DNA of 64,000 nucleotides. It comes from Woeseiaceae bacterium. GTDB taxonomy: Bacteria; Pseudomonadota; Gammaproteobacteria; Steroidobacterales; Woeseiaceae. The notes beneath the pieces are model-generated. The model made no database searches and was not told where the DNA came from. It worked only from the letters and a program-made list of their open reading frames with translations. The position numbers and the translations under genes are program-made. The stretch is taken from assembly GCA_021773035.1 (NCBI GenBank), contig JAJFKU010000061.1:62001-126000 (forward strand), written 5' to 3'. Shown here piece by piece: positions 1 to 64,000 of this stretch (its first letter is position 1; every line of letters starts with the position of its first letter).

Positions 1-395
1 ATCACTTCGGCCGTTGCCCACAAGGCGAATTGACACAATTTAAAAATGTAAAAATTTACAATTTTCCTATCAAGTTGCCGCATTTACTGGCCTTATACGC
101 GAAATAAATCCATCAGTAATTCAGCTTTATATTTTTATGACGAAAATTATAGATATTTTTCAATTAGTTATGAATATCATTCTCTTTCTGTTTTTACAAT
201 TTTGGAAATTCCCTGCATCGACAATCTTTGTAAAAATAATCAAATCTACCTTGACTCCGGATCACGAGTCCGTACACTACATAATCCTCATTTGCCTTCC
301 GTTTGGTGACCTGCGCCAGCCAAGAAGCGTTTTGGCCAAACCTGCGGCTGCACTCCGATGCTTACGTTCGTAACACTTGAATAGAGGAAAAACCT
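1..395. other. AT-rich upstream region without a convincing gene
   Basis: This leader before the amylase gene is clearly more AT-rich than the coding DNA that follows. A 78-codon open frame lies in it (137-373), but it has no recognisable domain and ends in low-complexity sequence, so I do not call it a gene. The region probably holds the amylase promoter; I cannot place -35/-10 boxes with confidence. A purine-rich stretch (GAGGAAAA) just before position 396 is a plausible ribosome-binding site. Confidence 0.6.
47..60. promoter_or_regulatory. Short inverted repeat upstream of amylase
   Basis: TGTAAA-AA-TTTACA is a perfect 6+6 bp inverted repeat with a 2-bp spacer, within the AT-rich leader of the amylase. 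It could be a regulator site (a LacI-family gene follows the amylase), but it is 336 bp from the start codon and AT-rich DNA makes such repeats by chance. Confidence 0.2.
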
Positions 396-2642
396 ATGAA
401 ACTTCAGTGGCTTTGCAGGGCGGTACCATGCGCGCTCTTGATTTCTTCTGCATGGATGACAAACGCGTATGCGCAAACATCCTTAGGGCCCGTTAACGGT
501 AGAGACGTGGTTTATCAGATTCTGACCGATCGATTTGTTGATGGTGACGCTACGAATAACGTTCCATCAGGTTCGCCACCGGCGATCTTCGACGGCACCG
601 GCGCCGATCTGAAACTCTATCAGGGTGGCGACTGGCAGGGGATTACCGACAAGATTACTTATCTAAAGAATATGGGCATAACCACCGTGTGGATTTCCGC
701 GCCATACGCCAATCGCGACGAAGCCATTATTGATTACAACGGTGGCGGTAATCTTACCTGGTCCAGCTATCACGGCTATCACGCCAGCAACTATTTCCGT
801 ACCAATTCACATTTCGGCGATATGAAAGATTTCACCGACATGATTACTGCGCTGCACGACGAAGATATTAAAGTCGTTATCGACTTCGTTTCAAACCATA
901 CCAGTCGCTGGCAGAACCCAACAGACAGCTTTTCGGCCGAAAACGGGAGGTTGTACGAGCCCGATCGCAACGGCAGTGGCGACTTTGAATTCGATGTCGA
1001 TGGCGACCCGAAGGATCTGAACTCCGACGGCAGCTCCGATAATCTGCTGGCCGACCCGAACGGTACACAAAATCCGGGATGGTTTCACAGCCTTGGCGAT
1101 CGCGGCAGCGATTCAAGCCGATACGGTTTTCGTTACAAAGAACTCGGTTCATTGGCGGACTTTACGCACGAACTGCCGGAAGTCGCGGAATACCTGGAAG
1201 AAGCGGCGATATTCTGGAAGGGTAAAGGCATCGATGGTTTTCGGCATGACGCCACCTTGCATATGAATCCCGCCTTCGCAAAATCTTTCCGAGACGCCAT
1301 TGACTCCAGCAGCGGCGGCGCAGTGACACATTTCGGCGAGTTTTTTATTGGAAAACCCGATTCCAAGTACGGGGAGTACACCACTTTTCCAGACCGTACA
1401 GGCATTAACAATCTCGATTTCGAATATTTCCGAACGCTGACCAACGTCATTGGCAACGGCACGGACGATATGATTGACCTCGCTAACTTCTATGACTACA
1501 CAGATGACGACTATATCTACGAAAATCAGACTGTAACCTTCATCGACAACCATGACGTCTCACGTTTTCTGCGCGTCAACAGCGACACGCGCAGCCTGGA
1601 TGTCGCTCTGGCAATCACGCTGGTTTCGAGAGGCATTCCCAACATCTACTACGGCACCGAGCAATATGTTGACGGCGATGACGCCACAGAGAATGGTGGG
1701 CGCGTCTTTATGGAAACCGACACCACTTTTGACGAGACGAAGCGAGCCTTCAAGATCATCAAGAAATTGTCGGATGTGCGCCAATCGAACGATGCCGTCG
1801 CTTTCGGTCAGACGAGCGTTCTCTACTCGACCGCCGATGTGATGGTGATGTCGCGTAAATTCTATGACAAGGAAGTGATTATCGCTGTTAATCGCAGTCC
1901 CTTTAACTCCTACAACCTGCCTGCAATTTCGACGACGCTTCCTGCTGGAACTTATACAGACGAGCTCGATGCAGAACTGGATGGCGCCAGCATCACGGTC
2001 GCGTCCGGGGAAATCCCCGCTTTCACATTGTCTCAGCAGGAAGTCGCAGTCTGGAGCCACAACCCCAGTCTCGGCAGCAACCCGAAACTCGGCGATATGC
2101 AGTCGGTCGTCGGGCGCGACGGTGACAATGTCACGATATTCGGCACCGGATTGGATGGCACGATCACCGTGAAATTCGGCACCACGTCCGCCACCGTTGT
2201 CTCAAACAGCGCTAATAGCGCGACAGTAACCGTTCCTAACGTCAGTGCCGGAGAGACGACCATCACCGTCGTGAAGAGCGGTAACACCAGCAATGGCTTT
2301 ACGTTTAACGTTCTCTCCGACGATCAAAACATGATGATCTTCCATGTAGTGGCGTACACTTCCGTCGGTCAAAAAGTGTATGTGGTGGGCAACGTTCCCG
2401 AACTCGGTGACTGGGATCCGGACAAAGCCATTGACGCCTTCCATAATCCCAATGCCAGCGAGTGGTGGAAATGGTTTCTGCCGGTGAGTGTGCCCGTGAG
2501 CACAAGCCTCGAGTACAAGTTCATCCTGAAGGATAGTCTGGGGAACGTGACCTGGGAATCCGGTTCCAATCGTTCCGCTACGACGTCGTCTGACGCGACT
2601 GGCGGCGTTGTGGATCTGGCGGAGGTTACGCCGACGTTCTAG
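396..2642 (+). CDS. Secreted GH13 alpha-amylase with CGTase-like domain order and C-terminal CBM20
   Basis: Extracellular or periplasmic starch/maltodextrin hydrolase. A Sec signal peptide ends at about A26 (AYA|Q). The order is catalytic A/B/C domains (about 30-555), an IPT/TIG-like domain (about 557-640) and a CBM20 starch-binding domain (about 645-748, with VGNVPELGDW and WESGSNR), as in cyclodextrin glucanotransferases. GH13 motifs are visible: DFVSNH (163-168), GFRHDA with nucleophile D285, GEFF with acid/base E315, and FIDNHD (382-387). The residue aligned to the central aromatic of CGTases (Tyr/Phe195, motif LYDLADL) is Gly251 in LGSLADF. That is typical of hydrolytic amylases, so I infer amylase rather than cyclodextrin-forming activity. 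A strong terminator follows, and a LacI-type regulator lies downstream. Confidence 0.93.
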   Translation: MKLQWLCRAVPCALLISSAWMTNAYAQTSLGPVNGRDVVYQILTDRFVDGDATNNVPSGSPPAIFDGTGADLKLYQGGDWQGITDKITYLKNMGITTVWISAPYANRDEAIIDYNGGGNLTWSSYHGYHASNYFRTNSHFGDMKDFTDMITALHDEDIKVVIDFVSNHTSRWQNPTDSFSAENGRLYEPDRNGSGDFEFDVDGDPKDLNSDGSSDNLLADPNGTQNPGWFHSLGDRGSDSSRYGFRYKELGSLADFTHELPEVAEYLEEAAIFWKGKGIDGFRHDATLHMNPAFAKSFRDAIDSSSGGAVTHFGEFFIGKPDSKYGEYTTFPDRTGINNLDFEYFRTLTNVIGNGTDDMIDLANFYDYTDDDYIYENQTVTFIDNHDVSRFLRVNSDTRSLDVALAITLVSRGIPNIYYGTEQYVDGDDATENGGRVFMETDTTFDETKRAFKIIKKLSDVRQSNDAVAFGQTSVLYSTADVMVMSRKFYDKEVIIAVNRSPFNSYNLPAISTTLPAGTYTDELDAELDGASITVASGEIPAFTLSQQEVAVWSHNPSLGSNPKLGDMQSVVGRDGDNVTIFGTGLDGTITVKFGTTSATVVSNSANSATVTVPNVSAGETTITVVKSGNTSNGFTFNVLSDDQNMMIFHVVAYTSVGQKVYVVGNVPELGDWDPDKAIDAFHNPNASEWWKWFLPVSVPVSTSLEYKFILKDSLGNVTWESGSNRSATTSSDATGGVVDLAEVTPTF

Positions 2643-2678
2643 CCAGCCCATCCTGCATTACTTGTTACTATTGAGCAT

Positions 2679-2712
2679 GCCCCTTCTTTGATCTTCGGGT
2701 CAAAGAAGGGGC
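2679..2712 (+). terminator. Strong rho-independent terminator after amylase
   Basis: A perfect 13-bp GC-capped stem (GCCCCTTCTTTGA / TCAAAGAAGGGGC) encloses TCTTCGGG, which can close two more pairs around a UUCG tetraloop. It lies 37 bp after the amylase stop. The T-rich tail is weak (GCAGTTTCTTC), but the stem is by far the strongest seen in the window. It separates the amylase from the LacI regulator. Confidence 0.85.
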
Positions 2713-2883
2713 TGCAGTTTCTTCACCCTGCCATTCCTCCCTCTTCTCAGAGTACCTGAAACGGCCGAGCTATCTGGTCCAAAACGGCCCGGTTTGCAAT
2801 GTGAATTTACGCAACGGCTGGCGTAACTGCCTGTCACGCCTTAAAATCTGCATTGCAGGATCAATAAATATGGCGGGGTGCTA

Positions 2884-3915
2884 ATGGATAGACCAGAGAC
2901 ATCATCTAAGCGCAGCATACGCCTGGAAGATCTCGCTGAGCTTGCTGAGGTTTCTTTAGCGACGGTATCGCGTGCGCTGCATGACAGCCCGCTGGTGCGC
3001 GACGAAACCAAACGCCGGATTTGGAAACTGGCGCGCCAACATCAATATCCATTTCACCCAAAAATGCCGGCCATCCTTTCGGGTGCGGCGGCAACTATTG
3101 CCATCGCTATTCCCACATCGCTTGGACGGCGCGATGCGCGTGCCGACCCGTTTTTTATGGAGCTGATCGCTGGCGTAGGCGAGGCAGCGCGCGAAGCGGA
3201 ATGCGATGTTGTCATCTCGCATATCGTGCCGAAGAATTTCGACGATCTTTCAGAGCTGATTTCGTCGAGCCGCGCCGAAGGCGTGATATTTTTGGGGCAG
3301 AGCTTTCTACATGAACGGTTTAATCGACTGGCGGCGACAGAAAACCGTTTTGTCGTCTGGGGAGCGGATTTGCCCGGGCAACGTTACTGCTCAGTCGGCA
3401 GCGACAATATCCGCGGCGGAAGCCGCGCAACCGCACATCTGATTCGACTCGGCAGAAAGCGGATCGCGTTTTTTGGGGATACCGAGGCACCCGAAATTAT
3501 GCAGCGATATACCGGCTATGTCCGGGCGCTGGAGGACGCCGGCTTAACAGTAGACCCTCAGTTGATTGCGCCTGTGCATTTTGAAGTGGAGTCCGCAGAA
3601 GAAGCTGTTGAACGTCTAATGGTACAAGGCATCGAATTCGATGCCATTTTCGGCGCCAGCGACCTGGTTGCGCTGGGTGCCATGAGAGGTCTCATCAGGG
3701 GTGGAAAAACCGTGCCGGACGATACCGCGGTAGTGGGCTATGATGACGTTTTGCTGGCACGTTACAGCCACCCGGCGTTGACAACAATATCGCAGGATAT
3801 GGCCAAAGCCGGGAGGTTGCTCGTGTCAAAATTGATGAATTCAAGCGGCACCAGTGCGATCCGCTCTGAACGTTTGCCAACTGAGTTGATTGTCCGCGAG
3901 TCCTGCGGTGCCTAG
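2884..3915 (+). CDS. LacI-family transcriptional regulator
   Basis: DNA-binding repressor or activator of the LacI/GalR family, likely responding to a sugar. The N-terminal helix-turn-helix and hinge are clear (LEDLAELAEVSLATVSRAL), followed by a periplasmic-binding-protein-like sensor domain with family phrases such as FFMELIAGVGEAA, GSDNIRGGSRATAHLI and VVGYDDVLLARYSHPALTTI. The length (343 aa) is normal. I chose ATG 2884 because GGCGGGG sits just before it; GTG 2878 is possible. Its place after the secreted amylase suggests control of alpha-glucan use, but the two are separated by a strong terminator, so they are not one transcript. Confidence 0.92.
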   Translation: MDRPETSSKRSIRLEDLAELAEVSLATVSRALHDSPLVRDETKRRIWKLARQHQYPFHPKMPAILSGAAATIAIAIPTSLGRRDARADPFFMELIAGVGEAAREAECDVVISHIVPKNFDDLSELISSSRAEGVIFLGQSFLHERFNRLAATENRFVVWGADLPGQRYCSVGSDNIRGGSRATAHLIRLGRKRIAFFGDTEAPEIMQRYTGYVRALEDAGLTVDPQLIAPVHFEVESAEEAVERLMVQGIEFDAIFGASDLVALGAMRGLIRGGKTVPDDTAVVGYDDVLLARYSHPALTTISQDMAKAGRLLVSKLMNSSGTSAIRSERLPTELIVRESCGA

Positions 3916-4028
3916 AGCGCCTGCCAGCACCCGTACTCAAGCGCGATATCGAAGATCCCGACATGCTCAATGCGTCAGCGTAAACTAGTATTCAAACTGG
4001 ACAAAAAACGCAGGCAGGTCGGAGAAGT

Positions 4029-4850
4029 ATGGCGACAAAACACGACAATGTACTAAGAGCTCTGCGCGCGCTCTTTATTCCGCTTGCGAGCTTGCTATTA
4101 AAAGACAAGCTGACCGTAGCGATGGTCATCAACGAGTTAAAAAGTGCGTTCGTCGAGGTTGCTCGACGAGAATACGGAGGCAAAGCCAGGCCAGCCAGCA
4201 TAAACAGGGTTGCCGAGTTGACTGGCATGAGCCGCAAGCATGTTTCTGCGCTTATCGCGAAGTCTGCGGAGATGGACCGGCCGGAGAGTCCGCGCCTTTT
4301 GGATAGTTCTGCGGTCCTGGGCGTGTGGGCGAACTCCGAAAAATACCTTGACAGCCGCGGTACGCCCCGCGAACTCGAATTCGGCCCAGGACCGGGCACG
4401 TTTAGCGAACTCGTCAGGTCGGTTACAGGCGAGCAGGATGTCGAGAGTTGCTTGCATCGCTTTGTGCAGGCCGGCTGCGTTTCGATCCAGGGCGATAAGC
4501 GTATTTCGCTTGTTCGGCGGCATTACATAGGCAAGGATGACAACCTTGCACACATTATTTCGCTGTTCCTGGTTCCGTTGGCGACAAGCATTTCACAGAA
4601 CTGGAACGCCCCGCTGGAAAATCGTCATGTTGTGCGTGCAGCACATTCTGCAAGGATTCAGCCTGACAAAGTCGGCGTTCTGAGACGAGTTTCCAGGGAA
4701 CGGTTAGGCGCGTTTCTTGAAGATATTGACGACGTGATTTGCAGCTATGAACTAAGCGGAGAAGAACCTCTCGTCAGTGAAAACGGTAAGAGCCTGCCAC
4801 GAATCGGGGTTGCCGCGTTCTATTTCGAAATCGAAGAGCAGGAAACGTGA
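4029..4850 (+). CDS. DUF6502-type protein with N-terminal helix-turn-helix-like region
   Basis: Cytoplasmic protein of 273 aa that resembles the uncharacterised proteobacterial DUF6502 family: an N-terminal ALRALFIPLASLLLK helix, then a segment like a winged-helix reader (RPASINRVAELTGMSRKHVSAL, about residues 55-76), and a longer alpha-rich C-terminal part. No signal peptide and no catalytic motif can be seen. The start has a good ribosome site (GGAG, 4020-4023). It is 63 bp before the PLP enzyme gene and may be cotranscribed with it. A regulatory role is only a guess from the N-terminal motif. Confidence 0.75.
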   Translation: MATKHDNVLRALRALFIPLASLLLKDKLTVAMVINELKSAFVEVARREYGGKARPASINRVAELTGMSRKHVSALIAKSAEMDRPESPRLLDSSAVLGVWANSEKYLDSRGTPRELEFGPGPGTFSELVRSVTGEQDVESCLHRFVQAGCVSIQGDKRISLVRRHYIGKDDNLAHIISLFLVPLATSISQNWNAPLENRHVVRAAHSARIQPDKVGVLRRVSRERLGAFLEDIDDVICSYELSGEEPLVSENGKSLPRIGVAAFYFEIEEQET

Positions 4851-4913
4851 GTACCGGCGTTCGCTGGCAGGTGCTCTGTGCCATAGAATGTGTATTTTCA
4901 ATAAGAAATAAAT

Positions 4914-6050
4914 ATGAAAATCAATGATATACAGACACCTTCTCTGCTTGTAGATGAAGTCAGGCTGGAACGCAATATTCGCCGCATGGCGCAGCGTATC
5001 GAGACTCTCGGGTGCAGACTGCGGCCGCACGTCAAGACGCACAAGTCCATCGAGGTGTTTGAACGTGTTCGTAACGCCGGGCATACGCACGGTATTACTG
5101 TATCGACGTTGCACGAGGCTGAGTATTTCTTCGAGCATGGTGTAACGGACATATTCTACGGCGTCGGAATTGCGCCGAACAAACTCGCTCAGGTGGCGTC
5201 GCTATTGGAACGCGGTTGCGAGCTCAGGATTACGCTCGATAGTGTCGAGATGGCGGAGCTCGTTGCTGCCGACGGTGAACATCGGGGCAGGCCTTTCGAT
5301 GTACTCATTGAGCTGGATACCGATGGCCATCGCTCAGGCGTTTTGCCCGAGAGTCTCGAGCTTCTGAAGATTGGCAAGCTGCTGCACGAATCCGACGGGA
5401 CGACGCTATCCGGGGTTATGACTCATGCAGGAGATTCGTACGCCTGCAGTAGTCCGAAAGCCTTGCTGCAGATTGCCCGGCAAGAGCGCGACCGAACGGT
5501 CTTTGCTGCAAACCGGCTCCGCGATGCGGGCTTACCGTGCCCGGTTGTCTCGGTTGGCTCGACTCCCACAGCCCTTTCTATTGACGATTTGTCAGGGGTT
5601 ACCGAAGTTCGTGCGGGCGTATATGTTTTTTTCGATCTGGTGATGGCTGGAATCGGTGTTTGTACTATCGACGATATTGCTGTCAGCGTGCTGACGAGCG
5701 TCATTGGGTATCAGAGAGAAAAGAACTGGGTCGTCACAGATGCCGGATGGATGGCGATGTCGCGTGACCGTGGTACGGCGGGGCAGGAAGTCGATCAGGG
5801 CTATGGGCTGGTTTACGACGAGGGACAAGGCTTCGCCGGCGATCTTCTCGTCGTGAGCGCAAATCAGGAACACGGTATCGTGAGCACTCGCGATCCAAGT
5901 CTTCCGGTCGCCTACGGAGAACTCCCACTGGGAGCGTTGCTGCGAGTATTTCCCAATCATGCTTGCGCGACGGCGGGTCAGTACGACAAGTACTATGCGA
6001 TCGATGGCGACGGACTCATCAGCGAGTGGTCACGGACCAACGGCTGGTAG
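4914..6050 (+). CDS. D-threonine aldolase / D-serine dehydratase-like PLP enzyme (DSD1 type)
   Basis: Fold-type III PLP enzyme acting on D-amino or D-3-hydroxyamino acids (family knowledge). The alanine-racemase-like barrel begins with LLVDEVRLERNI and carries the PLP-lysine motif RPHVKTHKS (K41). The C-terminal D-serine-dehydratase-like domain has the metal pair in PNHACAT (H349, C351). The length (378 aa) fits the family. Whether it lyses D-threonine-type substrates or dehydrates D-serine cannot be told from sequence. The start has only a weak purine-rich site (AAGAAA). A second D-amino-acid enzyme, DsdA, is encoded 26 kb away. Confidence 0.88.
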   Translation: MKINDIQTPSLLVDEVRLERNIRRMAQRIETLGCRLRPHVKTHKSIEVFERVRNAGHTHGITVSTLHEAEYFFEHGVTDIFYGVGIAPNKLAQVASLLERGCELRITLDSVEMAELVAADGEHRGRPFDVLIELDTDGHRSGVLPESLELLKIGKLLHESDGTTLSGVMTHAGDSYACSSPKALLQIARQERDRTVFAANRLRDAGLPCPVVSVGSTPTALSIDDLSGVTEVRAGVYVFFDLVMAGIGVCTIDDIAVSVLTSVIGYQREKNWVVTDAGWMAMSRDRGTAGQEVDQGYGLVYDEGQGFAGDLLVVSANQEHGIVSTRDPSLPVAYGELPLGALLRVFPNHACATAGQYDKYYAIDGDGLISEWSRTNGW

Positions 6051-6074
6051 CGCCGGAGTCATTGTCTGAAGAGC

Positions 6075-6088
6075 CGCCCGACAGGGCG
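6075..6088. terminator. Small GC hairpin between convergent genes
   Basis: CGCCC-GACA-GGGCG forms a 5-bp stem with a tetraloop between the stop of the PLP enzyme (+) and the stop of the amidohydrolase (-). It may act as a weak two-way terminator. There is no real T-run, so support is limited. Confidence 0.25.
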
Positions 6089-6094
6089 TTAACC

Positions 6095-7822
6095 CTATTC
6101 TGCTGCCGGCAGTGTTCCGGACACCACGACGCCGTCTACCATGACGGCAACGGGCTTGGTCTTATGAATGTCGTATCTGTCCACCTCGAACAGGTCCTGG
6201 TTCAGCACCAGGAGATCCGCACGCTGACCAACGGCGATTGTGCCGAACTCGTCCGACCGGCCGAGCTGATAAGCGGCGTTAGTCGTATAACCGTTTACTA
6301 AATCGTCGCGCTGCAGACGTTCACTCATCGGAGAAAGGAAATCACCGTTGGCGCCTACCCCGACATCCTGGCGATTGTGACCGACCTGTATTCCCAGGAA
6401 CGGATTGGCACGATCGGTTTCCCATTCATACGCGTCGGTAATGTCGCTCGAAAAAGTAACAACTGCACCGTCGCTGATCAGCGGCTGCGATCGTTGCATG
6501 CTTAGCGCGGCATCGCCGACTCCCTGTGTATACCAGGAGGAGTCGCCGCCGACCGCCCAGTGAGGCGTAAAGTTGGCGATGACACCGAGCTTTCTGAAGC
6601 GGGCGAAGTCAGTCTCTTTGACGATTTCCAGGTGACAAATGGTAATTCGAATAGCCGGGGGGCGCGATAGGCTGTCATGCGCATCCTGAATTGCGTCGAG
6701 CAGTGTCGTGGTTGCGCGATCGCCGACGCTATGAATATGAAGGTTCAGACCCTCTGCCTCGAGATCGAGAATTAGTCCGTGAACCTGCTCTCGACTGAGT
6801 AGCGCGTCGCCTTTATTGCCCGGCGTATCCAGGTAGTCGCTCGAGAGTGCGGCTGTGCGTGTTTCGATAACGCCGTCGAAGAAGATCTTCAGCGTGTCGA
6901 TCCGCACGTTCTCGCTATTGAATTCATCGCCGAGCTGTCTCAAGGTTTCAACCGCCGCCGGTAGATCGTTTGGCTGAAACAGCGTATATGCGCCGTGATA
7001 CCGGATCGGCAGTTTTCCCTCTTTGTCCAGTCGTGACACTGCCGCGTACACTTCCCGGTCCAAACCGAAGTTTCCCGCATCGAGTACCGTCGTTACCCCA
7101 ACGCTCCTGTAGTAGTCGAGGTAATCGAGCAGCGTCTTTTCAACTTTCGGTGTAACGGTCTGAAAATTATTCACGAACACTGATGCGGCCGACTCCGTAA
7201 CCCACCCCGTCGGCTCGCCATCTTCGCCCTTTTGATAAAAGGAAAAACCAGGGACGATATCTTCGGTGTCACGTGTAATTCCAGCCTGCTTTAATGCCGC
7301 TGAGTTCGCCCATACCGTATGCGCCCAGCCATCGTAGAGAATGACCGGCCGGTCGGGTTCTATCCGGTCAAGGTCTTCTTTTCGCGGCCCTGTGACGTCG
7401 AACAGGTCATTCGACCAGAAGCCGCCCATCAGGATTTCCCTGTCGGGATTGTCCGCGACCATCTTTGCGACGGCGCTCATGAGCTCTTCTTTCGTAGTCG
7501 CATCGTCCAATAGGACCTGCCCGGCCGTCAGTGCGACCATTCCCGGGTGAGAATGCGCGTCGATTATTCCCGGTATGACCGTCTTGCCATCGAGATCGTA
7601 AACCGCTGTTTCCGGTCCTATGTAGTCCGAGGCGTCGTCACCGGCGTACACGAAGCGGTCTTCGCTGATCGCCAGCGCAGACACCCACGGGTTCTTGATG
7701 TTCCCGGCGTAGATATTACCGTTCACGAAGACTGTATCGGCAGCGCGGGTGGCGATTGGTCTTTCGCAGCCGGCCAGTCCGAATATCAGAGCCAGCAGGC
7801 CGAACACCGTCTTGTGTCCCAT
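6095..7822 (-). CDS. Lipoprotein amidohydrolase, YtcJ-like (amidohydrolase family 3)
   Basis: Metal-dependent amidohydrolase with a lipoprotein signal: hydrophobic stretch plus lipobox LAGC (C19), so probably anchored in the cell envelope. The first metal motif is DAHSH (H90, H92) in VIPGIIDAHSHPG; later family motifs are LHIHSVGDRAT, ITICHLEIV and TFSSDITD. The N-terminal VNGNIYAGN and C-terminal GQRADLLVLNQD strands form the usual composite beta-sandwich. At 575 aa it is of normal length. It is the last gene of the minus-strand galactose/peptidase operon, 31 bp after the S9 peptidase. The substrate is unknown; relatives cleave amides, N-acyl amino acids or cyclic ureas. Confidence 0.9.
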   Translation of the reverse strand: MGHKTVFGLLALIFGLAGCERPIATRAADTVFVNGNIYAGNIKNPWVSALAISEDRFVYAGDDASDYIGPETAVYDLDGKTVIPGIIDAHSHPGMVALTAGQVLLDDATTKEELMSAVAKMVADNPDREILMGGFWSNDLFDVTGPRKEDLDRIEPDRPVILYDGWAHTVWANSAALKQAGITRDTEDIVPGFSFYQKGEDGEPTGWVTESAASVFVNNFQTVTPKVEKTLLDYLDYYRSVGVTTVLDAGNFGLDREVYAAVSRLDKEGKLPIRYHGAYTLFQPNDLPAAVETLRQLGDEFNSENVRIDTLKIFFDGVIETRTAALSSDYLDTPGNKGDALLSREQVHGLILDLEAEGLNLHIHSVGDRATTTLLDAIQDAHDSLSRPPAIRITICHLEIVKETDFARFRKLGVIANFTPHWAVGGDSSWYTQGVGDAALSMQRSQPLISDGAVVTFSSDITDAYEWETDRANPFLGIQVGHNRQDVGVGANGDFLSPMSERLQRDDLVNGYTTNAAYQLGRSDEFGTIAVGQRADLLVLNQDLFEVDRYDIHKTKPVAVMVDGVVVSGTLPAAE

Positions 7823-7853
7823 CAGTGTACTGTTCCTGGTCGAGGGTTAAGAG

Positions 7854-9857
7854 CTATTCCCTGGTTTTTGCTGTCTTACCGATGACGTAGCGCTTGAGCC
7901 ATGCGAAATAGCGGGTGTACAGATCTTTTTCGTAAGACGGTACCGACAGCACATGACCTTCGTTAGGGTAGATGACGAGTTCGGTCGGAACACCTTGCCG
8001 CTTAAGTGCAATATAGAGTTGTTCCGAGTTGATAATCGGCACGTTCCAGTCATCTTCACCGCCGACGATCAGAGTCGGTGTCTTCACTTTGTCCAAAGCA
8101 TAGAACGGTGTAATACGATCCCATTTTTCACGGTTCTCGGCCAGCCACGGCAAACCGAGCTCTTCTTCCCACCAGCGCTGGTACTGGTCGTGTCCGTAGT
8201 TGGCTACGTACAGCGTAGCGCTTGCGCCGGTGATGGCTGCCTTGAAGCGATCGGTCTTGGTAATGATATGATTGGTCATCATGCCGCCGTAGGACCATCC
8301 GTAAACGCCCATGCGATCCTCGTCGACCCAGCCCTCTTCGATCGCAAAGTCCATCGCGTCCATGACATCTTCATAGTCGATACCTCCCCAGTCGGCACGA
8401 ATCGCCTCGGCAAACGCCTGTCCGTAACCGAAGGAGCCGCGCGGGTTTGGCATTACGACAACGTAGCCCTGGCCGGCGAGAAGCTGTGCCTCCGCGTCAA
8501 AGCGATGATCCCACTGTGCCTGCGGGCCGCCATGAATATACAAAATTCCAGGGTAAGCCTTGCCTTTACGATACTTTGGCGGAAACGTGACAAAGCTTTC
8601 CAGTTCGGTGCCGTCCTTGGCCGTATAGGCGTACTTCTCGACTGTCGCTGTCGCCACGTCCGCCAGCAGCGAGCGGTTTTCGAAGCTGAGTTGCACCAGT
8701 CCGTCCGTACGCAGGGCGAATATCTCATCGGGTTGCTGCGGCTGAGCCACCAACACATAGACAGTGCCGTTGGCGGCAATCTCGAACTCGCTGACAGTAT
8801 TGCTGCCCTCGACCAGGGACTGCACCGCGCCCGATCCGACGTCTACTTTGACAAGGTTTTGCTCGCCACGGCGCTCGGCGATCGCGAGTATCGACGTGCC
8901 GTCGCCTGAAAACTGTGGGTCGAATACCTGTGTCTCCGCAAGTATTTCGTTGACTGCCGGTTTGCCGCTCTCGACGTTGATGGTCGTCAGCTGTGGGATG
9001 GCATAACTTGTCAGCCCACCCGTCGTTGTCGAGGTATAGACGATCGATTGTCCGTCGGGACTCCATGACGGGCTCGCGTCGGCAGTTTCATGGGTGGTTA
9101 GTTGCAGCGGTTCTTCGCTGCCTTGCGCAGTGTCGACAATCCAGAGATCAGTATTCCGATTGCGATCCGGAGTCTGCGTTCGGTTGCTGACAAATACGAT
9201 GCGCTCACCGTCCGGTGCCCAGGCGGGCTCGCTGTCGTCGAAGTCGCCGGATGTCACCTGTCGGGTTTCGCGATCCTCGATACCGATAACGTGGATGTGC
9301 GTGCGATAGCGATCGAGATAGCCGACGTAGTCCTCTTTGAATTGCAGGCGATCGATCACATAGGGCAGGGGATTCTCGCTTTTTTCCTCGTCGAGGTCTT
9401 CCGGGGTTGGGTCTTCCACCAGCAACAACATACTCTTGCTGTCCGGCGCCCATTGGAAGGAGTCGACTCCCTGCTTGAATTTCGTGAGCTGCTGCGCGTC
9501 ACCGCCGCGCCGATCGAACAACCAGACCTGTGTCGTTTCGTCCTTGCGGTCGGATAAGACTGCCAGATAACGGCCATCCGGACTCCATACGGGACTGCTT
9601 GAGCTACTTTCGACACTGGTCATCCGCAGCGGATCGCCGCCGGCCGTCGGCTGCATCCACACAGTGTCCTGCGACTGGTCTTTTTCCAGGTCACTCGCCG
9701 TTGTCGTATAGGCGACATACAGACCGTCCGGGCTGGCGCTGATTTCCGAAACGCCCTTTAGCGCCAAATATTGTTCAACCCCGAAACGCTGCTCGGCATC
9801 GGCGCGACCGAATAGCGAGAGCAGTGATAACGCGCACAAAACAGTCTCCTTCTTCAT
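7854..9857 (-). CDS. Secreted S9-family (prolyl oligopeptidase-like) peptidase
   Basis: Serine peptidase with a Sec signal (cleavage near ADA|EQ, residue 22), so probably periplasmic. The N-terminal half is a beta-propeller with repeated WSPDGR/WAPDG units (about 35-400). The C-terminal alpha/beta-hydrolase domain holds YGWSYGG (nucleophile S522), GGEDDWNVP (D603) and NEGH (H635). The length (667 aa) fits acylaminoacyl- or dipeptidyl-peptidase relatives that release short peptides. It lies only 5 bp after the CocE-like gene, in one operon with beta-galactosidase and galK/galT. Confidence 0.93.
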   Translation of the reverse strand: MKKETVLCALSLLSLFGRADAEQRFGVEQYLALKGVSEISASPDGLYVAYTTTASDLEKDQSQDTVWMQPTAGGDPLRMTSVESSSSSPVWSPDGRYLAVLSDRKDETTQVWLFDRRGGDAQQLTKFKQGVDSFQWAPDSKSMLLLVEDPTPEDLDEEKSENPLPYVIDRLQFKEDYVGYLDRYRTHIHVIGIEDRETRQVTSGDFDDSEPAWAPDGERIVFVSNRTQTPDRNRNTDLWIVDTAQGSEEPLQLTTHETADASPSWSPDGQSIVYTSTTTGGLTSYAIPQLTTINVESGKPAVNEILAETQVFDPQFSGDGTSILAIAERRGEQNLVKVDVGSGAVQSLVEGSNTVSEFEIAANGTVYVLVAQPQQPDEIFALRTDGLVQLSFENRSLLADVATATVEKYAYTAKDGTELESFVTFPPKYRKGKAYPGILYIHGGPQAQWDHRFDAEAQLLAGQGYVVVMPNPRGSFGYGQAFAEAIRADWGGIDYEDVMDAMDFAIEEGWVDEDRMGVYGWSYGGMMTNHIITKTDRFKAAITGASATLYVANYGHDQYQRWWEEELGLPWLAENREKWDRITPFYALDKVKTPTLIVGGEDDWNVPIINSEQLYIALKRQGVPTELVIYPNEGHVLSVPSYEKDLYTRYFAWLKRYVIGKTAKTRE

Positions 9858-9862
9858 CGTAT

Positions 9863-11704
9863 TTACTCTATCACGGGTAGGACAATATAGGATGGCCGAT
9901 CATTGGAATGATGGACAGCGTTTTCGGCGATCTGCCAATCGGTTTCATCGTAATTGTTGCCACCCGTATTCAGGTTACGGTCCCAGCGCGGAAAATTCGA
10001 GCTCGATACCTCCAGTCGAATCCGGTGGCCGGGTGCGAAATAGTTACTCGTCACATGAAGGTCGAGACGTATCTCGTAAATGTCGCCGGGTTTCATGAAG
10101 ACTTGTTTATCAACACCTTCTCGATAGCGCATGCGAAGCGCACCCTCCTGAATATTGAACGCGCGCCCGTCGGGATAGACATCCACCAGTTTAGCCGTGA
10201 AATCGGTATCGACGGCCGATGAAGAAACCTGCAGGATAACTTCGAGCGGGCCGGTTACTTCGATGCCGGTCTCAAGAGCGGGTGACGTGTAGACGAGAAT
10301 ATCGTGCCGCATCTCGATAGTCGACTGGTCGTAGCCCCCGGCCTCGGTTGCCAGCCCCGTGCAACAGGTATGCCCACCCAGCGATGGCACCGGGGTAGCC
10401 GGGTCGTAGGTAAAGCGGTCTTCTATGGTCTCTGTCGGTGAACTTAGTGAAAGCCTGCCGTCGCCGTAGCGGCTGTTGGCCTTGCCCTGACTCTGCAGGT
10501 ACCACTTTTTGTACTGCGTGTTGGGAACAGGCCATGCGCTCGCAGAGCGCCACTCGTTCCTGCCCATCAGGTAGTACTGAACGCGCGGCATCTGCGTGAT
10601 GCCGTTGTCGATACCCTTCATCCAGTAGTCGTACCAGCGAAGCTGAATATCCAGGAAATCCAGCCGTGCGTCTCCCAGATCGCGCTCGCCGACGATGGTA
10701 TTTTCCGTTGCGTTGTTATAGCCGCAATGCGTGCCTGGCGCGATGATGATGAACTGGTTGTTCCGCGCGGCCTCACTAGTACCGTTTTTTTGCAACAGAT
10801 TAAAAAGCTGCAATGATTCTGCAGGCCCGTAGTCGTACCAGGAGTCGACGAACAGCGCGGGTATGTCGAAGCGATCCGACGCATCGGCCCAGTCGCGGCT
10901 TCGAAAGTACTCCGAGTCCGGCAGATTCAGTAAATACTGTTCATAATCCGAGGGTGGTGAACCGGCGCGCCGCAACAGATCGAGAACCGGTAACGTTGGA
11001 TACAGTGCGACAAACGCTTGAAAATCAACTTGGGGTTCGGTGCGAAACTGCCGCGCGGCACCCGAACGAAACCACTCCTGTCGGTCGACCCAGGCGGGCG
11101 GGCCGTAAAAAACCTGGCTACCGGTACTCGCGAACCAACCCGCAGTCTGTGCCAGTTCGAATACACCGCCGTCGAAAGCAGCGAGTCCGCGCCCCGGCGA
11201 ATAAAAGCCGCTGCCAGCCGCCATGGGCAGGGCCGTGACGAGTCCGGGATGTCGAGCCGCAGCGGTGACGATCTGTGCTTCGCCGTGGTATGAGCAACCG
11301 GCTGTAGCGACTTTCTCGTTCGACCACGGCTGTTTGCTCAACCAGTCAATCGTATCGTAAGCGTCTTCACGACGGCCGCTGCCGTAGCGGTATCGTCCCT
11401 CGGACTCGTAGCGCCCCCGGGCATCCTGAACGGCGACCGCATAGCCACGACGGACGAGTTCGGCCAGCAAGGGGTCGTTTTCGAAATATGGGTTTTTGCC
11501 GTAGATCGTGCTGACCAACACGGTCGGTATGCTTGTGGGTACGTCGTCCGGCAGGTACAGGTCGGTCGATAAATGTACGCCGTCACGCATCGGGATCATT
11601 GTGCTGCGTTGTTCGGTAACGCCGAACCTCGCGGGGGATTCCTGTGCCAGCGCCGGCATGGCGAAAAAAACGAATGCCAGCAGAATAATAGGAGCTCTGT
11701 TCAT
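9863..11704 (-). CDS. Secreted CocE/NonD-family alpha/beta hydrolase (X-Pro dipeptidyl-peptidase-like)
   Basis: Serine hydrolase of the CocE/NonD family, whose members cleave acyl esters, glutaryl amides or X-Pro peptides. I set the start at ATG 11704, which gives a clear signal peptide (MNRAPIILLAFVFFAMPALA|Q) and has GGAG before it; the open frame runs further upstream but only over the beta-galactosidase end. The nucleophile lies in AGCSYHGE, and the C-terminal jelly-roll is recognisable from RIRLEVSSSNFPRWDRNLNTG. The length is 613 aa. It begins 16 bp after the beta-galactosidase stop, so cotranscription is very likely. Confidence 0.92.
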   Translation of the reverse strand: MNRAPIILLAFVFFAMPALAQESPARFGVTEQRSTMIPMRDGVHLSTDLYLPDDVPTSIPTVLVSTIYGKNPYFENDPLLAELVRRGYAVAVQDARGRYESEGRYRYGSGRREDAYDTIDWLSKQPWSNEKVATAGCSYHGEAQIVTAAARHPGLVTALPMAAGSGFYSPGRGLAAFDGGVFELAQTAGWFASTGSQVFYGPPAWVDRQEWFRSGAARQFRTEPQVDFQAFVALYPTLPVLDLLRRAGSPPSDYEQYLLNLPDSEYFRSRDWADASDRFDIPALFVDSWYDYGPAESLQLFNLLQKNGTSEAARNNQFIIIAPGTHCGYNNATENTIVGERDLGDARLDFLDIQLRWYDYWMKGIDNGITQMPRVQYYLMGRNEWRSASAWPVPNTQYKKWYLQSQGKANSRYGDGRLSLSSPTETIEDRFTYDPATPVPSLGGHTCCTGLATEAGGYDQSTIEMRHDILVYTSPALETGIEVTGPLEVILQVSSSAVDTDFTAKLVDVYPDGRAFNIQEGALRMRYREGVDKQVFMKPGDIYEIRLDLHVTSNYFAPGHRIRLEVSSSNFPRWDRNLNTGGNNYDETDWQIAENAVHHSNDRPSYIVLPVIE

Positions 11705-11720
11705 GCGATGCTCTCCGACA

Positions 11721-14700
11721 CTATCTTCGGACCAGTGTGTCGAGTTGTTCCGGGCTTTGTGAATATGGACGGAGCGTGAATGTGTAGCGGTAGCTGTTCT
11801 TGTTAAGCGAATATTCCTGCAGCGTTCGCTTGCCCCAGGAGTCATCGCCGCCGATGCCCATTTGCCCGTAGTCTATGTCCAGCGAAACAAGGTCGCGAGG
11901 CATGATGTCGTTGACGTGAATGTTGACGCGCTCGTCGTTGTCGCGAGCGCCTGGACCGTCTTCGCTGGTGATGGCGATCTTGACCGGTGGCACGAAGTCG
12001 CTCATGCGGTTGTGCTGTACGCCGAAACCGAAGGCAGTGTCTGTAGTAAACAGAAGACCGTTCTGTTCGCTGCTGAGCGATAGCCAACTGGTGTCGGTTT
12101 TATAACCATTCTCCTGTGGCCTCATATAGGGCACGTAGTGTTCCGCGACCGTGTTTTGGTAGCGGCCTACGACTGCCGCTAGTTTACGATCCGAGTAATT
12201 TTCGAAAGGTCCGCGACCCAGCCAGTCGACGGTATCCAGACTGCCAATGAGCTCGACGTTCATGCCGATGCGCGGTACTACGGGCAGGCCGTCGGCACGT
12301 TCGAATTCGTTGTCCAGCTCGATAGCACCGGAGGCATAAACCGTGAAAGCCGTACGCCAGGTTGCTACAGGCTCACCGCTAACACCCGCGAAGGCATACT
12401 CAGCGACAATCACTGCTTGTCCACTGCTGCTTTCGACCAGTTCAAGTGATGTCAGCGAACGATTTCGGCCCGCCTGCTCCCAGACGGCGGCCCAATCGGG
12501 CATGTAGTTACCAAAATCGTTATCGGTTGGTGCACGCCAGAAATTCGGCGTGAATGGGGTTAGCAGCAGCTCCTGCCCGGACCAGCTAAGCGACGAGAGC
12601 AGGCCGCTCCGGGTATCGATGGCCGCCGAAAAATTTTCGCCGCTCACCTGAATGAGTGCATCGCGTTGCTGTACGAATAGCTCACCTTTGCCATTGATCG
12701 GTTCGGCAAATTTCGCCCGGCGATCGGGAAGGGCAATCTGATCACTGGCGTATATGTGTCCCGCCGGCAGCAGGCCGCGCGGCTCTTTTCCGCTTAGCTG
12801 CAGGTTCAAGTGATACGCGGGCCCCGGCCTCAATGTGCCCAGCGTGTACGGCAAACGAACAATCGCCTCGCTTTCCGCTGCGATATCCATGTCGCGTACT
12901 GTGCCGCTCTGCACGGGGCGGCCGTCCGCAGTGATGCTCCATATCAGTTCAAAACCCGACAGATCGAGAAAGTCGTAGTTGTTCACGACTTCGATGTTGC
13001 CGCTTGAAATATCGCTCGAGCGAAAGTCGACGTATTGATAAACGCGCTTAACTTCCCAGTAGGCGGGTTGCACCCTTCTGTCGGGGAACACGATGCCGTT
13101 GAAGTTGAAGTTGCCGCTCGACGGAACGCCCGGTGGACCGTAGTGACCACCGTAGGTCCAGTAGGGTACGCCGTTCTCGTCGTGTTCGAGAAGCCCCTGG
13201 TCCACCCAGTCCCAGATGAAGCCGCCGGTCAATATTTCGTGTTTGTTGATTACGTCCCAGTACTCGGAGAGATTGCCCGTGCTGTTTCCCATGGAGTGGG
13301 AGTATTCGATGAGTATGAATGGCCGGTCGTTATGCGTCTGCGCATACTGTTCCAGGTCCCAGTGGCGCCAGTACATACTTGAGTGAAAGTCCGAGTGTCG
13401 TTCACCGACTTCGTCAATATTGCCCTCTGTTTCATACTGCACGGGCCGCGACAGGTCACGAGACTTGATCCAGTTATAGGTTGCACCGAGGTTGACGCCG
13501 TCGCCGGCTTCATTTCCCAGTGACCAGATGACGACAGACGGAAAATTCTTGGCCCTTTCAAGCATTCTCTGCGTGCGGTCGAGGTGATGTGGCATCCAGT
13601 GTGCTTTGTTACCGAGCGTCTTGTCGTGATCGTAGCCGTAGCCATGGCTTTCGATATTGGCTTCATCGACGACATAGAGCCCGTGTTCGCTGGTCAGCTC
13701 GTACCAACGTTCCTGGTGGGGGTAGTGCGAGTTGCGAACCGCATTGAGATTCGCGGCCTTCATGAGTTCGATATCTCGCAGCATCGTCGCTTCATCCACG
13801 ACGTGCCCTTTGTCGTCATGATGTTCGTGCAGATTGGCACCTTTGAGGCGAACGTGCCTGCCGTTGACCATAAAGCGGGCGTTTACGATTTCGACCGTTC
13901 GAAAGCCGATCATCTGGGAAATGGTCTCGTTGCTGGTGCCGCTCGTTGTGATCGCCAGTGTGTACTGGTTCGGAACCTCCGCAGACCACTGTTTTACATT
14001 CTCGATCGCGGCTTCGAAGGAATGAGATGTTTCTCCGGGTGGCAGTTGCAGGACAGCTGTATCGCTGTAAACGATCTCTTCAGCGTCGAGTATCTCGACG
14101 GTCAACGCAAGTTCGGTGGCCGCGTTGGTGTCGTTCATCAGTTCCAGCTGCAGCCCGAAATCACCATCGCGGTAGCTGTTTTGCAGACCGGCATTGACGA
14201 AAAAGTCTCGAATCCGTACTTTGGGTCGCGCCATCAAGGTAACGTCGCGCTGGATTCCGCTCAGCGACCAGAAGTCCTGATCCTCGAGGTAGCTGCCGGT
14301 AGACCAGCGATAAACTTCGATGGCTATCGTGTTAGTGCCCGCTTGCAGCTGGTCCGTCACTTTGAATTCCGATGCGGTCTTGCTGCCTTCGCTATAGCCG
14401 ACGTATTCACCGTTGATCCATACGTAGAATGCTGAGCTGACGGCGCCGAGATGCAGGAAAACCTCCTGTTCCTGCCAGGGTTCAGGCAATGTGAAGTCAC
14501 GGCGATAGGAGCCGACCGGATTGTCATCGACAGGCACCCTGGGCTCGTCGATTTCGAACGGGTAGGGGACATTCACGTAGATGGCGTGCCCATAACCTTC
14601 CCGTTCCCAGTTTGAGGGCACCGGCGTATCCTTCCACGCGCTTACGTCGTAGTTCTGCTCGTAAAAGTCGGCTGGCCGCTTCGCGGGTGACTCCGCGTAG

Positions 14701-14933
14701 TTGAACTTCCACAAGCCATTCAGCGAAAGTGTCGAGGAGCCGGCGTCGTCGTTGGCGTAGGTTGCGAAGTGCGCTCGCGGTGGCTCCGTGTTTTCGCGAA
14801 TGACGTCGATATCGTTCCAGGCAGGCCGCGTGTCATGCTCATCGCGACTCGAGTTGCATGCCGCGATTCCAGCGAGGCAGAAAGCAACGATGAGGCGAAT
14901 TACAAAGGTCGGATTTGTCCACGTGTTTTTCAT
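11721..14933 (-). CDS. GH2 beta-galactosidase, predicted lipoprotein
   Basis: Large LacZ-type glycoside hydrolase family 2 enzyme (1070 aa) that hydrolyses beta-galactosides. Visible motifs are the sugar-binding domain (WKDTPVPSNWEREGYG), catalytic acid/base E475 in WSLGNEAGDG, nucleophile E543 in ILIEYSHSMGNS, and the C-terminal small-chain domain. I start it at ATG 14933, where the N-terminus has a hydrophobic segment and lipobox IAAC (C26), giving an envelope-anchored enzyme unlike cytoplasmic E. coli LacZ. A longer frame upstream is only a shadow of galT. The galT stop is 13 bp upstream. The released galactose would feed the adjacent GalK and GalT. Confidence 0.95.
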   Translation of the reverse strand: MKNTWTNPTFVIRLIVAFCLAGIAACNSSRDEHDTRPAWNDIDVIRENTEPPRAHFATYANDDAGSSTLSLNGLWKFNYAESPAKRPADFYEQNYDVSAWKDTPVPSNWEREGYGHAIYVNVPYPFEIDEPRVPVDDNPVGSYRRDFTLPEPWQEQEVFLHLGAVSSAFYVWINGEYVGYSEGSKTASEFKVTDQLQAGTNTIAIEVYRWSTGSYLEDQDFWSLSGIQRDVTLMARPKVRIRDFFVNAGLQNSYRDGDFGLQLELMNDTNAATELALTVEILDAEEIVYSDTAVLQLPPGETSHSFEAAIENVKQWSAEVPNQYTLAITTSGTSNETISQMIGFRTVEIVNARFMVNGRHVRLKGANLHEHHDDKGHVVDEATMLRDIELMKAANLNAVRNSHYPHQERWYELTSEHGLYVVDEANIESHGYGYDHDKTLGNKAHWMPHHLDRTQRMLERAKNFPSVVIWSLGNEAGDGVNLGATYNWIKSRDLSRPVQYETEGNIDEVGERHSDFHSSMYWRHWDLEQYAQTHNDRPFILIEYSHSMGNSTGNLSEYWDVINKHEILTGGFIWDWVDQGLLEHDENGVPYWTYGGHYGPPGVPSSGNFNFNGIVFPDRRVQPAYWEVKRVYQYVDFRSSDISSGNIEVVNNYDFLDLSGFELIWSITADGRPVQSGTVRDMDIAAESEAIVRLPYTLGTLRPGPAYHLNLQLSGKEPRGLLPAGHIYASDQIALPDRRAKFAEPINGKGELFVQQRDALIQVSGENFSAAIDTRSGLLSSLSWSGQELLLTPFTPNFWRAPTDNDFGNYMPDWAAVWEQAGRNRSLTSLELVESSSGQAVIVAEYAFAGVSGEPVATWRTAFTVYASGAIELDNEFERADGLPVVPRIGMNVELIGSLDTVDWLGRGPFENYSDRKLAAVVGRYQNTVAEHYVPYMRPQENGYKTDTSWLSLSSEQNGLLFTTDTAFGFGVQHNRMSDFVPPVKIAITSEDGPGARDNDERVNIHVNDIMPRDLVSLDIDYGQMGIGGDDSWGKRTLQEYSLNKNSYRYTFTLRPYSQSPEQLDTLVRR

Positions 14934-14946
14934 AAGTCTGTCTACA

Positions 14947-15975
14947 CTAGTCGGTTTGCTTTGAATTCGCGGCCCGCATTTTCTCTGCGGCGACTTCCGG
15001 CGTGAGATCTCGCTGCGGCATACCCAGCATCTCGAAGCCGACAAGGTGTTTTCGAACGTTTGCGGAGCGCAGAAGCGGCGGGTAGATATGCGCGTGGAAA
15101 AGCCATTCCGGGTGCTCGTCGCCGTCCGATGGCCGCGGATGAAAGCCCATCGAGTAGGGTGCCTGTACGCCGAACAGTCTGTCGTAGGTCGATAGCAGGT
15201 ACCTGAGCGTCCCGGCCAGCGCTCGAATCTCGCCCGTTCGCATTTCACCGGGAGAGGAGAAGGTTCTGCGCGGCAGTATCATTGCCTCGAATGGCCAGAC
15301 AGCCCAGTAGGGCACCAGTCCGACGAAACTGTCGTTTTCGCACACGAGCCTTGCGCCGCTTGCGAGTTCAACCTGTAAATAGTCGGCCAATAGCGGCGTT
15401 TGCTGTTCTTCGTAATAGGCTCGTTGCGATACGAGTTCCTTCAGCGGTTCGTTTGGTAGATGCTCCGTCGCCCATATCTGCGCATGCGGGTGGCTGTTAC
15501 TGCAGCCCATCATTTGTCCGCGGTTCTCGAAAACCTGCACGTATTGATAGGCGGCCTGGGAGTCCAGCGCACGAAATTCCTCAATCATGGTTTCGATCGC
15601 AACAGCGATGTCGTCGATCGGCATGGTCGCGATTCTCAGATCATGCCGCTCCGAGTAACAGACTACGCGGCAACAACCGGCTTCAGAGCGTGTTTCGAAG
15701 AACGGGCTCTTGTCTGCTTCGATAACGCTGTCACTCGATAGCGCCGAAAAGTCGTTATCGAAGACAAAGCTGCCCTTATAGGCTGGATTGACATTGCCGT
15801 TCGCGCGTTCGTTGCCGGGGCAGAGGTAGCAGGCCGGGTCGTGTTCGGGGGCCGCTTCGGTGTCCACTTCCTCGATCTGTCCCTGCCACGGTCGCAGCGT
15901 TCTGTGGGGAGAGACGAGAACCCACTCGCCCGTGAGTTGATTGCGCCTGGCGTGCGAGTGATCACGGATACTCAC
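14947..15975 (-). CDS. galT: Galactose-1-phosphate uridylyltransferase
   Basis: Leloir-pathway enzyme: swaps UMP from UDP-glucose to galactose-1-phosphate through a uridylyl-histidine intermediate. The active-site triad HPH is present in SNSHPHAQIW (H162, H164 from the chosen start), as are the zinc-type cysteines in CYLCPGN and the N-terminal RRNQLTGEWVLVSPHR. I chose GTG 15975, which overlaps the galK stop as GTGA and gives 342 aa, close to the usual length. An upstream in-frame ATG at 16026 would lie inside galK. Confidence 0.96.
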   Translation of the reverse strand: MSIRDHSHARRNQLTGEWVLVSPHRTLRPWQGQIEEVDTEAAPEHDPACYLCPGNERANGNVNPAYKGSFVFDNDFSALSSDSVIEADKSPFFETRSEAGCCRVVCYSERHDLRIATMPIDDIAVAIETMIEEFRALDSQAAYQYVQVFENRGQMMGCSNSHPHAQIWATEHLPNEPLKELVSQRAYYEEQQTPLLADYLQVELASGARLVCENDSFVGLVPYWAVWPFEAMILPRRTFSSPGEMRTGEIRALAGTLRYLLSTYDRLFGVQAPYSMGFHPRPSDGDEHPEWLFHAHIYPPLLRSANVRKHLVGFEMLGMPQRDLTPEVAAEKMRAANSKQTD

Positions 15976-17138
15976 GGGTAGCTGACCTTCGATGCCGCGT
16001 CGGCCGGGCTCACGATATGCATCCACGGCAATTCGCCGGCAGCCGATTGAAATTCGCTCTTGATCTTCGCCATCACGCGCTCAGTATTCGCCGTTTCGAC
16101 GACCGAAAGTACACATCCGCCAAATCCTCCGCCAATCATGCGTGACCCGTACACGCCGTCACAGGTGTCCGCGATTTCTACCAGGGTATCGACGGCAGCA
16201 CAGCTTGCTTCAAAGTCGTCGCGCAGGCTTCGATGCGATGTGCTGATCAGTTTTCCGAGTTTCTCGATATCGGCGGCCCTGACAGCCATCGTTGCATCGA
16301 GCACTCGCTGATTTTCGCTGACTACATGGTGGCTGCGACGATACAGGCGGTCGCCCAGCGTGTTGCGGTGCATCTCCAGGTCTTCCAGGCTGAGGTCGCG
16401 CAGCGAAACAAGCCTGCTGATGTGCTGCGACAATATCTCCGTCGCCTTGCCGCACTCCTGCGCCCGCTGGTTGTAGTCGCCCTCGGGGAGCGCATGCCTG
16501 ACGCCGCTGTCGGTTACCAGAAAACTGATCGTTTCGGGTAGCGGAACGTGCTCGTACTCGAAGCTGCGACAGTCCAGCAGAAGCGCATGACCTCGCTCGC
16601 AGCAGGCGGAGGCGAACTGGTCCATCACGCCGCAGTGGAGGCCGACGAATTCGATTTCCGCCTGCTGGCACAGTCGTGCAAGCTGCGGTGCAGGCATTCT
16701 TGCCGACGCGATCTCCAGCAACGCCGTGGCGACGACTACCTCGAAAGCCGCCGATGAACTTAAGCCGCCGCCAATCGGAATATCGCTGTCGATGACGATG
16801 TTGACACCGCGCAGCGCGATGTCATTGCGTTGCAGCAACGCGGCTACGCCCTTCGCGTAGTCGGCCCAATCCGGGTCGGCGCCAGGCTCCAGATCATCGA
16901 GACTGAATGTTTGCGACTCTTCGAAATTCAGCGATTTAATGCATACCTGCCGGTCATCGCGCGCGCATGCAGCGGCCCAGATGTACGCGGCAGTCGCTGT
17001 CGGCAGAACGAGCCCCCCTGTGTAATCGGTGTGTTCGCCGATAATGTTGACACGGCCCGGTGCGCGAAAAAGTGCAGCTTCGCCGCTGTCACTGGCGGGT
17101 AGCTCATCGAGCAGCCACTTTCTGCCCGCGTAACTCAA
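15972..17138 (-). CDS. galK: Galactokinase
   Basis: GHMP-family kinase that phosphorylates galactose at C1. Signature motifs are APGRVNIIGEHTDY (galactokinase signature), IPIGGGLSSSAAFE (ATP loop) and GGGFGGCVLSVV (motif 3). I start it at TTG 17138, which overlaps the stop of the upstream mutarotase remnant as TTGA and gives 388 aa, the family norm. The open frame extends to 17384 but that extension has no galactokinase similarity and is the shadow of the remnant. A TTG start with coupling suggests translation depends on ribosomes finishing the upstream 69-codon frame. Confidence 0.95.
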   Translation of the reverse strand: MSYAGRKWLLDELPASDSGEAALFRAPGRVNIIGEHTDYTGGLVLPTATAAYIWAAACARDDRQVCIKSLNFEESQTFSLDDLEPGADPDWADYAKGVAALLQRNDIALRGVNIVIDSDIPIGGGLSSSAAFEVVVATALLEIASARMPAPQLARLCQQAEIEFVGLHCGVMDQFASACCERGHALLLDCRSFEYEHVPLPETISFLVTDSGVRHALPEGDYNQRAQECGKATEILSQHISRLVSLRDLSLEDLEMHRNTLGDRLYRRSHHVVSENQRVLDATMAVRAADIEKLGKLISTSHRSLRDDFEASCAAVDTLVEIADTCDGVYGSRMIGGGFGGCVLSVVETANTERVMAKIKSEFQSAAGELPWMHIVSPADAASKVSYP

Positions 17139-17344
17139 GAGTGCAGCTCCATCTGAGCCCGGTCGAACGGTATGTGCGGATTGCTCCAAAGCCAGTTGCG
17201 GCCGCTGGCGAGGTCGGTCAACTCCGAAATTTTGCCGCCGGCATCGGGCAGGATCGAAAGGCGAAGCGCGTCGTTTTGCATAGAAATCTTGCCGAGCCCA
17301 TCCACCGACAGGTCTTGTTCGCAGTGACTCATGTGATCGGTCAT
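17135..17344 (-). pseudogene. Truncated aldose 1-epimerase (mutarotase) remnant, first 69 codons
   Basis: The 69-residue frame matches only the N-terminal start of galactose-mutarotase-fold proteins: ISMQNDALRLSILPDAGG followed by KISELTDLASGRNWLWSNP. The remaining roughly 200 residues, including the catalytic His and Glu, are absent; the frame ends in TGA directly at the galK start (TTGA overlap). It keeps an ATG and an intact frame with no internal stop. I read it as a deletion remnant of a galM-like gene at the head of the gal operon that may now serve as a coupling leader for galK. Confidence 0.7.
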
Positions 17345-17423
17345 ACGCCGCTATCTCTGAAATTATTCCTAGGGTATGAGACATGAAGTGCTTATAAAAT
17401 GGACATTCAGCTCGTTCTGATGG

Positions 17424-17443
17424 ATATTCTTACGACAGAATAT
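17424..17443. promoter_or_regulatory. Inverted repeat between divergent gal operon and AraC gene
   Basis: ATATTCT-TACGAC-AGAATAT is a perfect 7+7 bp inverted repeat with a 6-bp spacer. It lies 14 bp before the AraC start and 80 bp before the mutarotase remnant, in the only intergenic space (113 bp) between the divergent units. This is a sensible place for an operator or autoregulatory site. The binding protein is not known; AraC proteins usually prefer direct repeats. Confidence 0.45.
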
Positions 17444-17457
17444 GTAGCTGATCGTCA

Positions 17458-18357
17458 TTGAAAACGAAGACTCTGCAACTCAGGGAAGGCTTTGCCGGCC
17501 AGGATATGTTCGTCATCCCGCGGCCAGTGCTGGCGCGTGCCCGGCAGCATCCTCTCGTGCGTTCGGCGTACCCCACCGACATTGGTTGGTTTCCAAACGC
17601 CAGCCATCACTATCGTGACCGACCCAGCGGGGCCAATCAGGACCACCTGATGATGTGCGTCGAAGGTCAGGGCAGCGTTGTTGTCGAGGGGCAGCGTGCG
17701 TGCTTGAAGGCGGGAGAGATGTTGATTATCCCGAGAAACACGCCGCACAGTTACTGGGCCGCCGATGGCAATCCCTGGTCGATTTACTGGGTGCATTTCC
17801 TGGGCGAGGACGCCGACTACTACATTGACCGCATCCCTCGCCGCGGTCAGTCCGTGCCCATCGAACCGCCTGCGCAGGACGAAGCGGTGCGCCTGTTTCG
17901 CTACTGTCTCGATGCGCTGCGCGATGGCTACGGTCTGCCGACCCTGATTTACGCCGCGCAGTCTGTACAACATATTTTGTCACTGCTGCTGTATCGCAAT
18001 CAGTCCCTACCCATCGAACCCCGGTCGGGCAAACGGCGCAGCAGCCTCGACCTCGTGATCGACTACATGCAAACACACTTGCAGGAGCCGCTGCGGCTTG
18101 AGGATCTCGCCCGTGAGGCCGGGATGTCTGCCAGCCACTTTTCCGAGCGTTTTCGTACTCAGACCGGACAGTCGCCGGTCGCGTACTTCATCCACCTGCG
18201 GATGCGGCTGGCCTGCCGGCTGCTGGATCTCAGCAACAAACCCATCAAGACGGTGGCCATCGAGACCGGCTACCGGGATCCCTATTATTTTTCCCGGGTT
18301 TTCAAGAAGTCGATGGGAATATCGCCGGAAAAATACCGTGACATTAAGAAAGGTTGA
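17458..18357 (+). CDS. AraC-family transcriptional regulator with cupin sensor domain
   Basis: Regulator with an N-terminal AraC-type ligand-binding cupin (about 10-160; GQGSVVVEGQRACLKAGEMLIIPRN is split around the barrel) and two C-terminal helix-turn-helix units (LEDLAREAGMSASHFSERF and IKTVAIETGYRDPYYFSRVF). The length (299 aa) is standard. The start used is TTG 17458; ATG 17506 is a possible later start. It is divergent from the galK-galT-beta-galactosidase operon and upstream of a TonB receptor in its own direction, so control of galactoside use by this protein is a reasonable inference. Confidence 0.92.
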   Translation: MKTKTLQLREGFAGQDMFVIPRPVLARARQHPLVRSAYPTDIGWFPNASHHYRDRPSGANQDHLMMCVEGQGSVVVEGQRACLKAGEMLIIPRNTPHSYWAADGNPWSIYWVHFLGEDADYYIDRIPRRGQSVPIEPPAQDEAVRLFRYCLDALRDGYGLPTLIYAAQSVQHILSLLLYRNQSLPIEPRSGKRRSSLDLVIDYMQTHLQEPLRLEDLAREAGMSASHFSERFRTQTGQSPVAYFIHLRMRLACRLLDLSNKPIKTVAIETGYRDPYYFSRVFKKSMGISPEKYRDIKKG

Positions 18358-18372
18358 CCGGTAAATAGTCTG

Positions 18373-18392
18373 ATGTGGCGAAATAGCCACGT
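18373..18392 (+). terminator. Hairpin after AraC gene
   Basis: GTGGC-GAAATA-GCCAC can pair, with one wobble and one A-T pair outside it, 15 bp after the AraC stop. There is no T-run, so this is only a possible terminator or a transcript-end hairpin. Confidence 0.3.
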
Positions 18393-18588
18393 ATTAGACC
18401 GTGTGTAATGGCATAGCTAAGCCAAAATGAAGCCGTATAGACCAAAGACGGATATCGGAAGATAGTCCATCAATCAGTAGCAACATCCATTGAGCGACCT
18501 ACATGGGCGTGCCACTATCTGAAACGATCTTGTGGACACGCGACAGAGTGTCCAGAATAGTCGTGTCACCGATCGGGGGATCAACGAA

Positions 18589-21111
18589 ATGAACAACCAC
18601 AGTCGCCGCAAAGCTCAATTTCGCGAACCGCGTACTCCATCGCAGAAAAACATATTCACGATGACGCCGCTGGCGGCGGCCGTCATTTCGGCCCTCAGCC
18701 CAACAGGATATGCTGTCGCCCAGGAAGAGGATGCGGTAGAACTCGAAGAAATTATCGTTACGGCGACCAAGCGCACGATGAGTCTGCAGGATATCCCGCA
18801 CAGTATCGATGTGCTGTCGGCGGTTCAGTTGCAGAGAATGGGGGCCAAAGATCTGGAGGCAACACTGCGGGCTCTGCCGAGTGTGACCTTAACTGCCTTG
18901 CAGCCGGGCCAGAATTCTCTGGTTGTACGCGGAATTACGACGGAACCGTTCGAGTACCGGACAGATGCGCAAGTCGCCGTCTATCTGGATGAGCAGCCGA
19001 TGTCGTCGAACTCGCAACAGGTCGGTTTCCGTGGCATCGACATGGCGCGCGTTGAAAACCTGCCCGGCCCTCAAGGTACTCTGTTCGGCGCAAGTTCGCA
19101 GACCGGTACGCTTCGCTACATCACGAACAAACCCAACTTTAACGGGCTTTCGGGGCAGGTCGAAGGCCGCCTGGGATCGACCTCGGGCGGTGACGAAAGT
19201 TACGATATTAACGGCATTCTGAATCTTCCGCTGATCGAGGACAAGCTGGCTGCGCGTGCGGTCGTGTATAGCTCCCGCGACGGCGGCTATGTCGACAACG
19301 TATTCGGTACCAGCCTTAGCGGAAATTACGATAACGCCGATCGTGTGGAAGATAACTTCAACGAGTACGACGTTGACGGCGGGCGTCTGCAGGTCTTGTG
19401 GAATATCAACGATAGCTGGTCCACGTTGTTCAGCGTGGTCGGCGAAAATACGTCAGCGGTCGGCGTATGGGATTCCGATGCCGGTCTCGACGATTATCAG
19501 GTCACGCGGTTTCAGGACGAATTTCGAAACGACGACTGGACTTCGCTGTCGCTCACCCTGAGCGGCGACGTGGGTTTTGCCGATCTAACGTTTACCTACA
19601 CGAAATTCGAGCGTGAAATCGTCTACGAATACGACAACATGACTTACACACAGTGGCGGGATGCGTATTACAATCCTGCCGGCGGCTATCCGTTCCCCCT
19701 GTACTTCACCAACTACTACGGAAGCTCGATATTCAACGACCAGTCTCAGGATCGGGACGCCGTTGAGTTTCGCCTGGTCTCCAAGGGAGACAGCCGCCTC
19801 AAGTGGATGGCCGGTGCCTACTACGAGGACTTCCTCAACGAGTGGTTTTACGGTTCCAGGATACCGGGGCTGGAGAACACCACAGCGTTCGCTGCCGCAA
19901 ACGCTGCCGCTTACTACTACGGCGTCAACTCCAATTACTACAACAACTATACGCCCAACACCAATCAGGCATACCCGCTCGCGACAACGGATATCAGCTA
20001 CACCAATAGCTTCGCGAATACGGTCAAGCAAACGGCTGTATTCGGTGAAGCGAGCTTCGATCTGACCGAGAATCTGAAGGTCTACGGCGGGCTTCGCTGG
20101 GCGGAGTTCGAGCGCGACAAGTTCGAGCAATACACGGTATCGGGCGGACTGATACCTGCGGGTGATCTGGCGTCCGGGGGAGACGGATCGCAGCGCGATA
20201 TCAGTAAAGAAAGCGATACGATTTTCAAGATCGGCCTGCAATACAATCTCGACGATGACCGTATGATCTACGCCTTGAAGAGCCAGGGTTTTCGTGTTGG
20301 TGGCAGGAATAGTCAGCGAGCCGTTGCAACCGGATTGCTGCCCGAGACCTATGTTGGCGATTTTCTCGACAATCATGAGATCGGCTTGAAGAGCCAGTGG
20401 CTGGACAGCCGATTGACCGTCAACGTCAGTGCTTTCTATATGGAGTGGAAAGACTACCTGCAGTCCGCGTCTTTTGACGGCAACGCTGCGTGGTGGCTGG
20501 CGGGGACCGTCAATGCCGGCGGTGCGGAAACTACCGGCGTTGAAATCCAGTCGACGTGGCAGGCCACCGAGCGTTTATCGATCGGGGCAAACCTGTTTTA
20601 CGCCAACGCGGAATTTCAGGACACCTTCTGTAACAATTTCACCGGCGGCGTACGACAACCCTGCGATGTTCTGCCCGGCGGTGGCATCGACCCCGACGAT
20701 ATCGATATCGCCGCCGGCATGGATTTGCCGAATTCGCCGGAGAAAACTGCCTGGGTCAGTCTCTACTACGAGGTGCCCGAAGTACTCGGTGGCGATCTCT
20801 GGTTCTACTACGACTACAGCTACACTTCGGAAACCTGGGGCAGCACCGAGGAAAGCCGTGATCTGGATATCCAGGGTCTCGCGCCGTCCCGCGACTACAG
20901 TAACCTTTCCGCCGGCCTGCAATTGCCGAATCAACTCGACATAGAGCTGACGATCAATAATCTGACGGACGAGAAGGGCTACGGCTTCGTCTTTACCGGC
21001 GAGGCGGATAACGCGGAGTTGTTTGGCGACCCGCGCTACCGGCAACAGAGAGCGCAGGACCGACCACGGACAGTCTGGCTTACCCTGCGAAAGGGTTTTG
21101 GCGGCACATAG
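18589..21111 (+). CDS. TonB-dependent outer-membrane receptor
   Basis: Outer-membrane beta-barrel receptor with an N-terminal plug. I start it at ATG 18589, preceded by GGGGA; the frame is open back to GTG 18532 but without a ribosome site. The extended signal region ends near YAVAQ, then comes a TonB-box-like segment (EEIIVTATKR), the plug domain (IPHSIDVLSAVQL, then FRGIDMARVENLPGPQGTLFG), and a barrel with repeated aromatic strands. It has 840 aa. It follows the AraC gene by 231 bp. The substrate is unknown; the neighbours suggest an oligosaccharide or a peptide-like ligand. Confidence 0.94.
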   Translation: MNNHSRRKAQFREPRTPSQKNIFTMTPLAAAVISALSPTGYAVAQEEDAVELEEIIVTATKRTMSLQDIPHSIDVLSAVQLQRMGAKDLEATLRALPSVTLTALQPGQNSLVVRGITTEPFEYRTDAQVAVYLDEQPMSSNSQQVGFRGIDMARVENLPGPQGTLFGASSQTGTLRYITNKPNFNGLSGQVEGRLGSTSGGDESYDINGILNLPLIEDKLAARAVVYSSRDGGYVDNVFGTSLSGNYDNADRVEDNFNEYDVDGGRLQVLWNINDSWSTLFSVVGENTSAVGVWDSDAGLDDYQVTRFQDEFRNDDWTSLSLTLSGDVGFADLTFTYTKFEREIVYEYDNMTYTQWRDAYYNPAGGYPFPLYFTNYYGSSIFNDQSQDRDAVEFRLVSKGDSRLKWMAGAYYEDFLNEWFYGSRIPGLENTTAFAAANAAAYYYGVNSNYYNNYTPNTNQAYPLATTDISYTNSFANTVKQTAVFGEASFDLTENLKVYGGLRWAEFERDKFEQYTVSGGLIPAGDLASGGDGSQRDISKESDTIFKIGLQYNLDDDRMIYALKSQGFRVGGRNSQRAVATGLLPETYVGDFLDNHEIGLKSQWLDSRLTVNVSAFYMEWKDYLQSASFDGNAAWWLAGTVNAGGAETTGVEIQSTWQATERLSIGANLFYANAEFQDTFCNNFTGGVRQPCDVLPGGGIDPDDIDIAAGMDLPNSPEKTAWVSLYYEVPEVLGGDLWFYYDYSYTSETWGSTEESRDLDIQGLAPSRDYSNLSAGLQLPNQLDIELTINNLTDEKGYGFVFTGEADNAELFGDPRYRQQRAQDRPRTVWLTLRKGFGGT

Positions 21112-21170
21112 TTAAGCTGGTCACAAGCTCGGTTGTTCGCGGCAGTCGCCAGGGCGACAGCCACGGCGGC

Positions 21171-22034
21171 GTGTATCTGCTGGACCTTGAGCAACAGTCG
21201 GTTCGGCAGGCGCTCGACTGGAACACGGCTGATATTGACTGGCAAGGGCGTGGCGCCGACCGCGGTTTACGGGGTATCGCTTTTGACGGTGATCGTGTCT
21301 ACATTGCCGCCAGCGACGAGTTGTTCGCCTACACACCCGAGTTCGAACTCATCGGCTCCTGGCGCAGCCCGTTCCTGAAACACTGCCACGAGATAGCGGT
21401 CTGGGAACGGACTCTGTATTTAACGTCGACCGCCTACGACAGCATCCTGGGCTTTGATCTCGATAAGCACCGGTTCCACTGGGCCATGCAACTTCAAACC
21501 GCGAATTACCGCTTCAAGGCCGCGCCTTTCGATCCGATGTCGAGCGAGGGGCCGCTGATGCTGAACAAGCTGCATATCAACAGCGTCCATTGCTCCCGGC
21601 ACGGCATGTATATCTGCGGGCTGAACTCCGGCGGCATGCTGCATTTCAACGGCACGCAGATCAACATGGCGGTTGAACTGCCGGCCGGCACCCATAATGC
21701 GCAGCCTTTCCGCGATGGCGTGTTGTTTAACGACAGCCAGGCCGACGTGCTGCGCTACACGGGTCGAGGAGAGGGGGAGGAAGATCGTGCGATGCCGGTG
21801 CCGGTCTACGATCCTGAGACCCTGCAGCATGTGGAGTCGGCGGAAGAGGGGCTGGCCCGGCCGGGGTTCGCCCGCGGCTTGTGCGTACTATCCGATCAGG
21901 TTGTTGCCGGGGGCTCATCGCCGTCGACTATTACGCTGTACGATCTTGCGAAGAACACGGTTCTCGGATCGGTCAACCTGAGTCTGGATGTGCGCAACGC
22001 CGTTCACGGACTGGAAGTCTGGCCTTACGACTGA
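21171..22034 (+). CDS. Uncharacterised beta-propeller-like protein
   Basis: About 287 aa with no signal peptide. The repeated short beta-strand units (GIAFDGDRVYIAASDELFAY, EIAVWERTLYLTSTAYDSIL) suggest a propeller-like fold. Conserved-looking motifs are HINSVHCSRHGMYICGLNSG, THNAQPFRDGVLFNDSQADV and ARPGFARGLCVL. I think it belongs to an uncharacterised conserved family (perhaps DUF4915/TIGR03032-like) but am not sure. The start is uncertain: GTG 21171 is used, but the frame stays open and protein-like upstream (LVTSSVVRGSRQGDSHGG), so translation may start at CTG 21117, right after the receptor stop. It probably shares a transcript with the TonB receptor. Confidence 0.75.
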   Translation: MYLLDLEQQSVRQALDWNTADIDWQGRGADRGLRGIAFDGDRVYIAASDELFAYTPEFELIGSWRSPFLKHCHEIAVWERTLYLTSTAYDSILGFDLDKHRFHWAMQLQTANYRFKAAPFDPMSSEGPLMLNKLHINSVHCSRHGMYICGLNSGGMLHFNGTQINMAVELPAGTHNAQPFRDGVLFNDSQADVLRYTGRGEGEEDRAMPVPVYDPETLQHVESAEEGLARPGFARGLCVLSDQVVAGGSSPSTITLYDLAKNTVLGSVNLSLDVRNAVHGLEVWPYD

Positions 22035-22035
22035 C

Positions 22036-22049
22036 CGCCGGGAACGGCG
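22036..22049. terminator. GC hairpin between convergent genes
   Basis: CGCCG-GGAA-CGGCG forms a 5-bp stem with a GGAA tetraloop in the 25-bp gap between two convergent stops (22034 and 22060). A possible two-way terminator, without a T-run. Confidence 0.3.
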
Positions 22050-22059
22050 TGCTCGCTAC

Positions 22060-24078
22060 CTACAGACCCGCGTTGCGCGAGACCTCGGGAAGCTCATCGA
22101 TAATGTAGGCGAGTTGTTCGCTCCAGATGCCCAGGTGCTTCTCGTAGCGTCGCCACTTGCCTAGCGCGCTGGTATAGATGGGCTGACGTACCTGTTCCGA
22201 ACTGGCCGTCTTTACGGCTCTTTCGGTCTCATAGAACTTCAGGCAGTTCTCCTCGAACGGCAGTCCGCAATGATCGAGGATGCGGCGTACCTGGCCTTCC
22301 AGGTCGGTAACGGTTTCTTCGTAGTGCACGTCGAGAACCCTTCCCGGCAGTACCGCATGCCAGTGTTTCATCATAGCGTCGTATTGCTGGTAATAATGCG
22401 CGAGGTCGATCATGTCGTAGGTGAAGTTCTGCCCGTGCCCGAAAAGCTGTTTGTAGGCGCCGAGGCAGCTGTCAAACGGGTGTCGCCGGGTATTGATGAA
22501 CTTCGCGTTGGGAAGTATCAGGTTTGCAAAACCCAGCATCGGAAAATTGTTAGGGAGCTTGTCGGTAAAAAAAGCCTTGTCGGTGCTGCGGTGCCGCCGG
22601 CTCTCCTCAATGTACTGCTTTCCGTAGGCGCGAAGGTCTTTGTCGCGCAGTTCGGGAACCGCCTCGGGGTAGCGAGTGCCATCCGTTCTGTAGCGGCCAA
22701 TCGACTCGGTGATCCTGCCAAGTATCGGCAGTTCCGAAGTGCCTTCTACCTGGCTGTGACTGGCGAGGATTTGCTCCACCAGCGTCGAGCCCGAGCGGGG
22801 CAGACCAACAATGAATATCGGATCGGGAGCCTCGTAGCCCGCGCCTTCTCTCTCTTTCAGCAGCGATCGTTCAAACACTTTCTTGATGGCCGTCTGGCGT
22901 TTTTCGAACTCAAGCGGTTCGTGATCCACCGTCATTCGCTGTCGCTCGTTGCCAGTGTGGTAAAAGTGCCAGGCTTGCTCATAGTCCTTCCGGTCTTCCA
23001 TGGCCTTGCCCAACGCGAAACGCATGTGAATATCTTCGACGTCTGACAACTCGCCGGAATCGACCTGTCGGAGCATTTCATCGACTTCTTCGTCCTCGAA
23101 CCTGAATACCTTGAGATTCGCCATGCTCCAATAGGCAGGACCAAAGCCCGGTTTTACCTTGATGGCACGTCGGTATGCGTCGAGCGCTGCGGCCTGGTCG
23201 CCTACGGTTTTCAGCTCCCAGGCGTATGCCGATAACACGCCAGGCACTGCGTCGTTGATCGACAGAGAGCGTTCGAAGGCCTGCACCGCTTTCTCGGGAT
23301 ACATGGCGCGACCGAAAGCACCGCCAAGGCCTGCCCAGGCTTCGCCGTTGTCAGGGTCCAGCATCGTTGCCTTTTCGTAGGCAGAAATTGCCTCCAGGTA
23401 TTTGTTCATCTCCATCAACAGTGCGCCGAGACTGAACCAGGCGCCCGTGAAATCTGCGGCCTGTTGAGTTGCCCGCCTCAGCAGCGCTTCGGCATCTTCC
23501 AGGTTTTTCTCGTGTTGCCAGAGCGATATCGCCAGATAGCGCATCGCGTTGACGCTGTTCGGATTTGCCTTCAGCACGCCGCGGAATATGTCGATGGCTT
23601 CGTCGTGCTTGCCGTCACGTTGCAGTGTGGCGCCTTCGATGATCGCAGCGCGCTCCGGGTCGCGGTCGACGTAATCGCGAAACGCTTCGTCCGCTGCCTG
23701 TCCACGCCCGGTTGCTGCCAGGGCCTCGCCCAGTTTTCTTTGTGCGAGCGGCAATGCGGGCTGCAACCGGATTGCTTTTTCGAACGCCGGAACAGCCTCC
23801 TCGAATCTCGACTGCATCGCTAATGCGCTACCAAGATCTTCGTGTAGTTGCGGAAACTCCGGTTCCAGTGTGAGGCCGAATCGCAGCTGTTTTTCAGCTT
23901 CTTCGGCACGCCCCTGCTTCATCAGTGCGAGGCCAAGCAGCCGAATGTGATCGACGCAACCCGGGTGTTTGTTCAGGTAGTCCCGACAGGCCTCTTCGGC
24001 GCGCAGCGGACGATCCTTTCTAAGGTAGTCCAGCGCTCGGTGAATATTAAGGTCCTTCTCGGACGCCGCCTGATTCAT
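22060..24078 (-). CDS. TPR-repeat sulfotransferase
   Basis: Fusion of an N-terminal tetratricopeptide array (about residues 10-330, with units such as AEEAEKQLRFGLTLEPEFPQ and EAISAYEKATMLDPDNGEAW) and a C-terminal sulfotransferase domain. The PAPS 5'-phosphosulfate loop is VGLPRSGSTLVEQIL (from about residue 424); the 3'-phosphate region is near INTRRHPFDSCLGAYKQLF. The length (672 aa) fits the bacterial TPR-sulfotransferase group, some of which act on proteins or small molecules. No signal peptide is seen. The upstream gene on the same strand, 18 bp away, is an Asp/Asn-hydroxylase-fold protein, so the pair probably acts together. Confidence 0.9.
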   Translation of the reverse strand: MNQAASEKDLNIHRALDYLRKDRPLRAEEACRDYLNKHPGCVDHIRLLGLALMKQGRAEEAEKQLRFGLTLEPEFPQLHEDLGSALAMQSRFEEAVPAFEKAIRLQPALPLAQRKLGEALAATGRGQAADEAFRDYVDRDPERAAIIEGATLQRDGKHDEAIDIFRGVLKANPNSVNAMRYLAISLWQHEKNLEDAEALLRRATQQAADFTGAWFSLGALLMEMNKYLEAISAYEKATMLDPDNGEAWAGLGGAFGRAMYPEKAVQAFERSLSINDAVPGVLSAYAWELKTVGDQAAALDAYRRAIKVKPGFGPAYWSMANLKVFRFEDEEVDEMLRQVDSGELSDVEDIHMRFALGKAMEDRKDYEQAWHFYHTGNERQRMTVDHEPLEFEKRQTAIKKVFERSLLKEREGAGYEAPDPIFIVGLPRSGSTLVEQILASHSQVEGTSELPILGRITESIGRYRTDGTRYPEAVPELRDKDLRAYGKQYIEESRRHRSTDKAFFTDKLPNNFPMLGFANLILPNAKFINTRRHPFDSCLGAYKQLFGHGQNFTYDMIDLAHYYQQYDAMMKHWHAVLPGRVLDVHYEETVTDLEGQVRRILDHCGLPFEENCLKFYETERAVKTASSEQVRQPIYTSALGKWRRYEKHLGIWSEQLAYIIDELPEVSRNAGL

Positions 24079-24096
24079 GGGTTTGGATCCGAGGAG

Positions 24097-24636
24097 CTAC
24101 GCGGGTACATAGTCAAAGATAAAGGAAATGCGGTCTTCGTTACCCAGGTTCATCACGCTGTGTTTTTTCTGATTGTTGATCTCATAAGCGTTTCCCACTT
24201 CAAACTGATAGGGCTTTCCCGAAATCGTGTATCGCACTACCGAACTGCTTGTTATCGGCACATGGATACGATGCCCCATATGAAAAGAGCGCAGCGCATC
24301 ACGATGCGCATTGATGCGGCCGTGCGCCTTGAGTTTGGCCGCCATGGCACGCAGCAAAGTGCCGCCGGGCTCGTAGTAGGTCTCGATAATATGGTCGATA
24401 AGCGGCATCGCCACGTCGGCCAGGCGTTGCCAACCGGACTCGCGGTAAATTTCACCGTCGGGCCAGCTTTCGTCGCAAAACAGCATCACGATTGACTCGG
24501 TGTCTTTGTGCACCTCGTAGGTCTGCTGTCGTATTGCCTGCTCGGCCCAGGCCTCGGGTTCCTGAGCAAGAATCTTCTGCCGAAGGGCCTCAGCATCAAT
24601 CTGTCCGAGGCATCGCTGATCGACACCGATATCCAT
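24097..24636 (-). CDS. Aspartyl/asparaginyl beta-hydroxylase-fold protein
   Basis: Small (179 aa) 2-oxoglutarate/Fe(II) dioxygenase-like protein. The metal motif is INAHRDALRSFHMGHRIHVP, with H111 and D113 as an HxD pair and a distal His in NNQKKHSVMNLG (H159); R169 in EDRISFIF fits the 2-oxoglutarate anchor. Related proteins hydroxylate Asp or Asn side chains in peptides. It heads a two-gene minus-strand unit with the TPR-sulfotransferase, which suggests paired hydroxylation and sulfation of the same target (inference). Confidence 0.85.
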   Translation of the reverse strand: MDIGVDQRCLGQIDAEALRQKILAQEPEAWAEQAIRQQTYEVHKDTESIVMLFCDESWPDGEIYRESGWQRLADVAMPLIDHIIETYYEPGGTLLRAMAAKLKAHGRINAHRDALRSFHMGHRIHVPITSSSVVRYTISGKPYQFEVGNAYEINNQKKHSVMNLGNEDRISFIFDYVPA

Positions 24637-24717
24637 ACACTGTCCTTGAGCTGCCGGAGTCGCCCAGTTTACAGCGCCGTGACTTTCATGGGTAGAACGT
24701 CGTTAGTTGAGCGGAGT

Positions 24718-24735
24718 AAGGGTGCGATGACCCTT
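24718..24735 (-). terminator. Hairpin just after porin gene
   Basis: AAGGGT-GCGATG-ACCCTT (plus-strand reading) is a perfect 6+6 bp hairpin 11 bp beyond the porin stop. The flanks AGTA/TACT extend symmetry with a bulge. In the porin's direction no clear T-run follows, so efficiency is uncertain. Confidence 0.35.
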
Positions 24736-24745
24736 CGCTTTTACT

Positions 24746-25495
24746 CTAGAACTCGAATTGCAGGCTGGCGACCAGACGTGGTTCAGCCACAGATCTGTAG
24801 AAGATATTCTCCGCAGTGGAACTGGTGCTGTGGTAGGCCAGTTTCCAGCCGAACATATCCCGTTGTTGGCCAATAGTGAGGGAGCCGTAGCGGTAGCTGT
24901 CCAGATAAGCACGCTGCAGATCGTAGTAACCGCCTTCGATCGACAGGTACAGGTCACCCGGCAGGTCCAGCTGCACGCCGGCTTCGTAGAAGGGAGCTTC
25001 AGCAGCAGTACCGAATACGTCGTCAGAATAGCCTGCGGTGAGTCGATAGTTGCCCGGAAAGTACAGACTGGCTATCCATTCGTCATAGTCGATATCGGAT
25101 TTTGTTCCGGGAAATGTGTAGCGTACCCAGCTCAGGTCCACACTCAGGTATTCGGATAGATCTGCGGCATATGCCACCGCGAGATCCAGTTCCCATCGAG
25201 CGCCGTCGTCCGTATCTGTTGATTCTACGAAGTCGACATTCGACGCCCAGGCATAAGCATAGAATCCGTTCGCGAATTCAATGTCAGTGCCGAGTTGCAG
25301 GGCCGGGCGGCTTAGAGTTTGCGAAATTCCGCGAAAGACATAGTCGGTTGCTACCGTCATATTGGCTGAAGTAGTTATCGAATCCGTAATCGCTTCGGCA
25401 GCATACGTTGGGGCGGTAACAGGCAAGCAGTTCGATGCGAGCGCTGCGACGCAAGCAGTGCATGATAGCGGCAATCGGTCAGGTGAGAAAATCAT
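24746..25495 (-). CDS. TorF-family putative outer-membrane porin
   Basis: Small predicted beta-barrel (249 aa) of the TorF/TIGR02001 putative porin type. An N-terminal signal ends around YAAEA (residue 34), followed by the family opening TTSANMTVATDYVFRGISQT and LQLGTDIEFANGFYAYAWASNV, then alternating hydrophobic/aromatic strands, ending in a C-terminal Phe (ASLQFEF), the usual outer-membrane sorting residue. It appears to be a single-gene unit. The solute is unknown. Confidence 0.88.
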   Translation of the reverse strand: MIFSPDRLPLSCTACVAALASNCLPVTAPTYAAEAITDSITTSANMTVATDYVFRGISQTLSRPALQLGTDIEFANGFYAYAWASNVDFVESTDTDDGARWELDLAVAYAADLSEYLSVDLSWVRYTFPGTKSDIDYDEWIASLYFPGNYRLTAGYSDDVFGTAAEAPFYEAGVQLDLPGDLYLSIEGGYYDLQRAYLDSYRYGSLTIGQQRDMFGWKLAYHSTSSTAENIFYRSVAEPRLVASLQFEF

Positions 25496-25824
25496 TTGCT
25501 GGGACCCTTGGACATTTTTGTACTGGTGTGTATCTCCCTGTATACGTACAGCGAAGCTTGCCGAATTGGCTCATCTCGAGGTATTGCGCAATTGCCGCAG
25601 TATTTTTTGAGCCAACCGCCAGCGAAAATCTGTTTGTACATAAGTGGGCTGTGATTGAGTGCGGCGGCTTACGGCTGTATAGGCGAGTATGTTTTTCGAT
25701 ACTGGAATAACATCGATACGAATCGCGAGAGGCGGGCGTTTTATGCGGTAAAGTAGTGCCATAACTCGCGGTGATATCGAGCGTTGGCTTAATGCCGGAT
25801 GCAGCGCTCATTCGGGGAACGGCT
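25496..25824. other. Intergenic region between divergent porin and sigma-factor genes
   Basis: This 329-bp gap should hold the divergent promoters of the porin (-) and the ECF sigma/kinase pair (+). A stretch GTATCTCCCTGTATAC (25530-25545) resembles the GTAT-ATAC motif found elsewhere in the window but with an 8-bp spacer, so I do not count it as a copy. No RNA gene or convincing short protein gene is visible; the small frames in it lack any recognisable feature. Confidence 0.6.
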
Positions 25825-26412
25825 ATGAATAGCAAAGGCGAGCTTACTCGGCTGCTGCAGGCGGCGGCGGCCGGCGATGGGCAAGCGGATAATGAATTGT
25901 ACGGCTTTGTGTACAAAGAGCTGCGCAAGATTGCCCGGGCACATCGCCGCAGTTGGCACGGCAACGATACATTGAATACAACCGCGTTGATCAACGAGGC
26001 CTACATAAAGCTTGCCGACCAATCGGGTGGGCATTATCAGGATCGAACACACTTTTTCGCAACAGCGTCCAAAGCGATGCGACACATCCTGATCAACTAT
26101 GCGGAACGACGCAGTGCGGCAAAACGCGGTAGCGGACAGCAAGAGTTGCGCGTAGACGATTTACAGCTACCCGCTGACGACGATGTCGAAGACCTGCTCG
26201 AGCTAAACATGTTGTTGGAGCAGCTTGAGGGCGACAGCCCGCGGCGCTGCCGCATTGTGGAGTGCCGGGTATTCGGCGGCATGACTATTTCGGAAACAGG
26301 ACAGGCGCTCGGTATTTCGCCTGCAACGGTTAAGCGCGAGTGGACGGTATTGAGCGCCTGGCTGTTTCGTGAGATTCACGACGGAACGGTCGTTGAGCGG
26401 GGGCGAAAATAA
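25825..26412 (+). CDS. ECF-type RNA polymerase sigma factor (TIGR02999-like)
   Basis: Sigma-70-like protein with region 2 (LYGFVYKELRKIARAHRRSW, then ALINEAYIKLADQ and FFATASKAMRHILINYAERR) and region 4 helix-turn-helix (GGMTISETGQALGISPATVKREWTVLSAWL). At 195 aa it matches the ECF group that is usually linked to a serine/threonine kinase instead of an anti-sigma factor. I start at ATG 25825, preceded by GGGGA, not at the upstream in-frame ATG 25771. Its TAA overlaps the kinase ATG by one base, so the two are translationally coupled. Confidence 0.92.
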   Translation: MNSKGELTRLLQAAAAGDGQADNELYGFVYKELRKIARAHRRSWHGNDTLNTTALINEAYIKLADQSGGHYQDRTHFFATASKAMRHILINYAERRSAAKRGSGQQELRVDDLQLPADDDVEDLLELNMLLEQLEGDSPRRCRIVECRVFGGMTISETGQALGISPATVKREWTVLSAWLFREIHDGTVVERGRK

Positions 26413-28952
26413 TGTTGGTCTCTGCACAGGTTGAAGCACTCTTCGTCGCGGCCAGCGAACTCGACTTCGATTCCCGTGGCGAGTTTCTCGACGAATCCTG
26501 CGGCACCGATGCGAGACTCAGAGAAGAACTCGACTCGCTGTTAACAGCAGCGAACGAGTCTGAAGCGTACTTCGATGGTCTGGCGCGACGGTTTGGGCTG
26601 TACGCCCTGGCGGATGATAGCGCGGAACTGCCGGACGAGCGACAGATCGGTTCGTGGCGCCTGTTACGAATAATCGGTCGTGGTGGTATGGGTGCTGTGT
26701 ATCTCGTAGAACGGGCCGATGAGCAGTTCGAGCAGCAGGCTGCCATGAAACTATTGCCGCAGGGTATCGGCTCCCTGCGAGACGAAGCCCGGTTTCTTGC
26801 AGAGCGGCAGATTCTTGCGAGGCTGGAGCACGAGAACATTGCGCGATTGCTGGATGGCGGTGTGAGCGATGACGGCACGCCGTACTTTGTTATGGACTAT
26901 GTAGTCGGAGAGCCGATCGACCAGTTCTGTAACGAGCAGAGCCTCAACATTGCAGGGCGCCTGGAGCTTTTTCTCAGCGTTTGCGACGCCGTGCAGTACG
27001 CGCACCGTAATTTCGTCGTACACAGAGACATTAAAAGCAGCAATATACTCGTCGAAAACAGCGGCCGCGCTCGCTTGCTCGATTTCGGGATTGCCAAAAT
27101 GCTGGATACGAGCGACGACGAGTCCAACCTGACGCGCATCGCGCAGCGACCGATGACGCCAGCGTATGCGAGCCCCGAGATGGTAAGAGGGGCGACGGTC
27201 GATGTCAGGACCGACGTCTATTCGCTGGGTGTTTTGTTGTACGAACTTCTGACCGGCAGCTTACCCCTGCAGGTCAGCGGCTTGTCCGCGGCTGAAATTG
27301 AAAACGAAATTGTTAATACCAGCGTGGTTGCGGCCAGCGAAATGGCCGCCACAGGGGCGGCGGAACGAAGGGGCTGCAGTGCGAGACAACTCCGTGCCTT
27401 GTTGCAGGGCGACCTCGATACGATTACCGCGAAGGCGCTGGCGAAAGACGCAGCTGATCGATACGCTTCTGTTGAATTGCTTGCCGGAGATATCCGCAAC
27501 TATCTTCAGGGCCTGCCCGTAATCGCACGCCCGCTATCATTGGTCTACCAGGTAAGAAAGTTCGTGGCTCGACACCGGCTTGGCGTAGCATTCGCCGCGT
27601 CGTCGATCGTCATGCTAATGGCCATCACGGTTTTGGCTGTTTTTCACGCGATAACGACAGAGCGTCAGTCACGCGTCATCGCTGCCGAGCGAGATCGTGC
27701 ACAGGAAATCACGTCGTTCCTGATCGGAGTGTTTCAATCTGCTGACCCGGATCAGCCGGCAGCGGACATGACCGCGCTGCAAATTCTGAGTCAGGGTCGA
27801 CAGCGCATCGGTGATGAGTTATCGGGGCAGCCGGAAACGCAGGCGGAACTTCTCAAAGCCATGTCCGAGGTTTACAACGGCATGCGCCTGAATGAGGAAT
27901 CGAAAGAAACTCTGTATCAGGAACTTGCTCTCAGAGAAACGCTGACGGGCATGAACAGTGCTCAGTATGCGAACGTATTACTACGCCTCGCCCAGATCAC
28001 CGACGTCGAGGGCGATTACGATAGTTCCCGCGAATTCGCCGAGAGAGCGCTCGAAATCAGTGAGTCCATAGCCGATCGGGAACTACAGGCGTGGTCGCAT
28101 ACGCGGATTGGGCGTGTTTCGCATCTTCAGGGGGACTACGAATCGGCAGAATCCCATTACCGGAAGTCACTGGCGCAGTACACCGAGTTGCATGGCCTCG
28201 AGAGTGAGCAAAGCATCAAGGCCATGGAGCACCTCGCCAATCTTCTCAATCACCAGCAGAAGTTTCAGCAGTCGCTGGCGATGTTTGAACAGGTTCTGGG
28301 AGCGCGTGAACGACTCTTCGGAACGGGGCATTCAGAGCTCGGACCAGCGTTGCTTGGTCTCGGTTCGGTTTTAGGTAACCTGGACCGGCAGGCCGAAGCG
28401 GCTGCGGCTTACGAACGCGCCTATGATCTGAATGTGACGATATTCGGCCCCGATAATCGCCGCAACATGTACGTGATCAACGGTCTCGGTAAAGTGGCGG
28501 AAGCGATGCAGGACTATGAGCTTGCGGCAACACGCTATGCCGAAGCGGGCCGTCTGGTCGAGAAGTTTTTCGGCGAGCACGGCAACCTTGGAATTACCAA
28601 GCGAAATCTCGCGAATGCATACAGCCTCGACAATCGCTTCGACCTCGCGGTACCGGTCTATCGGGAATCGATTGCGATACTGGAAAGACAAATGCCAGAC
28701 CATTGGATGGTCGGCGATGCCAACTGGCGTTTAGGGCGTGCACTGCTGGAGATTGGTCGTCCCGATGATGCTGAAGGGTTTATCCTCAACGACCTCGAAA
28801 TCGTTGCTGCAAAGCGTGGTTCGGAGCACGAATCGACGCAGGGAGCGATCGAAGCGGCAATGGACTTGTACGAAGCCATGAGTCTGCCGGACGTGGCGTC
28901 ACGCTATCGGGCGCAGTTGAACGGTGATGGCGTGGCAGTGCCTACTCAGTAG
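26412..28952 (+). CDS. Membrane serine/threonine protein kinase with C-terminal TPR domain
   Basis: Hanks-type kinase: glycine loop IGRGGMGAVY (88-97), ATP lysine K113 in AAMKLL, catalytic HRDIKSSN (D206), DFG (224-226) and the activation-end motif TPAYASPE. One transmembrane segment (about 391-413, VAFAASSIVMLMAITVLAV) separates the cytoplasmic kinase from a long TPR-like region (about 450-830) that would be periplasmic. The length is 846 aa. It overlaps the ECF sigma factor by one base; in this class the kinase is thought to control the sigma factor by phosphorylation (family knowledge). Its 3' end overlaps the convergent DUF6356 gene by 11 bp. Confidence 0.94.
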   Translation: MLVSAQVEALFVAASELDFDSRGEFLDESCGTDARLREELDSLLTAANESEAYFDGLARRFGLYALADDSAELPDERQIGSWRLLRIIGRGGMGAVYLVERADEQFEQQAAMKLLPQGIGSLRDEARFLAERQILARLEHENIARLLDGGVSDDGTPYFVMDYVVGEPIDQFCNEQSLNIAGRLELFLSVCDAVQYAHRNFVVHRDIKSSNILVENSGRARLLDFGIAKMLDTSDDESNLTRIAQRPMTPAYASPEMVRGATVDVRTDVYSLGVLLYELLTGSLPLQVSGLSAAEIENEIVNTSVVAASEMAATGAAERRGCSARQLRALLQGDLDTITAKALAKDAADRYASVELLAGDIRNYLQGLPVIARPLSLVYQVRKFVARHRLGVAFAASSIVMLMAITVLAVFHAITTERQSRVIAAERDRAQEITSFLIGVFQSADPDQPAADMTALQILSQGRQRIGDELSGQPETQAELLKAMSEVYNGMRLNEESKETLYQELALRETLTGMNSAQYANVLLRLAQITDVEGDYDSSREFAERALEISESIADRELQAWSHTRIGRVSHLQGDYESAESHYRKSLAQYTELHGLESEQSIKAMEHLANLLNHQQKFQQSLAMFEQVLGARERLFGTGHSELGPALLGLGSVLGNLDRQAEAAAAYERAYDLNVTIFGPDNRRNMYVINGLGKVAEAMQDYELAATRYAEAGRLVEKFFGEHGNLGITKRNLANAYSLDNRFDLAVPVYRESIAILERQMPDHWMVGDANWRLGRALLEIGRPDDAEGFILNDLEIVAAKRGSEHESTQGAIEAAMDLYEAMSLPDVASRYRAQLNGDGVAVPTQ

Positions 28953-29238
28953 CAGATGCTTCGACCGTTGTCGTGGTTGGCTGTGGGGGGGAGAACTGAG
29001 CTTGGGATGACTCCGTCTGCGGACTTAAGCGGCTGCGATTGAGGACCATTCGGTCGTGCAGATTGGTAATGATCTTGCTGCCGGTCTTTTCGCACAGAAA
29101 CGGCAGGAACGCGTGAACCGCACAGCAAATGGCGCCGCCAAGCATGGCAGCACTAAACGACATGGCTTGCCCGAAATGTTGGGAATAGGTTTCCCCTACG
29201 CTGGCGGGGTGGCTGGTAAAAAGTCGTTTAACGGGCAT
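28942..29238 (-). CDS. DUF6356-family small protein
   Basis: A 98-aa protein with the recognisable opening FTSHPASVGETYSQHFGQAM and one hydrophobic segment (FSAAMLGGAICCAVHAFLPFLC, about residues 28-49), then KTGSKIITNLHDRMV. This pattern is characteristic of the small DUF6356 proteins of proteobacteria, whose role is unknown. A Thr/Ser/Pro/Gln-rich tail follows and overlaps the end of the kinase gene. It is convergent with the kinase and divergent from the Lrp-type regulator. Confidence 0.82.
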   Translation of the reverse strand: MPVKRLFTSHPASVGETYSQHFGQAMSFSAAMLGGAICCAVHAFLPFLCEKTGSKIITNLHDRMVLNRSRLSPQTESSQAQFSPPQPTTTTVEASATE

Positions 29239-29321
29239 TCGTATCTCCTCACTGATAAAGGCTATTTTGACCTATATACGGTGAGCAGTTGTTATCATTT
29301 GTCCTGTTAATAGATATAAAT

Positions 29322-29339
29322 ACGAAATATATGTTTCGT
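29322..29339. promoter_or_regulatory. Inverted repeat before Lrp-type regulator
   Basis: ACGAAA-TATATG-TTTCGT is a perfect 6+6 bp inverted repeat with an AT-rich 6-bp centre, ending 18 bp before the regulator's ATG. AT-rich dyads of this size suit Lrp/AsnC proteins, so an autoregulatory site is likely. It would also lie in the promoter zone of the divergent DUF6356 gene. Confidence 0.45.
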
Positions 29340-29357
29340 TAATGGTATATTGTTGCA

Positions 29358-29807
29358 ATGAATATTAAGGATCTGGCCATCCTGCGATGGTTGCAGCAGG
29401 ACGGGTCGCTGTCGATGGACGACCTGGCCGACCGCGTCGCGCTTTCCAAGACAGCGGTGTGGCGACGCGTACGCAGGCTGGAGCAGGACAAAGTCATCAA
29501 AAAGCGCATCGCGATTATCGATCAGAAGGCAGTCGGGTTCGGCGTCACCGTATTCGCGCTCATTCACACGAATCAACACAGTGACAAGTGGTACAACAAG
29601 TTCTCGTCAGCCGTATTGAGTATCCCCGAAATTCTCGAGGTGCATCGCGCGAGCGGGGACGTCGACTACGTGCTGCGAATCGTTGCAAAAGACATGGACG
29701 ACTACGACCGCGTCTACCGGCAGCTTATCCGTAAATGCGACTTCTCGGATATCAGTTCGACGTTTGTCATGGAGTCGATCAAGCAAACCACAGAGTTACC
29801 CCTTTAG
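29358..29807 (+). CDS. Lrp/AsnC-family transcriptional regulator
   Basis: The N-terminal winged helix-turn-helix is clear (LRWLQQDGSLSMDDLADRVA, then LSKTAVWRRVRRLEQDKVIK) and is followed by the amino-acid-sensing RAM domain (VTVFALIHTNQHSDKWYNKF, HRASGDVDYVLRIVAKDMDDY). At 149 aa it has the normal Lrp length. Lrp/AsnC proteins sense amino acids. It is followed by a nitrilase-family hydrolase and D-serine dehydratase, so a role in controlling amino-acid or amide catabolism is likely. Confidence 0.94.
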   Translation: MNIKDLAILRWLQQDGSLSMDDLADRVALSKTAVWRRVRRLEQDKVIKKRIAIIDQKAVGFGVTVFALIHTNQHSDKWYNKFSSAVLSIPEILEVHRASGDVDYVLRIVAKDMDDYDRVYRQLIRKCDFSDISSTFVMESIKQTTELPL

Positions 29808-29865
29808 AGATTCATTATGAGTCTGCTGTCGTGTCTGGTCGGGTGTGAAAATTAAAAGTATAAAA

Positions 29866-29879
29866 GTATACAGGCATAC
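29866..29879 (-). promoter_or_regulatory. GTAT-N6-ATAC motif, copy 1 (before nitrilase/dsdA)
   Basis: On the minus strand this reads GTATGCCTGTATAC, with GTAT/ATAC arms six bases apart. It lies 57 bp before the nitrilase-superfamily gene. The same 14-bp pattern GTATGNNWGTATAC occurs at 33379-33392 and 49576-49589, each in an intergenic region of the same catabolic island. Confidence 0.55.
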
Positions 29880-29936
29880 CGTAAAATTACTGCCACATTG
29901 AAGCGGGCGAAAGAACGGCCTGGAGGGACATCAACA

Positions 29937-30743
29937 GTGAAAGTAGCGGGTCTGCAGCTGCGCCTGATCGACGCCACAACGCGACAGCAGAAAGAATCGA
30001 ATGTCGATCACATTCTCCAGCAGATCGACGCCTGTCCGCAATGCGACCTGATCGTTGTGCCGGAACTCGCGACGGTAGGTTATGGGCAGGATGTGTTCGA
30101 GAATCTGTCGTTCACTGCCGACCCCGTAGCAAGTTCGACGATCGACAGAATACGAAGTGCGGCGAAACGCAAACAGACTTTTCTCGCCTTCGGTTTTCCT
30201 GAGAAAAGCGAGGATGCCTTTTACAACTCCGTCGCGCTCATCGACGATAGAGGCGGGCTAATCGATGTCTACCGGAAAACGCACCTGCCGCTATTCGTAG
30301 ACACAATGGAAGGTGACTATTTTCAGTCCGGCGACCGCCTGGTCTCGTTCGACGTAAGGGGAGTCGAAGTCGGTGTCTCGATCTGCTACGACATTCGTTA
30401 CCCCGAACTCGCCAGGAACCTGGCCCTGGACAGGAATATAGACCTGCTGCTTCATCCCACGGCGTTTTCCGATGACGAGACCTTCGCCAGCTGGCATCCG
30501 TTTATTGTGACTCGCGCGATCGAGAACCAGATCTACGTATTGAGCGTAAATCGTGCGGGGGAAAGAAGCGGGAGATCGTTTTTCTGTCCACCGCTGATGG
30601 ACTGGCAGCGGCATTCATCGGCTCTCGGTGTCGATGAGGACTGCCTGGTCGCAACGATCGACGACGGTGTGCTTTCGACGGTGCGCCAAAAGTACCGCTA
30701 TCGTGAGGGCATTAACCAGAAAGCGCTGGAGAGCCTTAGGTGA
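29937..30743 (+). CDS. Carbon-nitrogen hydrolase (nitrilase superfamily)
   Basis: Amidase-type hydrolase of the nitrilase superfamily, with the catalytic Glu-Lys-Cys set: E43 in VVPELATVGY, K114 in YRKTHLP, and C150 in VSICYDIRYPE. The length (268 aa) fits omega-amidase/N-carbamoyl-type members that act on small amides. I start at GTG 29937, preceded by TGGAGGG; the frame continues to 29898 without a ribosome site. Its stop overlaps the dsdA start (GTGA), so the two are coupled. The substrate is unknown. Confidence 0.92.
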   Translation: MKVAGLQLRLIDATTRQQKESNVDHILQQIDACPQCDLIVVPELATVGYGQDVFENLSFTADPVASSTIDRIRSAAKRKQTFLAFGFPEKSEDAFYNSVALIDDRGGLIDVYRKTHLPLFVDTMEGDYFQSGDRLVSFDVRGVEVGVSICYDIRYPELARNLALDRNIDLLLHPTAFSDDETFASWHPFIVTRAIENQIYVLSVNRAGERSGRSFFCPPLMDWQRHSSALGVDEDCLVATIDDGVLSTVRQKYRYREGINQKALESLR

Positions 30744-32068
30744 CGGTCGCCCAGCTTGACTACAAGCAGGCCCTCGGCGGTGGCGTTCCGTTTCTTTGGC
30801 TGAACCCCAATCATCGGCGATGCCCCGGGGCCGTCGCTGAAGCGCGCTGGACAATGGCTGACATTGAGGCGGCCGAACGACGTTTTCAGGCGAGCGGAAA
30901 ACTGCTTGGCAGTCTGTTTTCAGATACCTGTCTGGATGGCGATGTGATCGAGTCGGTGCTGCAAGCGGTCGACTGGCCGGCCGGACAGGTGCAAGATACT
31001 GCATCGCCTCCCGGACATTTATGGATCAAATGCGATCACCAGCTGCCGATCGCCGGTTCGATCAAGGCACGTGGCGGGCTGCACGAGGTTATCGCGTTCG
31101 CGGAGGAGTTGGTCTCAACATACGGCTTCGAACAATCGCACCGCGATTTCTCCCACTGGAGCGATAGCGAAATCCAGTCGTTGTTCAACGAACATACGAT
31201 TGTCGTTGCGAGTACCGGTAATCTTGGGCTGAGCGTAGGTTTGATCGCCAAAGCACTTGGTTTTAAAGCGGTTGTGCATATGTCGGTCGAAGCAAAGTCG
31301 TGGAAGAAGGAAAAGCTGCGGGGTTGCCGTGCGATCATTGTCGAGCATGACGGTGATTATACGGAGGCTGTGAGAATAGGCCGGGAGGCAGCGGAACGGG
31401 ATCCGAAGTCCTACTTCGTCGATGACGAGAACTCACCACGACTGTTTCTCGGTTATGCCGTTGCGGCACTTCGCCTGCAGCGACAGTTAGCGCGTAATAA
31501 GGTGCGAGTGGATCGACAAAACCCGCTGTTTGTTTATGTTCCATGTGGCGTTGGCGGTGCACCGGGTGGGATATGCTTCGGCCTGCACCAGGTCTTCGGC
31601 GAGAACGTGCACGTGTTTTTCTCGGAGCCGACACAGTCGGCATGCATGCTGCTGGCTTTGTCCGAAGGAGAAGCGGGGCCTCGCGCGGTTTACGATATAG
31701 GGCTGGATAATACGACCGTTGCCGATGGCCTCGCGGTTTCAAGGGCGTCGGCGATGGTGGCCAACATCGTAAAGCCGCTGGTTAGTGGAATATACACCGT
31801 CTCGGACGAAATCCTGCTCCGGAACCTGTACCTGCTAAAGCACGAGTACGGGTTCTCGGTGGAGCCGTCTGCCGCCGCAGGCTTATCCGGCAGCGATTTC
31901 CTTTTGAACACGGATGCGGGAAGTCGGTACCTGAAAGAAAACACGCGGCCGGGCTCGTTGGCGCGCTCGAATCACGTCGTATGGACGACGGGTGGTATGC
32001 ATCTGCCAAGGGTTGAGTACGAGCATTACTGGAGTCTCGGCCGGGCCATCGACGATAACGCTATATAA
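30740..32068 (+). CDS. dsdA: D-serine ammonia-lyase (D-serine dehydratase)
   Basis: PLP enzyme that turns D-serine into pyruvate and ammonia, with some action on D-threonine (family knowledge). The PLP lysine is K109 in LPIAGSIKARGG, the signature of DsdA. Other landmarks are VASTGNLGLSVGLIAKALGF, the phosphate-binding loop PCGVGGAPGG, and a C-terminal VWTTGGMHLP. The length (442 aa) agrees with DsdA. It starts at a GTG that overlaps the nitrilase stop and ends over the 3' end of the convergent CoA-transferase gene by 8 bp. Confidence 0.93.
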   Translation: MTVAQLDYKQALGGGVPFLWLNPNHRRCPGAVAEARWTMADIEAAERRFQASGKLLGSLFSDTCLDGDVIESVLQAVDWPAGQVQDTASPPGHLWIKCDHQLPIAGSIKARGGLHEVIAFAEELVSTYGFEQSHRDFSHWSDSEIQSLFNEHTIVVASTGNLGLSVGLIAKALGFKAVVHMSVEAKSWKKEKLRGCRAIIVEHDGDYTEAVRIGREAAERDPKSYFVDDENSPRLFLGYAVAALRLQRQLARNKVRVDRQNPLFVYVPCGVGGAPGGICFGLHQVFGENVHVFFSEPTQSACMLLALSEGEAGPRAVYDIGLDNTTVADGLAVSRASAMVANIVKPLVSGIYTVSDEILLRNLYLLKHEYGFSVEPSAAAGLSGSDFLLNTDAGSRYLKENTRPGSLARSNHVVWTTGGMHLPRVEYEHYWSLGRAIDDNAI

Positions 32069-33272
32069 CCTCGTCCTGCCTCAGTTGCTCGATTTCATCG
32101 TCGTCAAGCCCCAGCAGATTCCCGAGTATTGCTGCGGTGCTGTCGCCAAGTTCCGGACCGGCGTGCCGGACTCTGCCGGGCGTCGCCGAAAGCTTCGGGA
32201 TGACATTTGGTACGACTAGGTTTTCGACCCGCGGGTCGTCGATAGCGACGAGATTCTCGCGTGCGGAAATATGTTCGTCATCGAAAATGTCCTCAATCGT
32301 ATTTATGAGTGCGCACGGTACGTCGGCAGCCCGGCAGATCTTCACCAGCTCATCGCTGTCGAATTGCAGAATCCAGTCTGAAACCACTTTGTCGATGATG
32401 CTACTGTCGGCAATGCGTTGTTGCGAATGTCCATAGGTCTTCGGATCCGCAAGCTGCGGTTGCTCCATCAGTACCGCGAGGCGTTCGAATATTTTGTCGC
32501 TGGAGCAGGCAAGCGCGACCCACTTATTATCTTTGCATTGAAAGTGGCCGTGCGGACAGGCGTTGTTGGTACCGACACCGAGTCGCCCGCGGATCGTCCC
32601 GTTGCTTGAGTAGCTTGGTGCCAGGTCGTCCAGTATGCGAAATATCGACTCGTACAACGCGAGATCGATGTATTGCCCGCCAACCTTGTCCCTGGCGAGC
32701 AGCGCGATCAAAAGCCCAATGGCCCCGTAAAGGCCGGAGATGTAATCGGCGAGCGAGGTCGAGCCGGGCGTAAGCGGCGGGCCACCGGGCATTCCTGTCA
32801 GGTGCGCCAAGCCACCGAACGCGTGGGCGATGCGGGCGAAACCGATTTGTTCGCTCAGTGGACCGGTTTGTCCAAACGCGGATACCCGCAGCATGACGAT
32901 ATCGGGATTGGCTTTCTTCAACTGTTCGAAACCCAGTCCCCATTTTTCCATGGTCCCGGGGCGAAAGCTCTCACAGACGATATCCGAGGTTTTAACGAGC
33001 GACATAAGAAGCTCGGCGCCTGCGGGTTTTCGGATATCGAGGGTCAGCGATCGCTTGTTTCTCGCTTCGCTGAGCCAGCACAGCGAATCGTCGGATTCCG
33101 TTGGCGTACCGAACTCGCGGAGTGGGTCGCCTGCTCCTGGCTTCTCGATCTTTATGACCTCGGCGCCGAATTCTCCCAGTATCGTCGCCGCATAGGGTGC
33201 GGCGATAAAGGTTCCCAGATCGAGGATTCGCAGGCCCTGCAGAGGCAAGCTAGAGTCGTTTATTTTATCCAT
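32061..33272 (-). CDS. CaiB/BaiF-type CoA-transferase
   Basis: Family III CoA-transferase, which moves CoA between carboxylic acids. The N-terminal motif LRILDLGTFIAAPYAATILG is followed by GAEVIKIEKPGAGDPLR; a nucleophilic Asp is expected in the family near SLADYISGLYGA. I start at ATG 33272; an upstream extension to 33347 is in frame but has no family similarity. The length is 403 aa. It is divergent from the aminotransferase operon and shares the 178-bp intergenic region that carries motif copy 2. It may activate or hand over an acid made in the island. Confidence 0.9.
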   Translation of the reverse strand: MDKINDSSLPLQGLRILDLGTFIAAPYAATILGEFGAEVIKIEKPGAGDPLREFGTPTESDDSLCWLSEARNKRSLTLDIRKPAGAELLMSLVKTSDIVCESFRPGTMEKWGLGFEQLKKANPDIVMLRVSAFGQTGPLSEQIGFARIAHAFGGLAHLTGMPGGPPLTPGSTSLADYISGLYGAIGLLIALLARDKVGGQYIDLALYESIFRILDDLAPSYSSNGTIRGRLGVGTNNACPHGHFQCKDNKWVALACSSDKIFERLAVLMEQPQLADPKTYGHSQQRIADSSIIDKVVSDWILQFDSDELVKICRAADVPCALINTIEDIFDDEHISARENLVAIDDPRVENLVVPNVIPKLSATPGRVRHAGPELGDSTAAILGNLLGLDDDEIEQLRQDEVI

Positions 33273-33378
33273 AAAAGTCAAAGGACTACATACGCTAAAG
33301 TTGTATATTGAAGGCACGGCCCAGTACCGTTGAGCCGCGCGTGACAAGTGCAGATATTGTTGCTGGGTTTTTCAATAC

Positions 33379-33392
33379 GTATGGTAGTATAC
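33379..33392 (+). promoter_or_regulatory. GTAT-N6-ATAC motif, copy 2 (divergent promoter region)
   Basis: GTATGGTAGTATAC lies between the CoA-transferase (-) and the aminotransferase operon (+), 58 bp before the aminotransferase start. It matches copies 1 and 3 at all positions of GTATGNNWGTATAC; upstream it also shares AC directly before GTATG with copy 3. Confidence 0.6.
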
Positions 33393-33450
33393 ACACATGT
33401 CATCAATTTTGCCGGCACGGCTTTAAGAAACGTAACGAGATGAAAAAGAA

Positions 33451-34833
33451 ATGAATAAAACGGATGTTGTCGCTCGGGACATCGAGCACGTACTTCACCC
33501 AACAACGGACCTTGCCCAACATCAGTCGCATGGCGCTTTAGTGATCGAAAAAGGGGATGGGATTTACGTATCGGACATTGACGGAAAAACGTATCTCGAA
33601 GGAATGGCGGGATTGTGGTGCGCCGGTTTTGGTTTCAGCGAAAGCGAACTCGTCGATGCCGCCATTGAGCAGCTGCGGAAGCTGCCCTTCTACCATAGCT
33701 TCGGCGGCAAAGCGGTATTGCCGACCATTGATCTCGCTGAACATCTTAAGCGAATCGTTCCGTTTGACGCCTCAAAAGTCTTTTTCACGAATTCAGGATC
33801 GGAAGCCAACGATACTCAGCTCAAGCTGATCTGGCACTACAACAACGCAATTGGAAAACCGCAGAAGAAAAAGATCATCTCGCGCTGGCGCGGGTATCAC
33901 GGTGTCACGATTGCGACGACCTGTCTGACCGGCCTGCCAGCGTATCGCAACGGCTTCGATCTTCCTGTGGCCGGCATACTCCACACGGAATGCCCGGATG
34001 TGTACCGCGGTATGGCGGTCGGTGAAACGGAAAGCGAGTACGCGAGTCGACTGGTCGAGAGCCTGGAAGACTTGATACAAAAGGAAGACCCGGAGACGAT
34101 CGCCGCATTCATAGCCGAGCCGGTAATGGCCGGCGGCGGGGTCTTGCCACCGCCGGAGACCTATTTCGAGAAGGTGCAAATCGTCCTTGAGAAGTACGAT
34201 ATCGTTTGTATCGCCGATGAAGTCGTCTGCGGATTCGGTCGTACCGGGAACATGTTCGGTTCCGAGACAGTTGGTATGAAGCCCGACCTGATGACCGTTG
34301 CAAAGCAACTGTCGTCGGCTTACATGCCCATCGCGGCCGTCATTATTCCGGGCTGGATGTACGAAACGCTGGTCGCCGAAAGCGAAAAGAGAAAGATATT
34401 CGGACATGGGATAACCTACGGCGGGCATCCGGTCCCGGCAGCCGTCGCACTGCGCGCGCTGCAGCTTTTCGAAGAGCGCGACATGCTGTCGCATATTCGT
34501 GCCGTTGCACCGCGTTTTCAGAGCCGCCTCCGGGCTTTTTCCGAGCATCCCCTGGTGGGCGATGCCAGGGGAGTCGGCTTGATTGGCGGTATCGAACTGG
34601 TCGCCGACAAATCGACAAAGGCTCCCTTCGATGCTTCTCTGGCGGTGGGTGGATACTGCGCCAGCGCGTGTCTGGATGAAGGCCTGATCACCAGGGCGAA
34701 CGGCGATGTTCTGCTCTTCTGTCCGCCACAGATAATCACTGACGATCAAATTGATGACATGTTTGACCGACTGGCGCGTGCTTTGGATACAACCGAGTAC
34801 TGGCTGTCGAGGCGGGGAGGGGCGACCAGGTGA
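33451..34833 (+). CDS. Class III (omega/beta-amino acid) aminotransferase
   Basis: PLP-dependent class III aminotransferase of 460 aa; such enzymes move terminal or beta amino groups to pyruvate or 2-oxoglutarate. PLP-lysine K285 is in MTVAKQLSSAYMP, the cofactor-ring Asp is D256 in IADEVVCGFGR, and phosphate contacts are in TNSGSEAND (113-121). The tail RANGDVLLFCPPQIITDDQID is typical of omega-aminotransferases. It opens a 10.5-kb operon and overlaps the aldehyde dehydrogenase by GTGA, so the aldehyde or oxo-acid it makes is likely oxidised by the next enzyme. The amine substrate cannot be read from sequence. Confidence 0.94.
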   Translation: MNKTDVVARDIEHVLHPTTDLAQHQSHGALVIEKGDGIYVSDIDGKTYLEGMAGLWCAGFGFSESELVDAAIEQLRKLPFYHSFGGKAVLPTIDLAEHLKRIVPFDASKVFFTNSGSEANDTQLKLIWHYNNAIGKPQKKKIISRWRGYHGVTIATTCLTGLPAYRNGFDLPVAGILHTECPDVYRGMAVGETESEYASRLVESLEDLIQKEDPETIAAFIAEPVMAGGGVLPPPETYFEKVQIVLEKYDIVCIADEVVCGFGRTGNMFGSETVGMKPDLMTVAKQLSSAYMPIAAVIIPGWMYETLVAESEKRKIFGHGITYGGHPVPAAVALRALQLFEERDMLSHIRAVAPRFQSRLRAFSEHPLVGDARGVGLIGGIELVADKSTKAPFDASLAVGGYCASACLDEGLITRANGDVLLFCPPQIITDDQIDDMFDRLARALDTTEYWLSRRGGATR

Positions 34834-36317
34834 CGACACGAGCGAGATACGGACAGTACATAAACGGCCGCTGGGAGAAGCCCTCGTCGGAGCAATGGAT
34901 TGATGTCGTCAATCCGTTTTCTCAGGAAAACTGGTCCCAGGTTGCGAGAGGAAGCAAGCAGGACGTCGATAGAGCAGTGGCCGCGGCCAGGGATGCATTT
35001 CTAGACGGGCAGTGGCCGGCGATGACGGCCACTCAGCGCGGTGCGCTGCTGCGAAGCCTCGGTGACCGCATAGCGGAACATGCCGAGAGACTGGCCGAAG
35101 TGGAGTCGCGCGATAACGGCAAACTCATTGCGGAGATGCGGGCACAGCTGCAATACGCTCCCGAGTGGTTTTACTATTTCGGCGGCCTTGCCGACAAAAT
35201 CGAGGGTATGGTCTTTCCGACTGACAAAGCGGATATGCTGTCGTACGCGAAATACGAACCCTACGGCGTGGTTGCTGCGATCACGGCGTGGAATTCGCCG
35301 CTGTTGCTGGCCGCTTACAAGCTGGCCCCGGCACTCGCGGCCGGTAATACCGTCGTTCTCAAGCCGTCGGAGCATGCGTCCGTATCCACCATGGAACTGG
35401 CCGACCTGTTTGCCGATGCCGGGGTTCCGCCCGGCGTTATCAACGTTGTAAGCGGCTACGGTCATGAGATCGGCGATGCACTAACGGGTCATCCCGACGT
35501 AGCCAAGATAACGTTTACCGGCAGCGAAGCTACCGGGAAACGAATTGCCGGCATCGCGGCCAGGGATATCAAGCCGTTGACGCTGGAACTCGGCGGTAAG
35601 TCGGCAAACATCGTGTTTGACGACGCTGATCTTGATCTCGCGGCTGTTGGCGCAGTTACCGGGTTTCTGTCCGCGGGTGGGCAAACCTGCGTGGCCGGAT
35701 CGCGGCTGCTTGTCCAGAATTCGATCTACGACGAGTTCGTCGAAAAAGTCGTTTCGATCGCGAAGGCGGCGCGTCTGGGCGACCCTTTTTCGGCGGATAC
35801 TCATATCGGACCCATCGCCAACGAAGCTCATTTTCAGAAAATCATCGGCTACTTCGATATTGCGAAAGCCGATGGAGCTGACTGCGTGCTGGGTGGGCGA
35901 GTTCATCAGGATTCTGAGATAAAGGATGGCTGGTTCATCGAGCCAACCGTCTATACGAACGTAGACAACAGCATGCGTATCGCTCAGGAGGAAATTTTCG
36001 GACCGGTCCTGGCTGTCTTGAGTTTCGAGACGGAAGAGGAGGCCATTCGGATCGCAAACGACTCGCGCTATGGGCTTGCTGCCGGTGTGTGGAGCAAGGA
36101 TTCTGCACGAGCTCTTCGTGTCGCCGACAGGATTCAGGCCGGTACCGTCTGGATAAACACCTACCGGGTTGTGAGTTTCATGACGCCATTTGGTGGCTAC
36201 AAAGCGAGTGGCAGCGGTCGGGAAAACGGCGCGGTCGCGATAAAGGAATACTTGCAACTCAAGAGTTACTGGATTGGAACGTCTGGCGATGTTTCCAATC
36301 CCTTCGTGATTCGATAA
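34830..36317 (+). CDS. NAD(P)-dependent aldehyde dehydrogenase
   Basis: Aldehyde dehydrogenase of 495 aa that oxidises an aldehyde to an acid or acyl product. Catalytic residues are C287 in GGQTCVAGSR, E253 in LELGGKSAN and N154 in ITAWNSP; the cofactor loop is FTGSEATGK. It sits between aminotransferase and CitE-like lyase with overlaps on both sides (GTGA, TAATG), strong signs of coupled translation. Its likely substrate is the semialdehyde made by the aminotransferase (inference). Confidence 0.95.
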   Translation: MTTRARYGQYINGRWEKPSSEQWIDVVNPFSQENWSQVARGSKQDVDRAVAAARDAFLDGQWPAMTATQRGALLRSLGDRIAEHAERLAEVESRDNGKLIAEMRAQLQYAPEWFYYFGGLADKIEGMVFPTDKADMLSYAKYEPYGVVAAITAWNSPLLLAAYKLAPALAAGNTVVLKPSEHASVSTMELADLFADAGVPPGVINVVSGYGHEIGDALTGHPDVAKITFTGSEATGKRIAGIAARDIKPLTLELGGKSANIVFDDADLDLAAVGAVTGFLSAGGQTCVAGSRLLVQNSIYDEFVEKVVSIAKAARLGDPFSADTHIGPIANEAHFQKIIGYFDIAKADGADCVLGGRVHQDSEIKDGWFIEPTVYTNVDNSMRIAQEEIFGPVLAVLSFETEEEAIRIANDSRYGLAAGVWSKDSARALRVADRIQAGTVWINTYRVVSFMTPFGGYKASGSGRENGAVAIKEYLQLKSYWIGTSGDVSNPFVIR

Positions 36318-37300
36318 TGGATATCGCTATGAGAAAACGGATTCAACGATCGATGCTGGCTGTGCCGGCGACGTCTACGCACTTGTTCGAAAAGGCTGCC
36401 GCCAGTGCCGCCGACTCGATTTTCCTGGACCTTGAGGATGCGGTTGCTCCGGACAGAAAAGCGGAGGCGAGAGAACTCGCGATCGACGCGTTGGACTCGG
36501 TCGACTGGGGCAGCAAACTAATGATCGTACGCGTGAACGAGGTGTCGTCGAGCTGGTGTTACAGGGACGTCATCGAAATCGCCGAGCGGAGTTCGAGGAT
36601 CGACAGCTTCCTCATTCCGAAAGTCGGTGAAGCGGGCGATGTAGCGTTCGTTGAACGACTGCTTGAAGCGATCGAAACGACGGTTGAGCGTACGACTGCG
36701 ATCGGGCTGGATATACTCATAGAAACTCCGAAGGGTATGCAGAACGTCGATACGATCGCCGCAGCGTCGAGGCGCCTTGGAAGTATTTCTTTCGGCGTCG
36801 GCGATTACTCGGTCGACATGAGAGTGCCGCAAACCAATTACGGAACGCCGGATTCGGACTACGCCGTTCTTACGCACTCCGACGACACCGACGAACGGCA
36901 CAGCCACTGGAATGATCAGTGGCATTTTGCGATGGCGAAAATCTGCAACGCGTGCCGGGCGAACGGTATCCGTCCGATTGACGGACCGTTTACCGGTTTC
37001 AACGACGCACAGGGATATTCGGCGAGCGCCGGTCGTGCGCGGGCAATGGGTTTCGAAGGTAAGTGGGCGATACATCCAAACCAGATAGAGTGTGCAAACA
37101 CGGTGTTCTCACCGTCGCCGGCGGAAATCGACTGGGCGGAGAGAATCAACGCGGCCATGGCTGACGCCGTTTCTGAAGGCAAGGGCGCGATTCAGGTCGA
37201 CGGACACCTGATTGACCTTGCGCATGTGCGGCAGGCGCAAAACGTGTACTCCCGATATCAGGCCATTGCGGCAATCGATAACGGCGGCAGAGCGGATTGA
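36317..37300 (+). CDS. HpcH/HpaI aldolase / citrate-lyase beta-like (CitE) protein
   Basis: TIM-barrel lyase of the CitE/malyl-CoA-lyase family (327 aa). Metal-binding residues are suggested by FLDLEDAVAPDRK and by IETPKGMQNVDTIA; the C-terminal WAIHPNQIECANTVFSPS is standard for the family. Members split or form C-C bonds in malyl-CoA, citramalyl-CoA or methylmalyl-CoA. I use ATG 36317, which overlaps the dehydrogenase stop as TAATG; ATG 36329 is possible. The much longer open frame upstream is a shadow of the dehydrogenase. Confidence 0.9.
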   Translation: MDIAMRKRIQRSMLAVPATSTHLFEKAAASAADSIFLDLEDAVAPDRKAEARELAIDALDSVDWGSKLMIVRVNEVSSSWCYRDVIEIAERSSRIDSFLIPKVGEAGDVAFVERLLEAIETTVERTTAIGLDILIETPKGMQNVDTIAAASRRLGSISFGVGDYSVDMRVPQTNYGTPDSDYAVLTHSDDTDERHSHWNDQWHFAMAKICNACRANGIRPIDGPFTGFNDAQGYSASAGRARAMGFEGKWAIHPNQIECANTVFSPSPAEIDWAERINAAMADAVSEGKGAIQVDGHLIDLAHVRQAQNVYSRYQAIAAIDNGGRAD

Positions 37301-37324
37301 GTTTGAAGGCCGAGGAAACTATCG

Positions 37325-38692
37325 ATGCATGACGGACATGACGCGATAGCGATTGCCTTGCCCGAGCGCCTGCAAGAGAGCGCTGCACGAAACGGAGTAC
37401 CGGGTGCTTCGGTTACCGTGCTTCTTGACGGGCAGGTATATTCGGCCGCGAGCGGTCTCGTTGAAGTCGGTCAGCCGGCGAGCGTAACACCTGACACCGT
37501 TTTCAGAATCGGCTCTGTTACCAAGGTCTTTACTGCGACAATCGCGATGATGCTGGTCGGAGAACAGAAGCTGGGGCTCGACGATCATATTGAGAAGTTT
37601 CTGCCGCAGCTTGTGCGCAGGAACCGGGCGACCTATGGCGACGTTCATGTCCGTCAGCTGCTTTCGCACACGAGCGGTATCGACGGTGATCGTCTGACGG
37701 ATACCGGTGACGGCGATGACGCGATCGCGAAATACGTGGAGGAACTCGGCCAGGCCGCAAAACTACACGCGGCCGGCCAGTTCCTGTCTTATTGCAATGC
37801 CGGCTTCAACATTCTCGGACGGATCATCGAAGTCATCGAAGGCAAATCCTGGCCGGCCATTCTTCAGGATCGCCTGCTTGAGCCACTTGGCCTCGATTCC
37901 GCAACGATGTCGGCGGAGGATGATTCACCGATCGCAAAGGGGCACGAGTTGAACGCAGAAGGCGAGTATGTCGCCATCGAGCAGGCTTTTGTTCCGCGAT
38001 CGAACGGCCCGTCAGGGACGACGCTCGCAATGACGGGTCGTGATCTGATGAAATTCGTTGGCTTTCACCTGAATGAAGGTGTGACGGCGGATGGGCGGCG
38101 TCTGCTCTCTGCGCAGCTGGTTCGCGATATGCAAGGCTGCCAGGTGACCACGCCGCACAGCAATCGTTATACCGGGTGGGGGATTGGTCTGATGTTGTTC
38201 GGCTCCGATTCGAATCGTGTGTATGGCCATGATGGCGGTTGGGCCGGTCAGAGTACCTACCTGCGAGTCGCGCCGGCGTCGGGTTTCGCCGTTTCCATCA
38301 TGGCAAATGGCGGTAGCACGGCCCGGTTGTTCCGCGACATCGCGGGCCAGCTGCTGGCCGAATACGCGAACTTCGCCGTTCCGGTGCCGCCGCGAATTGA
38401 AGAAACATTCCGCGGCGATATCGCCGCTTACGAAGGCTGTTATGAACGCTTCGGGCAGACCATCGAACTGCATGCCGACCGCAGCAGCCTTACAGGAACT
38501 CTTAGCGGGCCCTACTCGGGTGAGAGACCGACGAGCATTAGCGTAACGCCGGTCAACCACGCGAATGCGGTGTGCGAGATTGAGGGTATTCCCGATAAGA
38601 TCGAGGCGTATTTCCTCGAATTCGACGCTCGGAAACGGCCGCAGTTTCTACACGTTACAGAACGTGCATTCAGGCGGCGGGAAGCGGAATGA
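37325..38692 (+). CDS. Serine hydrolase, beta-lactamase/class C fold
   Basis: Penicillin-binding-protein-like serine hydrolase of 455 aa. The three active-site motifs are S64-V-T-K67 (RIGSVTKVF), YCN (YCNAGFNILG) and HDG (YGHDGGWAGQS). No signal peptide is present, so it is probably cytoplasmic. A C-terminal lipocalin-like extension (about 350-455) is seen in esterase/peptidase members. MlrB of microcystin degraders is in the same broad family, along with many esterases and D-peptidases, so the fold alone does not define the substrate. It overlaps the first M81 gene by ATGA. Confidence 0.9.
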   Translation: MHDGHDAIAIALPERLQESAARNGVPGASVTVLLDGQVYSAASGLVEVGQPASVTPDTVFRIGSVTKVFTATIAMMLVGEQKLGLDDHIEKFLPQLVRRNRATYGDVHVRQLLSHTSGIDGDRLTDTGDGDDAIAKYVEELGQAAKLHAAGQFLSYCNAGFNILGRIIEVIEGKSWPAILQDRLLEPLGLDSATMSAEDDSPIAKGHELNAEGEYVAIEQAFVPRSNGPSGTTLAMTGRDLMKFVGFHLNEGVTADGRRLLSAQLVRDMQGCQVTTPHSNRYTGWGIGLMLFGSDSNRVYGHDGGWAGQSTYLRVAPASGFAVSIMANGGSTARLFRDIAGQLLAEYANFAVPVPPRIEETFRGDIAAYEGCYERFGQTIELHADRSSLTGTLSGPYSGERPTSISVTPVNHANAVCEIEGIPDKIEAYFLEFDARKRPQFLHVTERAFRRREAE

Positions 38693-40182
38693 AGATTTAC
38701 TGCGCAACGATGATTCACGAGTCCAATTCGTTTTCGGCGATCCCCACATCGCTCGACAATTTTCGAGAGAGTGCGCTCTACATGCCGTCGACCGGGGAGG
38801 GCAAGGAGCACCTGGGACAGGTAATGGCGGACGTCGATCCGGTGGCGCTCACCCGCAAATTCGATTGCGACGTTGTTGTCGGTTTGATCGCAAATGCCGA
38901 ACCCAGCCTGCCGCTTCGTGCCGATTCGTATCGACAGCTCAAGGAGGAGATTCTCGATAACCTGAGAAAGGCGCTGCCGGTAGATGGGGTCTTCCTGTTT
39001 CTGCACGGCGCGCAGATGGCTGACGGCGTGCCTGATTGCGAAAGCGATCTCGTTCTGCAGGTGAGGAGCATCGTTGGCCGCGGCGTCCCGATCGCGGTTG
39101 AGCTTGATCTACACTGTAATATTGGCGACTCATTGCTGCAGAATGCAGACATCGTTTTGGCGTGCCTTGAGTATCCGCACATTGATTTTGCGGAACGTGC
39201 CGAGCTTGCAATGAGCTTGCTCATTGAGACTGCAAACAAAGAGATCGAACCGGTAAACATTATTGAGAGAATACCGGCGTTCGGTCTGTATCCAACTACT
39301 ACAGAAACAATGGCTGCCTTCATTGCTGACATTAAGTCGATGGAAAACCGTCAGGGAATCCATGCGATCTCGATGTGCCAGGGTTTTACCGGCGGAGATA
39401 ACGCCGATACCTGTGCATCGGTGCTCGTCGTCGCCGAGAAAGAAGCGACGGCAGCCGGTCGGCAGATCGCCAGAGAGATCGCCGATCGCTTCTGGCAGAT
39501 CAAGGACGTCATTTCGCAACAGCGCACGCCGGCGGAAGCTGCGATCTCGGAGGCGCTGACCCGGATGAACAGCGACGCGCGTGGCCCGCTGGTGTTTGCT
39601 GACACATCGGACAATCCTGGCGGCGGAGCGGCGGGAGACTCGACCTATTTCCTGGCGCAGTTTCTCGACAGGAAGATCAGTGGCATGGCGCTGGGAATGA
39701 TCTGGGATCCGTTGGCGGCACAGCTGGCGGCGAAGGCTGGAGAGGGCGCGAAACTGGCGCTTCGTCTGGGCGGGAAATCGGGCCCGGCTTCCTGCAATCC
39801 GCTGGACGTCGATGTAACCGTTACAGCCGTCAATGAGAACGCCGCGCAGACCGTCCAGGGCGCGAGGGCACTGCTCGGTTTGACGGTCGCGCTGGATATA
39901 GCTGGCAACAGCGTGGTCGTCAACAGCATACGGCAACAGACGTTTTCTCCGCAGTGTTTCACCGAAGTCGGTATCGACCCGCTTGAAAAGCGGTTGCTGA
40001 TCGTCAAGTCCGGGCAACACTTTCATGAGACGTTTTCGCCGTTCGCGTCCCATATCATTTACGCGGATGGACCGACCGGTGTTCCGGTCGACTACATGAC
40101 CTATCCTTACGAGAACATCAAACACCCTGTGTGGCCATTCGATCCGTTGCCGTTCGAAGCCTACGGGTGCAGCTGGAAGTAG
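38689..40182 (+). CDS. M81-family metallopeptidase (MlrC-like), copy 1
   Basis: Zinc metallopeptidase of family M81, whose known member MlrC cleaves linear microcystin and its tetrapeptide (family knowledge). The N-terminal motif IHESNSF has H10/E11, and further ligand motifs are LDLHCN (H142) and YPHIDF (H164, D166). The C-terminal domain carries DTSDNPGGGAAGDSTYF, a family hallmark. The length (497 aa) is normal and there is no signal peptide, so it acts on peptides already imported. It is coupled to the upstream serine hydrolase and lies 3 bp before a second M81 gene. Confidence 0.92.
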   Translation: MKIYCATMIHESNSFSAIPTSLDNFRESALYMPSTGEGKEHLGQVMADVDPVALTRKFDCDVVVGLIANAEPSLPLRADSYRQLKEEILDNLRKALPVDGVFLFLHGAQMADGVPDCESDLVLQVRSIVGRGVPIAVELDLHCNIGDSLLQNADIVLACLEYPHIDFAERAELAMSLLIETANKEIEPVNIIERIPAFGLYPTTTETMAAFIADIKSMENRQGIHAISMCQGFTGGDNADTCASVLVVAEKEATAAGRQIAREIADRFWQIKDVISQQRTPAEAAISEALTRMNSDARGPLVFADTSDNPGGGAAGDSTYFLAQFLDRKISGMALGMIWDPLAAQLAAKAGEGAKLALRLGGKSGPASCNPLDVDVTVTAVNENAAQTVQGARALLGLTVALDIAGNSVVVNSIRQQTFSPQCFTEVGIDPLEKRLLIVKSGQHFHETFSPFASHIIYADGPTGVPVDYMTYPYENIKHPVWPFDPLPFEAYGCSWK

Positions 40183-40185
40183 CGG

Positions 40186-41661
40186 ATGAGAGTTTTCTGC
40201 AGCACGCTTCTGCATGAGTGCAACAGTTTTTCACCGCTGCCGACGACGATGGACGATTTTCAGCAACTCATTCCCGTCGACCAAGCGGAACAGGGGAATG
40301 AGCGTGAGTACGCGGACCGGCACGACCTGGTGCTCAGGACGCTGTGTAAATCGGCGGGCCACGATGTGATTGACGGCATTCACCTGGACGCCACGCCGAG
40401 CGCGCCGATTTCGAAAAAAACCTATCATGCGATACGCGAACTGCTTATCGAACGGCTTCGCGCCGCGGGCAGTATCGATATGGTGTTGTTGTTTCTTCAC
40501 GGCGCTCAAATGGCCGAGGGATACGACGATTGCGAAGGCGACATAATCAGCCGAGTCCGGGCGATTGTCGGACCCGAGGTGCCGATCGGTGTGCTTCTGG
40601 ACTTACATTGCAACATCTCTTCAGCGATGACCGACAATGCTGACCTGATCGTTGCCTGCAAGGAATATCCGCACGTCGATTTCCATGAGTCCGGGATATT
40701 GTTGGAAAACCTGATGGCTCGTACCGTATCAAAACAGCTTCGCCCGGCAATCGCCTTCGCGCCTGTCCCGATGCTCGGCTTTTTCCACACCACGCGCGAG
40801 CCGATGAGAGGCTTTGTCGAGCGGATACGTTCGCTGGAGGGGCGGCACGGCATCCTGTCGATTTCGTTGACCCATGGCTGCCCGGTGAGCGACTGGGCCA
40901 ATAATCACGCCGGCGTTCTCGTTGTTTCCGACGGCGACGAAGAACAGGCAGATACAGTAGCCGCAGAACTCGCGCAAGAGTTTTTCGAAATGCGCGTGGA
41001 GATAGCGGCGCCCAGCTTTCCGGTTCGGGTGGCGCTTGATCGGGCCGAATCGGGGAACAGCTTTCCAGCGGTTGTTGCCGATGTTGCAGATAACCCCGGC
41101 GGCGGCTCGCCCGGTGACTCGACGCACCTCTTGGCGGCGCTTATCGACCGCGGTACGGAGCGGGCGGCGATCGCCTCAATCTGGGACCCGATCGCCTTCG
41201 AACACATTTGCAGAGCGGGAACCGGCGGTCGAATACCGTTGCGACTCGGTGGCAAAGTCAGTCAATTATCCGGCGCACCTGTCGATTGCACGGCGACGAT
41301 TCTGTCGATTCGCGACGACATTCGTCAGGTGACTTTCGGGGCCCTCGAAAACATAGGGCCGACGGCGGCGATTTCGATCGGTGGAGTTGACGTGATTGTT
41401 GCGAGGGAGCGTTTTCAGGTGACCAGTCCCGATGTGTTTACCGGTCACGGCATCGATGTCAGCTCGAAGCGCTTGCTGGTCGTCAAGTCCGCACATCACT
41501 TCATTCATGAATTCTCAAAGATCTCCGGGAACATCGTTCACGCATCTGCCCCGGGGTTTATTGGTAACGATTTCACGTTGTATCCGTACCGGCATGTACC
41601 GCGCCCCGTCTGGCCGCTGGACGAAACGCCGTTTACACGGGATGGCGCCGAGTGGAGCTAG
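40186..41661 (+). CDS. M81-family metallopeptidase (MlrC-like), copy 2
   Basis: Second M81 protein (491 aa), collinear with copy 1: LLHECNSF (H10/E11), LDLHCNISS, KEYPHVDFHESG and DVADNPGGGSPGDSTHL are all kept, while the rest has diverged well beyond a recent copy. The pair may form a hetero-oligomer or take different peptides. The ATG follows the copy 1 stop by 3 bp with the preceding AAGTAGCGG as a weak ribosome site. No signal peptide. The next gene overlaps its end by 10 bp. Confidence 0.92.
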   Translation: MRVFCSTLLHECNSFSPLPTTMDDFQQLIPVDQAEQGNEREYADRHDLVLRTLCKSAGHDVIDGIHLDATPSAPISKKTYHAIRELLIERLRAAGSIDMVLLFLHGAQMAEGYDDCEGDIISRVRAIVGPEVPIGVLLDLHCNISSAMTDNADLIVACKEYPHVDFHESGILLENLMARTVSKQLRPAIAFAPVPMLGFFHTTREPMRGFVERIRSLEGRHGILSISLTHGCPVSDWANNHAGVLVVSDGDEEQADTVAAELAQEFFEMRVEIAAPSFPVRVALDRAESGNSFPAVVADVADNPGGGSPGDSTHLLAALIDRGTERAAIASIWDPIAFEHICRAGTGGRIPLRLGGKVSQLSGAPVDCTATILSIRDDIRQVTFGALENIGPTAAISIGGVDVIVARERFQVTSPDVFTGHGIDVSSKRLLVVKSAHHFIHEFSKISGNIVHASAPGFIGNDFTLYPYRHVPRPVWPLDETPFTRDGAEWS

Positions 41662-42830
41662 AGCTGCTGCGACCTGCCGCGCGCCGGCGGCGGACGGATA
41701 ACTACCCGCAAACCCAGGTTTGCGTAGTGATTGCCGTCTTTTGCGTGATTGCTGTGTACGGACTGCATCGCTTGACGCCAGCGCTCAGTTCGATGCCTCT
41801 CCTGTTGCTTATCCGGGTAACGGCAGTCGCGCTGCTGCTCATTGCCGCCGGCATCGTTTCCGGATTGATTTACCATCGATTCCGCTTGAGGCGATTTCTC
41901 AATGAGTACCCGCCGCCAGGCAGGCTGCTCAATGTCGGCGCATTCAGGATGCATATTCTGGCTGAGGGCGAACAACGCGAGTTACCCGGTATCATCTGGA
42001 TTCCGGGAAGCCACGATGCAGGCATCGCGATGGCACCGTTTCACAACGCTTTCCGGGACAAGACGAGGTCGGTGTTGTACGACCGCGCGGGCAGTGGCTG
42101 GAGCGATAACGGTTCGTTTCCACGAACAGTCGTGCGTGAAGTCGATGAACTTGCACGCCTGCTCGACAAGGCCGGGGAAAAGGGTCCGTTCGTTATCGTC
42201 GCGCATTCTCTTGGTGGTCTCATCGCGACCAACTTCGCGTACAAGTACCCGGAAAAACTCGCCGGACTGATTCTCCTGGACATTGCCTGCCCGGACCTGA
42301 ATGCCTACACGGCTAATCTGCCGGGCTCGAAGACCATTGGTGACGGTCGTTTACTGCCGTGGTTGGCTGTACTGGGTGTGTTGTGGCACAGGCATGCGCC
42401 CGGTGGGCGTGCTTCTGTCTACAGCGACGAAGAGCGGAAGATTCTTGACGGTTTTCATGCGCAGGTCAAAACGCATGCGAACTTCATTTCGGCGCTGAAT
42501 GCCGTCGCCGCCGATCCGCTCGGTACGGTCAGCACACCGGGGATTCTCGGTGATATGCCGCTGGTCAGCATTATTCCGAAAATCGACGCCGCGGAGCATA
42601 ACAACGAACTCAGGCCGCATGTTCCGTATATGACTGAGTTTCAGCTGGCGAATCTCGTGGCAATCACCGCGGCGGCTCGTCTGCGCACGGCTCAATTGTC
42701 ACGATGTGGCGAATCGCGTTATTCGCCGGAGTCCACCGGTCACAATTTTCTGGCTGAAGCCCCCGACTTCGTTATCGCTGAGGTGACCGAAATGCTGCAG
42801 GCTCTGAGCTCGCTAAAATGCCGCTCATGA
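41652..42830 (+). CDS. Membrane-anchored alpha/beta hydrolase
   Basis: Alpha/beta-hydrolase-fold enzyme (392 aa) with two N-terminal hydrophobic segments (about 24-38 and 50-70). Nucleophile motif AHSLGGL sits in a normal fold context (IIWIPGSHDAG oxyanion-loop region, YDRAGSGWSDNG, then AHSLGG), and a late SPESTGHNF gives the probable His. Such proteins cleave esters or amides. The start is GTG 41652, within the M81 copy 2 end; a later start cannot be excluded. It overlaps the next serine hydrolase by 13 bp. Confidence 0.88.
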   Translation: MELELLRPAARRRRTDNYPQTQVCVVIAVFCVIAVYGLHRLTPALSSMPLLLLIRVTAVALLLIAAGIVSGLIYHRFRLRRFLNEYPPPGRLLNVGAFRMHILAEGEQRELPGIIWIPGSHDAGIAMAPFHNAFRDKTRSVLYDRAGSGWSDNGSFPRTVVREVDELARLLDKAGEKGPFVIVAHSLGGLIATNFAYKYPEKLAGLILLDIACPDLNAYTANLPGSKTIGDGRLLPWLAVLGVLWHRHAPGGRASVYSDEERKILDGFHAQVKTHANFISALNAVAADPLGTVSTPGILGDMPLVSIIPKIDAAEHNNELRPHVPYMTEFQLANLVAITAAARLRTAQLSRCGESRYSPESTGHNFLAEAPDFVIAEVTEMLQALSSLKCRS

Positions 42831-43996
42831 GCGGGATAATAAAATCGTGCGGTGCGTCGAGAGAACTGCAGGCGATCCTGGAATCGGCCGTAGCAGGCGT
42901 GTTTCCGGGAATCACGATGGCCGTCGCGACTGCTGACAAGCTGGTCTGGACCGGGGCGGCTGGTTACGCAGACAGGGAGCGCAATATTGCGATGGCCGCC
43001 GATCACCTACTGGGTATTGGCAGCATAACGAAGACCTTCGTTGCTGTTGTTACGCTCAAGCTGGCAGCAGAAGGCAAGCTGGATATTGACGATTCGATTG
43101 CCGGGCTGTTGTCGCGTGACGTTGTCGCAACTCTTCCGGGCGCCGGTGAAACGAAAGTACGACAGCTTCTGAACCACACCAGTGGCTTACCGTCCTGGGA
43201 GTTCGATGAGGCCTGGATCAGAGACGGTCGCGGCAAGACCATGGATCCGAGTCGAATCTGGGCAACAACGGATACGCTGTCCTATCTGCAAAACACTGTC
43301 GCAGAGGACAGTGTTCCCGGTACGGAGTTTTCGTATTCCAACACCAACCATACCTTGCTTGGATTAATCATCGAACGCGTTAGCGGTAACAAGCTGGTCG
43401 ACGAAATCCGTCACCGAGTGGTCGAGCCGCTGGGTTTGTCCGACGTTTATCTAAGCGGTTTTCAGGCAGTTCCGGAAGACCGCCTCGCCTGTGCCTATCA
43501 TGCGGCTACCGAAGAGTTCCTGGCAGCCGCCGGAGTGAACCCGGCGTTTCCGGAGCTCGCTGGCGAGCTTATCAGGATATCCGGAAGCAACTGGTCGGTG
43601 GAATGGGCAGCCGGGGGCCTGCAGGCAACGGCCGCGGATCTCGCGCGCTTTGCCGCTGCCGGTATCGCCGGTTGGTCGCTCGGTGCAGAGGGTGCGGCTA
43701 TTCTGCAGGATTTTCGAGCGACCGGAACTACCGGTCTTGAGGTCGGCTATGGAATTTTTCGTAAATACTGTCCAGACCTGAAGCGCAGTATCCTGACACA
43801 TGGCGGTGACGTGTTGGGTTACTCCGCCAGCATGGGCTGGTTTGAAGGCGGACAAATAGCGTGGTCGATACTCGTCAACAGGGGCACGATGCATTCTTAC
43901 CGCGATGATGACCGGGATGCCTGCCGGCTTCGGGACTTTATCGAAGCGTCCGGTGTTCTCAGCACACTGGTGGAAATCGACCGGACGACTTCATGA
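42818..43996 (+). CDS. Serine hydrolase, beta-lactamase/class C fold
   Basis: Second serine hydrolase of this operon (392 aa), with motifs S69-I-T-K72 (GIGSITKTF), YSN (YSNTNHTLLG) and HGG (LTHGGDVLGYS). It lacks a signal peptide and the long C-terminal extension of the 37325 protein. Members act as D-aminopeptidases, esterases or amidases. It is the last gene of the 33451-43996 operon and is convergent, with a 20-bp gap, to a third serine hydrolase on the other strand. Confidence 0.9.
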   Translation: MPLMSGIIKSCGASRELQAILESAVAGVFPGITMAVATADKLVWTGAAGYADRERNIAMAADHLLGIGSITKTFVAVVTLKLAAEGKLDIDDSIAGLLSRDVVATLPGAGETKVRQLLNHTSGLPSWEFDEAWIRDGRGKTMDPSRIWATTDTLSYLQNTVAEDSVPGTEFSYSNTNHTLLGLIIERVSGNKLVDEIRHRVVEPLGLSDVYLSGFQAVPEDRLACAYHAATEEFLAAAGVNPAFPELAGELIRISGSNWSVEWAAGGLQATAADLARFAAAGIAGWSLGAEGAAILQDFRATGTTGLEVGYGIFRKYCPDLKRSILTHGGDVLGYSASMGWFEGGQIAWSILVNRGTMHSYRDDDRDACRLRDFIEASGVLSTLVEIDRTTS

Positions 43997-44016
43997 TGCG
44001 CATCGCATATGCCGGC

Positions 44017-45711
44017 CTACTCGCGGATTTTGACGAACTCCAGACCTTTTAGTCTGGCCGTGTTTGCCGTCAGGGCGTGGATCCGTCCCAGCTCATCGCG
44101 ACGAAACTGCATGTCGCCCAGCAGTGCCGATACAAAGCGATCGCTAGCTACGTTAACCATCACGCTCGTACCTCTCTGCAGGTGACTCAAACTCAGTGTG
44201 CCGTCTGCAATCTGCACGCTGTAGACCGTGGAGAGTTCGTCGCAATAGTAGTTACCGGCGAGTTCCTGCAACTCGGCATCGTCCATCGGGGCGGTATCCG
44301 AAACCCGGCTGCCCAGAATGGGCGTACCGGCAAAAATCAGGGTCAGCCGCTGTGTCTTGTCGGCGCCTTCGGAGCCGAACTCCATGGTCGCGCCAAATGC
44401 CGTAATAAAGAAGTCGTCGTTGGAGAGTGCGACCATGGGTGCGACCTGCGGTCCGGATTTCGCCACCAGGCTACCGTCCTGAACCGATACTTCCAGCAAC
44501 TGACCGTTCGAGAGAACGTAATTGCCGCTATGCCGGTCGAGCACTGATCGTTCCGGCGTGAATGTCTCCGCGGCTGTGGGCGGTGCGGCGAGAGCCGGGT
44601 TGTTCATTGCCTCCAGCTTGTCGCCCAGTATGGCGGTAGCAATCTGATCCGCCAGCTGGCCCGGCTCGATCGAAGGCAGGTTTGTCAGCACTACAATCCC
44701 CAGTTCGCTTTCCGGAAACCAGCGCGCTGTACTTCGAAAGCCCGCGTCCCGGCCATCGTGACTGATCAGCTTAACGCCGCGGTAGTCGCCGGTCATGATG
44801 CCGCGGCCATAGTTGCTGAATCCACTGTCATTCTGTAATTCCCCAAGCTGCTGCATGCCCTCGATCGCGTCGCAGCCGCCGACTTTGCAGTGGCGGAAAT
44901 TGTCCAGCCAGAGGGCAAGGTCACTGGCCGTGGCAAAGAGACTGGTTGCTCCGTAAGTTGAGTAATTCAGCAGTGCTCTGCGGAATTCGCCGCTGCCTGA
45001 ACTCGTATACGAGTACGCACGGTTCTTGATAACCGCGCCGAGGTCGCCATGAAAATGGCTGCGCGTCATTTCGAGTGGTGCAAAAACCTTTTCCTGCAGG
45101 TATGCAGGGAAGCTCTGACCGGAAACCGCTTCCACGACATCGGCAAGAAGACTGTACCCGGTATTGCTGTAGGCATAGTCCGATCCCGGTGTGAAGTCGA
45201 GTGCCGTCTGCCGCGAAATCATACTGCGTACATGCTGCTGGGTTACGCCGTCTCCCGGCATCCAGCCGGCAAGCGCGAGCAAATCCCATTGGTTACGAAT
45301 TCCGCTGTTGTGATGTAGCAACTGACGGATAGTAATTGGAGTCTTGAACACCGGCACCCACGGCAGGTAAGTACGGACATCGGCGCCGATGTCGACTTTG
45401 CCTTCCAGCGCGAGCAGGGTGATCGCCATACCGGTGAATTGCTTCGATACCGAGGCGACATGAAACGCCGTGTCGGGATCGATCTGAACGCCATACTCGA
45501 GGTTGGCTACACCGTAACCCTGGGCGAAAACGATGTTGCCGTTCCTGATGACTGCAACGGAAACGCCAGGAGCGTCGACGCTGTCCAGGGACTCGAATAT
45601 CGGCTCGAGCACTGCCTCGTAGTCGATTGTCATTTCGGCAGCGTTAACGCTGCCGCACAGAGTGGCTGCCAGAAAGGCGCTTGCTGCGCAAAGGCTTGTT
45701 CTTTGTTTCAT
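44017..45711 (-). CDS. Periplasmic serine hydrolase, beta-lactamase/class C fold
   Basis: Third serine hydrolase (564 aa), but with a Sec signal (cleavage near VNAAE, residue 24-25), so exported. Motifs are S87-V-S-K90 (VASVSKQFTG), YSN (YSNTGYSLL) and HDG (ISHDGRDAG). A long C-terminal domain (about 370-564) contains YVLSNGQLLEVSVQDG and resembles the lipocalin-like tail of this group. It overlaps the GPH transporter by ATGA and is third in a TonB-receptor/transporter/hydrolase operon, so it may process the imported molecule in the periplasm. Confidence 0.92.
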   Translation of the reverse strand: MKQRTSLCAASAFLAATLCGSVNAAEMTIDYEAVLEPIFESLDSVDAPGVSVAVIRNGNIVFAQGYGVANLEYGVQIDPDTAFHVASVSKQFTGMAITLLALEGKVDIGADVRTYLPWVPVFKTPITIRQLLHHNSGIRNQWDLLALAGWMPGDGVTQQHVRSMISRQTALDFTPGSDYAYSNTGYSLLADVVEAVSGQSFPAYLQEKVFAPLEMTRSHFHGDLGAVIKNRAYSYTSSGSGEFRRALLNYSTYGATSLFATASDLALWLDNFRHCKVGGCDAIEGMQQLGELQNDSGFSNYGRGIMTGDYRGVKLISHDGRDAGFRSTARWFPESELGIVVLTNLPSIEPGQLADQIATAILGDKLEAMNNPALAAPPTAAETFTPERSVLDRHSGNYVLSNGQLLEVSVQDGSLVAKSGPQVAPMVALSNDDFFITAFGATMEFGSEGADKTQRLTLIFAGTPILGSRVSDTAPMDDAELQELAGNYYCDELSTVYSVQIADGTLSLSHLQRGTSVMVNVASDRFVSALLGDMQFRRDELGRIHALTANTARLKGLEFVKIRE

Positions 45712-47075
45712 GGGGACTCCGGGTGGATTGTTCTGGCGACTCTTTGCTCGAGCCGCTTTCTGATGGTTCGATGACGTCGGGAATTGATCGGAAAACCGCG
45801 CATTAACAGCATCGACGCCAATGACGTGATGATCGGAATTGCGACCAGCGCGATTTTCAGGCCGACGATCGCGGACGGCAGCTGGCTGGCAGCTTTACTG
45901 TCGAAGTCGAATGCGGCGAGCAACAGAAAGGCTGCACCGCTGCCAACGGCGGCATACGATTTTTGGGCCAGTGTGAACGCGGCATAGTAGTTCCCCGCTC
46001 GATTCGCGCCGGACTTGAGCTCGTCATAGTCGACGATATCGCCGAGCAGAGAGCGGGGAACGACAACCGATGCAGACCCGGCAATGCCGATGGCTATCAT
46101 CCACAACAGGAAGTGCGGGAATGCCGATTCGCCGGGTTCGACCAGTAATACGAAGGGCACGGTCAGCGCATTGAAAGCAAAGCTCCAGGCGAGCGCCTGG
46201 TGTTTGCCAATTCGAATGGTGATCTGCGTCCAGGCGTAGACCGCAAGCAGCATCGCGATCATGTTAGGGATGAAAATCTGTGGAATCTTGTCGCCGATTC
46301 CGAGGTAGGAATCCATATAGAGAACGATCGTTGCGCTCATGAGCCCCAGCCCGGTGCCGGATATCGAAATGGCCGCGATGAATCGCCAGAACGGCTTGTT
46401 CCGTTTTATGGCTCTCAATAAGTCCATCAGCGACGGGGCCGCTGACGGGGCGCTGGCACCCTGCGGCGTCGATATCAGCGCGATGGAATTGAGCAAAGGC
46501 AGTGCGACAACGATGATGACGCCCATCATCGCCACGGCCTCCGGCGTCATATCCGAGGTTTCGAAAATCGGCAGCAGCGGTACCCCGAGCACGATGAGAA
46601 AACCGACGGGACCGGCCAGTGCAATATACGAGAACACGCGTGTACGTTCGTTATAGTCGCGAGTCAGTTCGCTCCCCCACGCATAGTAGGGTGTGGCAAC
46701 CATCGTCCAGCCCAGGTAGACAAAAAACGTGGCTGTGAAAAAGTAGACAAAACCGGCCGTGGCGGGTGGCGTGAAAAGGAAATAGGCAGAGATTGCAGAG
46801 ACAACCGTACCGGCGGCTATCCACGGGCGCCGGCGTCCGAAGCGGCTGTTCGTGATATCGGAGAGATAGCCGATGATTTGATCCGTCGCCGCATCGATGA
46901 GCCGGGTGAGTGTCAAAACCGCACCGACCGCCGCCAGGCTGATCGCCGTATGCTTGGCGTAGAAGGCCGGAAGGAAGCTGCCGAGTGGCGCCAGCATCAT
47001 TGCCAGCGCCGTCTCAGGCAGACTAAAAGCCAGTAATCGCTTGAAGCCGAGGCGACCGTGGCTAGTATCTCTCAT
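45708..47075 (-). CDS. GPH-family (MelB-like) cation symporter, copy 1
   Basis: Inner-membrane transporter of the major facilitator superfamily, GPH branch, with about 12 hydrophobic segments in 455 aa. The family signature between the second and third helices is visible as YLSDITNSRFGRRRPWIAAG, and the second-half mark is GDIVDYDELKSG. GPH proteins usually move sugars or glycosides with a cation, but many relatives have unknown cargo. It is 48 bp downstream of a TonB receptor and coupled to a periplasmic hydrolase. Confidence 0.92.
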   Translation of the reverse strand: MRDTSHGRLGFKRLLAFSLPETALAMMLAPLGSFLPAFYAKHTAISLAAVGAVLTLTRLIDAATDQIIGYLSDITNSRFGRRRPWIAAGTVVSAISAYFLFTPPATAGFVYFFTATFFVYLGWTMVATPYYAWGSELTRDYNERTRVFSYIALAGPVGFLIVLGVPLLPIFETSDMTPEAVAMMGVIIVVALPLLNSIALISTPQGASAPSAAPSLMDLLRAIKRNKPFWRFIAAISISGTGLGLMSATIVLYMDSYLGIGDKIPQIFIPNMIAMLLAVYAWTQITIRIGKHQALAWSFAFNALTVPFVLLVEPGESAFPHFLLWMIAIGIAGSASVVVPRSLLGDIVDYDELKSGANRAGNYYAAFTLAQKSYAAVGSGAAFLLLAAFDFDSKAASQLPSAIVGLKIALVAIPIITSLASMLLMRGFPINSRRHRTIRKRLEQRVARTIHPESP

Positions 47076-47123
47076 GTTTCACTGTTTTTATCCTCGGCCA
47101 CCATTGCGATTCAAGTTACACGA

Positions 47124-49472
47124 TTAGAATTTGAATCGCAGGTTCAATCCGGTCGTACGCGGCTGGTTACGATGAATACCGCCAAAGGTGTCATCGGCAT
47201 ACACTGCGTATTCGTCCGTCAGGTTATTGACGTACAGGAACACACCGACGGTTTCGTTCGAGACCCCGATGCGGGCGTTCGAAATCGTATAGGCGGGTTG
47301 AATGAGATCACCGCGTACGCCTGGTTCCAGAGCGGCCCGGCTTTTTCCAACGTTGCTGACATCCAGGCTGCCCATTCCCTGCCAGTCTCCGAACCAGTCC
47401 CAGTTGTAAACCAGGGAACCGCCGAATTTGTACTCGGGGACATTGGGAAGTTTGGTGCCTTTTGCAATGATAGCTCCCGGGCCATCGGCACCGGGCAGGT
47501 CGACATCGAGCTCGGCTTCAATGAGCGTTGCACCAAGCCGCAGCGTCAAGCCTTCCGTGAGCATTGCCGCAACCTCGACTTCAGCGCCCGACGTATGTGC
47601 CGAGCCGGCGTTGTTGACGCAGCTGGCAAAGGTCGTTGCGTCAAAAATGAGGACCTGCATGTCTTTCCAGTCGTTGTAGAAAACGGAGCCGAATACAGAA
47701 AAGCGCTGGTTACCCGAAACGAATTTGGTGCCGAGCTCGTAGTTCTGGGTCTCATCTTCCTTGTAATTCGTGGGGCAGTCAAAGCCAAGAATCGGCGTGC
47801 CGTCACCGCCGTTTCGACCACCGGACCTTACGCCGGTGGCGAACGTGAAGTACACGTTCGCGTTCTCGCTGGCGTCGTAGCTTATCGTTGCCTTCGGTGT
47901 TACGGCGTTGATGGTGAAGGATTCATCTGTCGCAACATTGGGGATGCCCTGCAGGTCGTTCAGGAGCTGCGTGAGGGCGAAGAAACCACCGGTTTCGAGC
48001 GGCGTTTTCGTGGAGCGGGTTTCTTCGAAGTATCGGGCCCCGAGCTGAACATTGAGCTTGTCCGTCAACTGGTAGGAGACTTCGCCGAAAATTGCCGTGT
48101 TCTCGTAACCGCTGGTTGACGGGAAATTCATCAGGTTGCCGGGGATAGCTTCGCCGAGCGGGCCACCAAGAGGATTCGGTCCCAGAGAGGCGGGAACACC
48201 GAGGAAAAAGAGATCGCCGGTTCCGCCGTAGGTCGGTACCGGACCGACAATTCGTGAGCCGGTATTGGTGAAGTCACCGTCGCGGTACCAGGCTCCGAGC
48301 GTCCACAGCAGCGGGCCCTCGGCATTGGATACCAGTCGCAATTCCTGCGTGAAGTTTTCGTTGTCCTGGCCCAGCGACACGACTGACGACTCGACGATTA
48401 CATCCGAAATAGCGGATACGGCGGGCTGCACAAATCCTTGTATACCCAGATCGGAGTCTACGAATGTATTCGCAGAATCCCGTGTGTGGAAGCCGCTAAC
48501 GGACGTGAAGTCGAACGCCGGAAAACCGTACTCGAATGTGAGGTGGATAAGGTCGTAATCGTCCTGCCTCGGGTTTAGCGAAGGCGCTATGAACTCGGTT
48601 CTGCTGCCGCCGCGCGTAATGTTGTCGCCCGCGACCTCGATGTCGCTGAGAACGCCGCCCAGTGTAACGGTAGCGTTGTCGGTGAGATTCCAGAGTAGCG
48701 AAAACCGTAGTGCGTTGATCTCGGAGGAGTTAAAGTTCTCCACGCCGATCAGCGGATTGTCGATGTACCCGCCGAGGTCGCGATAGGTGCCGACGATTCT
48801 CAACGCCAGTTTATCTTCGATAATCGGCAGGTTGACCATGGCGTCGATTGCCGTCGAATTGTCGCCGCCGGATATCGATCCGTAGGACATGTCAACGGCA
48901 CTGGCGAAGTCGGACGGGTCCGCTTTGTTGGTGATGTAACGAACAACGCCGCCCATGGCGCCCTCGCCGTAAAGAGTGCCCTGTGGGCCGCGCAGTACTT
49001 CGACCCGTTGCAGGTCGAACGATCGTACGTCTGCCTGCGAATTCTGGTCATCGTTCGTTATTGCGATGTCGTCAATATAGATGCCGACAGGGGAGACGCT
49101 GCTGGTCCCGGGGTCGGCCGATACGCCACGTATCGTTATCGACGTTCGTCCAGGGCCACGCTCCGTAAAGTTCAGGCTGGGAACCAGCCCGGCAAACGAC
49201 GACAGCGAATCCATGCCCAGGTCGGAGAGTTCTGATCCGGTGAGCGCAGTAATCGATTGAGAGATATCGACGAGGCGTTCCTCGCGGCGCGTCGCGGTCA
49301 CGACAATCTCTTCGATCTGGAATTCTGTATCAGCGCCGTCGTTTTCGGTCTGTGCCTGAGCAACAGAGATCCCGGCCGACAGGCACGCCGACATCATTAG
49401 CAGGCGGAACAGGAAAGATTTTCTTCGTGACGTTCCGGTTTGCGTATCTCGGTTGTTGACTGGATTGAACAT
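47124..49472 (-). CDS. TonB-dependent outer-membrane receptor
   Basis: Outer-membrane receptor (782 aa). An N-terminal signal region ends near SVAQAQ (about residue 40), then a TonB-box-like EEIVVTATRRE, a plug domain (RVEVLRGPQGTLYGEGAMGG) and a barrel that ends in an aromatic C-terminus (TTGLNLRFKF). It heads a minus-strand operon with GPH transporter and periplasmic serine hydrolase: a full import route across both membranes. The divergent amidase operon shares its promoter region, which carries motif copy 3. Confidence 0.94.
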   Translation of the reverse strand: MFNPVNNRDTQTGTSRRKSFLFRLLMMSACLSAGISVAQAQTENDGADTEFQIEEIVVTATRREERLVDISQSITALTGSELSDLGMDSLSSFAGLVPSLNFTERGPGRTSITIRGVSADPGTSSVSPVGIYIDDIAITNDDQNSQADVRSFDLQRVEVLRGPQGTLYGEGAMGGVVRYITNKADPSDFASAVDMSYGSISGGDNSTAIDAMVNLPIIEDKLALRIVGTYRDLGGYIDNPLIGVENFNSSEINALRFSLLWNLTDNATVTLGGVLSDIEVAGDNITRGGSRTEFIAPSLNPRQDDYDLIHLTFEYGFPAFDFTSVSGFHTRDSANTFVDSDLGIQGFVQPAVSAISDVIVESSVVSLGQDNENFTQELRLVSNAEGPLLWTLGAWYRDGDFTNTGSRIVGPVPTYGGTGDLFFLGVPASLGPNPLGGPLGEAIPGNLMNFPSTSGYENTAIFGEVSYQLTDKLNVQLGARYFEETRSTKTPLETGGFFALTQLLNDLQGIPNVATDESFTINAVTPKATISYDASENANVYFTFATGVRSGGRNGGDGTPILGFDCPTNYKEDETQNYELGTKFVSGNQRFSVFGSVFYNDWKDMQVLIFDATTFASCVNNAGSAHTSGAEVEVAAMLTEGLTLRLGATLIEAELDVDLPGADGPGAIIAKGTKLPNVPEYKFGGSLVYNWDWFGDWQGMGSLDVSNVGKSRAALEPGVRGDLIQPAYTISNARIGVSNETVGVFLYVNNLTDEYAVYADDTFGGIHRNQPRTTGLNLRFKF

Positions 49473-49575
49473 TTTTCGCGATCCCCCGAAAGAAATAAGT
49501 CGGTATTTACTGGTTAAACGGTAATCAGGGCGTTGCTTTTTGCTATTCCTGATGTAGTGGATTACATTTGAAGAC

Positions 49576-49589
49576 GTATGTCAGTATAC
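49576..49589 (+). promoter_or_regulatory. GTAT-N6-ATAC motif, copy 3 (divergent promoter region)
   Basis: GTATGTCAGTATAC lies between the TonB receptor (-) and the amidase operon (+), 59 bp before the amidase start. The distance to the downstream start is nearly the same as for copy 1 (57) and copy 2 (58), a sign that the site has a fixed role in these promoters. Confidence 0.6.
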
Positions 49590-49648
49590 TTACTTACTAC
49601 CTATCTGTCTATTGCGGGTGAGGACCGAGATAAGCGCATGAGCGAGCT

Positions 49649-51106
49649 ATGAGTTTTTCGGAATACTGTGACTATGACGGGCTCGGGCTGGCCGAGCTCA
49701 TTGAGAAACACGAGCTGACGGCTGCCGAACTCGTCGAGGCGGCTATCGCGTGTATCGAGGCTGTGAACCCTTCCTTAAACGCCGTCGCTTACGAAGGTTT
49801 CAATGACGCCCGCGCGATGGCTGCCGAGCCGCTGGCAGACAGTCTCTTTAAAGGTGTTCCATTTGCTCTGAAGGATCTGGGTGGGAATCACGCCGGGTGG
49901 CCGACTACGGCGGGCAGCCGCATTCTTGGCGATGCCCGAGCGGATCGTGACGACTCGCTGACACAGCGCTTCAAGAAGGCGGGCCTGATTCCCTTGTGCA
50001 AAACGACGGTGCCGGAGTTCGGACCGCATCCGACAACCGAAACGATTCGCTATGGCGCAACCCGCAGTCCGTGGAATCTCGATCACACACCCGGCGGGTC
50101 GTCCGGTGGGTCGGCCGCGCTGGTGGCATCCGGTGCCTTGCCGCTTGCGCACGCCAATGACGGTGGCGGTTCCATACGAATGCCTGCTTCGTGTTCTGGA
50201 CTGGTCGGCCTGAAGCCGTCTCGCGGAAGGGTTCCGCTGGATCCAAGAGACGGCGTCGTTAGCGTATTCAGTGTCGATCTTGTGGTATCAAAAACGGTCC
50301 GCGATACGGCGGCGTCACTGGATGCAGCGGCGACATGGCAGCCGGGGCTGCCGTTTTGCAACCCGCTTCCGACCACTAAATATCTTGATGCGATTACGGT
50401 TCTGCCACCGCGCCTGAAGATCGCCTATGCGACCGAAGGTGAGCCAATGGATGTAACGCTGGATGTCGAAGTTCGAAAGGCGCTTGAGCATGCGGTGGAT
50501 ATCCTGGAAGACCTTGGGCATGAACTCACGCCGACAGTACCGCCATTGAACTGGGGCGAGATTCGTTCAGCGTTCCCGGTCGCGTTTTACGCGCCTTTAG
50601 TGCCGGCGCTCGAAAACGCGTCACGGGTCTTCGAGCGACCGCTGACGCCTGAGTACTTGGAGCCGTTGACCCTGGCACTTTACGAGTACGCACGATCATT
50701 CTCGTTGCCGGAATACCTGGATGGCATGCAGGCGATTGCGCGGGCGGCCGCCGACGTTCATGACTGGCACAAGAGCTATCGGGTCTGGGTAACGCCGGTG
50801 CTGGGCGAAGCGCCCTGGCACATTGGAGAGATCGACATTCATGGCGGCGATCTCGATGCACGGGAAAGAAAACTGGCGCGTTACATGCCGTATACAGGAT
50901 TGCAGAATGCGACCGGTCAGCCGGCTATCTGTGTGCCCATACACTGGACCGATGACGGTCTTCCGATAGGCGTGCAGCTCGTTGCCCAGGTTGGCGATGA
51001 GGCGATTCTCTTACAACTGGCCGCTGAGATCGAACGGTTCTTTCCATGGTCACACTGTCGGCCGCCGCTGTGGGCCGCAGATATCGTTACCGGGAGCGCA
51101 CCTTGA
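49649..51106 (+). CDS. Amidase-signature family amidase
   Basis: Amidase of 485 aa with the Ser-cisSer-Lys triad: K75 in FALKDLGGNH, cis-Ser S151 in TPGGSSGGSAA and nucleophile S175 in NDGGGSIRMPAS. It hydrolyses an amide bond in the cytoplasm (no signal peptide). It opens an operon of ten genes up to 61331. A tiny frame of four codons (ATG 49638) ends at the amidase start with an ATGA overlap; it could couple initiation but is too short to judge. The following thiolase overlaps by TTGA. Confidence 0.94.
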   Translation: MSFSEYCDYDGLGLAELIEKHELTAAELVEAAIACIEAVNPSLNAVAYEGFNDARAMAAEPLADSLFKGVPFALKDLGGNHAGWPTTAGSRILGDARADRDDSLTQRFKKAGLIPLCKTTVPEFGPHPTTETIRYGATRSPWNLDHTPGGSSGGSAALVASGALPLAHANDGGGSIRMPASCSGLVGLKPSRGRVPLDPRDGVVSVFSVDLVVSKTVRDTAASLDAAATWQPGLPFCNPLPTTKYLDAITVLPPRLKIAYATEGEPMDVTLDVEVRKALEHAVDILEDLGHELTPTVPPLNWGEIRSAFPVAFYAPLVPALENASRVFERPLTPEYLEPLTLALYEYARSFSLPEYLDGMQAIARAAADVHDWHKSYRVWVTPVLGEAPWHIGEIDIHGGDLDARERKLARYMPYTGLQNATGQPAICVPIHWTDDGLPIGVQLVAQVGDEAILLQLAAEIERFFPWSHCRPPLWAADIVTGSAP

Positions 51107-52287
51107 AAAACAACAGTGTCATCGTAGCCGGCGTCAGCATGCTGCCTTTTAAAAAACCTCGTGAGGGCGACAGCTATGTGTCGATGGGCGCCGATGCGAC
51201 CCGTCAGGTCCTGGTGGACGCGGGAGTCAGCTACGAGGACATTCAGCAAGCCTATGTTGGCTGGGTCTACGGCGATTCGACCGCCGGGCAGGCCGCTCTG
51301 TATGAGGCCGGCATGACCGGGATTCCGATCATCAACGTTAATAACAATTGCGCGACCGGCTCTACGGCGCTGTTTCTTGCCAGGCAGGCGATAGCAAGCG
51401 GTGCGGCGGAGTGCGTACTGGCTTTGGGGTTTGAGCAGATGGCGGCGGGCGCACTCGATCTGGTGTTCGCCGACAGGCCGAGTCCTCTGGGCAGGTTCAT
51501 GGACGTCGTCGAAACCCTGGAGGGCCCCAGCGATGCACCGATGGCACCGCGTCTTTTTGGCGGTGCGGGGCATGAATATCAGCGCGAGTATGGCGTCGAG
51601 CCGGAGACGTTCGCAAAGGTTCGGGTGAAAGCGAGTTTGCATGCGGAACACAATCCGCGGGCGATATTCAGGGAAGCACTGGATGTCGACAAAGTCATGG
51701 CGTCAGCGAACATCTACGGCCACCTGACGCGCCTGCAATGTTGCCCGCCGACCTGCGGGGCGGCTGCCGCCATCCTGTGCAGCGAGAGTTTCGCGAGGCG
51801 TAACGGTTTGTCCTGCGGAGTGACCATTGCCGGACAGGCAATGACAACTGACTTCAGTTCCACCTTTGACGATCAGAGCCTGATGAAGCTGGTTGGTCTC
51901 GATATGACCCGCGAAGCCGCTGCACGGGTTTACGAACAGTCGGGCCTCGGGCCGGAAGATATCGATGTCGTCGAATTACACGACTGTTTCACGTCGAATG
52001 AGGTCATCACCTACGACGGGCTGGGTCTTTGCGCTACCGGCGAGGCTGAGAAGTTCATTCTGGACGGAGACAATAGCTACGGTGGGCGGGTTGTGACAAA
52101 CCCGTCTGGCGGGCTCTTATCCAAGGGGCATCCGCTGGGTGCCACCGGTCTCGCTCAATGCGCCGAACTCGTCTGGCAGCTGCGAGGCGAATGCGGCAAG
52201 CGACAGGTTGAGGGCGCCAGGACTGGCTTACAACACAATCTCGGCCTCGGCGGAGCCTGCGTTGTGACGATGTTCAGGTCTTCCTGA
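51103..52287 (+). CDS. SCP-x/lipid-transfer type thiolase
   Basis: Thiolase-superfamily protein (394 aa) of the SCP-x (sterol carrier protein X) type, which splits 3-oxoacyl-CoAs, including 2-methyl-branched ones. The reactive cysteine is C83 in NNNCATGSTAL, and further active-site motifs are VVELHDCFTSNEV and GGLLSKGHPLGATGLAQ. I start at TTG 51103, overlapping the amidase stop (TTGA) with GGAG before it; the upstream open frame is a shadow. It should carry out the last step of the beta-oxidation set encoded in this operon. Confidence 0.9.
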   Translation: MKNNSVIVAGVSMLPFKKPREGDSYVSMGADATRQVLVDAGVSYEDIQQAYVGWVYGDSTAGQAALYEAGMTGIPIINVNNNCATGSTALFLARQAIASGAAECVLALGFEQMAAGALDLVFADRPSPLGRFMDVVETLEGPSDAPMAPRLFGGAGHEYQREYGVEPETFAKVRVKASLHAEHNPRAIFREALDVDKVMASANIYGHLTRLQCCPPTCGAAAAILCSESFARRNGLSCGVTIAGQAMTTDFSSTFDDQSLMKLVGLDMTREAAARVYEQSGLGPEDIDVVELHDCFTSNEVITYDGLGLCATGEAEKFILDGDNSYGGRVVTNPSGGLLSKGHPLGATGLAQCAELVWQLRGECGKRQVEGARTGLQHNLGLGGACVVTMFRSS

Positions 52288-52289
52288 TC

Positions 52290-53867
52290 ATGGCGGGCAA
52301 CGAAGCGACATCGGGCAGGATTCTAAGCGGGCGCCGGGAGTGCGGACTGGAGGATGTGGCAGTCAGCGCCGCACGTGCGGCGCAGGGCTTCAGCGAAACA
52401 GGTATTGGGCCAGGCGATGCTATTGCGCTGATTCTTCGCAACGACATCGCTTTTTTCGAGGCGAGTACGGCGGCTATGCTGATCGGTGCGTATCCGGTGC
52501 CGATAAACTGGCACGCTTCGACCGACGAGGCCGGATACATTCTTCGCGATTGTCGAGCACGTGCCGTCGTCATACATGCGGATCTGTATAACAAACTCCG
52601 CTCTGCGATACCCGACGAAATGTCGGTTTTCATCGTCGAGACACCGCAAGAAATCAGGTCGGCCTACGAGCTTGACGATGCCCCTTCGTTAGTACCTGCC
52701 GGCGCGGTTTGTTGGGGAGAGTGGTTAAGCGGTTCTGAACCGCATTCCGGGTCGCCGGCTAAGACGCGCGACACGATGATCTACACATCCGGCACGACCG
52801 GCAGGCCCAAGGGAGTCCGTCGTAAGCCGATGACGGAAGCGTATCTGCATTCTGCGATCGCGATGGCCTGCGCGATGTACGGTTTCAGGCCGGGCGAACC
52901 ACTGGTCACCGTGATTACCGGACCGATGTATCACACCGCGCCAAACGGCTATGCGCTGTTGGCGGCACGTTTTGCTGCGACCATCATATTGCAGCCGAAG
53001 TTCGATGCGCTCGAATTGCTGCGATTGATCGAGCAGCACAAAGTCACTCACGTTCACCTGGTCCCGGCCATGTTCATCAGGCTGCTTGAGTTGCCGGAGA
53101 ACGAAGCACGGCAATACGATCTGTCGTCGCTGGTATGGGTCAGTCATGGCGCCGCACCGTGCCCTCCCGCCGTGAAGGCAGGAATGATCGATTGGTGGGG
53201 ACCCGTTATCAATGAGTATTACGGTAGCACCGAAACCGGTGGCGTCACCGTGCAGACCAGCAAGGATGTCGCCGATAAGCCGGGTTCCGTTGGGCGGGCT
53301 ATAGCCGGCGTGGACATCCGCATACTGGACAGCGACAAGCGGCCGCTTCCGGCCGGCGAAGTGGGCGACATCTACATTCGTTCAGATACCGGCGACAACT
53401 TTAATTATCACAACAACAGCAGCGCCCGCGCGGAGGTCGAGGTCGACCGCCATGTCTGCATCGGCGACATCGGATATCTTGATGACGACCAGTACCTGTT
53501 TTTATGCGATCGACGCATCGACATCATCAACTCCGGCGGCGTAAACATTTATACGGCGGAAATCGAAGCGGCCATCCTCGAGATCGACGGCGTCAGCGAT
53601 TGTGCAGTGTTCGGTATTCCGGACGACTACCTGGGTGAAGCAATTTGCGCGTACGTCACCATTGATCCCGCGAGGCCTCTGCCACCGGAGCAGGTGACGC
53701 TCATTGTCGGAGCAAGGCTCGGCACGCTGAAGGCGCCGAAACTGGTCGTCGCTGTCGATAGTCTGCCTCGCCAGGATAGCGGCAAGGTCTTCAAGAAAGA
53801 ACTCCGTGCCCCATTCTGGGCTGAGAAGAGTGACGACAAACCGTCGGGATCGCGGCAGGATGATTAA
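52290..53867 (+). CDS. AMP-forming acyl-CoA synthetase
   Basis: ANL-family ligase (525 aa) that activates a carboxylic acid with ATP and CoA. Motifs are YTSGTTGRPKGVRR (P-loop), NEYYGSTETGG (A5-like) and GDIGYLDDDQYLFLCDRR, with the C-terminal lysine region PRQDSGKVFKKEL. It begins 2 bp after the thiolase and overlaps the acyl-CoA dehydrogenase by 8 bp. In context it supplies the CoA ester for the branched-chain beta-oxidation steps. Confidence 0.94.
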   Translation: MAGNEATSGRILSGRRECGLEDVAVSAARAAQGFSETGIGPGDAIALILRNDIAFFEASTAAMLIGAYPVPINWHASTDEAGYILRDCRARAVVIHADLYNKLRSAIPDEMSVFIVETPQEIRSAYELDDAPSLVPAGAVCWGEWLSGSEPHSGSPAKTRDTMIYTSGTTGRPKGVRRKPMTEAYLHSAIAMACAMYGFRPGEPLVTVITGPMYHTAPNGYALLAARFAATIILQPKFDALELLRLIEQHKVTHVHLVPAMFIRLLELPENEARQYDLSSLVWVSHGAAPCPPAVKAGMIDWWGPVINEYYGSTETGGVTVQTSKDVADKPGSVGRAIAGVDIRILDSDKRPLPAGEVGDIYIRSDTGDNFNYHNNSSARAEVEVDRHVCIGDIGYLDDDQYLFLCDRRIDIINSGGVNIYTAEIEAAILEIDGVSDCAVFGIPDDYLGEAICAYVTIDPARPLPPEQVTLIVGARLGTLKAPKLVVAVDSLPRQDSGKVFKKELRAPFWAEKSDDKPSGSRQDD

Positions 53868-55638
53868 TCGTCGCGACCTGGAATTCCTGCTGTTCGAGGT
53901 GTTGCAGGTAGAGAAGCTGTGTGAACGAGCCCGCTTTGCCGACTTCGACCGTGATGCTTTCGACGCCGTTATCGATTCCGCTTTCGTGCTGGCTAAAGAG
54001 GAGTTCGCGCCGCTGGCCGAGGTGATGGACCGGCAGGAGCCGGAACTGCGAGACGGCAGGGTCTGGCTTCCCGCGGGTGCGCAGGAGGCTGTGGATGCCT
54101 ACATAGACAGCGGCTTCCTGAATGCCTGTTTTGATGTCGACGATGGTGGTATTCAATTGCCGAATTCCGTTTTCATCGCTGCCAGCGTGGTGCTCACGGC
54201 GGCGAACGTTGGTTTAAGCGGTTATGTCGGACTGACGCACGCGGCGGCGAGTCTTCTGCTGACGCACGCAAGCGAGCAGCTAAAGCGCGCCTACGCCGAG
54301 CCGATGGTGGCCGGTCGTTTTTTCGGGACGATGTGTTTATCCGAGCCCCAGGCAGGTTCGTCCCTGGCGGATATCAGGACCAGGGCGATACCCACTGATC
54401 AGCCTTATTACAGGATCGAAGGCAGCAAAATGTGGATCTCCGCCGGAGACCATCAACTGTCGGAGAACATTGTGCACCTGGTCCTCGCGCGTGTGCCAGG
54501 CGGGCCACCGGGCACACGCGGTATTTCGCTGTTCGTCGTACCGAAGCTCCGCGTCAACGACGACGGCTCACTCGGGGCAGGTAACCATGTCGAGGTCGCT
54601 GGCCTGAACCACAAGATGGGGTGCCGCGGCACGGTCAACACCGTGTTGAGCTTCGGTGCCGATGGTGAGTGCCGGGGACTCCTGGTGGGCGAAGTCCACC
54701 AGGGGCTGGCCTGCATGTTTCATATGATGAATGCTGCGCGCATCGGGGTCGGTGCCAGCGCGGTTGCGCTCGCCTATACGGCTTACATGCAGTCGCTGGA
54801 CTACGCGCGAACCCGACCCCAGGGTCGCCACGTCGGTAACAAGGACTCGAATTCCCCGCAGCTAATGCTGACTGAACATGCCGACATCCGACGGCTGTTG
54901 CTGCTGCAAAAGGTTTTTGTCGAAGGTGGCCTGGCACTGGTGTTGTATTGTTCGCGTCTGCTCGACGAACAGTCTGCGGCGAGCAACACGCAGGCCGCGC
55001 TGCTGCTTGATATTCTTACGCCCGTTGCGAAGTCCTGGCCAGCCGAGTTCTGCCTCGAATCGAACAAACATGCGATCCAGGTAATGGGCGGCTATGGGTA
55101 TTCACGTGACTATGCAGTCGAGCGGCTGTACCGGGACAATCGTCTGAACGCCATTCATGAGGGGACTCACGGAATCCAGGCTTTGGACCTGCTCGGCCGC
55201 AAAGTGCGTGCTGGCGGCGGTCGCGCCTTCCGACTATTGGTGAGACGAATCGAGGCGGATATCGAAGGTGTATCCGACAACGCATCGCTGGTTCCGTATG
55301 CCGCCAGTCTGTCAGCCGCTGTAGCACAACTGATCAGGACAACCGATACGCTGGTGGCGTGTTCGAAGCTCGAGCTTTCCTTGTCCCATGCGACGGGCTA
55401 CCTCGACGCGTTTGGACACATTGCCGTGGCCTGGATGTGGCTCAGGCAAGCAGGATGCGCAAGCGAGCAACTTGCTGCGCCTGGTGGTCGCGACACGTCG
55501 TTTTATGACGGCAAGCTCCGCGCATGCCACTTCTTTTTCACTTACGAGTTACCAAAGGCGGTTTGCCAGTTACTCGTATTGCAGAAACTGGACGACAGTC
55601 TGCTGACCATGCCTGAGGACGCTTATCTTGGATCGTGA
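53860..55638 (+). CDS. Acyl-CoA dehydrogenase with C-terminal extension
   Basis: FAD enzyme (592 aa) that introduces the 2,3 double bond in an acyl-CoA. Motifs: MCLSEPQAGSSLADIRTRA (FAD/substrate loop), MNAARIGVGASAVALAYTA, VMGGYGYSRDYAVERLYRD, and the catalytic-Glu region AIHEGTHGIQALDLL. The roughly 130-residue C-terminal extension is like that of long dehydrogenases (PF12806 type). I start at ATG 53860, just inside the synthetase 3' end; the longer frame upstream is a shadow. Confidence 0.94.
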   Translation: MINRRDLEFLLFEVLQVEKLCERARFADFDRDAFDAVIDSAFVLAKEEFAPLAEVMDRQEPELRDGRVWLPAGAQEAVDAYIDSGFLNACFDVDDGGIQLPNSVFIAASVVLTAANVGLSGYVGLTHAAASLLLTHASEQLKRAYAEPMVAGRFFGTMCLSEPQAGSSLADIRTRAIPTDQPYYRIEGSKMWISAGDHQLSENIVHLVLARVPGGPPGTRGISLFVVPKLRVNDDGSLGAGNHVEVAGLNHKMGCRGTVNTVLSFGADGECRGLLVGEVHQGLACMFHMMNAARIGVGASAVALAYTAYMQSLDYARTRPQGRHVGNKDSNSPQLMLTEHADIRRLLLLQKVFVEGGLALVLYCSRLLDEQSAASNTQAALLLDILTPVAKSWPAEFCLESNKHAIQVMGGYGYSRDYAVERLYRDNRLNAIHEGTHGIQALDLLGRKVRAGGGRAFRLLVRRIEADIEGVSDNASLVPYAASLSAAVAQLIRTTDTLVACSKLELSLSHATGYLDAFGHIAVAWMWLRQAGCASEQLAAPGGRDTSFYDGKLRACHFFFTYELPKAVCQLLVLQKLDDSLLTMPEDAYLGS

Positions 55639-55662
55639 CCGGGCTGACCAGAGGAGAGGACA

Positions 55663-56445
55663 TTGATACACGAAGTTAATGACAAATTGTTCGCCGGGAA
55701 GGTCGTTTTCGTTGCCGGCGGCACGAGTGGGATCAACCTGGGTATCGCGCAGTCATTCCTGGCCTGCGGAGCACGAGTGGCGGTGTTGAGCCGCAGTAGC
55801 GACAAGGTCGATGCCGCGGTGAAGACGCTGCATGATATGGGCGGCGAAGCCATCGGTTTTGCGGCCGACGTTCGAGAATTCGACGCCGTTCGCGATGCGT
55901 TCGCGGCAACGGAGGCAGCGTTCGGCAAAGCGGATGTGATTGTCTCGGGTGCGGCCGGAAATTTTCCGGCACTGGCGGAGAACATGTCGTCGAACGCGTT
56001 TCGGTCCGTTGTTGATATCGATCTGATTGGCACGTTTAACGTACTTCGCAGCGGGTTTGATCACTTGAATCGGAATGGCGCCTCTATCGTCAATATCTCC
56101 GCACCGCAATCGGTGATGCCAAGTCCGATGCAGTCGCACGTATGCGCTGCAAAGGCCGGAATCGACCAGTTGACCCGCTGTCTTGCGATCGAGTGGGGAC
56201 CATACGGCACTCGGGTCAATGCCATCCTGCCCGGGCCGATCGAGGGAACCGAGGGCATGCTGCGACTGGCGCCGACGGAGCAACATCGCGCCGCAATCGA
56301 GCAGGCGCTGCCGCTGCGTCGTTATGGAACGAAACAGGAGGTTGCCGACCTGGCGTTGTTCCTGTCGTCGCCGTCGGCTAAATACATTACCGGTGCGGTT
56401 ATTCCCTGTGACGGCGGCTTGTGTGCCAGTGGGGGCCGCTCATGA
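55663..56445 (+). CDS. SDR oxidoreductase, 2,4-dienoyl-CoA reductase-like (DECR type)
   Basis: Short-chain dehydrogenase/reductase (260 aa). Its late region (HVCAAKAGIDQLTRCLAIEW then LPGPIEGTEGM) closely resembles peroxisomal/mitochondrial 2,4-dienoyl-CoA reductases, which remove a double bond from dienoyl-CoAs with NADPH (family knowledge). As in that group, the classic YxxxK tyrosine is not present: the residue four before the conserved Lys is Val. The cofactor loop is GGTSGIN, with Asn where the third Gly usually lies. The start is TTG 55663, preceded by GAGGAGAGGA. It stands 24 bp after the dehydrogenase. Confidence 0.88.
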   Translation: MIHEVNDKLFAGKVVFVAGGTSGINLGIAQSFLACGARVAVLSRSSDKVDAAVKTLHDMGGEAIGFAADVREFDAVRDAFAATEAAFGKADVIVSGAAGNFPALAENMSSNAFRSVVDIDLIGTFNVLRSGFDHLNRNGASIVNISAPQSVMPSPMQSHVCAAKAGIDQLTRCLAIEWGPYGTRVNAILPGPIEGTEGMLRLAPTEQHRAAIEQALPLRRYGTKQEVADLALFLSSPSAKYITGAVIPCDGGLCASGGRS

Positions 56446-56470
56446 CCTCGGCAGCGGACCAGGAACGCGT

Positions 56471-57832
56471 ATGAGCGGGCCAACAATGATCGACAACACA
56501 GTCACGGGCAGCTACTGCATGCCGACCTTTTTTGTCGCCGCTGTTACGACACCCGCTTTGCTGATATTGCCGACGCTGTACGCGCACTATACGACCATTA
56601 CATTGGCGCAGATTGGTTTGATATTGATGGTCACCCGGGCTCTGGATGCCGTCACCGACCCACTCATCGGCTTCCTGTCTGATCGTACCCGATCCCGCTG
56701 GGGGCCCCGCAAGCCCTGGGTGGCGGCCGGTGCAGTTGTCGTCACACCCTCGGTCTGGTTCCTGTTCAATCCCGCGCCGGAGGCGGGGGTTGGTTATTTT
56801 CTGACCTGGGCTTTTCTATTCACGCTCGGTGCGACAATGGTCACCATTCCGACCAGCGCCTGGGGTGTGGATCTGACGCTGGACCCGAAGGAACGGACGC
56901 GGCTGTTCACGATTCGGGGAATGCTGATGCACGTCGGCGGCATCATGTACGCGGTCTTTCCGCTTGCGCTATTCTCACGTTATGAGTCAACTGCACTGTC
57001 GATGAAGGTAATGAGCGACCTCGCGTATTTCGTCGTGATTGCGCTGCCGATAAGCTATGTCGTCATGCTCTACGTTGTGCCGCAGGGAAGCCAGATCGCG
57101 GCCAGGACGCCGTCGCTGGTCTCCGTCTGGGGTACGCTAAAAAATAACCGGCTGTTGTGGCGCTATTTCGTGGTCACGGTACTGACCGGAATCGGGCTTG
57201 GTATGTACCTCGGAGTGATGTACCTGTTTTTCGCCGATCACATGAAGATGGGTCAGGCGTTTCCGGTCATTGCGATCACGAGCGGGGTCAGCATTTTCTG
57301 TATCATGCCGATCTGGATGAAACTCATTCTCAGGTTCGGCAAGCCGCGCGTCTGGTCCTGCGCCCTGATCGCGATGGCGCCCACTTCTCCTATCATCTGG
57401 TTTGTGGAGCCCGGCATGGGGTCCATCGTGGCCATCCTGGTATTGACCGTTGTAGGAGCGGCGTTGCTGGCTGGACATTTTGCGGTATCGCCCGTGCTGC
57501 TCGGCGATATTATCGACTACGATAAACTTCGTTTCGGCGAAAACAAGGCCGGCAACATCTTCTCGCTGTCGTTGATTGTCAACAAAGTCGCCTACGCCGG
57601 AGGAGCCGGACTCGGCCTCTTTCTGGTCGGCCAGTTCGGCTACCAGCCGGGAGCCGATAACGGCCCGCTGGCCGTTTTTGGCCTGGCTTTCTGCTTTTCC
57701 ATTCTACCGGCGCTATTACTGACGGCGGGCGGGGTCTCGTTGCTGCGCTACCCGGTTTCAATGCAGCGTCAGGATACGATCAAGCGCCGGCTTGACCAGC
57801 GGGCAGCGCGTGCTGCCGGAAGAACAGTGTAG
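56471..57832 (+). CDS. GPH-family (MelB-like) cation symporter, copy 2
   Basis: Twelve-helix-type MFS/GPH transporter (453 aa) with the signature FLSDRTRSRWGPRKPWVAAG and second-half mark GDIIDYDKLRFGENKAGN. It is a divergent paralog of the 45708-47075 transporter. I start at ATG 56471, preceded by AGGA; a longer frame upstream overlaps the SDR gene and lacks transporter features. Embedded in the amidase/beta-oxidation operon, it likely imports the same substrate or a fragment of it. Confidence 0.92.
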   Translation: MSGPTMIDNTVTGSYCMPTFFVAAVTTPALLILPTLYAHYTTITLAQIGLILMVTRALDAVTDPLIGFLSDRTRSRWGPRKPWVAAGAVVVTPSVWFLFNPAPEAGVGYFLTWAFLFTLGATMVTIPTSAWGVDLTLDPKERTRLFTIRGMLMHVGGIMYAVFPLALFSRYESTALSMKVMSDLAYFVVIALPISYVVMLYVVPQGSQIAARTPSLVSVWGTLKNNRLLWRYFVVTVLTGIGLGMYLGVMYLFFADHMKMGQAFPVIAITSGVSIFCIMPIWMKLILRFGKPRVWSCALIAMAPTSPIIWFVEPGMGSIVAILVLTVVGAALLAGHFAVSPVLLGDIIDYDKLRFGENKAGNIFSLSLIVNKVAYAGGAGLGLFLVGQFGYQPGADNGPLAVFGLAFCFSILPALLLTAGGVSLLRYPVSMQRQDTIKRRLDQRAARAAGRTV

Positions 57833-57885
57833 GAATCGAAGCAACATGAAGAGAAAAAAATGGGATTGGAGACGGGACGGAGACT

Positions 57886-58791
57886 ATGAGCAGTAACGAA
57901 AACGGCAAAGTAATGGCGGCCAGCCTCACGCCTTTGAACGCAGACTTTTCGATAGATGATGCAAGTTTTGCAGAACATGTGCAGAAGCTCGTCGCGGACG
58001 GTTGTGACAGTGTCGTTCTGTTCGGTACCACGGGGGAGGGGAACTCGTTTTCCGTGGCGGAGCGAAGCGCCGCGCTCGATAGTCTGCTGGCATCGGGTGT
58101 GCGGCCTGAACAGCTGATGGTCGGCACGGGCTGCTGTTCGCTGCCGGACACCGTGCAGCTGACGCGCCACGCGATTTCCAGCGGAGTTCGCAATGTCCTG
58201 GTGTTACCGCCGTTCTACTACAAAGGCGTTAGCGACGATGGGCTGCACGAATACTTCGCCAGACTGATAGAGAATACGCGGGAGGCGGATCTGCGTGTCT
58301 ACCTGTATCACTTTCCGAAAATGTCCATTGTGTCCTTTTCGCACGAACTGATCGCAAGCTTATCGTCCGCTTTTCCACAACAGATCGTTGGGATGAAGGA
58401 CTCCACCGGTGACCGCGAACATACGATGCTGCTTAAAGACTCATTTCCGTCGCTGGAGATATATGCCGGTACCGAAATGTTCCTGCTCGACTACCTGAAT
58501 GCCGGCGGGGCGGGATGTATATCGGCTACCGCCAATGTTACGGCGAAACTGGCGGCGTCGGTTCGTGACGATGTCGGCAAGCCGTCTGCGATCTTGAAAC
58601 AAGACCTGCTGAGCAAAGTACGGGGCGTGCTGCAGCAGTATCCGGCAACGGGCACACTGAAACGTTTGCTCGCGGTCGAAACCGGGCACGTTGGCTGGCA
58701 GTACACCCGTGCTCCACTGAAGTGTCTGCCGCCAGAGGATGCCGTTGTGGTCGCGGCAAGCTTGAGAGACCTCGGGTTTCGCTTCGCGTAG
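57886..58791 (+). CDS. DapA/DHDPS-family aldolase or hydro-lyase
   Basis: Class I TIM-barrel enzyme of the dihydrodipicolinate synthase/N-acetylneuraminate lyase family (301 aa). The Schiff-base lysine is K171 in GMKDSTGD, the proton-relay Tyr is Y141 in YLYHFPKMS, and the carboxylate loop is GTTGEGNSF. Its place in a catabolic operon away from lysine genes argues for an aldolase role on a 2-oxo acid rather than DapA. The ATG has a GGAG site. A two-codon gap or less separates it from the next SDR. Confidence 0.9.
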   Translation: MSSNENGKVMAASLTPLNADFSIDDASFAEHVQKLVADGCDSVVLFGTTGEGNSFSVAERSAALDSLLASGVRPEQLMVGTGCCSLPDTVQLTRHAISSGVRNVLVLPPFYYKGVSDDGLHEYFARLIENTREADLRVYLYHFPKMSIVSFSHELIASLSSAFPQQIVGMKDSTGDREHTMLLKDSFPSLEIYAGTEMFLLDYLNAGGAGCISATANVTAKLAASVRDDVGKPSAILKQDLLSKVRGVLQQYPATGTLKRLLAVETGHVGWQYTRAPLKCLPPEDAVVVAASLRDLGFRFA

Positions 58792-58800
58792 GTGATGTCT

Positions 58801-59700
58801 ATGACTATTCGATTTGATGATCAGGTCGCCGTTGTAACCGGCGGTGGACGCGGACTTGGGCGCAGTTACGCGCTGGCGCTGGCCGAGCGCGGCGCGAAAG
58901 TGGTGGTCGTCGACCTGCCACGGGGCGACGGTGCGGATAGTGACCGGGATCCGGCACAATCTGTCGTCGACGAGATTGTTGCCGCCGGTGGCGAGGCGAT
59001 GTCCAGTCATGCCGACGTTACTGCAATGGAGCAGGTGGCGGCGATGACTGATGCGGCGGTCGATAAGTGGGGCAGGGTAGACGTTCTTGTCAACAACGCC
59101 GGGATTCTTCGTGACAAATCCTTCGCCAAGATGACGCCGGAAGAATTCCGGCTGGTCGTTGATGTACACCTGTTCGGCACGTTTAACTGCTGCCACGCTG
59201 CCTGGCCACGAATGCGGGAGCAACGCTACGGTCGAATCGTAAACGCGATTTCCGCATCCGGTCTGTATGGGAATTTCGGGCAGTCGAATTACAGCGCGGC
59301 GAAAATGGGCATCGTGGGCCTGATGAATACTCTACATCACGAGGGGCAGAAGTATGATATTCGGGTCAATTGCCTGGCGCCGGTAGCCGCTACGAGGATG
59401 TCAGAAGGCCTGCTTGGCGAACGGGAAGCGGAACTGATGGATCCTGCGCTGGTGGCACCGGGACTGGTCTATCTGGCGAGCGAGAATGCGCCGCGCAAGA
59501 CGATTTTGAATGCCGGCTGCGGTCGTTTCAGCAGAACCTTCGTTTACGAGTCTTCCGGCATTGAATTGATGCCGCCGCAGGACACCGCCGAGGACATCGA
59601 AGAGCGATGGGCGGAGATTTCTCTGGCCGACGATCTGTGTGCTCCGGACAGCGCCTACGATCACGTTGGCCGAATCGTTGCACTGCGAGCGGGGTCCTAG
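58801..59700 (+). CDS. SDR dehydrogenase like the N-terminal part of peroxisomal MFE-2 (HSD17B4)
   Basis: NAD(P)-dependent SDR (299 aa) with TGGGRGLGRSYALALAERGA, NNAG (VDVLVNNAGILRDKSF), Ser in NAISASGLYG and YSAAK in NYSAAKMGIVGL. The late insertion ending in APRKTILNAGCGRFSRTFVY is typical of MFE-2-like (R)-3-hydroxyacyl-CoA dehydrogenases. Three in-frame starts (GTG 58792, ATG 58795, ATG 58801) are possible; I took 58801 because GGTG lies at the right distance. It would oxidise the product of the MaoC hydratase. Confidence 0.92.
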   Translation: MTIRFDDQVAVVTGGGRGLGRSYALALAERGAKVVVVDLPRGDGADSDRDPAQSVVDEIVAAGGEAMSSHADVTAMEQVAAMTDAAVDKWGRVDVLVNNAGILRDKSFAKMTPEEFRLVVDVHLFGTFNCCHAAWPRMREQRYGRIVNAISASGLYGNFGQSNYSAAKMGIVGLMNTLHHEGQKYDIRVNCLAPVAATRMSEGLLGEREAELMDPALVAPGLVYLASENAPRKTILNAGCGRFSRTFVYESSGIELMPPQDTAEDIEERWAEISLADDLCAPDSAYDHVGRIVALRAGS

Positions 59701-59703
59701 CCG

Positions 59704-60870
59704 ATGGGGCCGCTACAGGGAATGAAGATTGTAGAAATCGGTGGCATCGGTCCGGCACCATTTTGCGGAATGATGCTTGCGGATATGGGTGCGGAGGTAA
59801 CCCTGCTGCATCGTTTGACGAACGACGCCGGTGCGGGGACGCTAGGGAGATACGAAATCGTCAACCGCGGCAAGCAGTCAATCATGCTTGACCTCAAGAA
59901 TCCGACGGCGGTCGAAGTGGCGCTGAAACTCATAGCGCGCGCAGATGCGATAATCGAGGGATTTCGACCGGGAGTGATGGAACGATTGGGACTGGGGCCG
60001 GCCGTCTGCCTGGAAAGAAATCCGAGACTTGTCTTCGGGCGTATGACGGGATGGGGGCAGTCGGGCCCACTTGCGAATACCGCGGGGCATGACATCAATT
60101 ATATTGCATTAAGCGGGGCGCTCTACTATTCGGGGCATGGCTCGGAAACTCCGTTCGCACCACCGACACTGGTGGGCGATGTAGGCGGTGGTGCAATGAT
60201 GCTGGCCCTGGGTATTGTCGCAGGGCTGCTAAGGGCAAGGCAGAGCGGCAAAGGGCAGGTTATCGACGCCGCGGTTACCGACGGTTCGGCACTGCTTACG
60301 GCTTTACTGTTTTCATTTCATCAGGCCGGCGCATGGAGTGATAAGCGATCCGACAATTCGATCGACAGTGCTTCGCCATGGTATGACACCTACGAATGCG
60401 CAGATGGAAAATTTGTGACGATCGGATCGGTCGAACCGAAATTTTACGCACTACTGCTGGAGGTCTGCGGGTTAAGCGACGATAGTGATTTTGCAGACCA
60501 GTACAGTAAGGACAGCTGGCCGCTGGCGAAACAAAAGATGATTGCGATGTTCAAGTCCAAAACAAGAAAACAATGGTGCGAGCTGATGGAGGGTACGGAC
60601 ATTTGTTTTGCACCGGTGCTGGATTTCGGGGAAGCCGTTTTGCATCCGCACAATCGCGAGCGGAACACCTTTGTCGAAGCTGGCGGCGTAATGCAACCTG
60701 CACCGGCGCCGCGATTTAGTGGAACACCTTCACGCCCGGCATCTTCTCCACCTCGACCTGGCGCGGATACCAGGCCAATTCTGCAGTCCCTGGGATACGG
60801 GGGCGCCGAGATCGAGCTGATGCTGTCTGACGGGGTGGCGGGATGCACGTCGGACGTGGAGTCACCGTGA
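59704..60870 (+). CDS. Alpha-methylacyl-CoA racemase-like CoA-transferase-fold protein
   Basis: CaiB/BaiF-fold protein (388 aa) most like alpha-methylacyl-CoA racemase: IVEIGGIGPAPFCGMMLADMGA at the N-terminus and GTDICFAPVLDFGEAVLHPH, then APAPRFSGTP, at the C-terminus, where other CoA-transferases differ. The racemase inverts the 2-methyl centre of acyl-CoAs so that the S form can be oxidised (family knowledge). Its presence beside SCP-x thiolase, MFE-2-like SDR and MaoC points to a methyl-branched substrate. Starts 3 bp after the SDR and overlaps MaoC by GTGA. Confidence 0.9.
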   Translation: MGPLQGMKIVEIGGIGPAPFCGMMLADMGAEVTLLHRLTNDAGAGTLGRYEIVNRGKQSIMLDLKNPTAVEVALKLIARADAIIEGFRPGVMERLGLGPAVCLERNPRLVFGRMTGWGQSGPLANTAGHDINYIALSGALYYSGHGSETPFAPPTLVGDVGGGAMMLALGIVAGLLRARQSGKGQVIDAAVTDGSALLTALLFSFHQAGAWSDKRSDNSIDSASPWYDTYECADGKFVTIGSVEPKFYALLLEVCGLSDDSDFADQYSKDSWPLAKQKMIAMFKSKTRKQWCELMEGTDICFAPVLDFGEAVLHPHNRERNTFVEAGGVMQPAPAPRFSGTPSRPASSPPRPGADTRPILQSLGYGGAEIELMLSDGVAGCTSDVESP

Positions 60871-61331
60871 CATTGATACTTACCCGGGATACGTTGAACG
60901 AGCATATCGGAGACGAGGTCGGCGTATCTCCCTGGACGGATATTTCCCAGGATCGGGTGAACGCGTTTGCCGAAGTCACGATCGATCCCCAGTTCATCCA
61001 TATAGACCCGGAGCGGGCTGCGATGACCCCGTTTGGCGGGACCGTTGCGCACGGGTTTCTGGTGCTCTCTATGTTGTCGTATTTTTCGGGAAACGGGATG
61101 GGCGTTTCCATGGAAGGTGCCGAGATGGGCATTAATTACGGTATCGACAACCTCAGATTCATCAGCCCGGTGCCCGTTGGGAAGCGAATACGCGGCCGGT
61201 CCCGGCTGCTGGCGGCCGAGGAGACGAAGCCCGGTCAGTTTCGTTTCAGACAGCAGGTCACGGTCGAAATCGAAAATCAGGCCAAGGCTGCACTGGTCGG
61301 AGAGTGGTTGACGATGGCGATTGCTCCCTGA
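60867..61331 (+). CDS. MaoC-like (R)-specific enoyl-CoA hydratase
   Basis: Hot-dog-fold hydratase (154 aa) with the catalytic motif FAEVTIDPQFIHIDP (Asp and His) and AHGFLVLSMLS, matching MaoC-type 2-enoyl-CoA hydratase 2. I start at GTG 60867, which overlaps the racemase stop as GTGA and gives the normal N-terminus (LTRDTLNEHIGDEVG); ATG 60843 is an upstream alternative. It hydrates the product of the acyl-CoA dehydrogenase. It is the last gene of the operon and a hairpin follows. Confidence 0.92.
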   Translation: MTLILTRDTLNEHIGDEVGVSPWTDISQDRVNAFAEVTIDPQFIHIDPERAAMTPFGGTVAHGFLVLSMLSYFSGNGMGVSMEGAEMGINYGIDNLRFISPVPVGKRIRGRSRLLAAEETKPGQFRFRQQVTVEIENQAKAALVGEWLTMAIAP

Positions 61332-61362
61332 TGGGCGAGCAAAATGCCGCCCATCGGTTTAT
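61330..61362 (+). terminator. Terminator-like hairpin after MaoC gene
   Basis: GATGGGCG and CGCCCATC form an 8-bp stem, with an inner GC/GC pair possible across a bulged A, followed by GGTTTATC. It starts at the MaoC stop codon and fits the end of the amidase/beta-oxidation operon. The T-run is short. Confidence 0.5.
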
Positions 61363-61408
61363 CATCGCGAAGTCGTTCTCATTCTCACATGGGTCAGGGT
61401 GAACCAGT

Positions 61409-62140
61409 TTGCGTAAGGTACCGTTTTATCGTCAGGTCGCGGATACGCTGCAGGACAGAATAGTCAATGGCGTCTACGCCGTTGGCAGCTATTTGCCGAC
61501 GTCCAACGAGATGGAGAAGTCGTTCCAGGTCAGCAACATTACGATCCGCAAGGCGCTAAACATGCTGAAGGATGACGGCTGGATCGAGACGAAGCTCGGC
61601 GTGGGAATGGTCGTCGTTCGCGGCGCGAACGAAGCCGTTGTCGATATTCGTCATTCAGGTCGATTTGACGAATGGCTCGAATGGGCGTCCGGTAAATCAC
61701 AGAACGTCAAGCAGCGTGTACTCGGGATCGATAGTGAAATGGGTCCTCCCAAAATTCGCCAATTGCTGCAGATCGCGGATGACAGTCCGATCTGGCGGAT
61801 GCGGCGTCTGCGATCGATATCCAGGGAACCGATTTCCTACCACGTGACCTATGGCGGAGCGGAGTTCCACGACCTGGTAAAGAAAGAGGATTTCCAGGGT
61901 TCCGGAAGTTTCATCGAATTCCTGCAGCGCAATTATCCAAGGAAGATTACCCGCATCGACCAGCATGTCGAAGCGGACATCGCAAACCTCGATCTGGTAA
62001 AACTGCTGAAGATCGACTTCGGTGCACCGATCTTTTTCATGGAGCACCTGTATCTCGACGAGAGGGAAAAAGTCGTCGCGGTAACCCGCCTGTTCATGCG
62101 CGCTGATCGCTATCGCTACAGCACATCGATAAAAGTATAG
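61409..62140 (+). CDS. GntR-family regulator, HutC/UTRA type
   Basis: Transcription factor of 243 aa with an N-terminal winged helix-turn-helix (VADTLQDRIVNGVYAVGSYL, then NITIRKALNMLKDDGWIETK) and a C-terminal UTRA ligand domain (IWRMRRLRSISREPISYHVT, HLYLDEREKVVAVTRLFMRA). The start is TTG 61409; no in-frame ATG is nearby. UTRA regulators sense small molecules such as sugars, amino acids or acyl groups. It stands between the beta-oxidation operon and a TonB receptor and is the best local candidate for controlling either. Confidence 0.92.
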   Translation: MRKVPFYRQVADTLQDRIVNGVYAVGSYLPTSNEMEKSFQVSNITIRKALNMLKDDGWIETKLGVGMVVVRGANEAVVDIRHSGRFDEWLEWASGKSQNVKQRVLGIDSEMGPPKIRQLLQIADDSPIWRMRRLRSISREPISYHVTYGGAEFHDLVKKEDFQGSGSFIEFLQRNYPRKITRIDQHVEADIANLDLVKLLKIDFGAPIFFMEHLYLDEREKVVAVTRLFMRADRYRYSTSIKV

Positions 62141-62182
62141 TCTTTGCTTAGATGGCTTGCTCCGCTCGGGAAGGGCGGGCTA

Positions 62183-62217
62183 GTACAATGCGCAGCCCAA
62201 AGGGTACAATGCGCAGC
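62183..62217. repeat. Tandem 14-bp direct repeat upstream of TonB receptor
   Basis: GTACAATGCGCAGC occurs twice, at 62183-62196 and 62204-62217, exactly 21 bp apart (two helical turns), 53 bp before the receptor start. This spacing fits paired regulator binding on one DNA face. The repeat includes the palindrome TGCGCA. The GntR/UTRA protein just upstream is one candidate binder. Confidence 0.5.
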
Positions 62218-62269
62218 AAGAAACTACTTTGAAACACTATCTTAACGAACTTGTAACTCAGGGGGATTC

Positions 62270-64000
62270 ATGAGTAAGCAAACCAGAACCGCGTGGGCGG
62301 TTGCTGCGACATCGGCATTTCTGTGCCTGTCGCAGACCGCGACCGCGCAGAGCGACGGCGCCTTGATCGAAGAAATCACCGTGACGGCGGCAAAGCGTGA
62401 GCAGAGCATCTACGAGGTACCGATTGCCGTGAGTGCCTTCGATGGTGCGAAACTCGCGGAACAGGGCATCGTCGGTATCTACGACATCGGAAAGTTTGTA
62501 CCGAATCTGAACATCACGGAGTTCTCGGCCGGGCATACGTCTTCCGTCAATCCGTTCATTCGCGGCATCGGTCTGCAGGATCACCTGATCACCACCGATC
62601 CGGGTGTATCCGTGTACGTGGACGGCGTCTACCTGGGCCGCCAGGTTGGGCAGAACTGGAGTATTGCGAATATCGAGCGCATCGAAGTGTTGCGCGGACC
62701 TCAGGGTACCCTGTACGGTCGAAACTCGATCGGCGGCGCGATCAATATCATCACGAAAACACCGGGTTCGGATCCGGGTGCGAAGGTCGCCTTCGAGGTT
62801 GGCAGTCGCGATCGTCTCAACGGCGATTTCTACGGTGACGCTCAGCTGAACGACACGATGGCAGTGTCCTTCACCGGTGGATTCAAGAACCGTGGTGGCC
62901 TGGGCGACTTTCTGAACCTGCCGAACTCAGGTTTGCAGGTTGGCGAGAATCAGGAGGTGTTCGGTCGATTGGCGTTTCGTTTTGAGTTGAGCGATGACGC
63001 CAGCGTGACGATTGCCGCTGATGCGAATGACGGCGAGGGCGGTTTGCGTCCGTATACGACACTGATCGACGAGTTGCCAAACGGTGCGGTGTTCGGTGCC
63101 GGCTATCGCAATTCCGACGTTTCTGCCGACCCCTATGACAACAACACGGGCCAGGCCAGCCAGGCCTTGGTAACGAACGAAGCATCCGGTGTTGCGGTAA
63201 CCCTCGACTGGGACGTGTCGGACACGATTAACAGCAAGTTCATCGCGAGCATGCGGCAGTCCGAGTACAAGGCAGGTCTTGACGACGATAGCTTCGTCGA
63301 CGATTTCCTGTCGTTCCCTGAATTCGGAGACGCGGATCAGACTTCCATCGAGTTCCAGGTCAGCGGCGCCTACGATGGCTGGGACTTTGTTTCGGGTCTG
63401 TACTATTTCACCGAGGACGGCAGCAACAACCAGGCTCCCACAGTGTTCCTGACCTTCCCTGGCACGTTCTTTCTGCAGCAGGACGTAAGCAGCGTTGCCG
63501 TGTTCGGTAATTTCGGCTTCGATATCAACGATCAGTTCCGTGTTTCGGCGGGCCTTCGTTACACGGAAGACGAGAAAGACGCGGCCACGAATGTCGGCAA
63601 CGGTTTGTTTACAGCCACGCGCGACTTCGATGAGTTCAGCTGGGATATCTCTGCGAACTACACCTTCGATAACGGGATGAATGTTTACGGAGCGATTCAA
63701 AACGGCTACCAGTCCGGGCAGTTTCCGGCCCGACCGTTTTGCCTGTTTGGTGACCCAAACTGTTTTGTTGCGAGCGATAACATAACTGCGACCAACTACG
63801 AGGTGGGTATCAAGGGACAACCTTTTGACGGCTTCCAGATGAGCGCTGCGGTGTTCCTGACAGACTACAGCGATCTTCCCTATCAGGTCAGCACCACAGC
63901 GGGTGGCGGCTTCAACACCGTGAACCTGATCGTGGATCAGACCTCAACCGGCTTCGAATGGGAAAACACGCTCTACATTGGCGAGAATTTCCTGTTCCAG
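62270..64000 (+). CDS. TonB-dependent outer-membrane receptor, 3' end beyond the window
   Basis: The frame opens at ATG 62270, after AGGGGGA, and stays open to the window end (577 codons). A signal peptide ends near TATAQ (about residue 26), followed by a TonB-box-like EEITVTAAKRE, a plug (RIEVLRGPQGTLYGRNSIGG) and the first barrel strands. The IPIAVSAF and NIITKTPGS segments are typical of receptors from this group of bacteria. It is the third receptor associated with the island counting from 47 kb (fourth in the window counting all types is not implied: receptors are at 18.6, 47.1 and 62.3 kb). Confidence 0.93.
   Translation, partial: MSKQTRTAWAVAATSAFLCLSQTATAQSDGALIEEITVTAAKREQSIYEVPIAVSAFDGAKLAEQGIVGIYDIGKFVPNLNITEFSAGHTSSVNPFIRGIGLQDHLITTDPGVSVYVDGVYLGRQVGQNWSIANIERIEVLRGPQGTLYGRNSIGGAINIITKTPGSDPGAKVAFEVGSRDRLNGDFYGDAQLNDTMAVSFTGGFKNRGGLGDFLNLPNSGLQVGENQEVFGRLAFRFELSDDASVTIAADANDGEGGLRPYTTLIDELPNGAVFGAGYRNSDVSADPYDNNTGQASQALVTNEASGVAVTLDWDVSDTINSKFIASMRQSEYKAGLDDDSFVDDFLSFPEFGDADQTSIEFQVSGAYDGWDFVSGLYYFTEDGSNNQAPTVFLTFPGTFFLQQDVSSVAVFGNFGFDINDQFRVSAGLRYTEDEKDAATNVGNGLFTATRDFDEFSWDISANYTFDNGMNVYGAIQNGYQSGQFPARPFCLFGDPNCFVASDNITATNYEVGIKGQPFDGFQMSAAVFLTDYSDLPYQVSTTAGGGFNTVNLIVDQTSTGFEWENTLYIGENFLFQ

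Follow-up and report, generated by a model that had tools for sequence, protein, structure and literature searches.

The closest described counterpart of the locus examined here is the mlr cluster of microcystin-degrading sphingomonads, in which an S12 hydrolase (mlrB), an M81 metallopeptidase (mlrC) and an MFS transporter (mlrD) are encoded together. Of the two hydrolases, MlrB is assigned to the periplasm and MlrC to the cytoplasm (PMC12474180). The zinc ligands and further residues of MlrC have been named, with the fourth ligand written both as H191 and as H196 in the sections available (PMC9982164). Microcystin breakdown was the only M81 peptidase function met in a literature search based on partial texts, and no paper found in that search tied M81 to D-amino acids. 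A region of a Woeseiaceae genome shares with the mlr cluster its S12 and M81 hydrolases and an MFS-type transporter; unlike that cluster, it encodes two M81 and three S12 proteins, a GPH rather than a PTR2 transporter and no Abi/CPBP protein among 40 scanned, and it adds a TonB receptor, a D-serine ammonia-lyase and a beta-oxidation module.

The window analyzed is a stretch of 64,000 nt from Woeseiaceae bacterium (GCA_021773035.1, contig JAJFKU010000061.1, 62,001–126,000 of the forward strand). Genes of the region at 29358–64000 lie in five strand blocks (29358–32068, +; 33272–32061, −; 33451–43996, +; 49472–44017, −; and 49649–62140, +, followed by the second TonB receptor) and two modules, A (29.4–49.5 kb; 29358–49472) and B (49.6–61.3 kb; 49649–61331), which rules out a single operon. 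GC content is 0.55–0.59 within the region and 0.52–0.58 in the remainder of the window, so the island is not marked by composition. All gene families named in an earlier note on this DNA, including the two M81 and three S12 genes, are present as open frames scoring above Pfam cut-offs. Eight genes can be added to them (AsnC/Lrp regulator, D-serine ammonia-lyase, second CaiB, HpcH-family lyase, alpha/beta hydrolase, acyl-CoA dehydrogenase, DHDPS-family aldolase and GntR-UTRA regulator), the most notable being the D-serine ammonia-lyase.

Module A opens with an AsnC/Lrp-family regulator (29358..29807, +; PF01037 1.2e-19, HTH_24 1.6e-15), a carbon-nitrogen hydrolase of nitrilase fold (29898..30743, +; PF00795 1.3e-35; under cut-off for 11/11 matched NCBIfam models) and the D-serine ammonia-lyase, DsdA (30740..32068, +), which exceeds both curated cut-offs of its family (NF002823, 506.8 vs. 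246; TIGR02035, 448.2 vs. 368.25). DsdA-type enzymes may also accept D-threonine. These three genes share a strand block; DsdA is 6.6 kb from M81a, which lies in another. A family III CoA-transferase of CaiB/BaiF type (32061..33272, −; PF02515 8.1e-109; under cut-off for 7/7 matched NCBIfam models) is followed by a class III (omega-)aminotransferase (33451..34833, +; PF00202 4.6e-86), an aldehyde dehydrogenase (34830..36317, +; PF00171 1.1e-177) and an HpcH/HpaI-family lyase (36317..37300, +; PF03328 2e-39), whose start was set at 36317 because the longest frame opens at 36089, within the preceding gene. The aminotransferase, which the earlier note had taken as suited to an Adda-like residue, belongs to the general subfamily PRK06105 (676.9 vs. 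517 bits) and is close to solved omega-transaminases (nearest, 5ghf, 3.5e-158). The nearest solved structure to the lyase is a malyl-CoA/beta-methylmalyl-CoA lyase (5ugr, 3.2e-97), and all 4 of its matched NCBIfam models are under cut-off. The aminotransferase, aldehyde dehydrogenase and lyase have no obvious role for D-peptides. Then come the S12 hydrolase BlaA (37325..38692, +; PF00144 5.7e-59), the metallopeptidases M81a (38689..40182, +; PF07364 9.4e-70, PF07171 1.2e-50) and M81b (40186..41661, +; PF07364 1.1e-80, PF07171 2e-49), an alpha/beta hydrolase (41652..42830, +; PF12697 5.5e-11) and BlaB (42818..43996, +; PF00144 3e-55), and, on the opposite strand, BlaC with a DUF3471 tail (44017..45711, −; PF00144 1.2e-60), the GPH/MFS_2 transporter GPH1 (45708..47075, −; PF13347 1.1e-74) and the TonB-dependent receptor TBDR1 (47124..49472, −; PF00593, PF07715).

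Module B begins with an amidase-signature amidase (49649..51106, +; PF01425 1.7e-85), an SCP-x-type thiolase (51046..52287, +; PRK08256 658.9 vs. 436), an AMP-dependent acyl-CoA ligase (52290..53867, +; PF00501 4.6e-63; PRK12406 676.2, under the cut-off of 701), an acyl-CoA dehydrogenase with a C-terminal Acyl-CoA_dh_C domain (53860..55638, +; PF12806 5.2e-29, PF00441 6.6e-19; longest frame from 53806) and SDR1, which is 2,4-dienoyl-CoA-reductase-like (55663..56445, +; PRK07576 398 vs. 321). It continues with the GPH/MFS_2 transporter GPH2 (56471..57832, +; PF13347 8.6e-58; longest frame from 56183), a DHDPS-family aldolase/lyase (57886..58791, +; PF00701 1.9e-39; 3b4u 2.3e-49), a second SDR that may act like a 3-hydroxyacyl-CoA dehydrogenase (58792..59700, +; PF00106 1.2e-51), a CaiB/AMACR-type enzyme (59704..60870, +; PF02515 1.4e-83) and a MaoC-type hydratase (60843..61331, +; PF01575 2.1e-22). 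A GntR-UTRA regulator (61409..62140, +; PF07702 4.5e-24, PF00392 1.1e-16) and the receptor TBDR2 (62270..64000, +, continuing beyond the window end; PF00593, PF07715) follow.

M81a and M81b are both members of the M81 family, with PF07364 and PF07171 above cut-offs, and M81a matches the MlrC structure 7ylq at 9.2e-88. The MlrC zinc ligands E39, D167, H169, and H191 and residues H133 and D332 are kept in both proteins, as are the substrate contacts N41, D341, and S392; the contacts W59, F67, F96, Q468, S485, and R492 are not retained. The proposed base E70 is alignment-dependent, being E in M81a by HMMER and G/Y by MAFFT. The two proteins score 312.9 and 281.6 bits and do not reach the MlrC cut-off of 999 bits (NCBIfam NF041767); in the M81 tree the nearest relative of the window pair is not MlrC, though both fall in the same clade. 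The mlrA-like gene that the earlier note had proposed looking for nearby is not in evidence, no MlrA-type Abi/CPBP domain having been found among the 40 window proteins.

All three S12 proteins carry PF00144 and intact S-x-x-K, Y-x-N, and H-x-G motifs, and D-specific peptidases or DD-carboxypeptidases stand near the top of their solved relatives. The nearest structures are IS11 and 6ksu, then a DD-carboxypeptidase and an alkaline D-peptidase, for BlaA (best 60 of 70 matches); alkaline D-peptidase, DD-carboxypeptidases and also D-amino acid amidase for BlaB (26/26 matches); and a set that includes 2qmi, ClbP, Flp, and D-aminopeptidase for BlaC (44/44 matches), although ordinary beta-lactamases and esterases are among the matches too. 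The best NCBIfam model for BlaC is D-aminopeptidase PRK13128, at 138 bits, under the cut-off of 443. By eye, BlaA has no signal peptide; BlaC has a signal-like N-terminus and M81a and M81b have none, which would fit the placement of MlrB and MlrC. The likeness to the set of MlrB, MlrC and a transporter is supported, and within the order S12 genes cluster with M81a-like ones: of 16 further genomes that have the latter, 9 show S12 adjoining M81. Across 17 genomes of the order, 17/118 S12 genes are near M81 (0.94 expected), and 11 (0.64 expected; 6 genera) when this genome is left out; S12 is absent at 57/59 phylum-sampled M81 loci.

Genes for D-amino-acid metabolism also gather around M81. Genome-wide position tests covered five families in 80 genomes whose M81 genes were known, this one included, within 10 kb and with chance computed from genome size; related genomes are not independent, and the families were picked after being seen beside M81. 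D-amino-acid-dehydrogenase (DadA) family genes were near M81 in 10/83 cases (0.56 expected; 5 genera), five of the ten being under the curated cut-off, and weaker DadA-like scores of about 80–90 bits occur in control loci (L150, L153, L156) too. The corresponding counts were 3/8 for DsdA (0.06 expected; 2 vs. 0.05 minus this genome), 3/24 for M55 (0.19 expected; 2 genera) and 4/55 for DgcN (0.42 expected; all four under the curated cut-off), the last falling to 3/54 (0.41 expected; P 0.009) without the locus that suggested the test. DgcN was also near S12 in 8/18 cases (1.02 expected). In the present genome, three of the four M81 loci have a D-amino-acid neighbor: DsdA (C58), two D-cysteine-desulfhydrase-family genes (C16) and DgcN-DgcA (C51), with none at C59. 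With one HMM set applied to fetched loci, D-amino-acid genes were found in 10/13 order genomes, 7/59 phylum loci, 7/12 plasmid loci and 0/46 controls. Because the families were picked after being seen beside M81, these locus counts are partly circular; non-seeds of the set make up 5 of the 10 (G187, G285, G141, G366, G245), 3 of the first 7 (L080, L106, L113) and 1 of the second 7 (L173). Such genes are thus absent at 52/59 phylum-sampled loci, and across the phylum sample the M55, D-cysteine-family and racemase models gave no match. For the D-TA proteins at L080 and L106 the best model is one for hydroxyaspartate aldolase, with scores far under its cut-off. In the M81 tree, the clade of MlrC and the window pair has D-amino-acid genes in 21/32 rows vs. 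4/52 in the other clade (5/8 vs. 3/50 in phylum-sampled rows only; Fisher 6e-4).

The gene set itself recurs in part. The second M81 pair of this genome (C16; L033/L034) shares a TonB receptor 58% alike (L033:17120–19306 vs. TBDR1), two M81 proteins (44–46% to M81a), three S12 proteins and a GPH transporter; it differs in its two D-cysteine-desulfhydrase-family genes and, by eye, two 3-hydroxyacyl-CoA-dehydrogenase-like genes, and lacks relatives of DsdA, the aminotransferase and the module B amidase. A Burkholderia arboris megaplasmid (NZ_CP101525, L171) carries adjoining relatives of the alpha/beta hydrolase (36%), S12 (32%), M81 (45.5%) and TonB receptor (27%), but has one M81, and other window proteins are unmatched there within 12 kb at E<=1e-8. 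In Phaeobacter and Paracoccus plasmid loci a D-TA-family gene comes directly after M81, and a transporter is present as well; these loci differ in having a TRAP transporter, RidA, a sugar kinase and a MurR/RpiR regulator, and S12 was not found there. The search for the same set elsewhere was answered in part by the megaplasmid, the complete set being met in no other genome among those examined.

The D-serine ammonia-lyase and the D-amino-acid neighborhoods of M81 elsewhere point to peptides with D-residues rather than Adda, and the island probably lets its owner eat such peptides, as judged from its genes. Of the earlier proposal of amide-linked, methyl-branched beta-amino-acyl or acyl-peptide catabolism, the amide and acyl parts are supported and the Adda-like part is not. 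What the analysis shows is the gene identities, the intact motifs and the clustering of M81 with S12 and D-amino-acid genes; the following locations, substrates and order of steps are inferred, and so is any common substrate of A and B. TBDR1 would pass peptides through the outer membrane, BlaC would trim them at D-residues in the periplasm, GPH1 would carry fragments inward, and M81a/M81b with BlaA/BlaB would cleave the remaining unusual bonds in the cytosol; DsdA would convert freed D-serine to pyruvate and ammonia, and the aminotransferase, aldehyde dehydrogenase, CoA-transferase and malyl-CoA-lyase-like enzyme may lead an omega-amino or C4–C5 residue to central metabolism. Module B, which has a separate regulator, transporter and receptor, would send an acyl chain released from an amide into branched-chain beta-oxidation. 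A lipopeptide substrate would require both modules, and we give an even chance to this whole explanation, with module A scavenging D-residue peptides and module B burning the branched acyl chain.

Nearly as plausible is that the modules are unrelated neighbors, A taking peptides or amides and B being an independent cluster for degradation of acyl-amides or of isoprenoid- or sterol-side-chain-like compounds. Each module has its own regulator (AsnC at 29358, GntR-UTRA at 61409), GPH transporter and TonB receptor, a block on the opposite strand separates them, C16 is without relatives of the module B amidase, SCP-x and MaoC, and the amidase has an E<=1e-110 match in this genome only, among 392 genomes of the order. 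Against this, SDR1 has a 57% relative within the M81 locus of G047 (L070), the main direct link between A and B, and MaoC is near M81 in 2/13 fetched order genomes (G107, G290) and 0/34 random and ALDH controls, yet at 0/59 phylum M81 loci. Relatives of MaoC, the acyl-CoA ligase and SDR near M81 elsewhere are 26–43% identical, the latter two being equally common in control loci. The co-occurrence of peptidase and beta-oxidation-type genes near M81 that the earlier note looked for was seen in a few relatives (G047, G107, G290, G122, G691).

Less likely, the D-peptides handled by module A could be peptidoglycan stem peptides instead of secreted lipopeptides. M81 neighborhoods elsewhere hold genes with a peptidoglycan flavor: the Qingshengfaniella M81 gene is surrounded by GH20, M15, ROK and MurR/RpiR genes, a D,D-dipeptide permease and M55 occur in the Phyllobacterium neighborhood and a dipeptide epimerase in that of Mesorhizobium, and DgcN-DgcA adjoins M81 in C51 of this genome; a domain search, however, matched no glycosidase or muramyl-amidase domain in any module A gene, and stem peptides do not usually contain D-serine, which counts against this source.

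It is improbable that the substrates are omega-amino-acid amides of the nylon-oligomer or caprolactam kind, passed from a NylA-like amidase and S12 hydrolases to the omega-aminotransferase, aldehyde dehydrogenase and beta-oxidation. The nearest solved structure to the module B amidase is 6-aminohexanoate-cyclic-dimer hydrolase (3a2p, 3e-74), and the caprolactam pathway employs an aminotransferase of this kind, in the part of the source available (PMC6061476); but the amidase stays under cut-off for each of the 25 listed NCBIfam models out of 26, its four plasmid relatives at about 38% stand in varied contexts, no 6-aminohexanoate-dimer hydrolase (NylB-type) structure is among the S12 matches listed (BlaB 26/26, BlaC 44/44, BlaA best 60 of 70), and M81 and DsdA are left unexplained. 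A linear microcystin substrate, or some other beta-amino-acyl peptide of the Adda kind, is very improbable despite the mlrBCD-like set, the kept zinc ligands and the branched beta-oxidation genes, given the M81 scores, the contacts not retained, the tree position, the absence of an mlrA-type domain among the 40 window proteins and the general aminotransferase subfamily.

Cell walls and natural products give rise to D-amino-acid peptides, which form a sizeable and poorly assigned pool of nitrogen in sea and soil. We tentatively suggest, at somewhat less than even confidence, that the M81 clade including MlrC comprises general hydrolases of amide bonds beside D- or other non-protein amino acids, sited in D-amino-acid catabolic loci across Pseudomonadota, that a locus of this kind was the source from which microcystin degradation was recruited, and that the present organism, with three of its four M81 loci each beside a different D-amino-acid pathway, may be a D-peptide specialist. 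Microcystin breakdown is a niche activity for a family found in 51/299 phylum genomes sampled, and the placement of M81 relatives beside D-amino-acid genes above chance, in the genomes checked, hints at the purpose of this little-studied family. The association offers a cheap and concrete hypothesis for the ordinary job of M81 and for the origin of mlrBC.

Within the 34.6-kb region, 27 genes had Pfam family matches, and the same proteins were run against NCBIfam; all of the gene families listed in the earlier note, which had proposed an island degrading a microcystin- or Adda-like amide-linked molecule, were borne out by these databases. Eight genes were absent from that list, among them D-serine ammonia-lyase (DsdA; 30740–32068, + strand), which scores 506.8 bits where the cut-off is 246, and its presence changes the interpretation of the region. 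The genes form five strand blocks: AsnC-nitrilase-DsdA (+); a lone CoA-transferase (−); eight genes, aminotransferase-ALDH-lyase-S12-M81-M81-alpha/beta hydrolase-S12 (+), including M81a (38689–40182) and M81b (40186–41661); three genes, TonB receptor-GPH-S12 (−); and ten genes running from an amidase to MaoC (+), beyond which lie a GntR regulator gene and that of another TonB receptor. We named 29.4–49.5 kb module A and 49.6–61.3 kb module B. In base composition the region is not distinct from the rest of the window, which also holds an S15 peptidase gene (9863–11845, −), here 27 kb from M81 and with relatives near M81 in G141, G183, G245 and L117, and a block of beta-galactosidase, GalT and GalK genes (11721–17384, −). 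The right flank (L007:502–10881) contains TetR, sulfotransferase, TonB receptor, FAD oxidase-like, amidohydrolase and antiporter-like frames, assigned by eye.

Both M81 proteins have two M81 domains each, and M81a matches the solved microcystinase MlrC (7ylq) at 9.2e-88. The zinc ligands of MlrC and H133/D332 are kept in M81a and M81b; of nine aligned substrate contacts three are kept and six are not, and conservation of the proposed base E70 varies with the alignment used. The two proteins score 313 and 282 bits, against an MlrC model cut-off of 999. A tree of 85 M81 proteins was built from frames of 430–700 aa, so that split or fused frames were dropped, with one member of this genome's second M81 pair kept; its 33-row clade comprises MlrC, the window pair, the second-pair member, a Burkholderia arboris protein and several order-level proteins, and the nearest to MlrC are proteins of G107 and G122, in a weak grouping (91/55). 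On the sub-cut-off scores and tree position we reject M81a and M81b as MlrC orthologues. No CPBP/Abi domain was found among 40 window proteins scanned; given this, the scores, the contacts and the tree, what survives of the microcystin proposal is a partial likeness to mlrBCD, and on present evidence this is not a microcystin locus. By eye, the S12 hydrolase BlaC has a signal-like N-terminus and M81a, M81b, BlaA and BlaB have none, so the steps would be placed by cell compartment as in the published mlr layout (PMC12474180).

M81 genes were found in 16 of 107 family genomes (E ≤ 1e-20), 17 of 396 order genomes (query M81a, E ≤ 1e-70, as for all order-level M81 rows), 6 of 232 class genomes and 51 of 299 phylum genomes, this genome included each time. 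An S12 gene lies within 10 kb of M81 in 9 of the 16 other order genomes. At the same distance were 17 of the 118 S12 genes entered for 17 order genomes (0.94 expected), in a test made without G691 and G887, both already seen with S12 beside M81, and, like the DgcN–S12 test below, without unlisted rows and the weakest listed ones (E > ~3e-28, none on an M81 contig). At phylum level, 59 of the 76 loci listed outside this genome were fetched (up to three from each genus, except for two genera that gave five); S12 occurred at 2 of these 59, at 1 of 20 random loci and at 0 of 14 ALDH loci, ruling out the pairing as a general M81 trait. From the order and phylum counts, the S12 link is a feature of the order's M81a-like loci, B. 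arboris and two phylum genomes. Of the 19 locus groups that were compared, 8 carry TRAP transporter genes next to M81 (L053, L054, L056, L058, L060, L066, L071 and L123).

Genes of D-amino-acid families recur beside M81: the D-amino-acid dehydrogenase (DadA) family, DsdA, the M55 D-aminopeptidase family and DgcN-DgcA (D-glutamate catabolism), with further neighbours from the D-TA and D-cysteine-desulfhydrase families, a dipeptide epimerase and a cysteate/amino-acid racemase. Position tests at 10 kb from M81, across 80 genomes of which related ones are not independent and with families picked after they were sighted beside M81, placed there 10 of 83 DadA-family genes (NF001933, E ≤ 1e-80; five genera; 0.56 expected), 3 of 8 DsdA (0.06), 3 of 24 M55 (0.19) and 4 of 55 DgcN (0.42; 3 of 54 once the locus that prompted the test is left out). 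Five of the ten DadA-family genes exceed the curated cut-off, and all four DgcN fall slightly below theirs (446.8–478 vs. 480). DgcN also lies near S12 genes (8 of 18; 1.02 expected).

A single HMM set, run over the fetched loci, was positive in 10 of 13 order genomes. Positives numbered 7 among the 59 phylum loci and 7 among the 12 plasmid loci, with none among 46 controls (20 random, 14 ALDH, 6 ALDH-orthologue and 6 plasmid amidase/ligase loci; L150 and L153 overlap). The window and 16 further loci (L034, L052, L059, L066, L069, L070, L087, L109, L117, L123, L172, L176, L177, L178, L179 and L182) match by construction because the seeds were taken from them; without seed loci, five order genomes, three phylum loci and one plasmid locus stay positive. 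D-TA matches below 300 bits (L122 and, in the window itself, the gene at 4914) were uncounted. By M81 clade, 21 of 32 rows were positive in the MlrC-containing clade vs. 4 of 52 in the other, with the two-M81 locus L080 counted in both and the window twice in its own; for phylum-sampled rows alone the figures were 5 of 8 and 3 of 50. None of these genes occurs at 52 of the 59 phylum loci, and the M55, D-cysteine family, racemase, class IV aminotransferase and deaminase-fragment models had no match at any of the 59; weak DadA-like scores also appeared at three control loci. RidA was found at 6 of 59 phylum M81 loci vs. 0 of 20 and 1 of 14 control loci, and MurR/RpiR at 3 of 59 vs. 0 of 34. A literature search for M81 with D-amino acids returned no such paper, as judged by title and abstract.

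Three of this genome's four M81 loci have a D-amino-acid neighbour, contig C59 being the exception. On C51 (L036:14902–19600), an M81 gene from the other clade, not the MlrC-containing one, is followed by a DgcN homologue that falls short of its cut-off and a DgcA homologue that exceeds its own (430 vs. 400). Beside the second M81 pair on C16 are two near-adjacent D-cysteine-desulfhydrase-family genes (L034:5090–8539), whose best model is the D-cysteate sulfo-lyase CuyA (371 bits, cut-off 450). Elsewhere, the M81 gene of G290 adjoins one for a CuyB-type racemase that scores above its cut-off, and the beta-hydroxyaspartate dehydratase BhcB (L122:5792–6868, G803; 580.6 vs. 550) lies near M81. 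The window gene at 4914–6050 (+), some 33 kb left of M81a, encodes a D-TA/D-serine-dehydratase-family protein (PF01168+PF14031) that reaches only 125 bits with the BhcC model (cut-off 690).

The module B amidase has no close relative elsewhere in the order. For the context of the aminotransferase-ALDH-lyase set, six loci with ALDH orthologues (52–58%) were fetched from G896, G787, G888, G837 and G785; an aminotransferase occurs at one (L155) and the lyase at none. In a separate scan of named genomes, a single relative turned up, from an actinomycetotal MAG (39%).

With its separate regulators and transporters, module A may adjoin module B by chance, an account to which we give slightly less than an even chance. 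Judged by its genes, module B looks like a route that combines hydrolysis of an amide with CoA activation and beta-oxidation of a branched chain. The simplest account of module A is that it would handle D-residue peptides, because it joins M81 hydrolases and D-serine removal to S12 proteins whose solved relatives include D-specific peptidases but also ordinary beta-lactamases and esterases. A lipopeptide containing D-Ser would draw on both modules.
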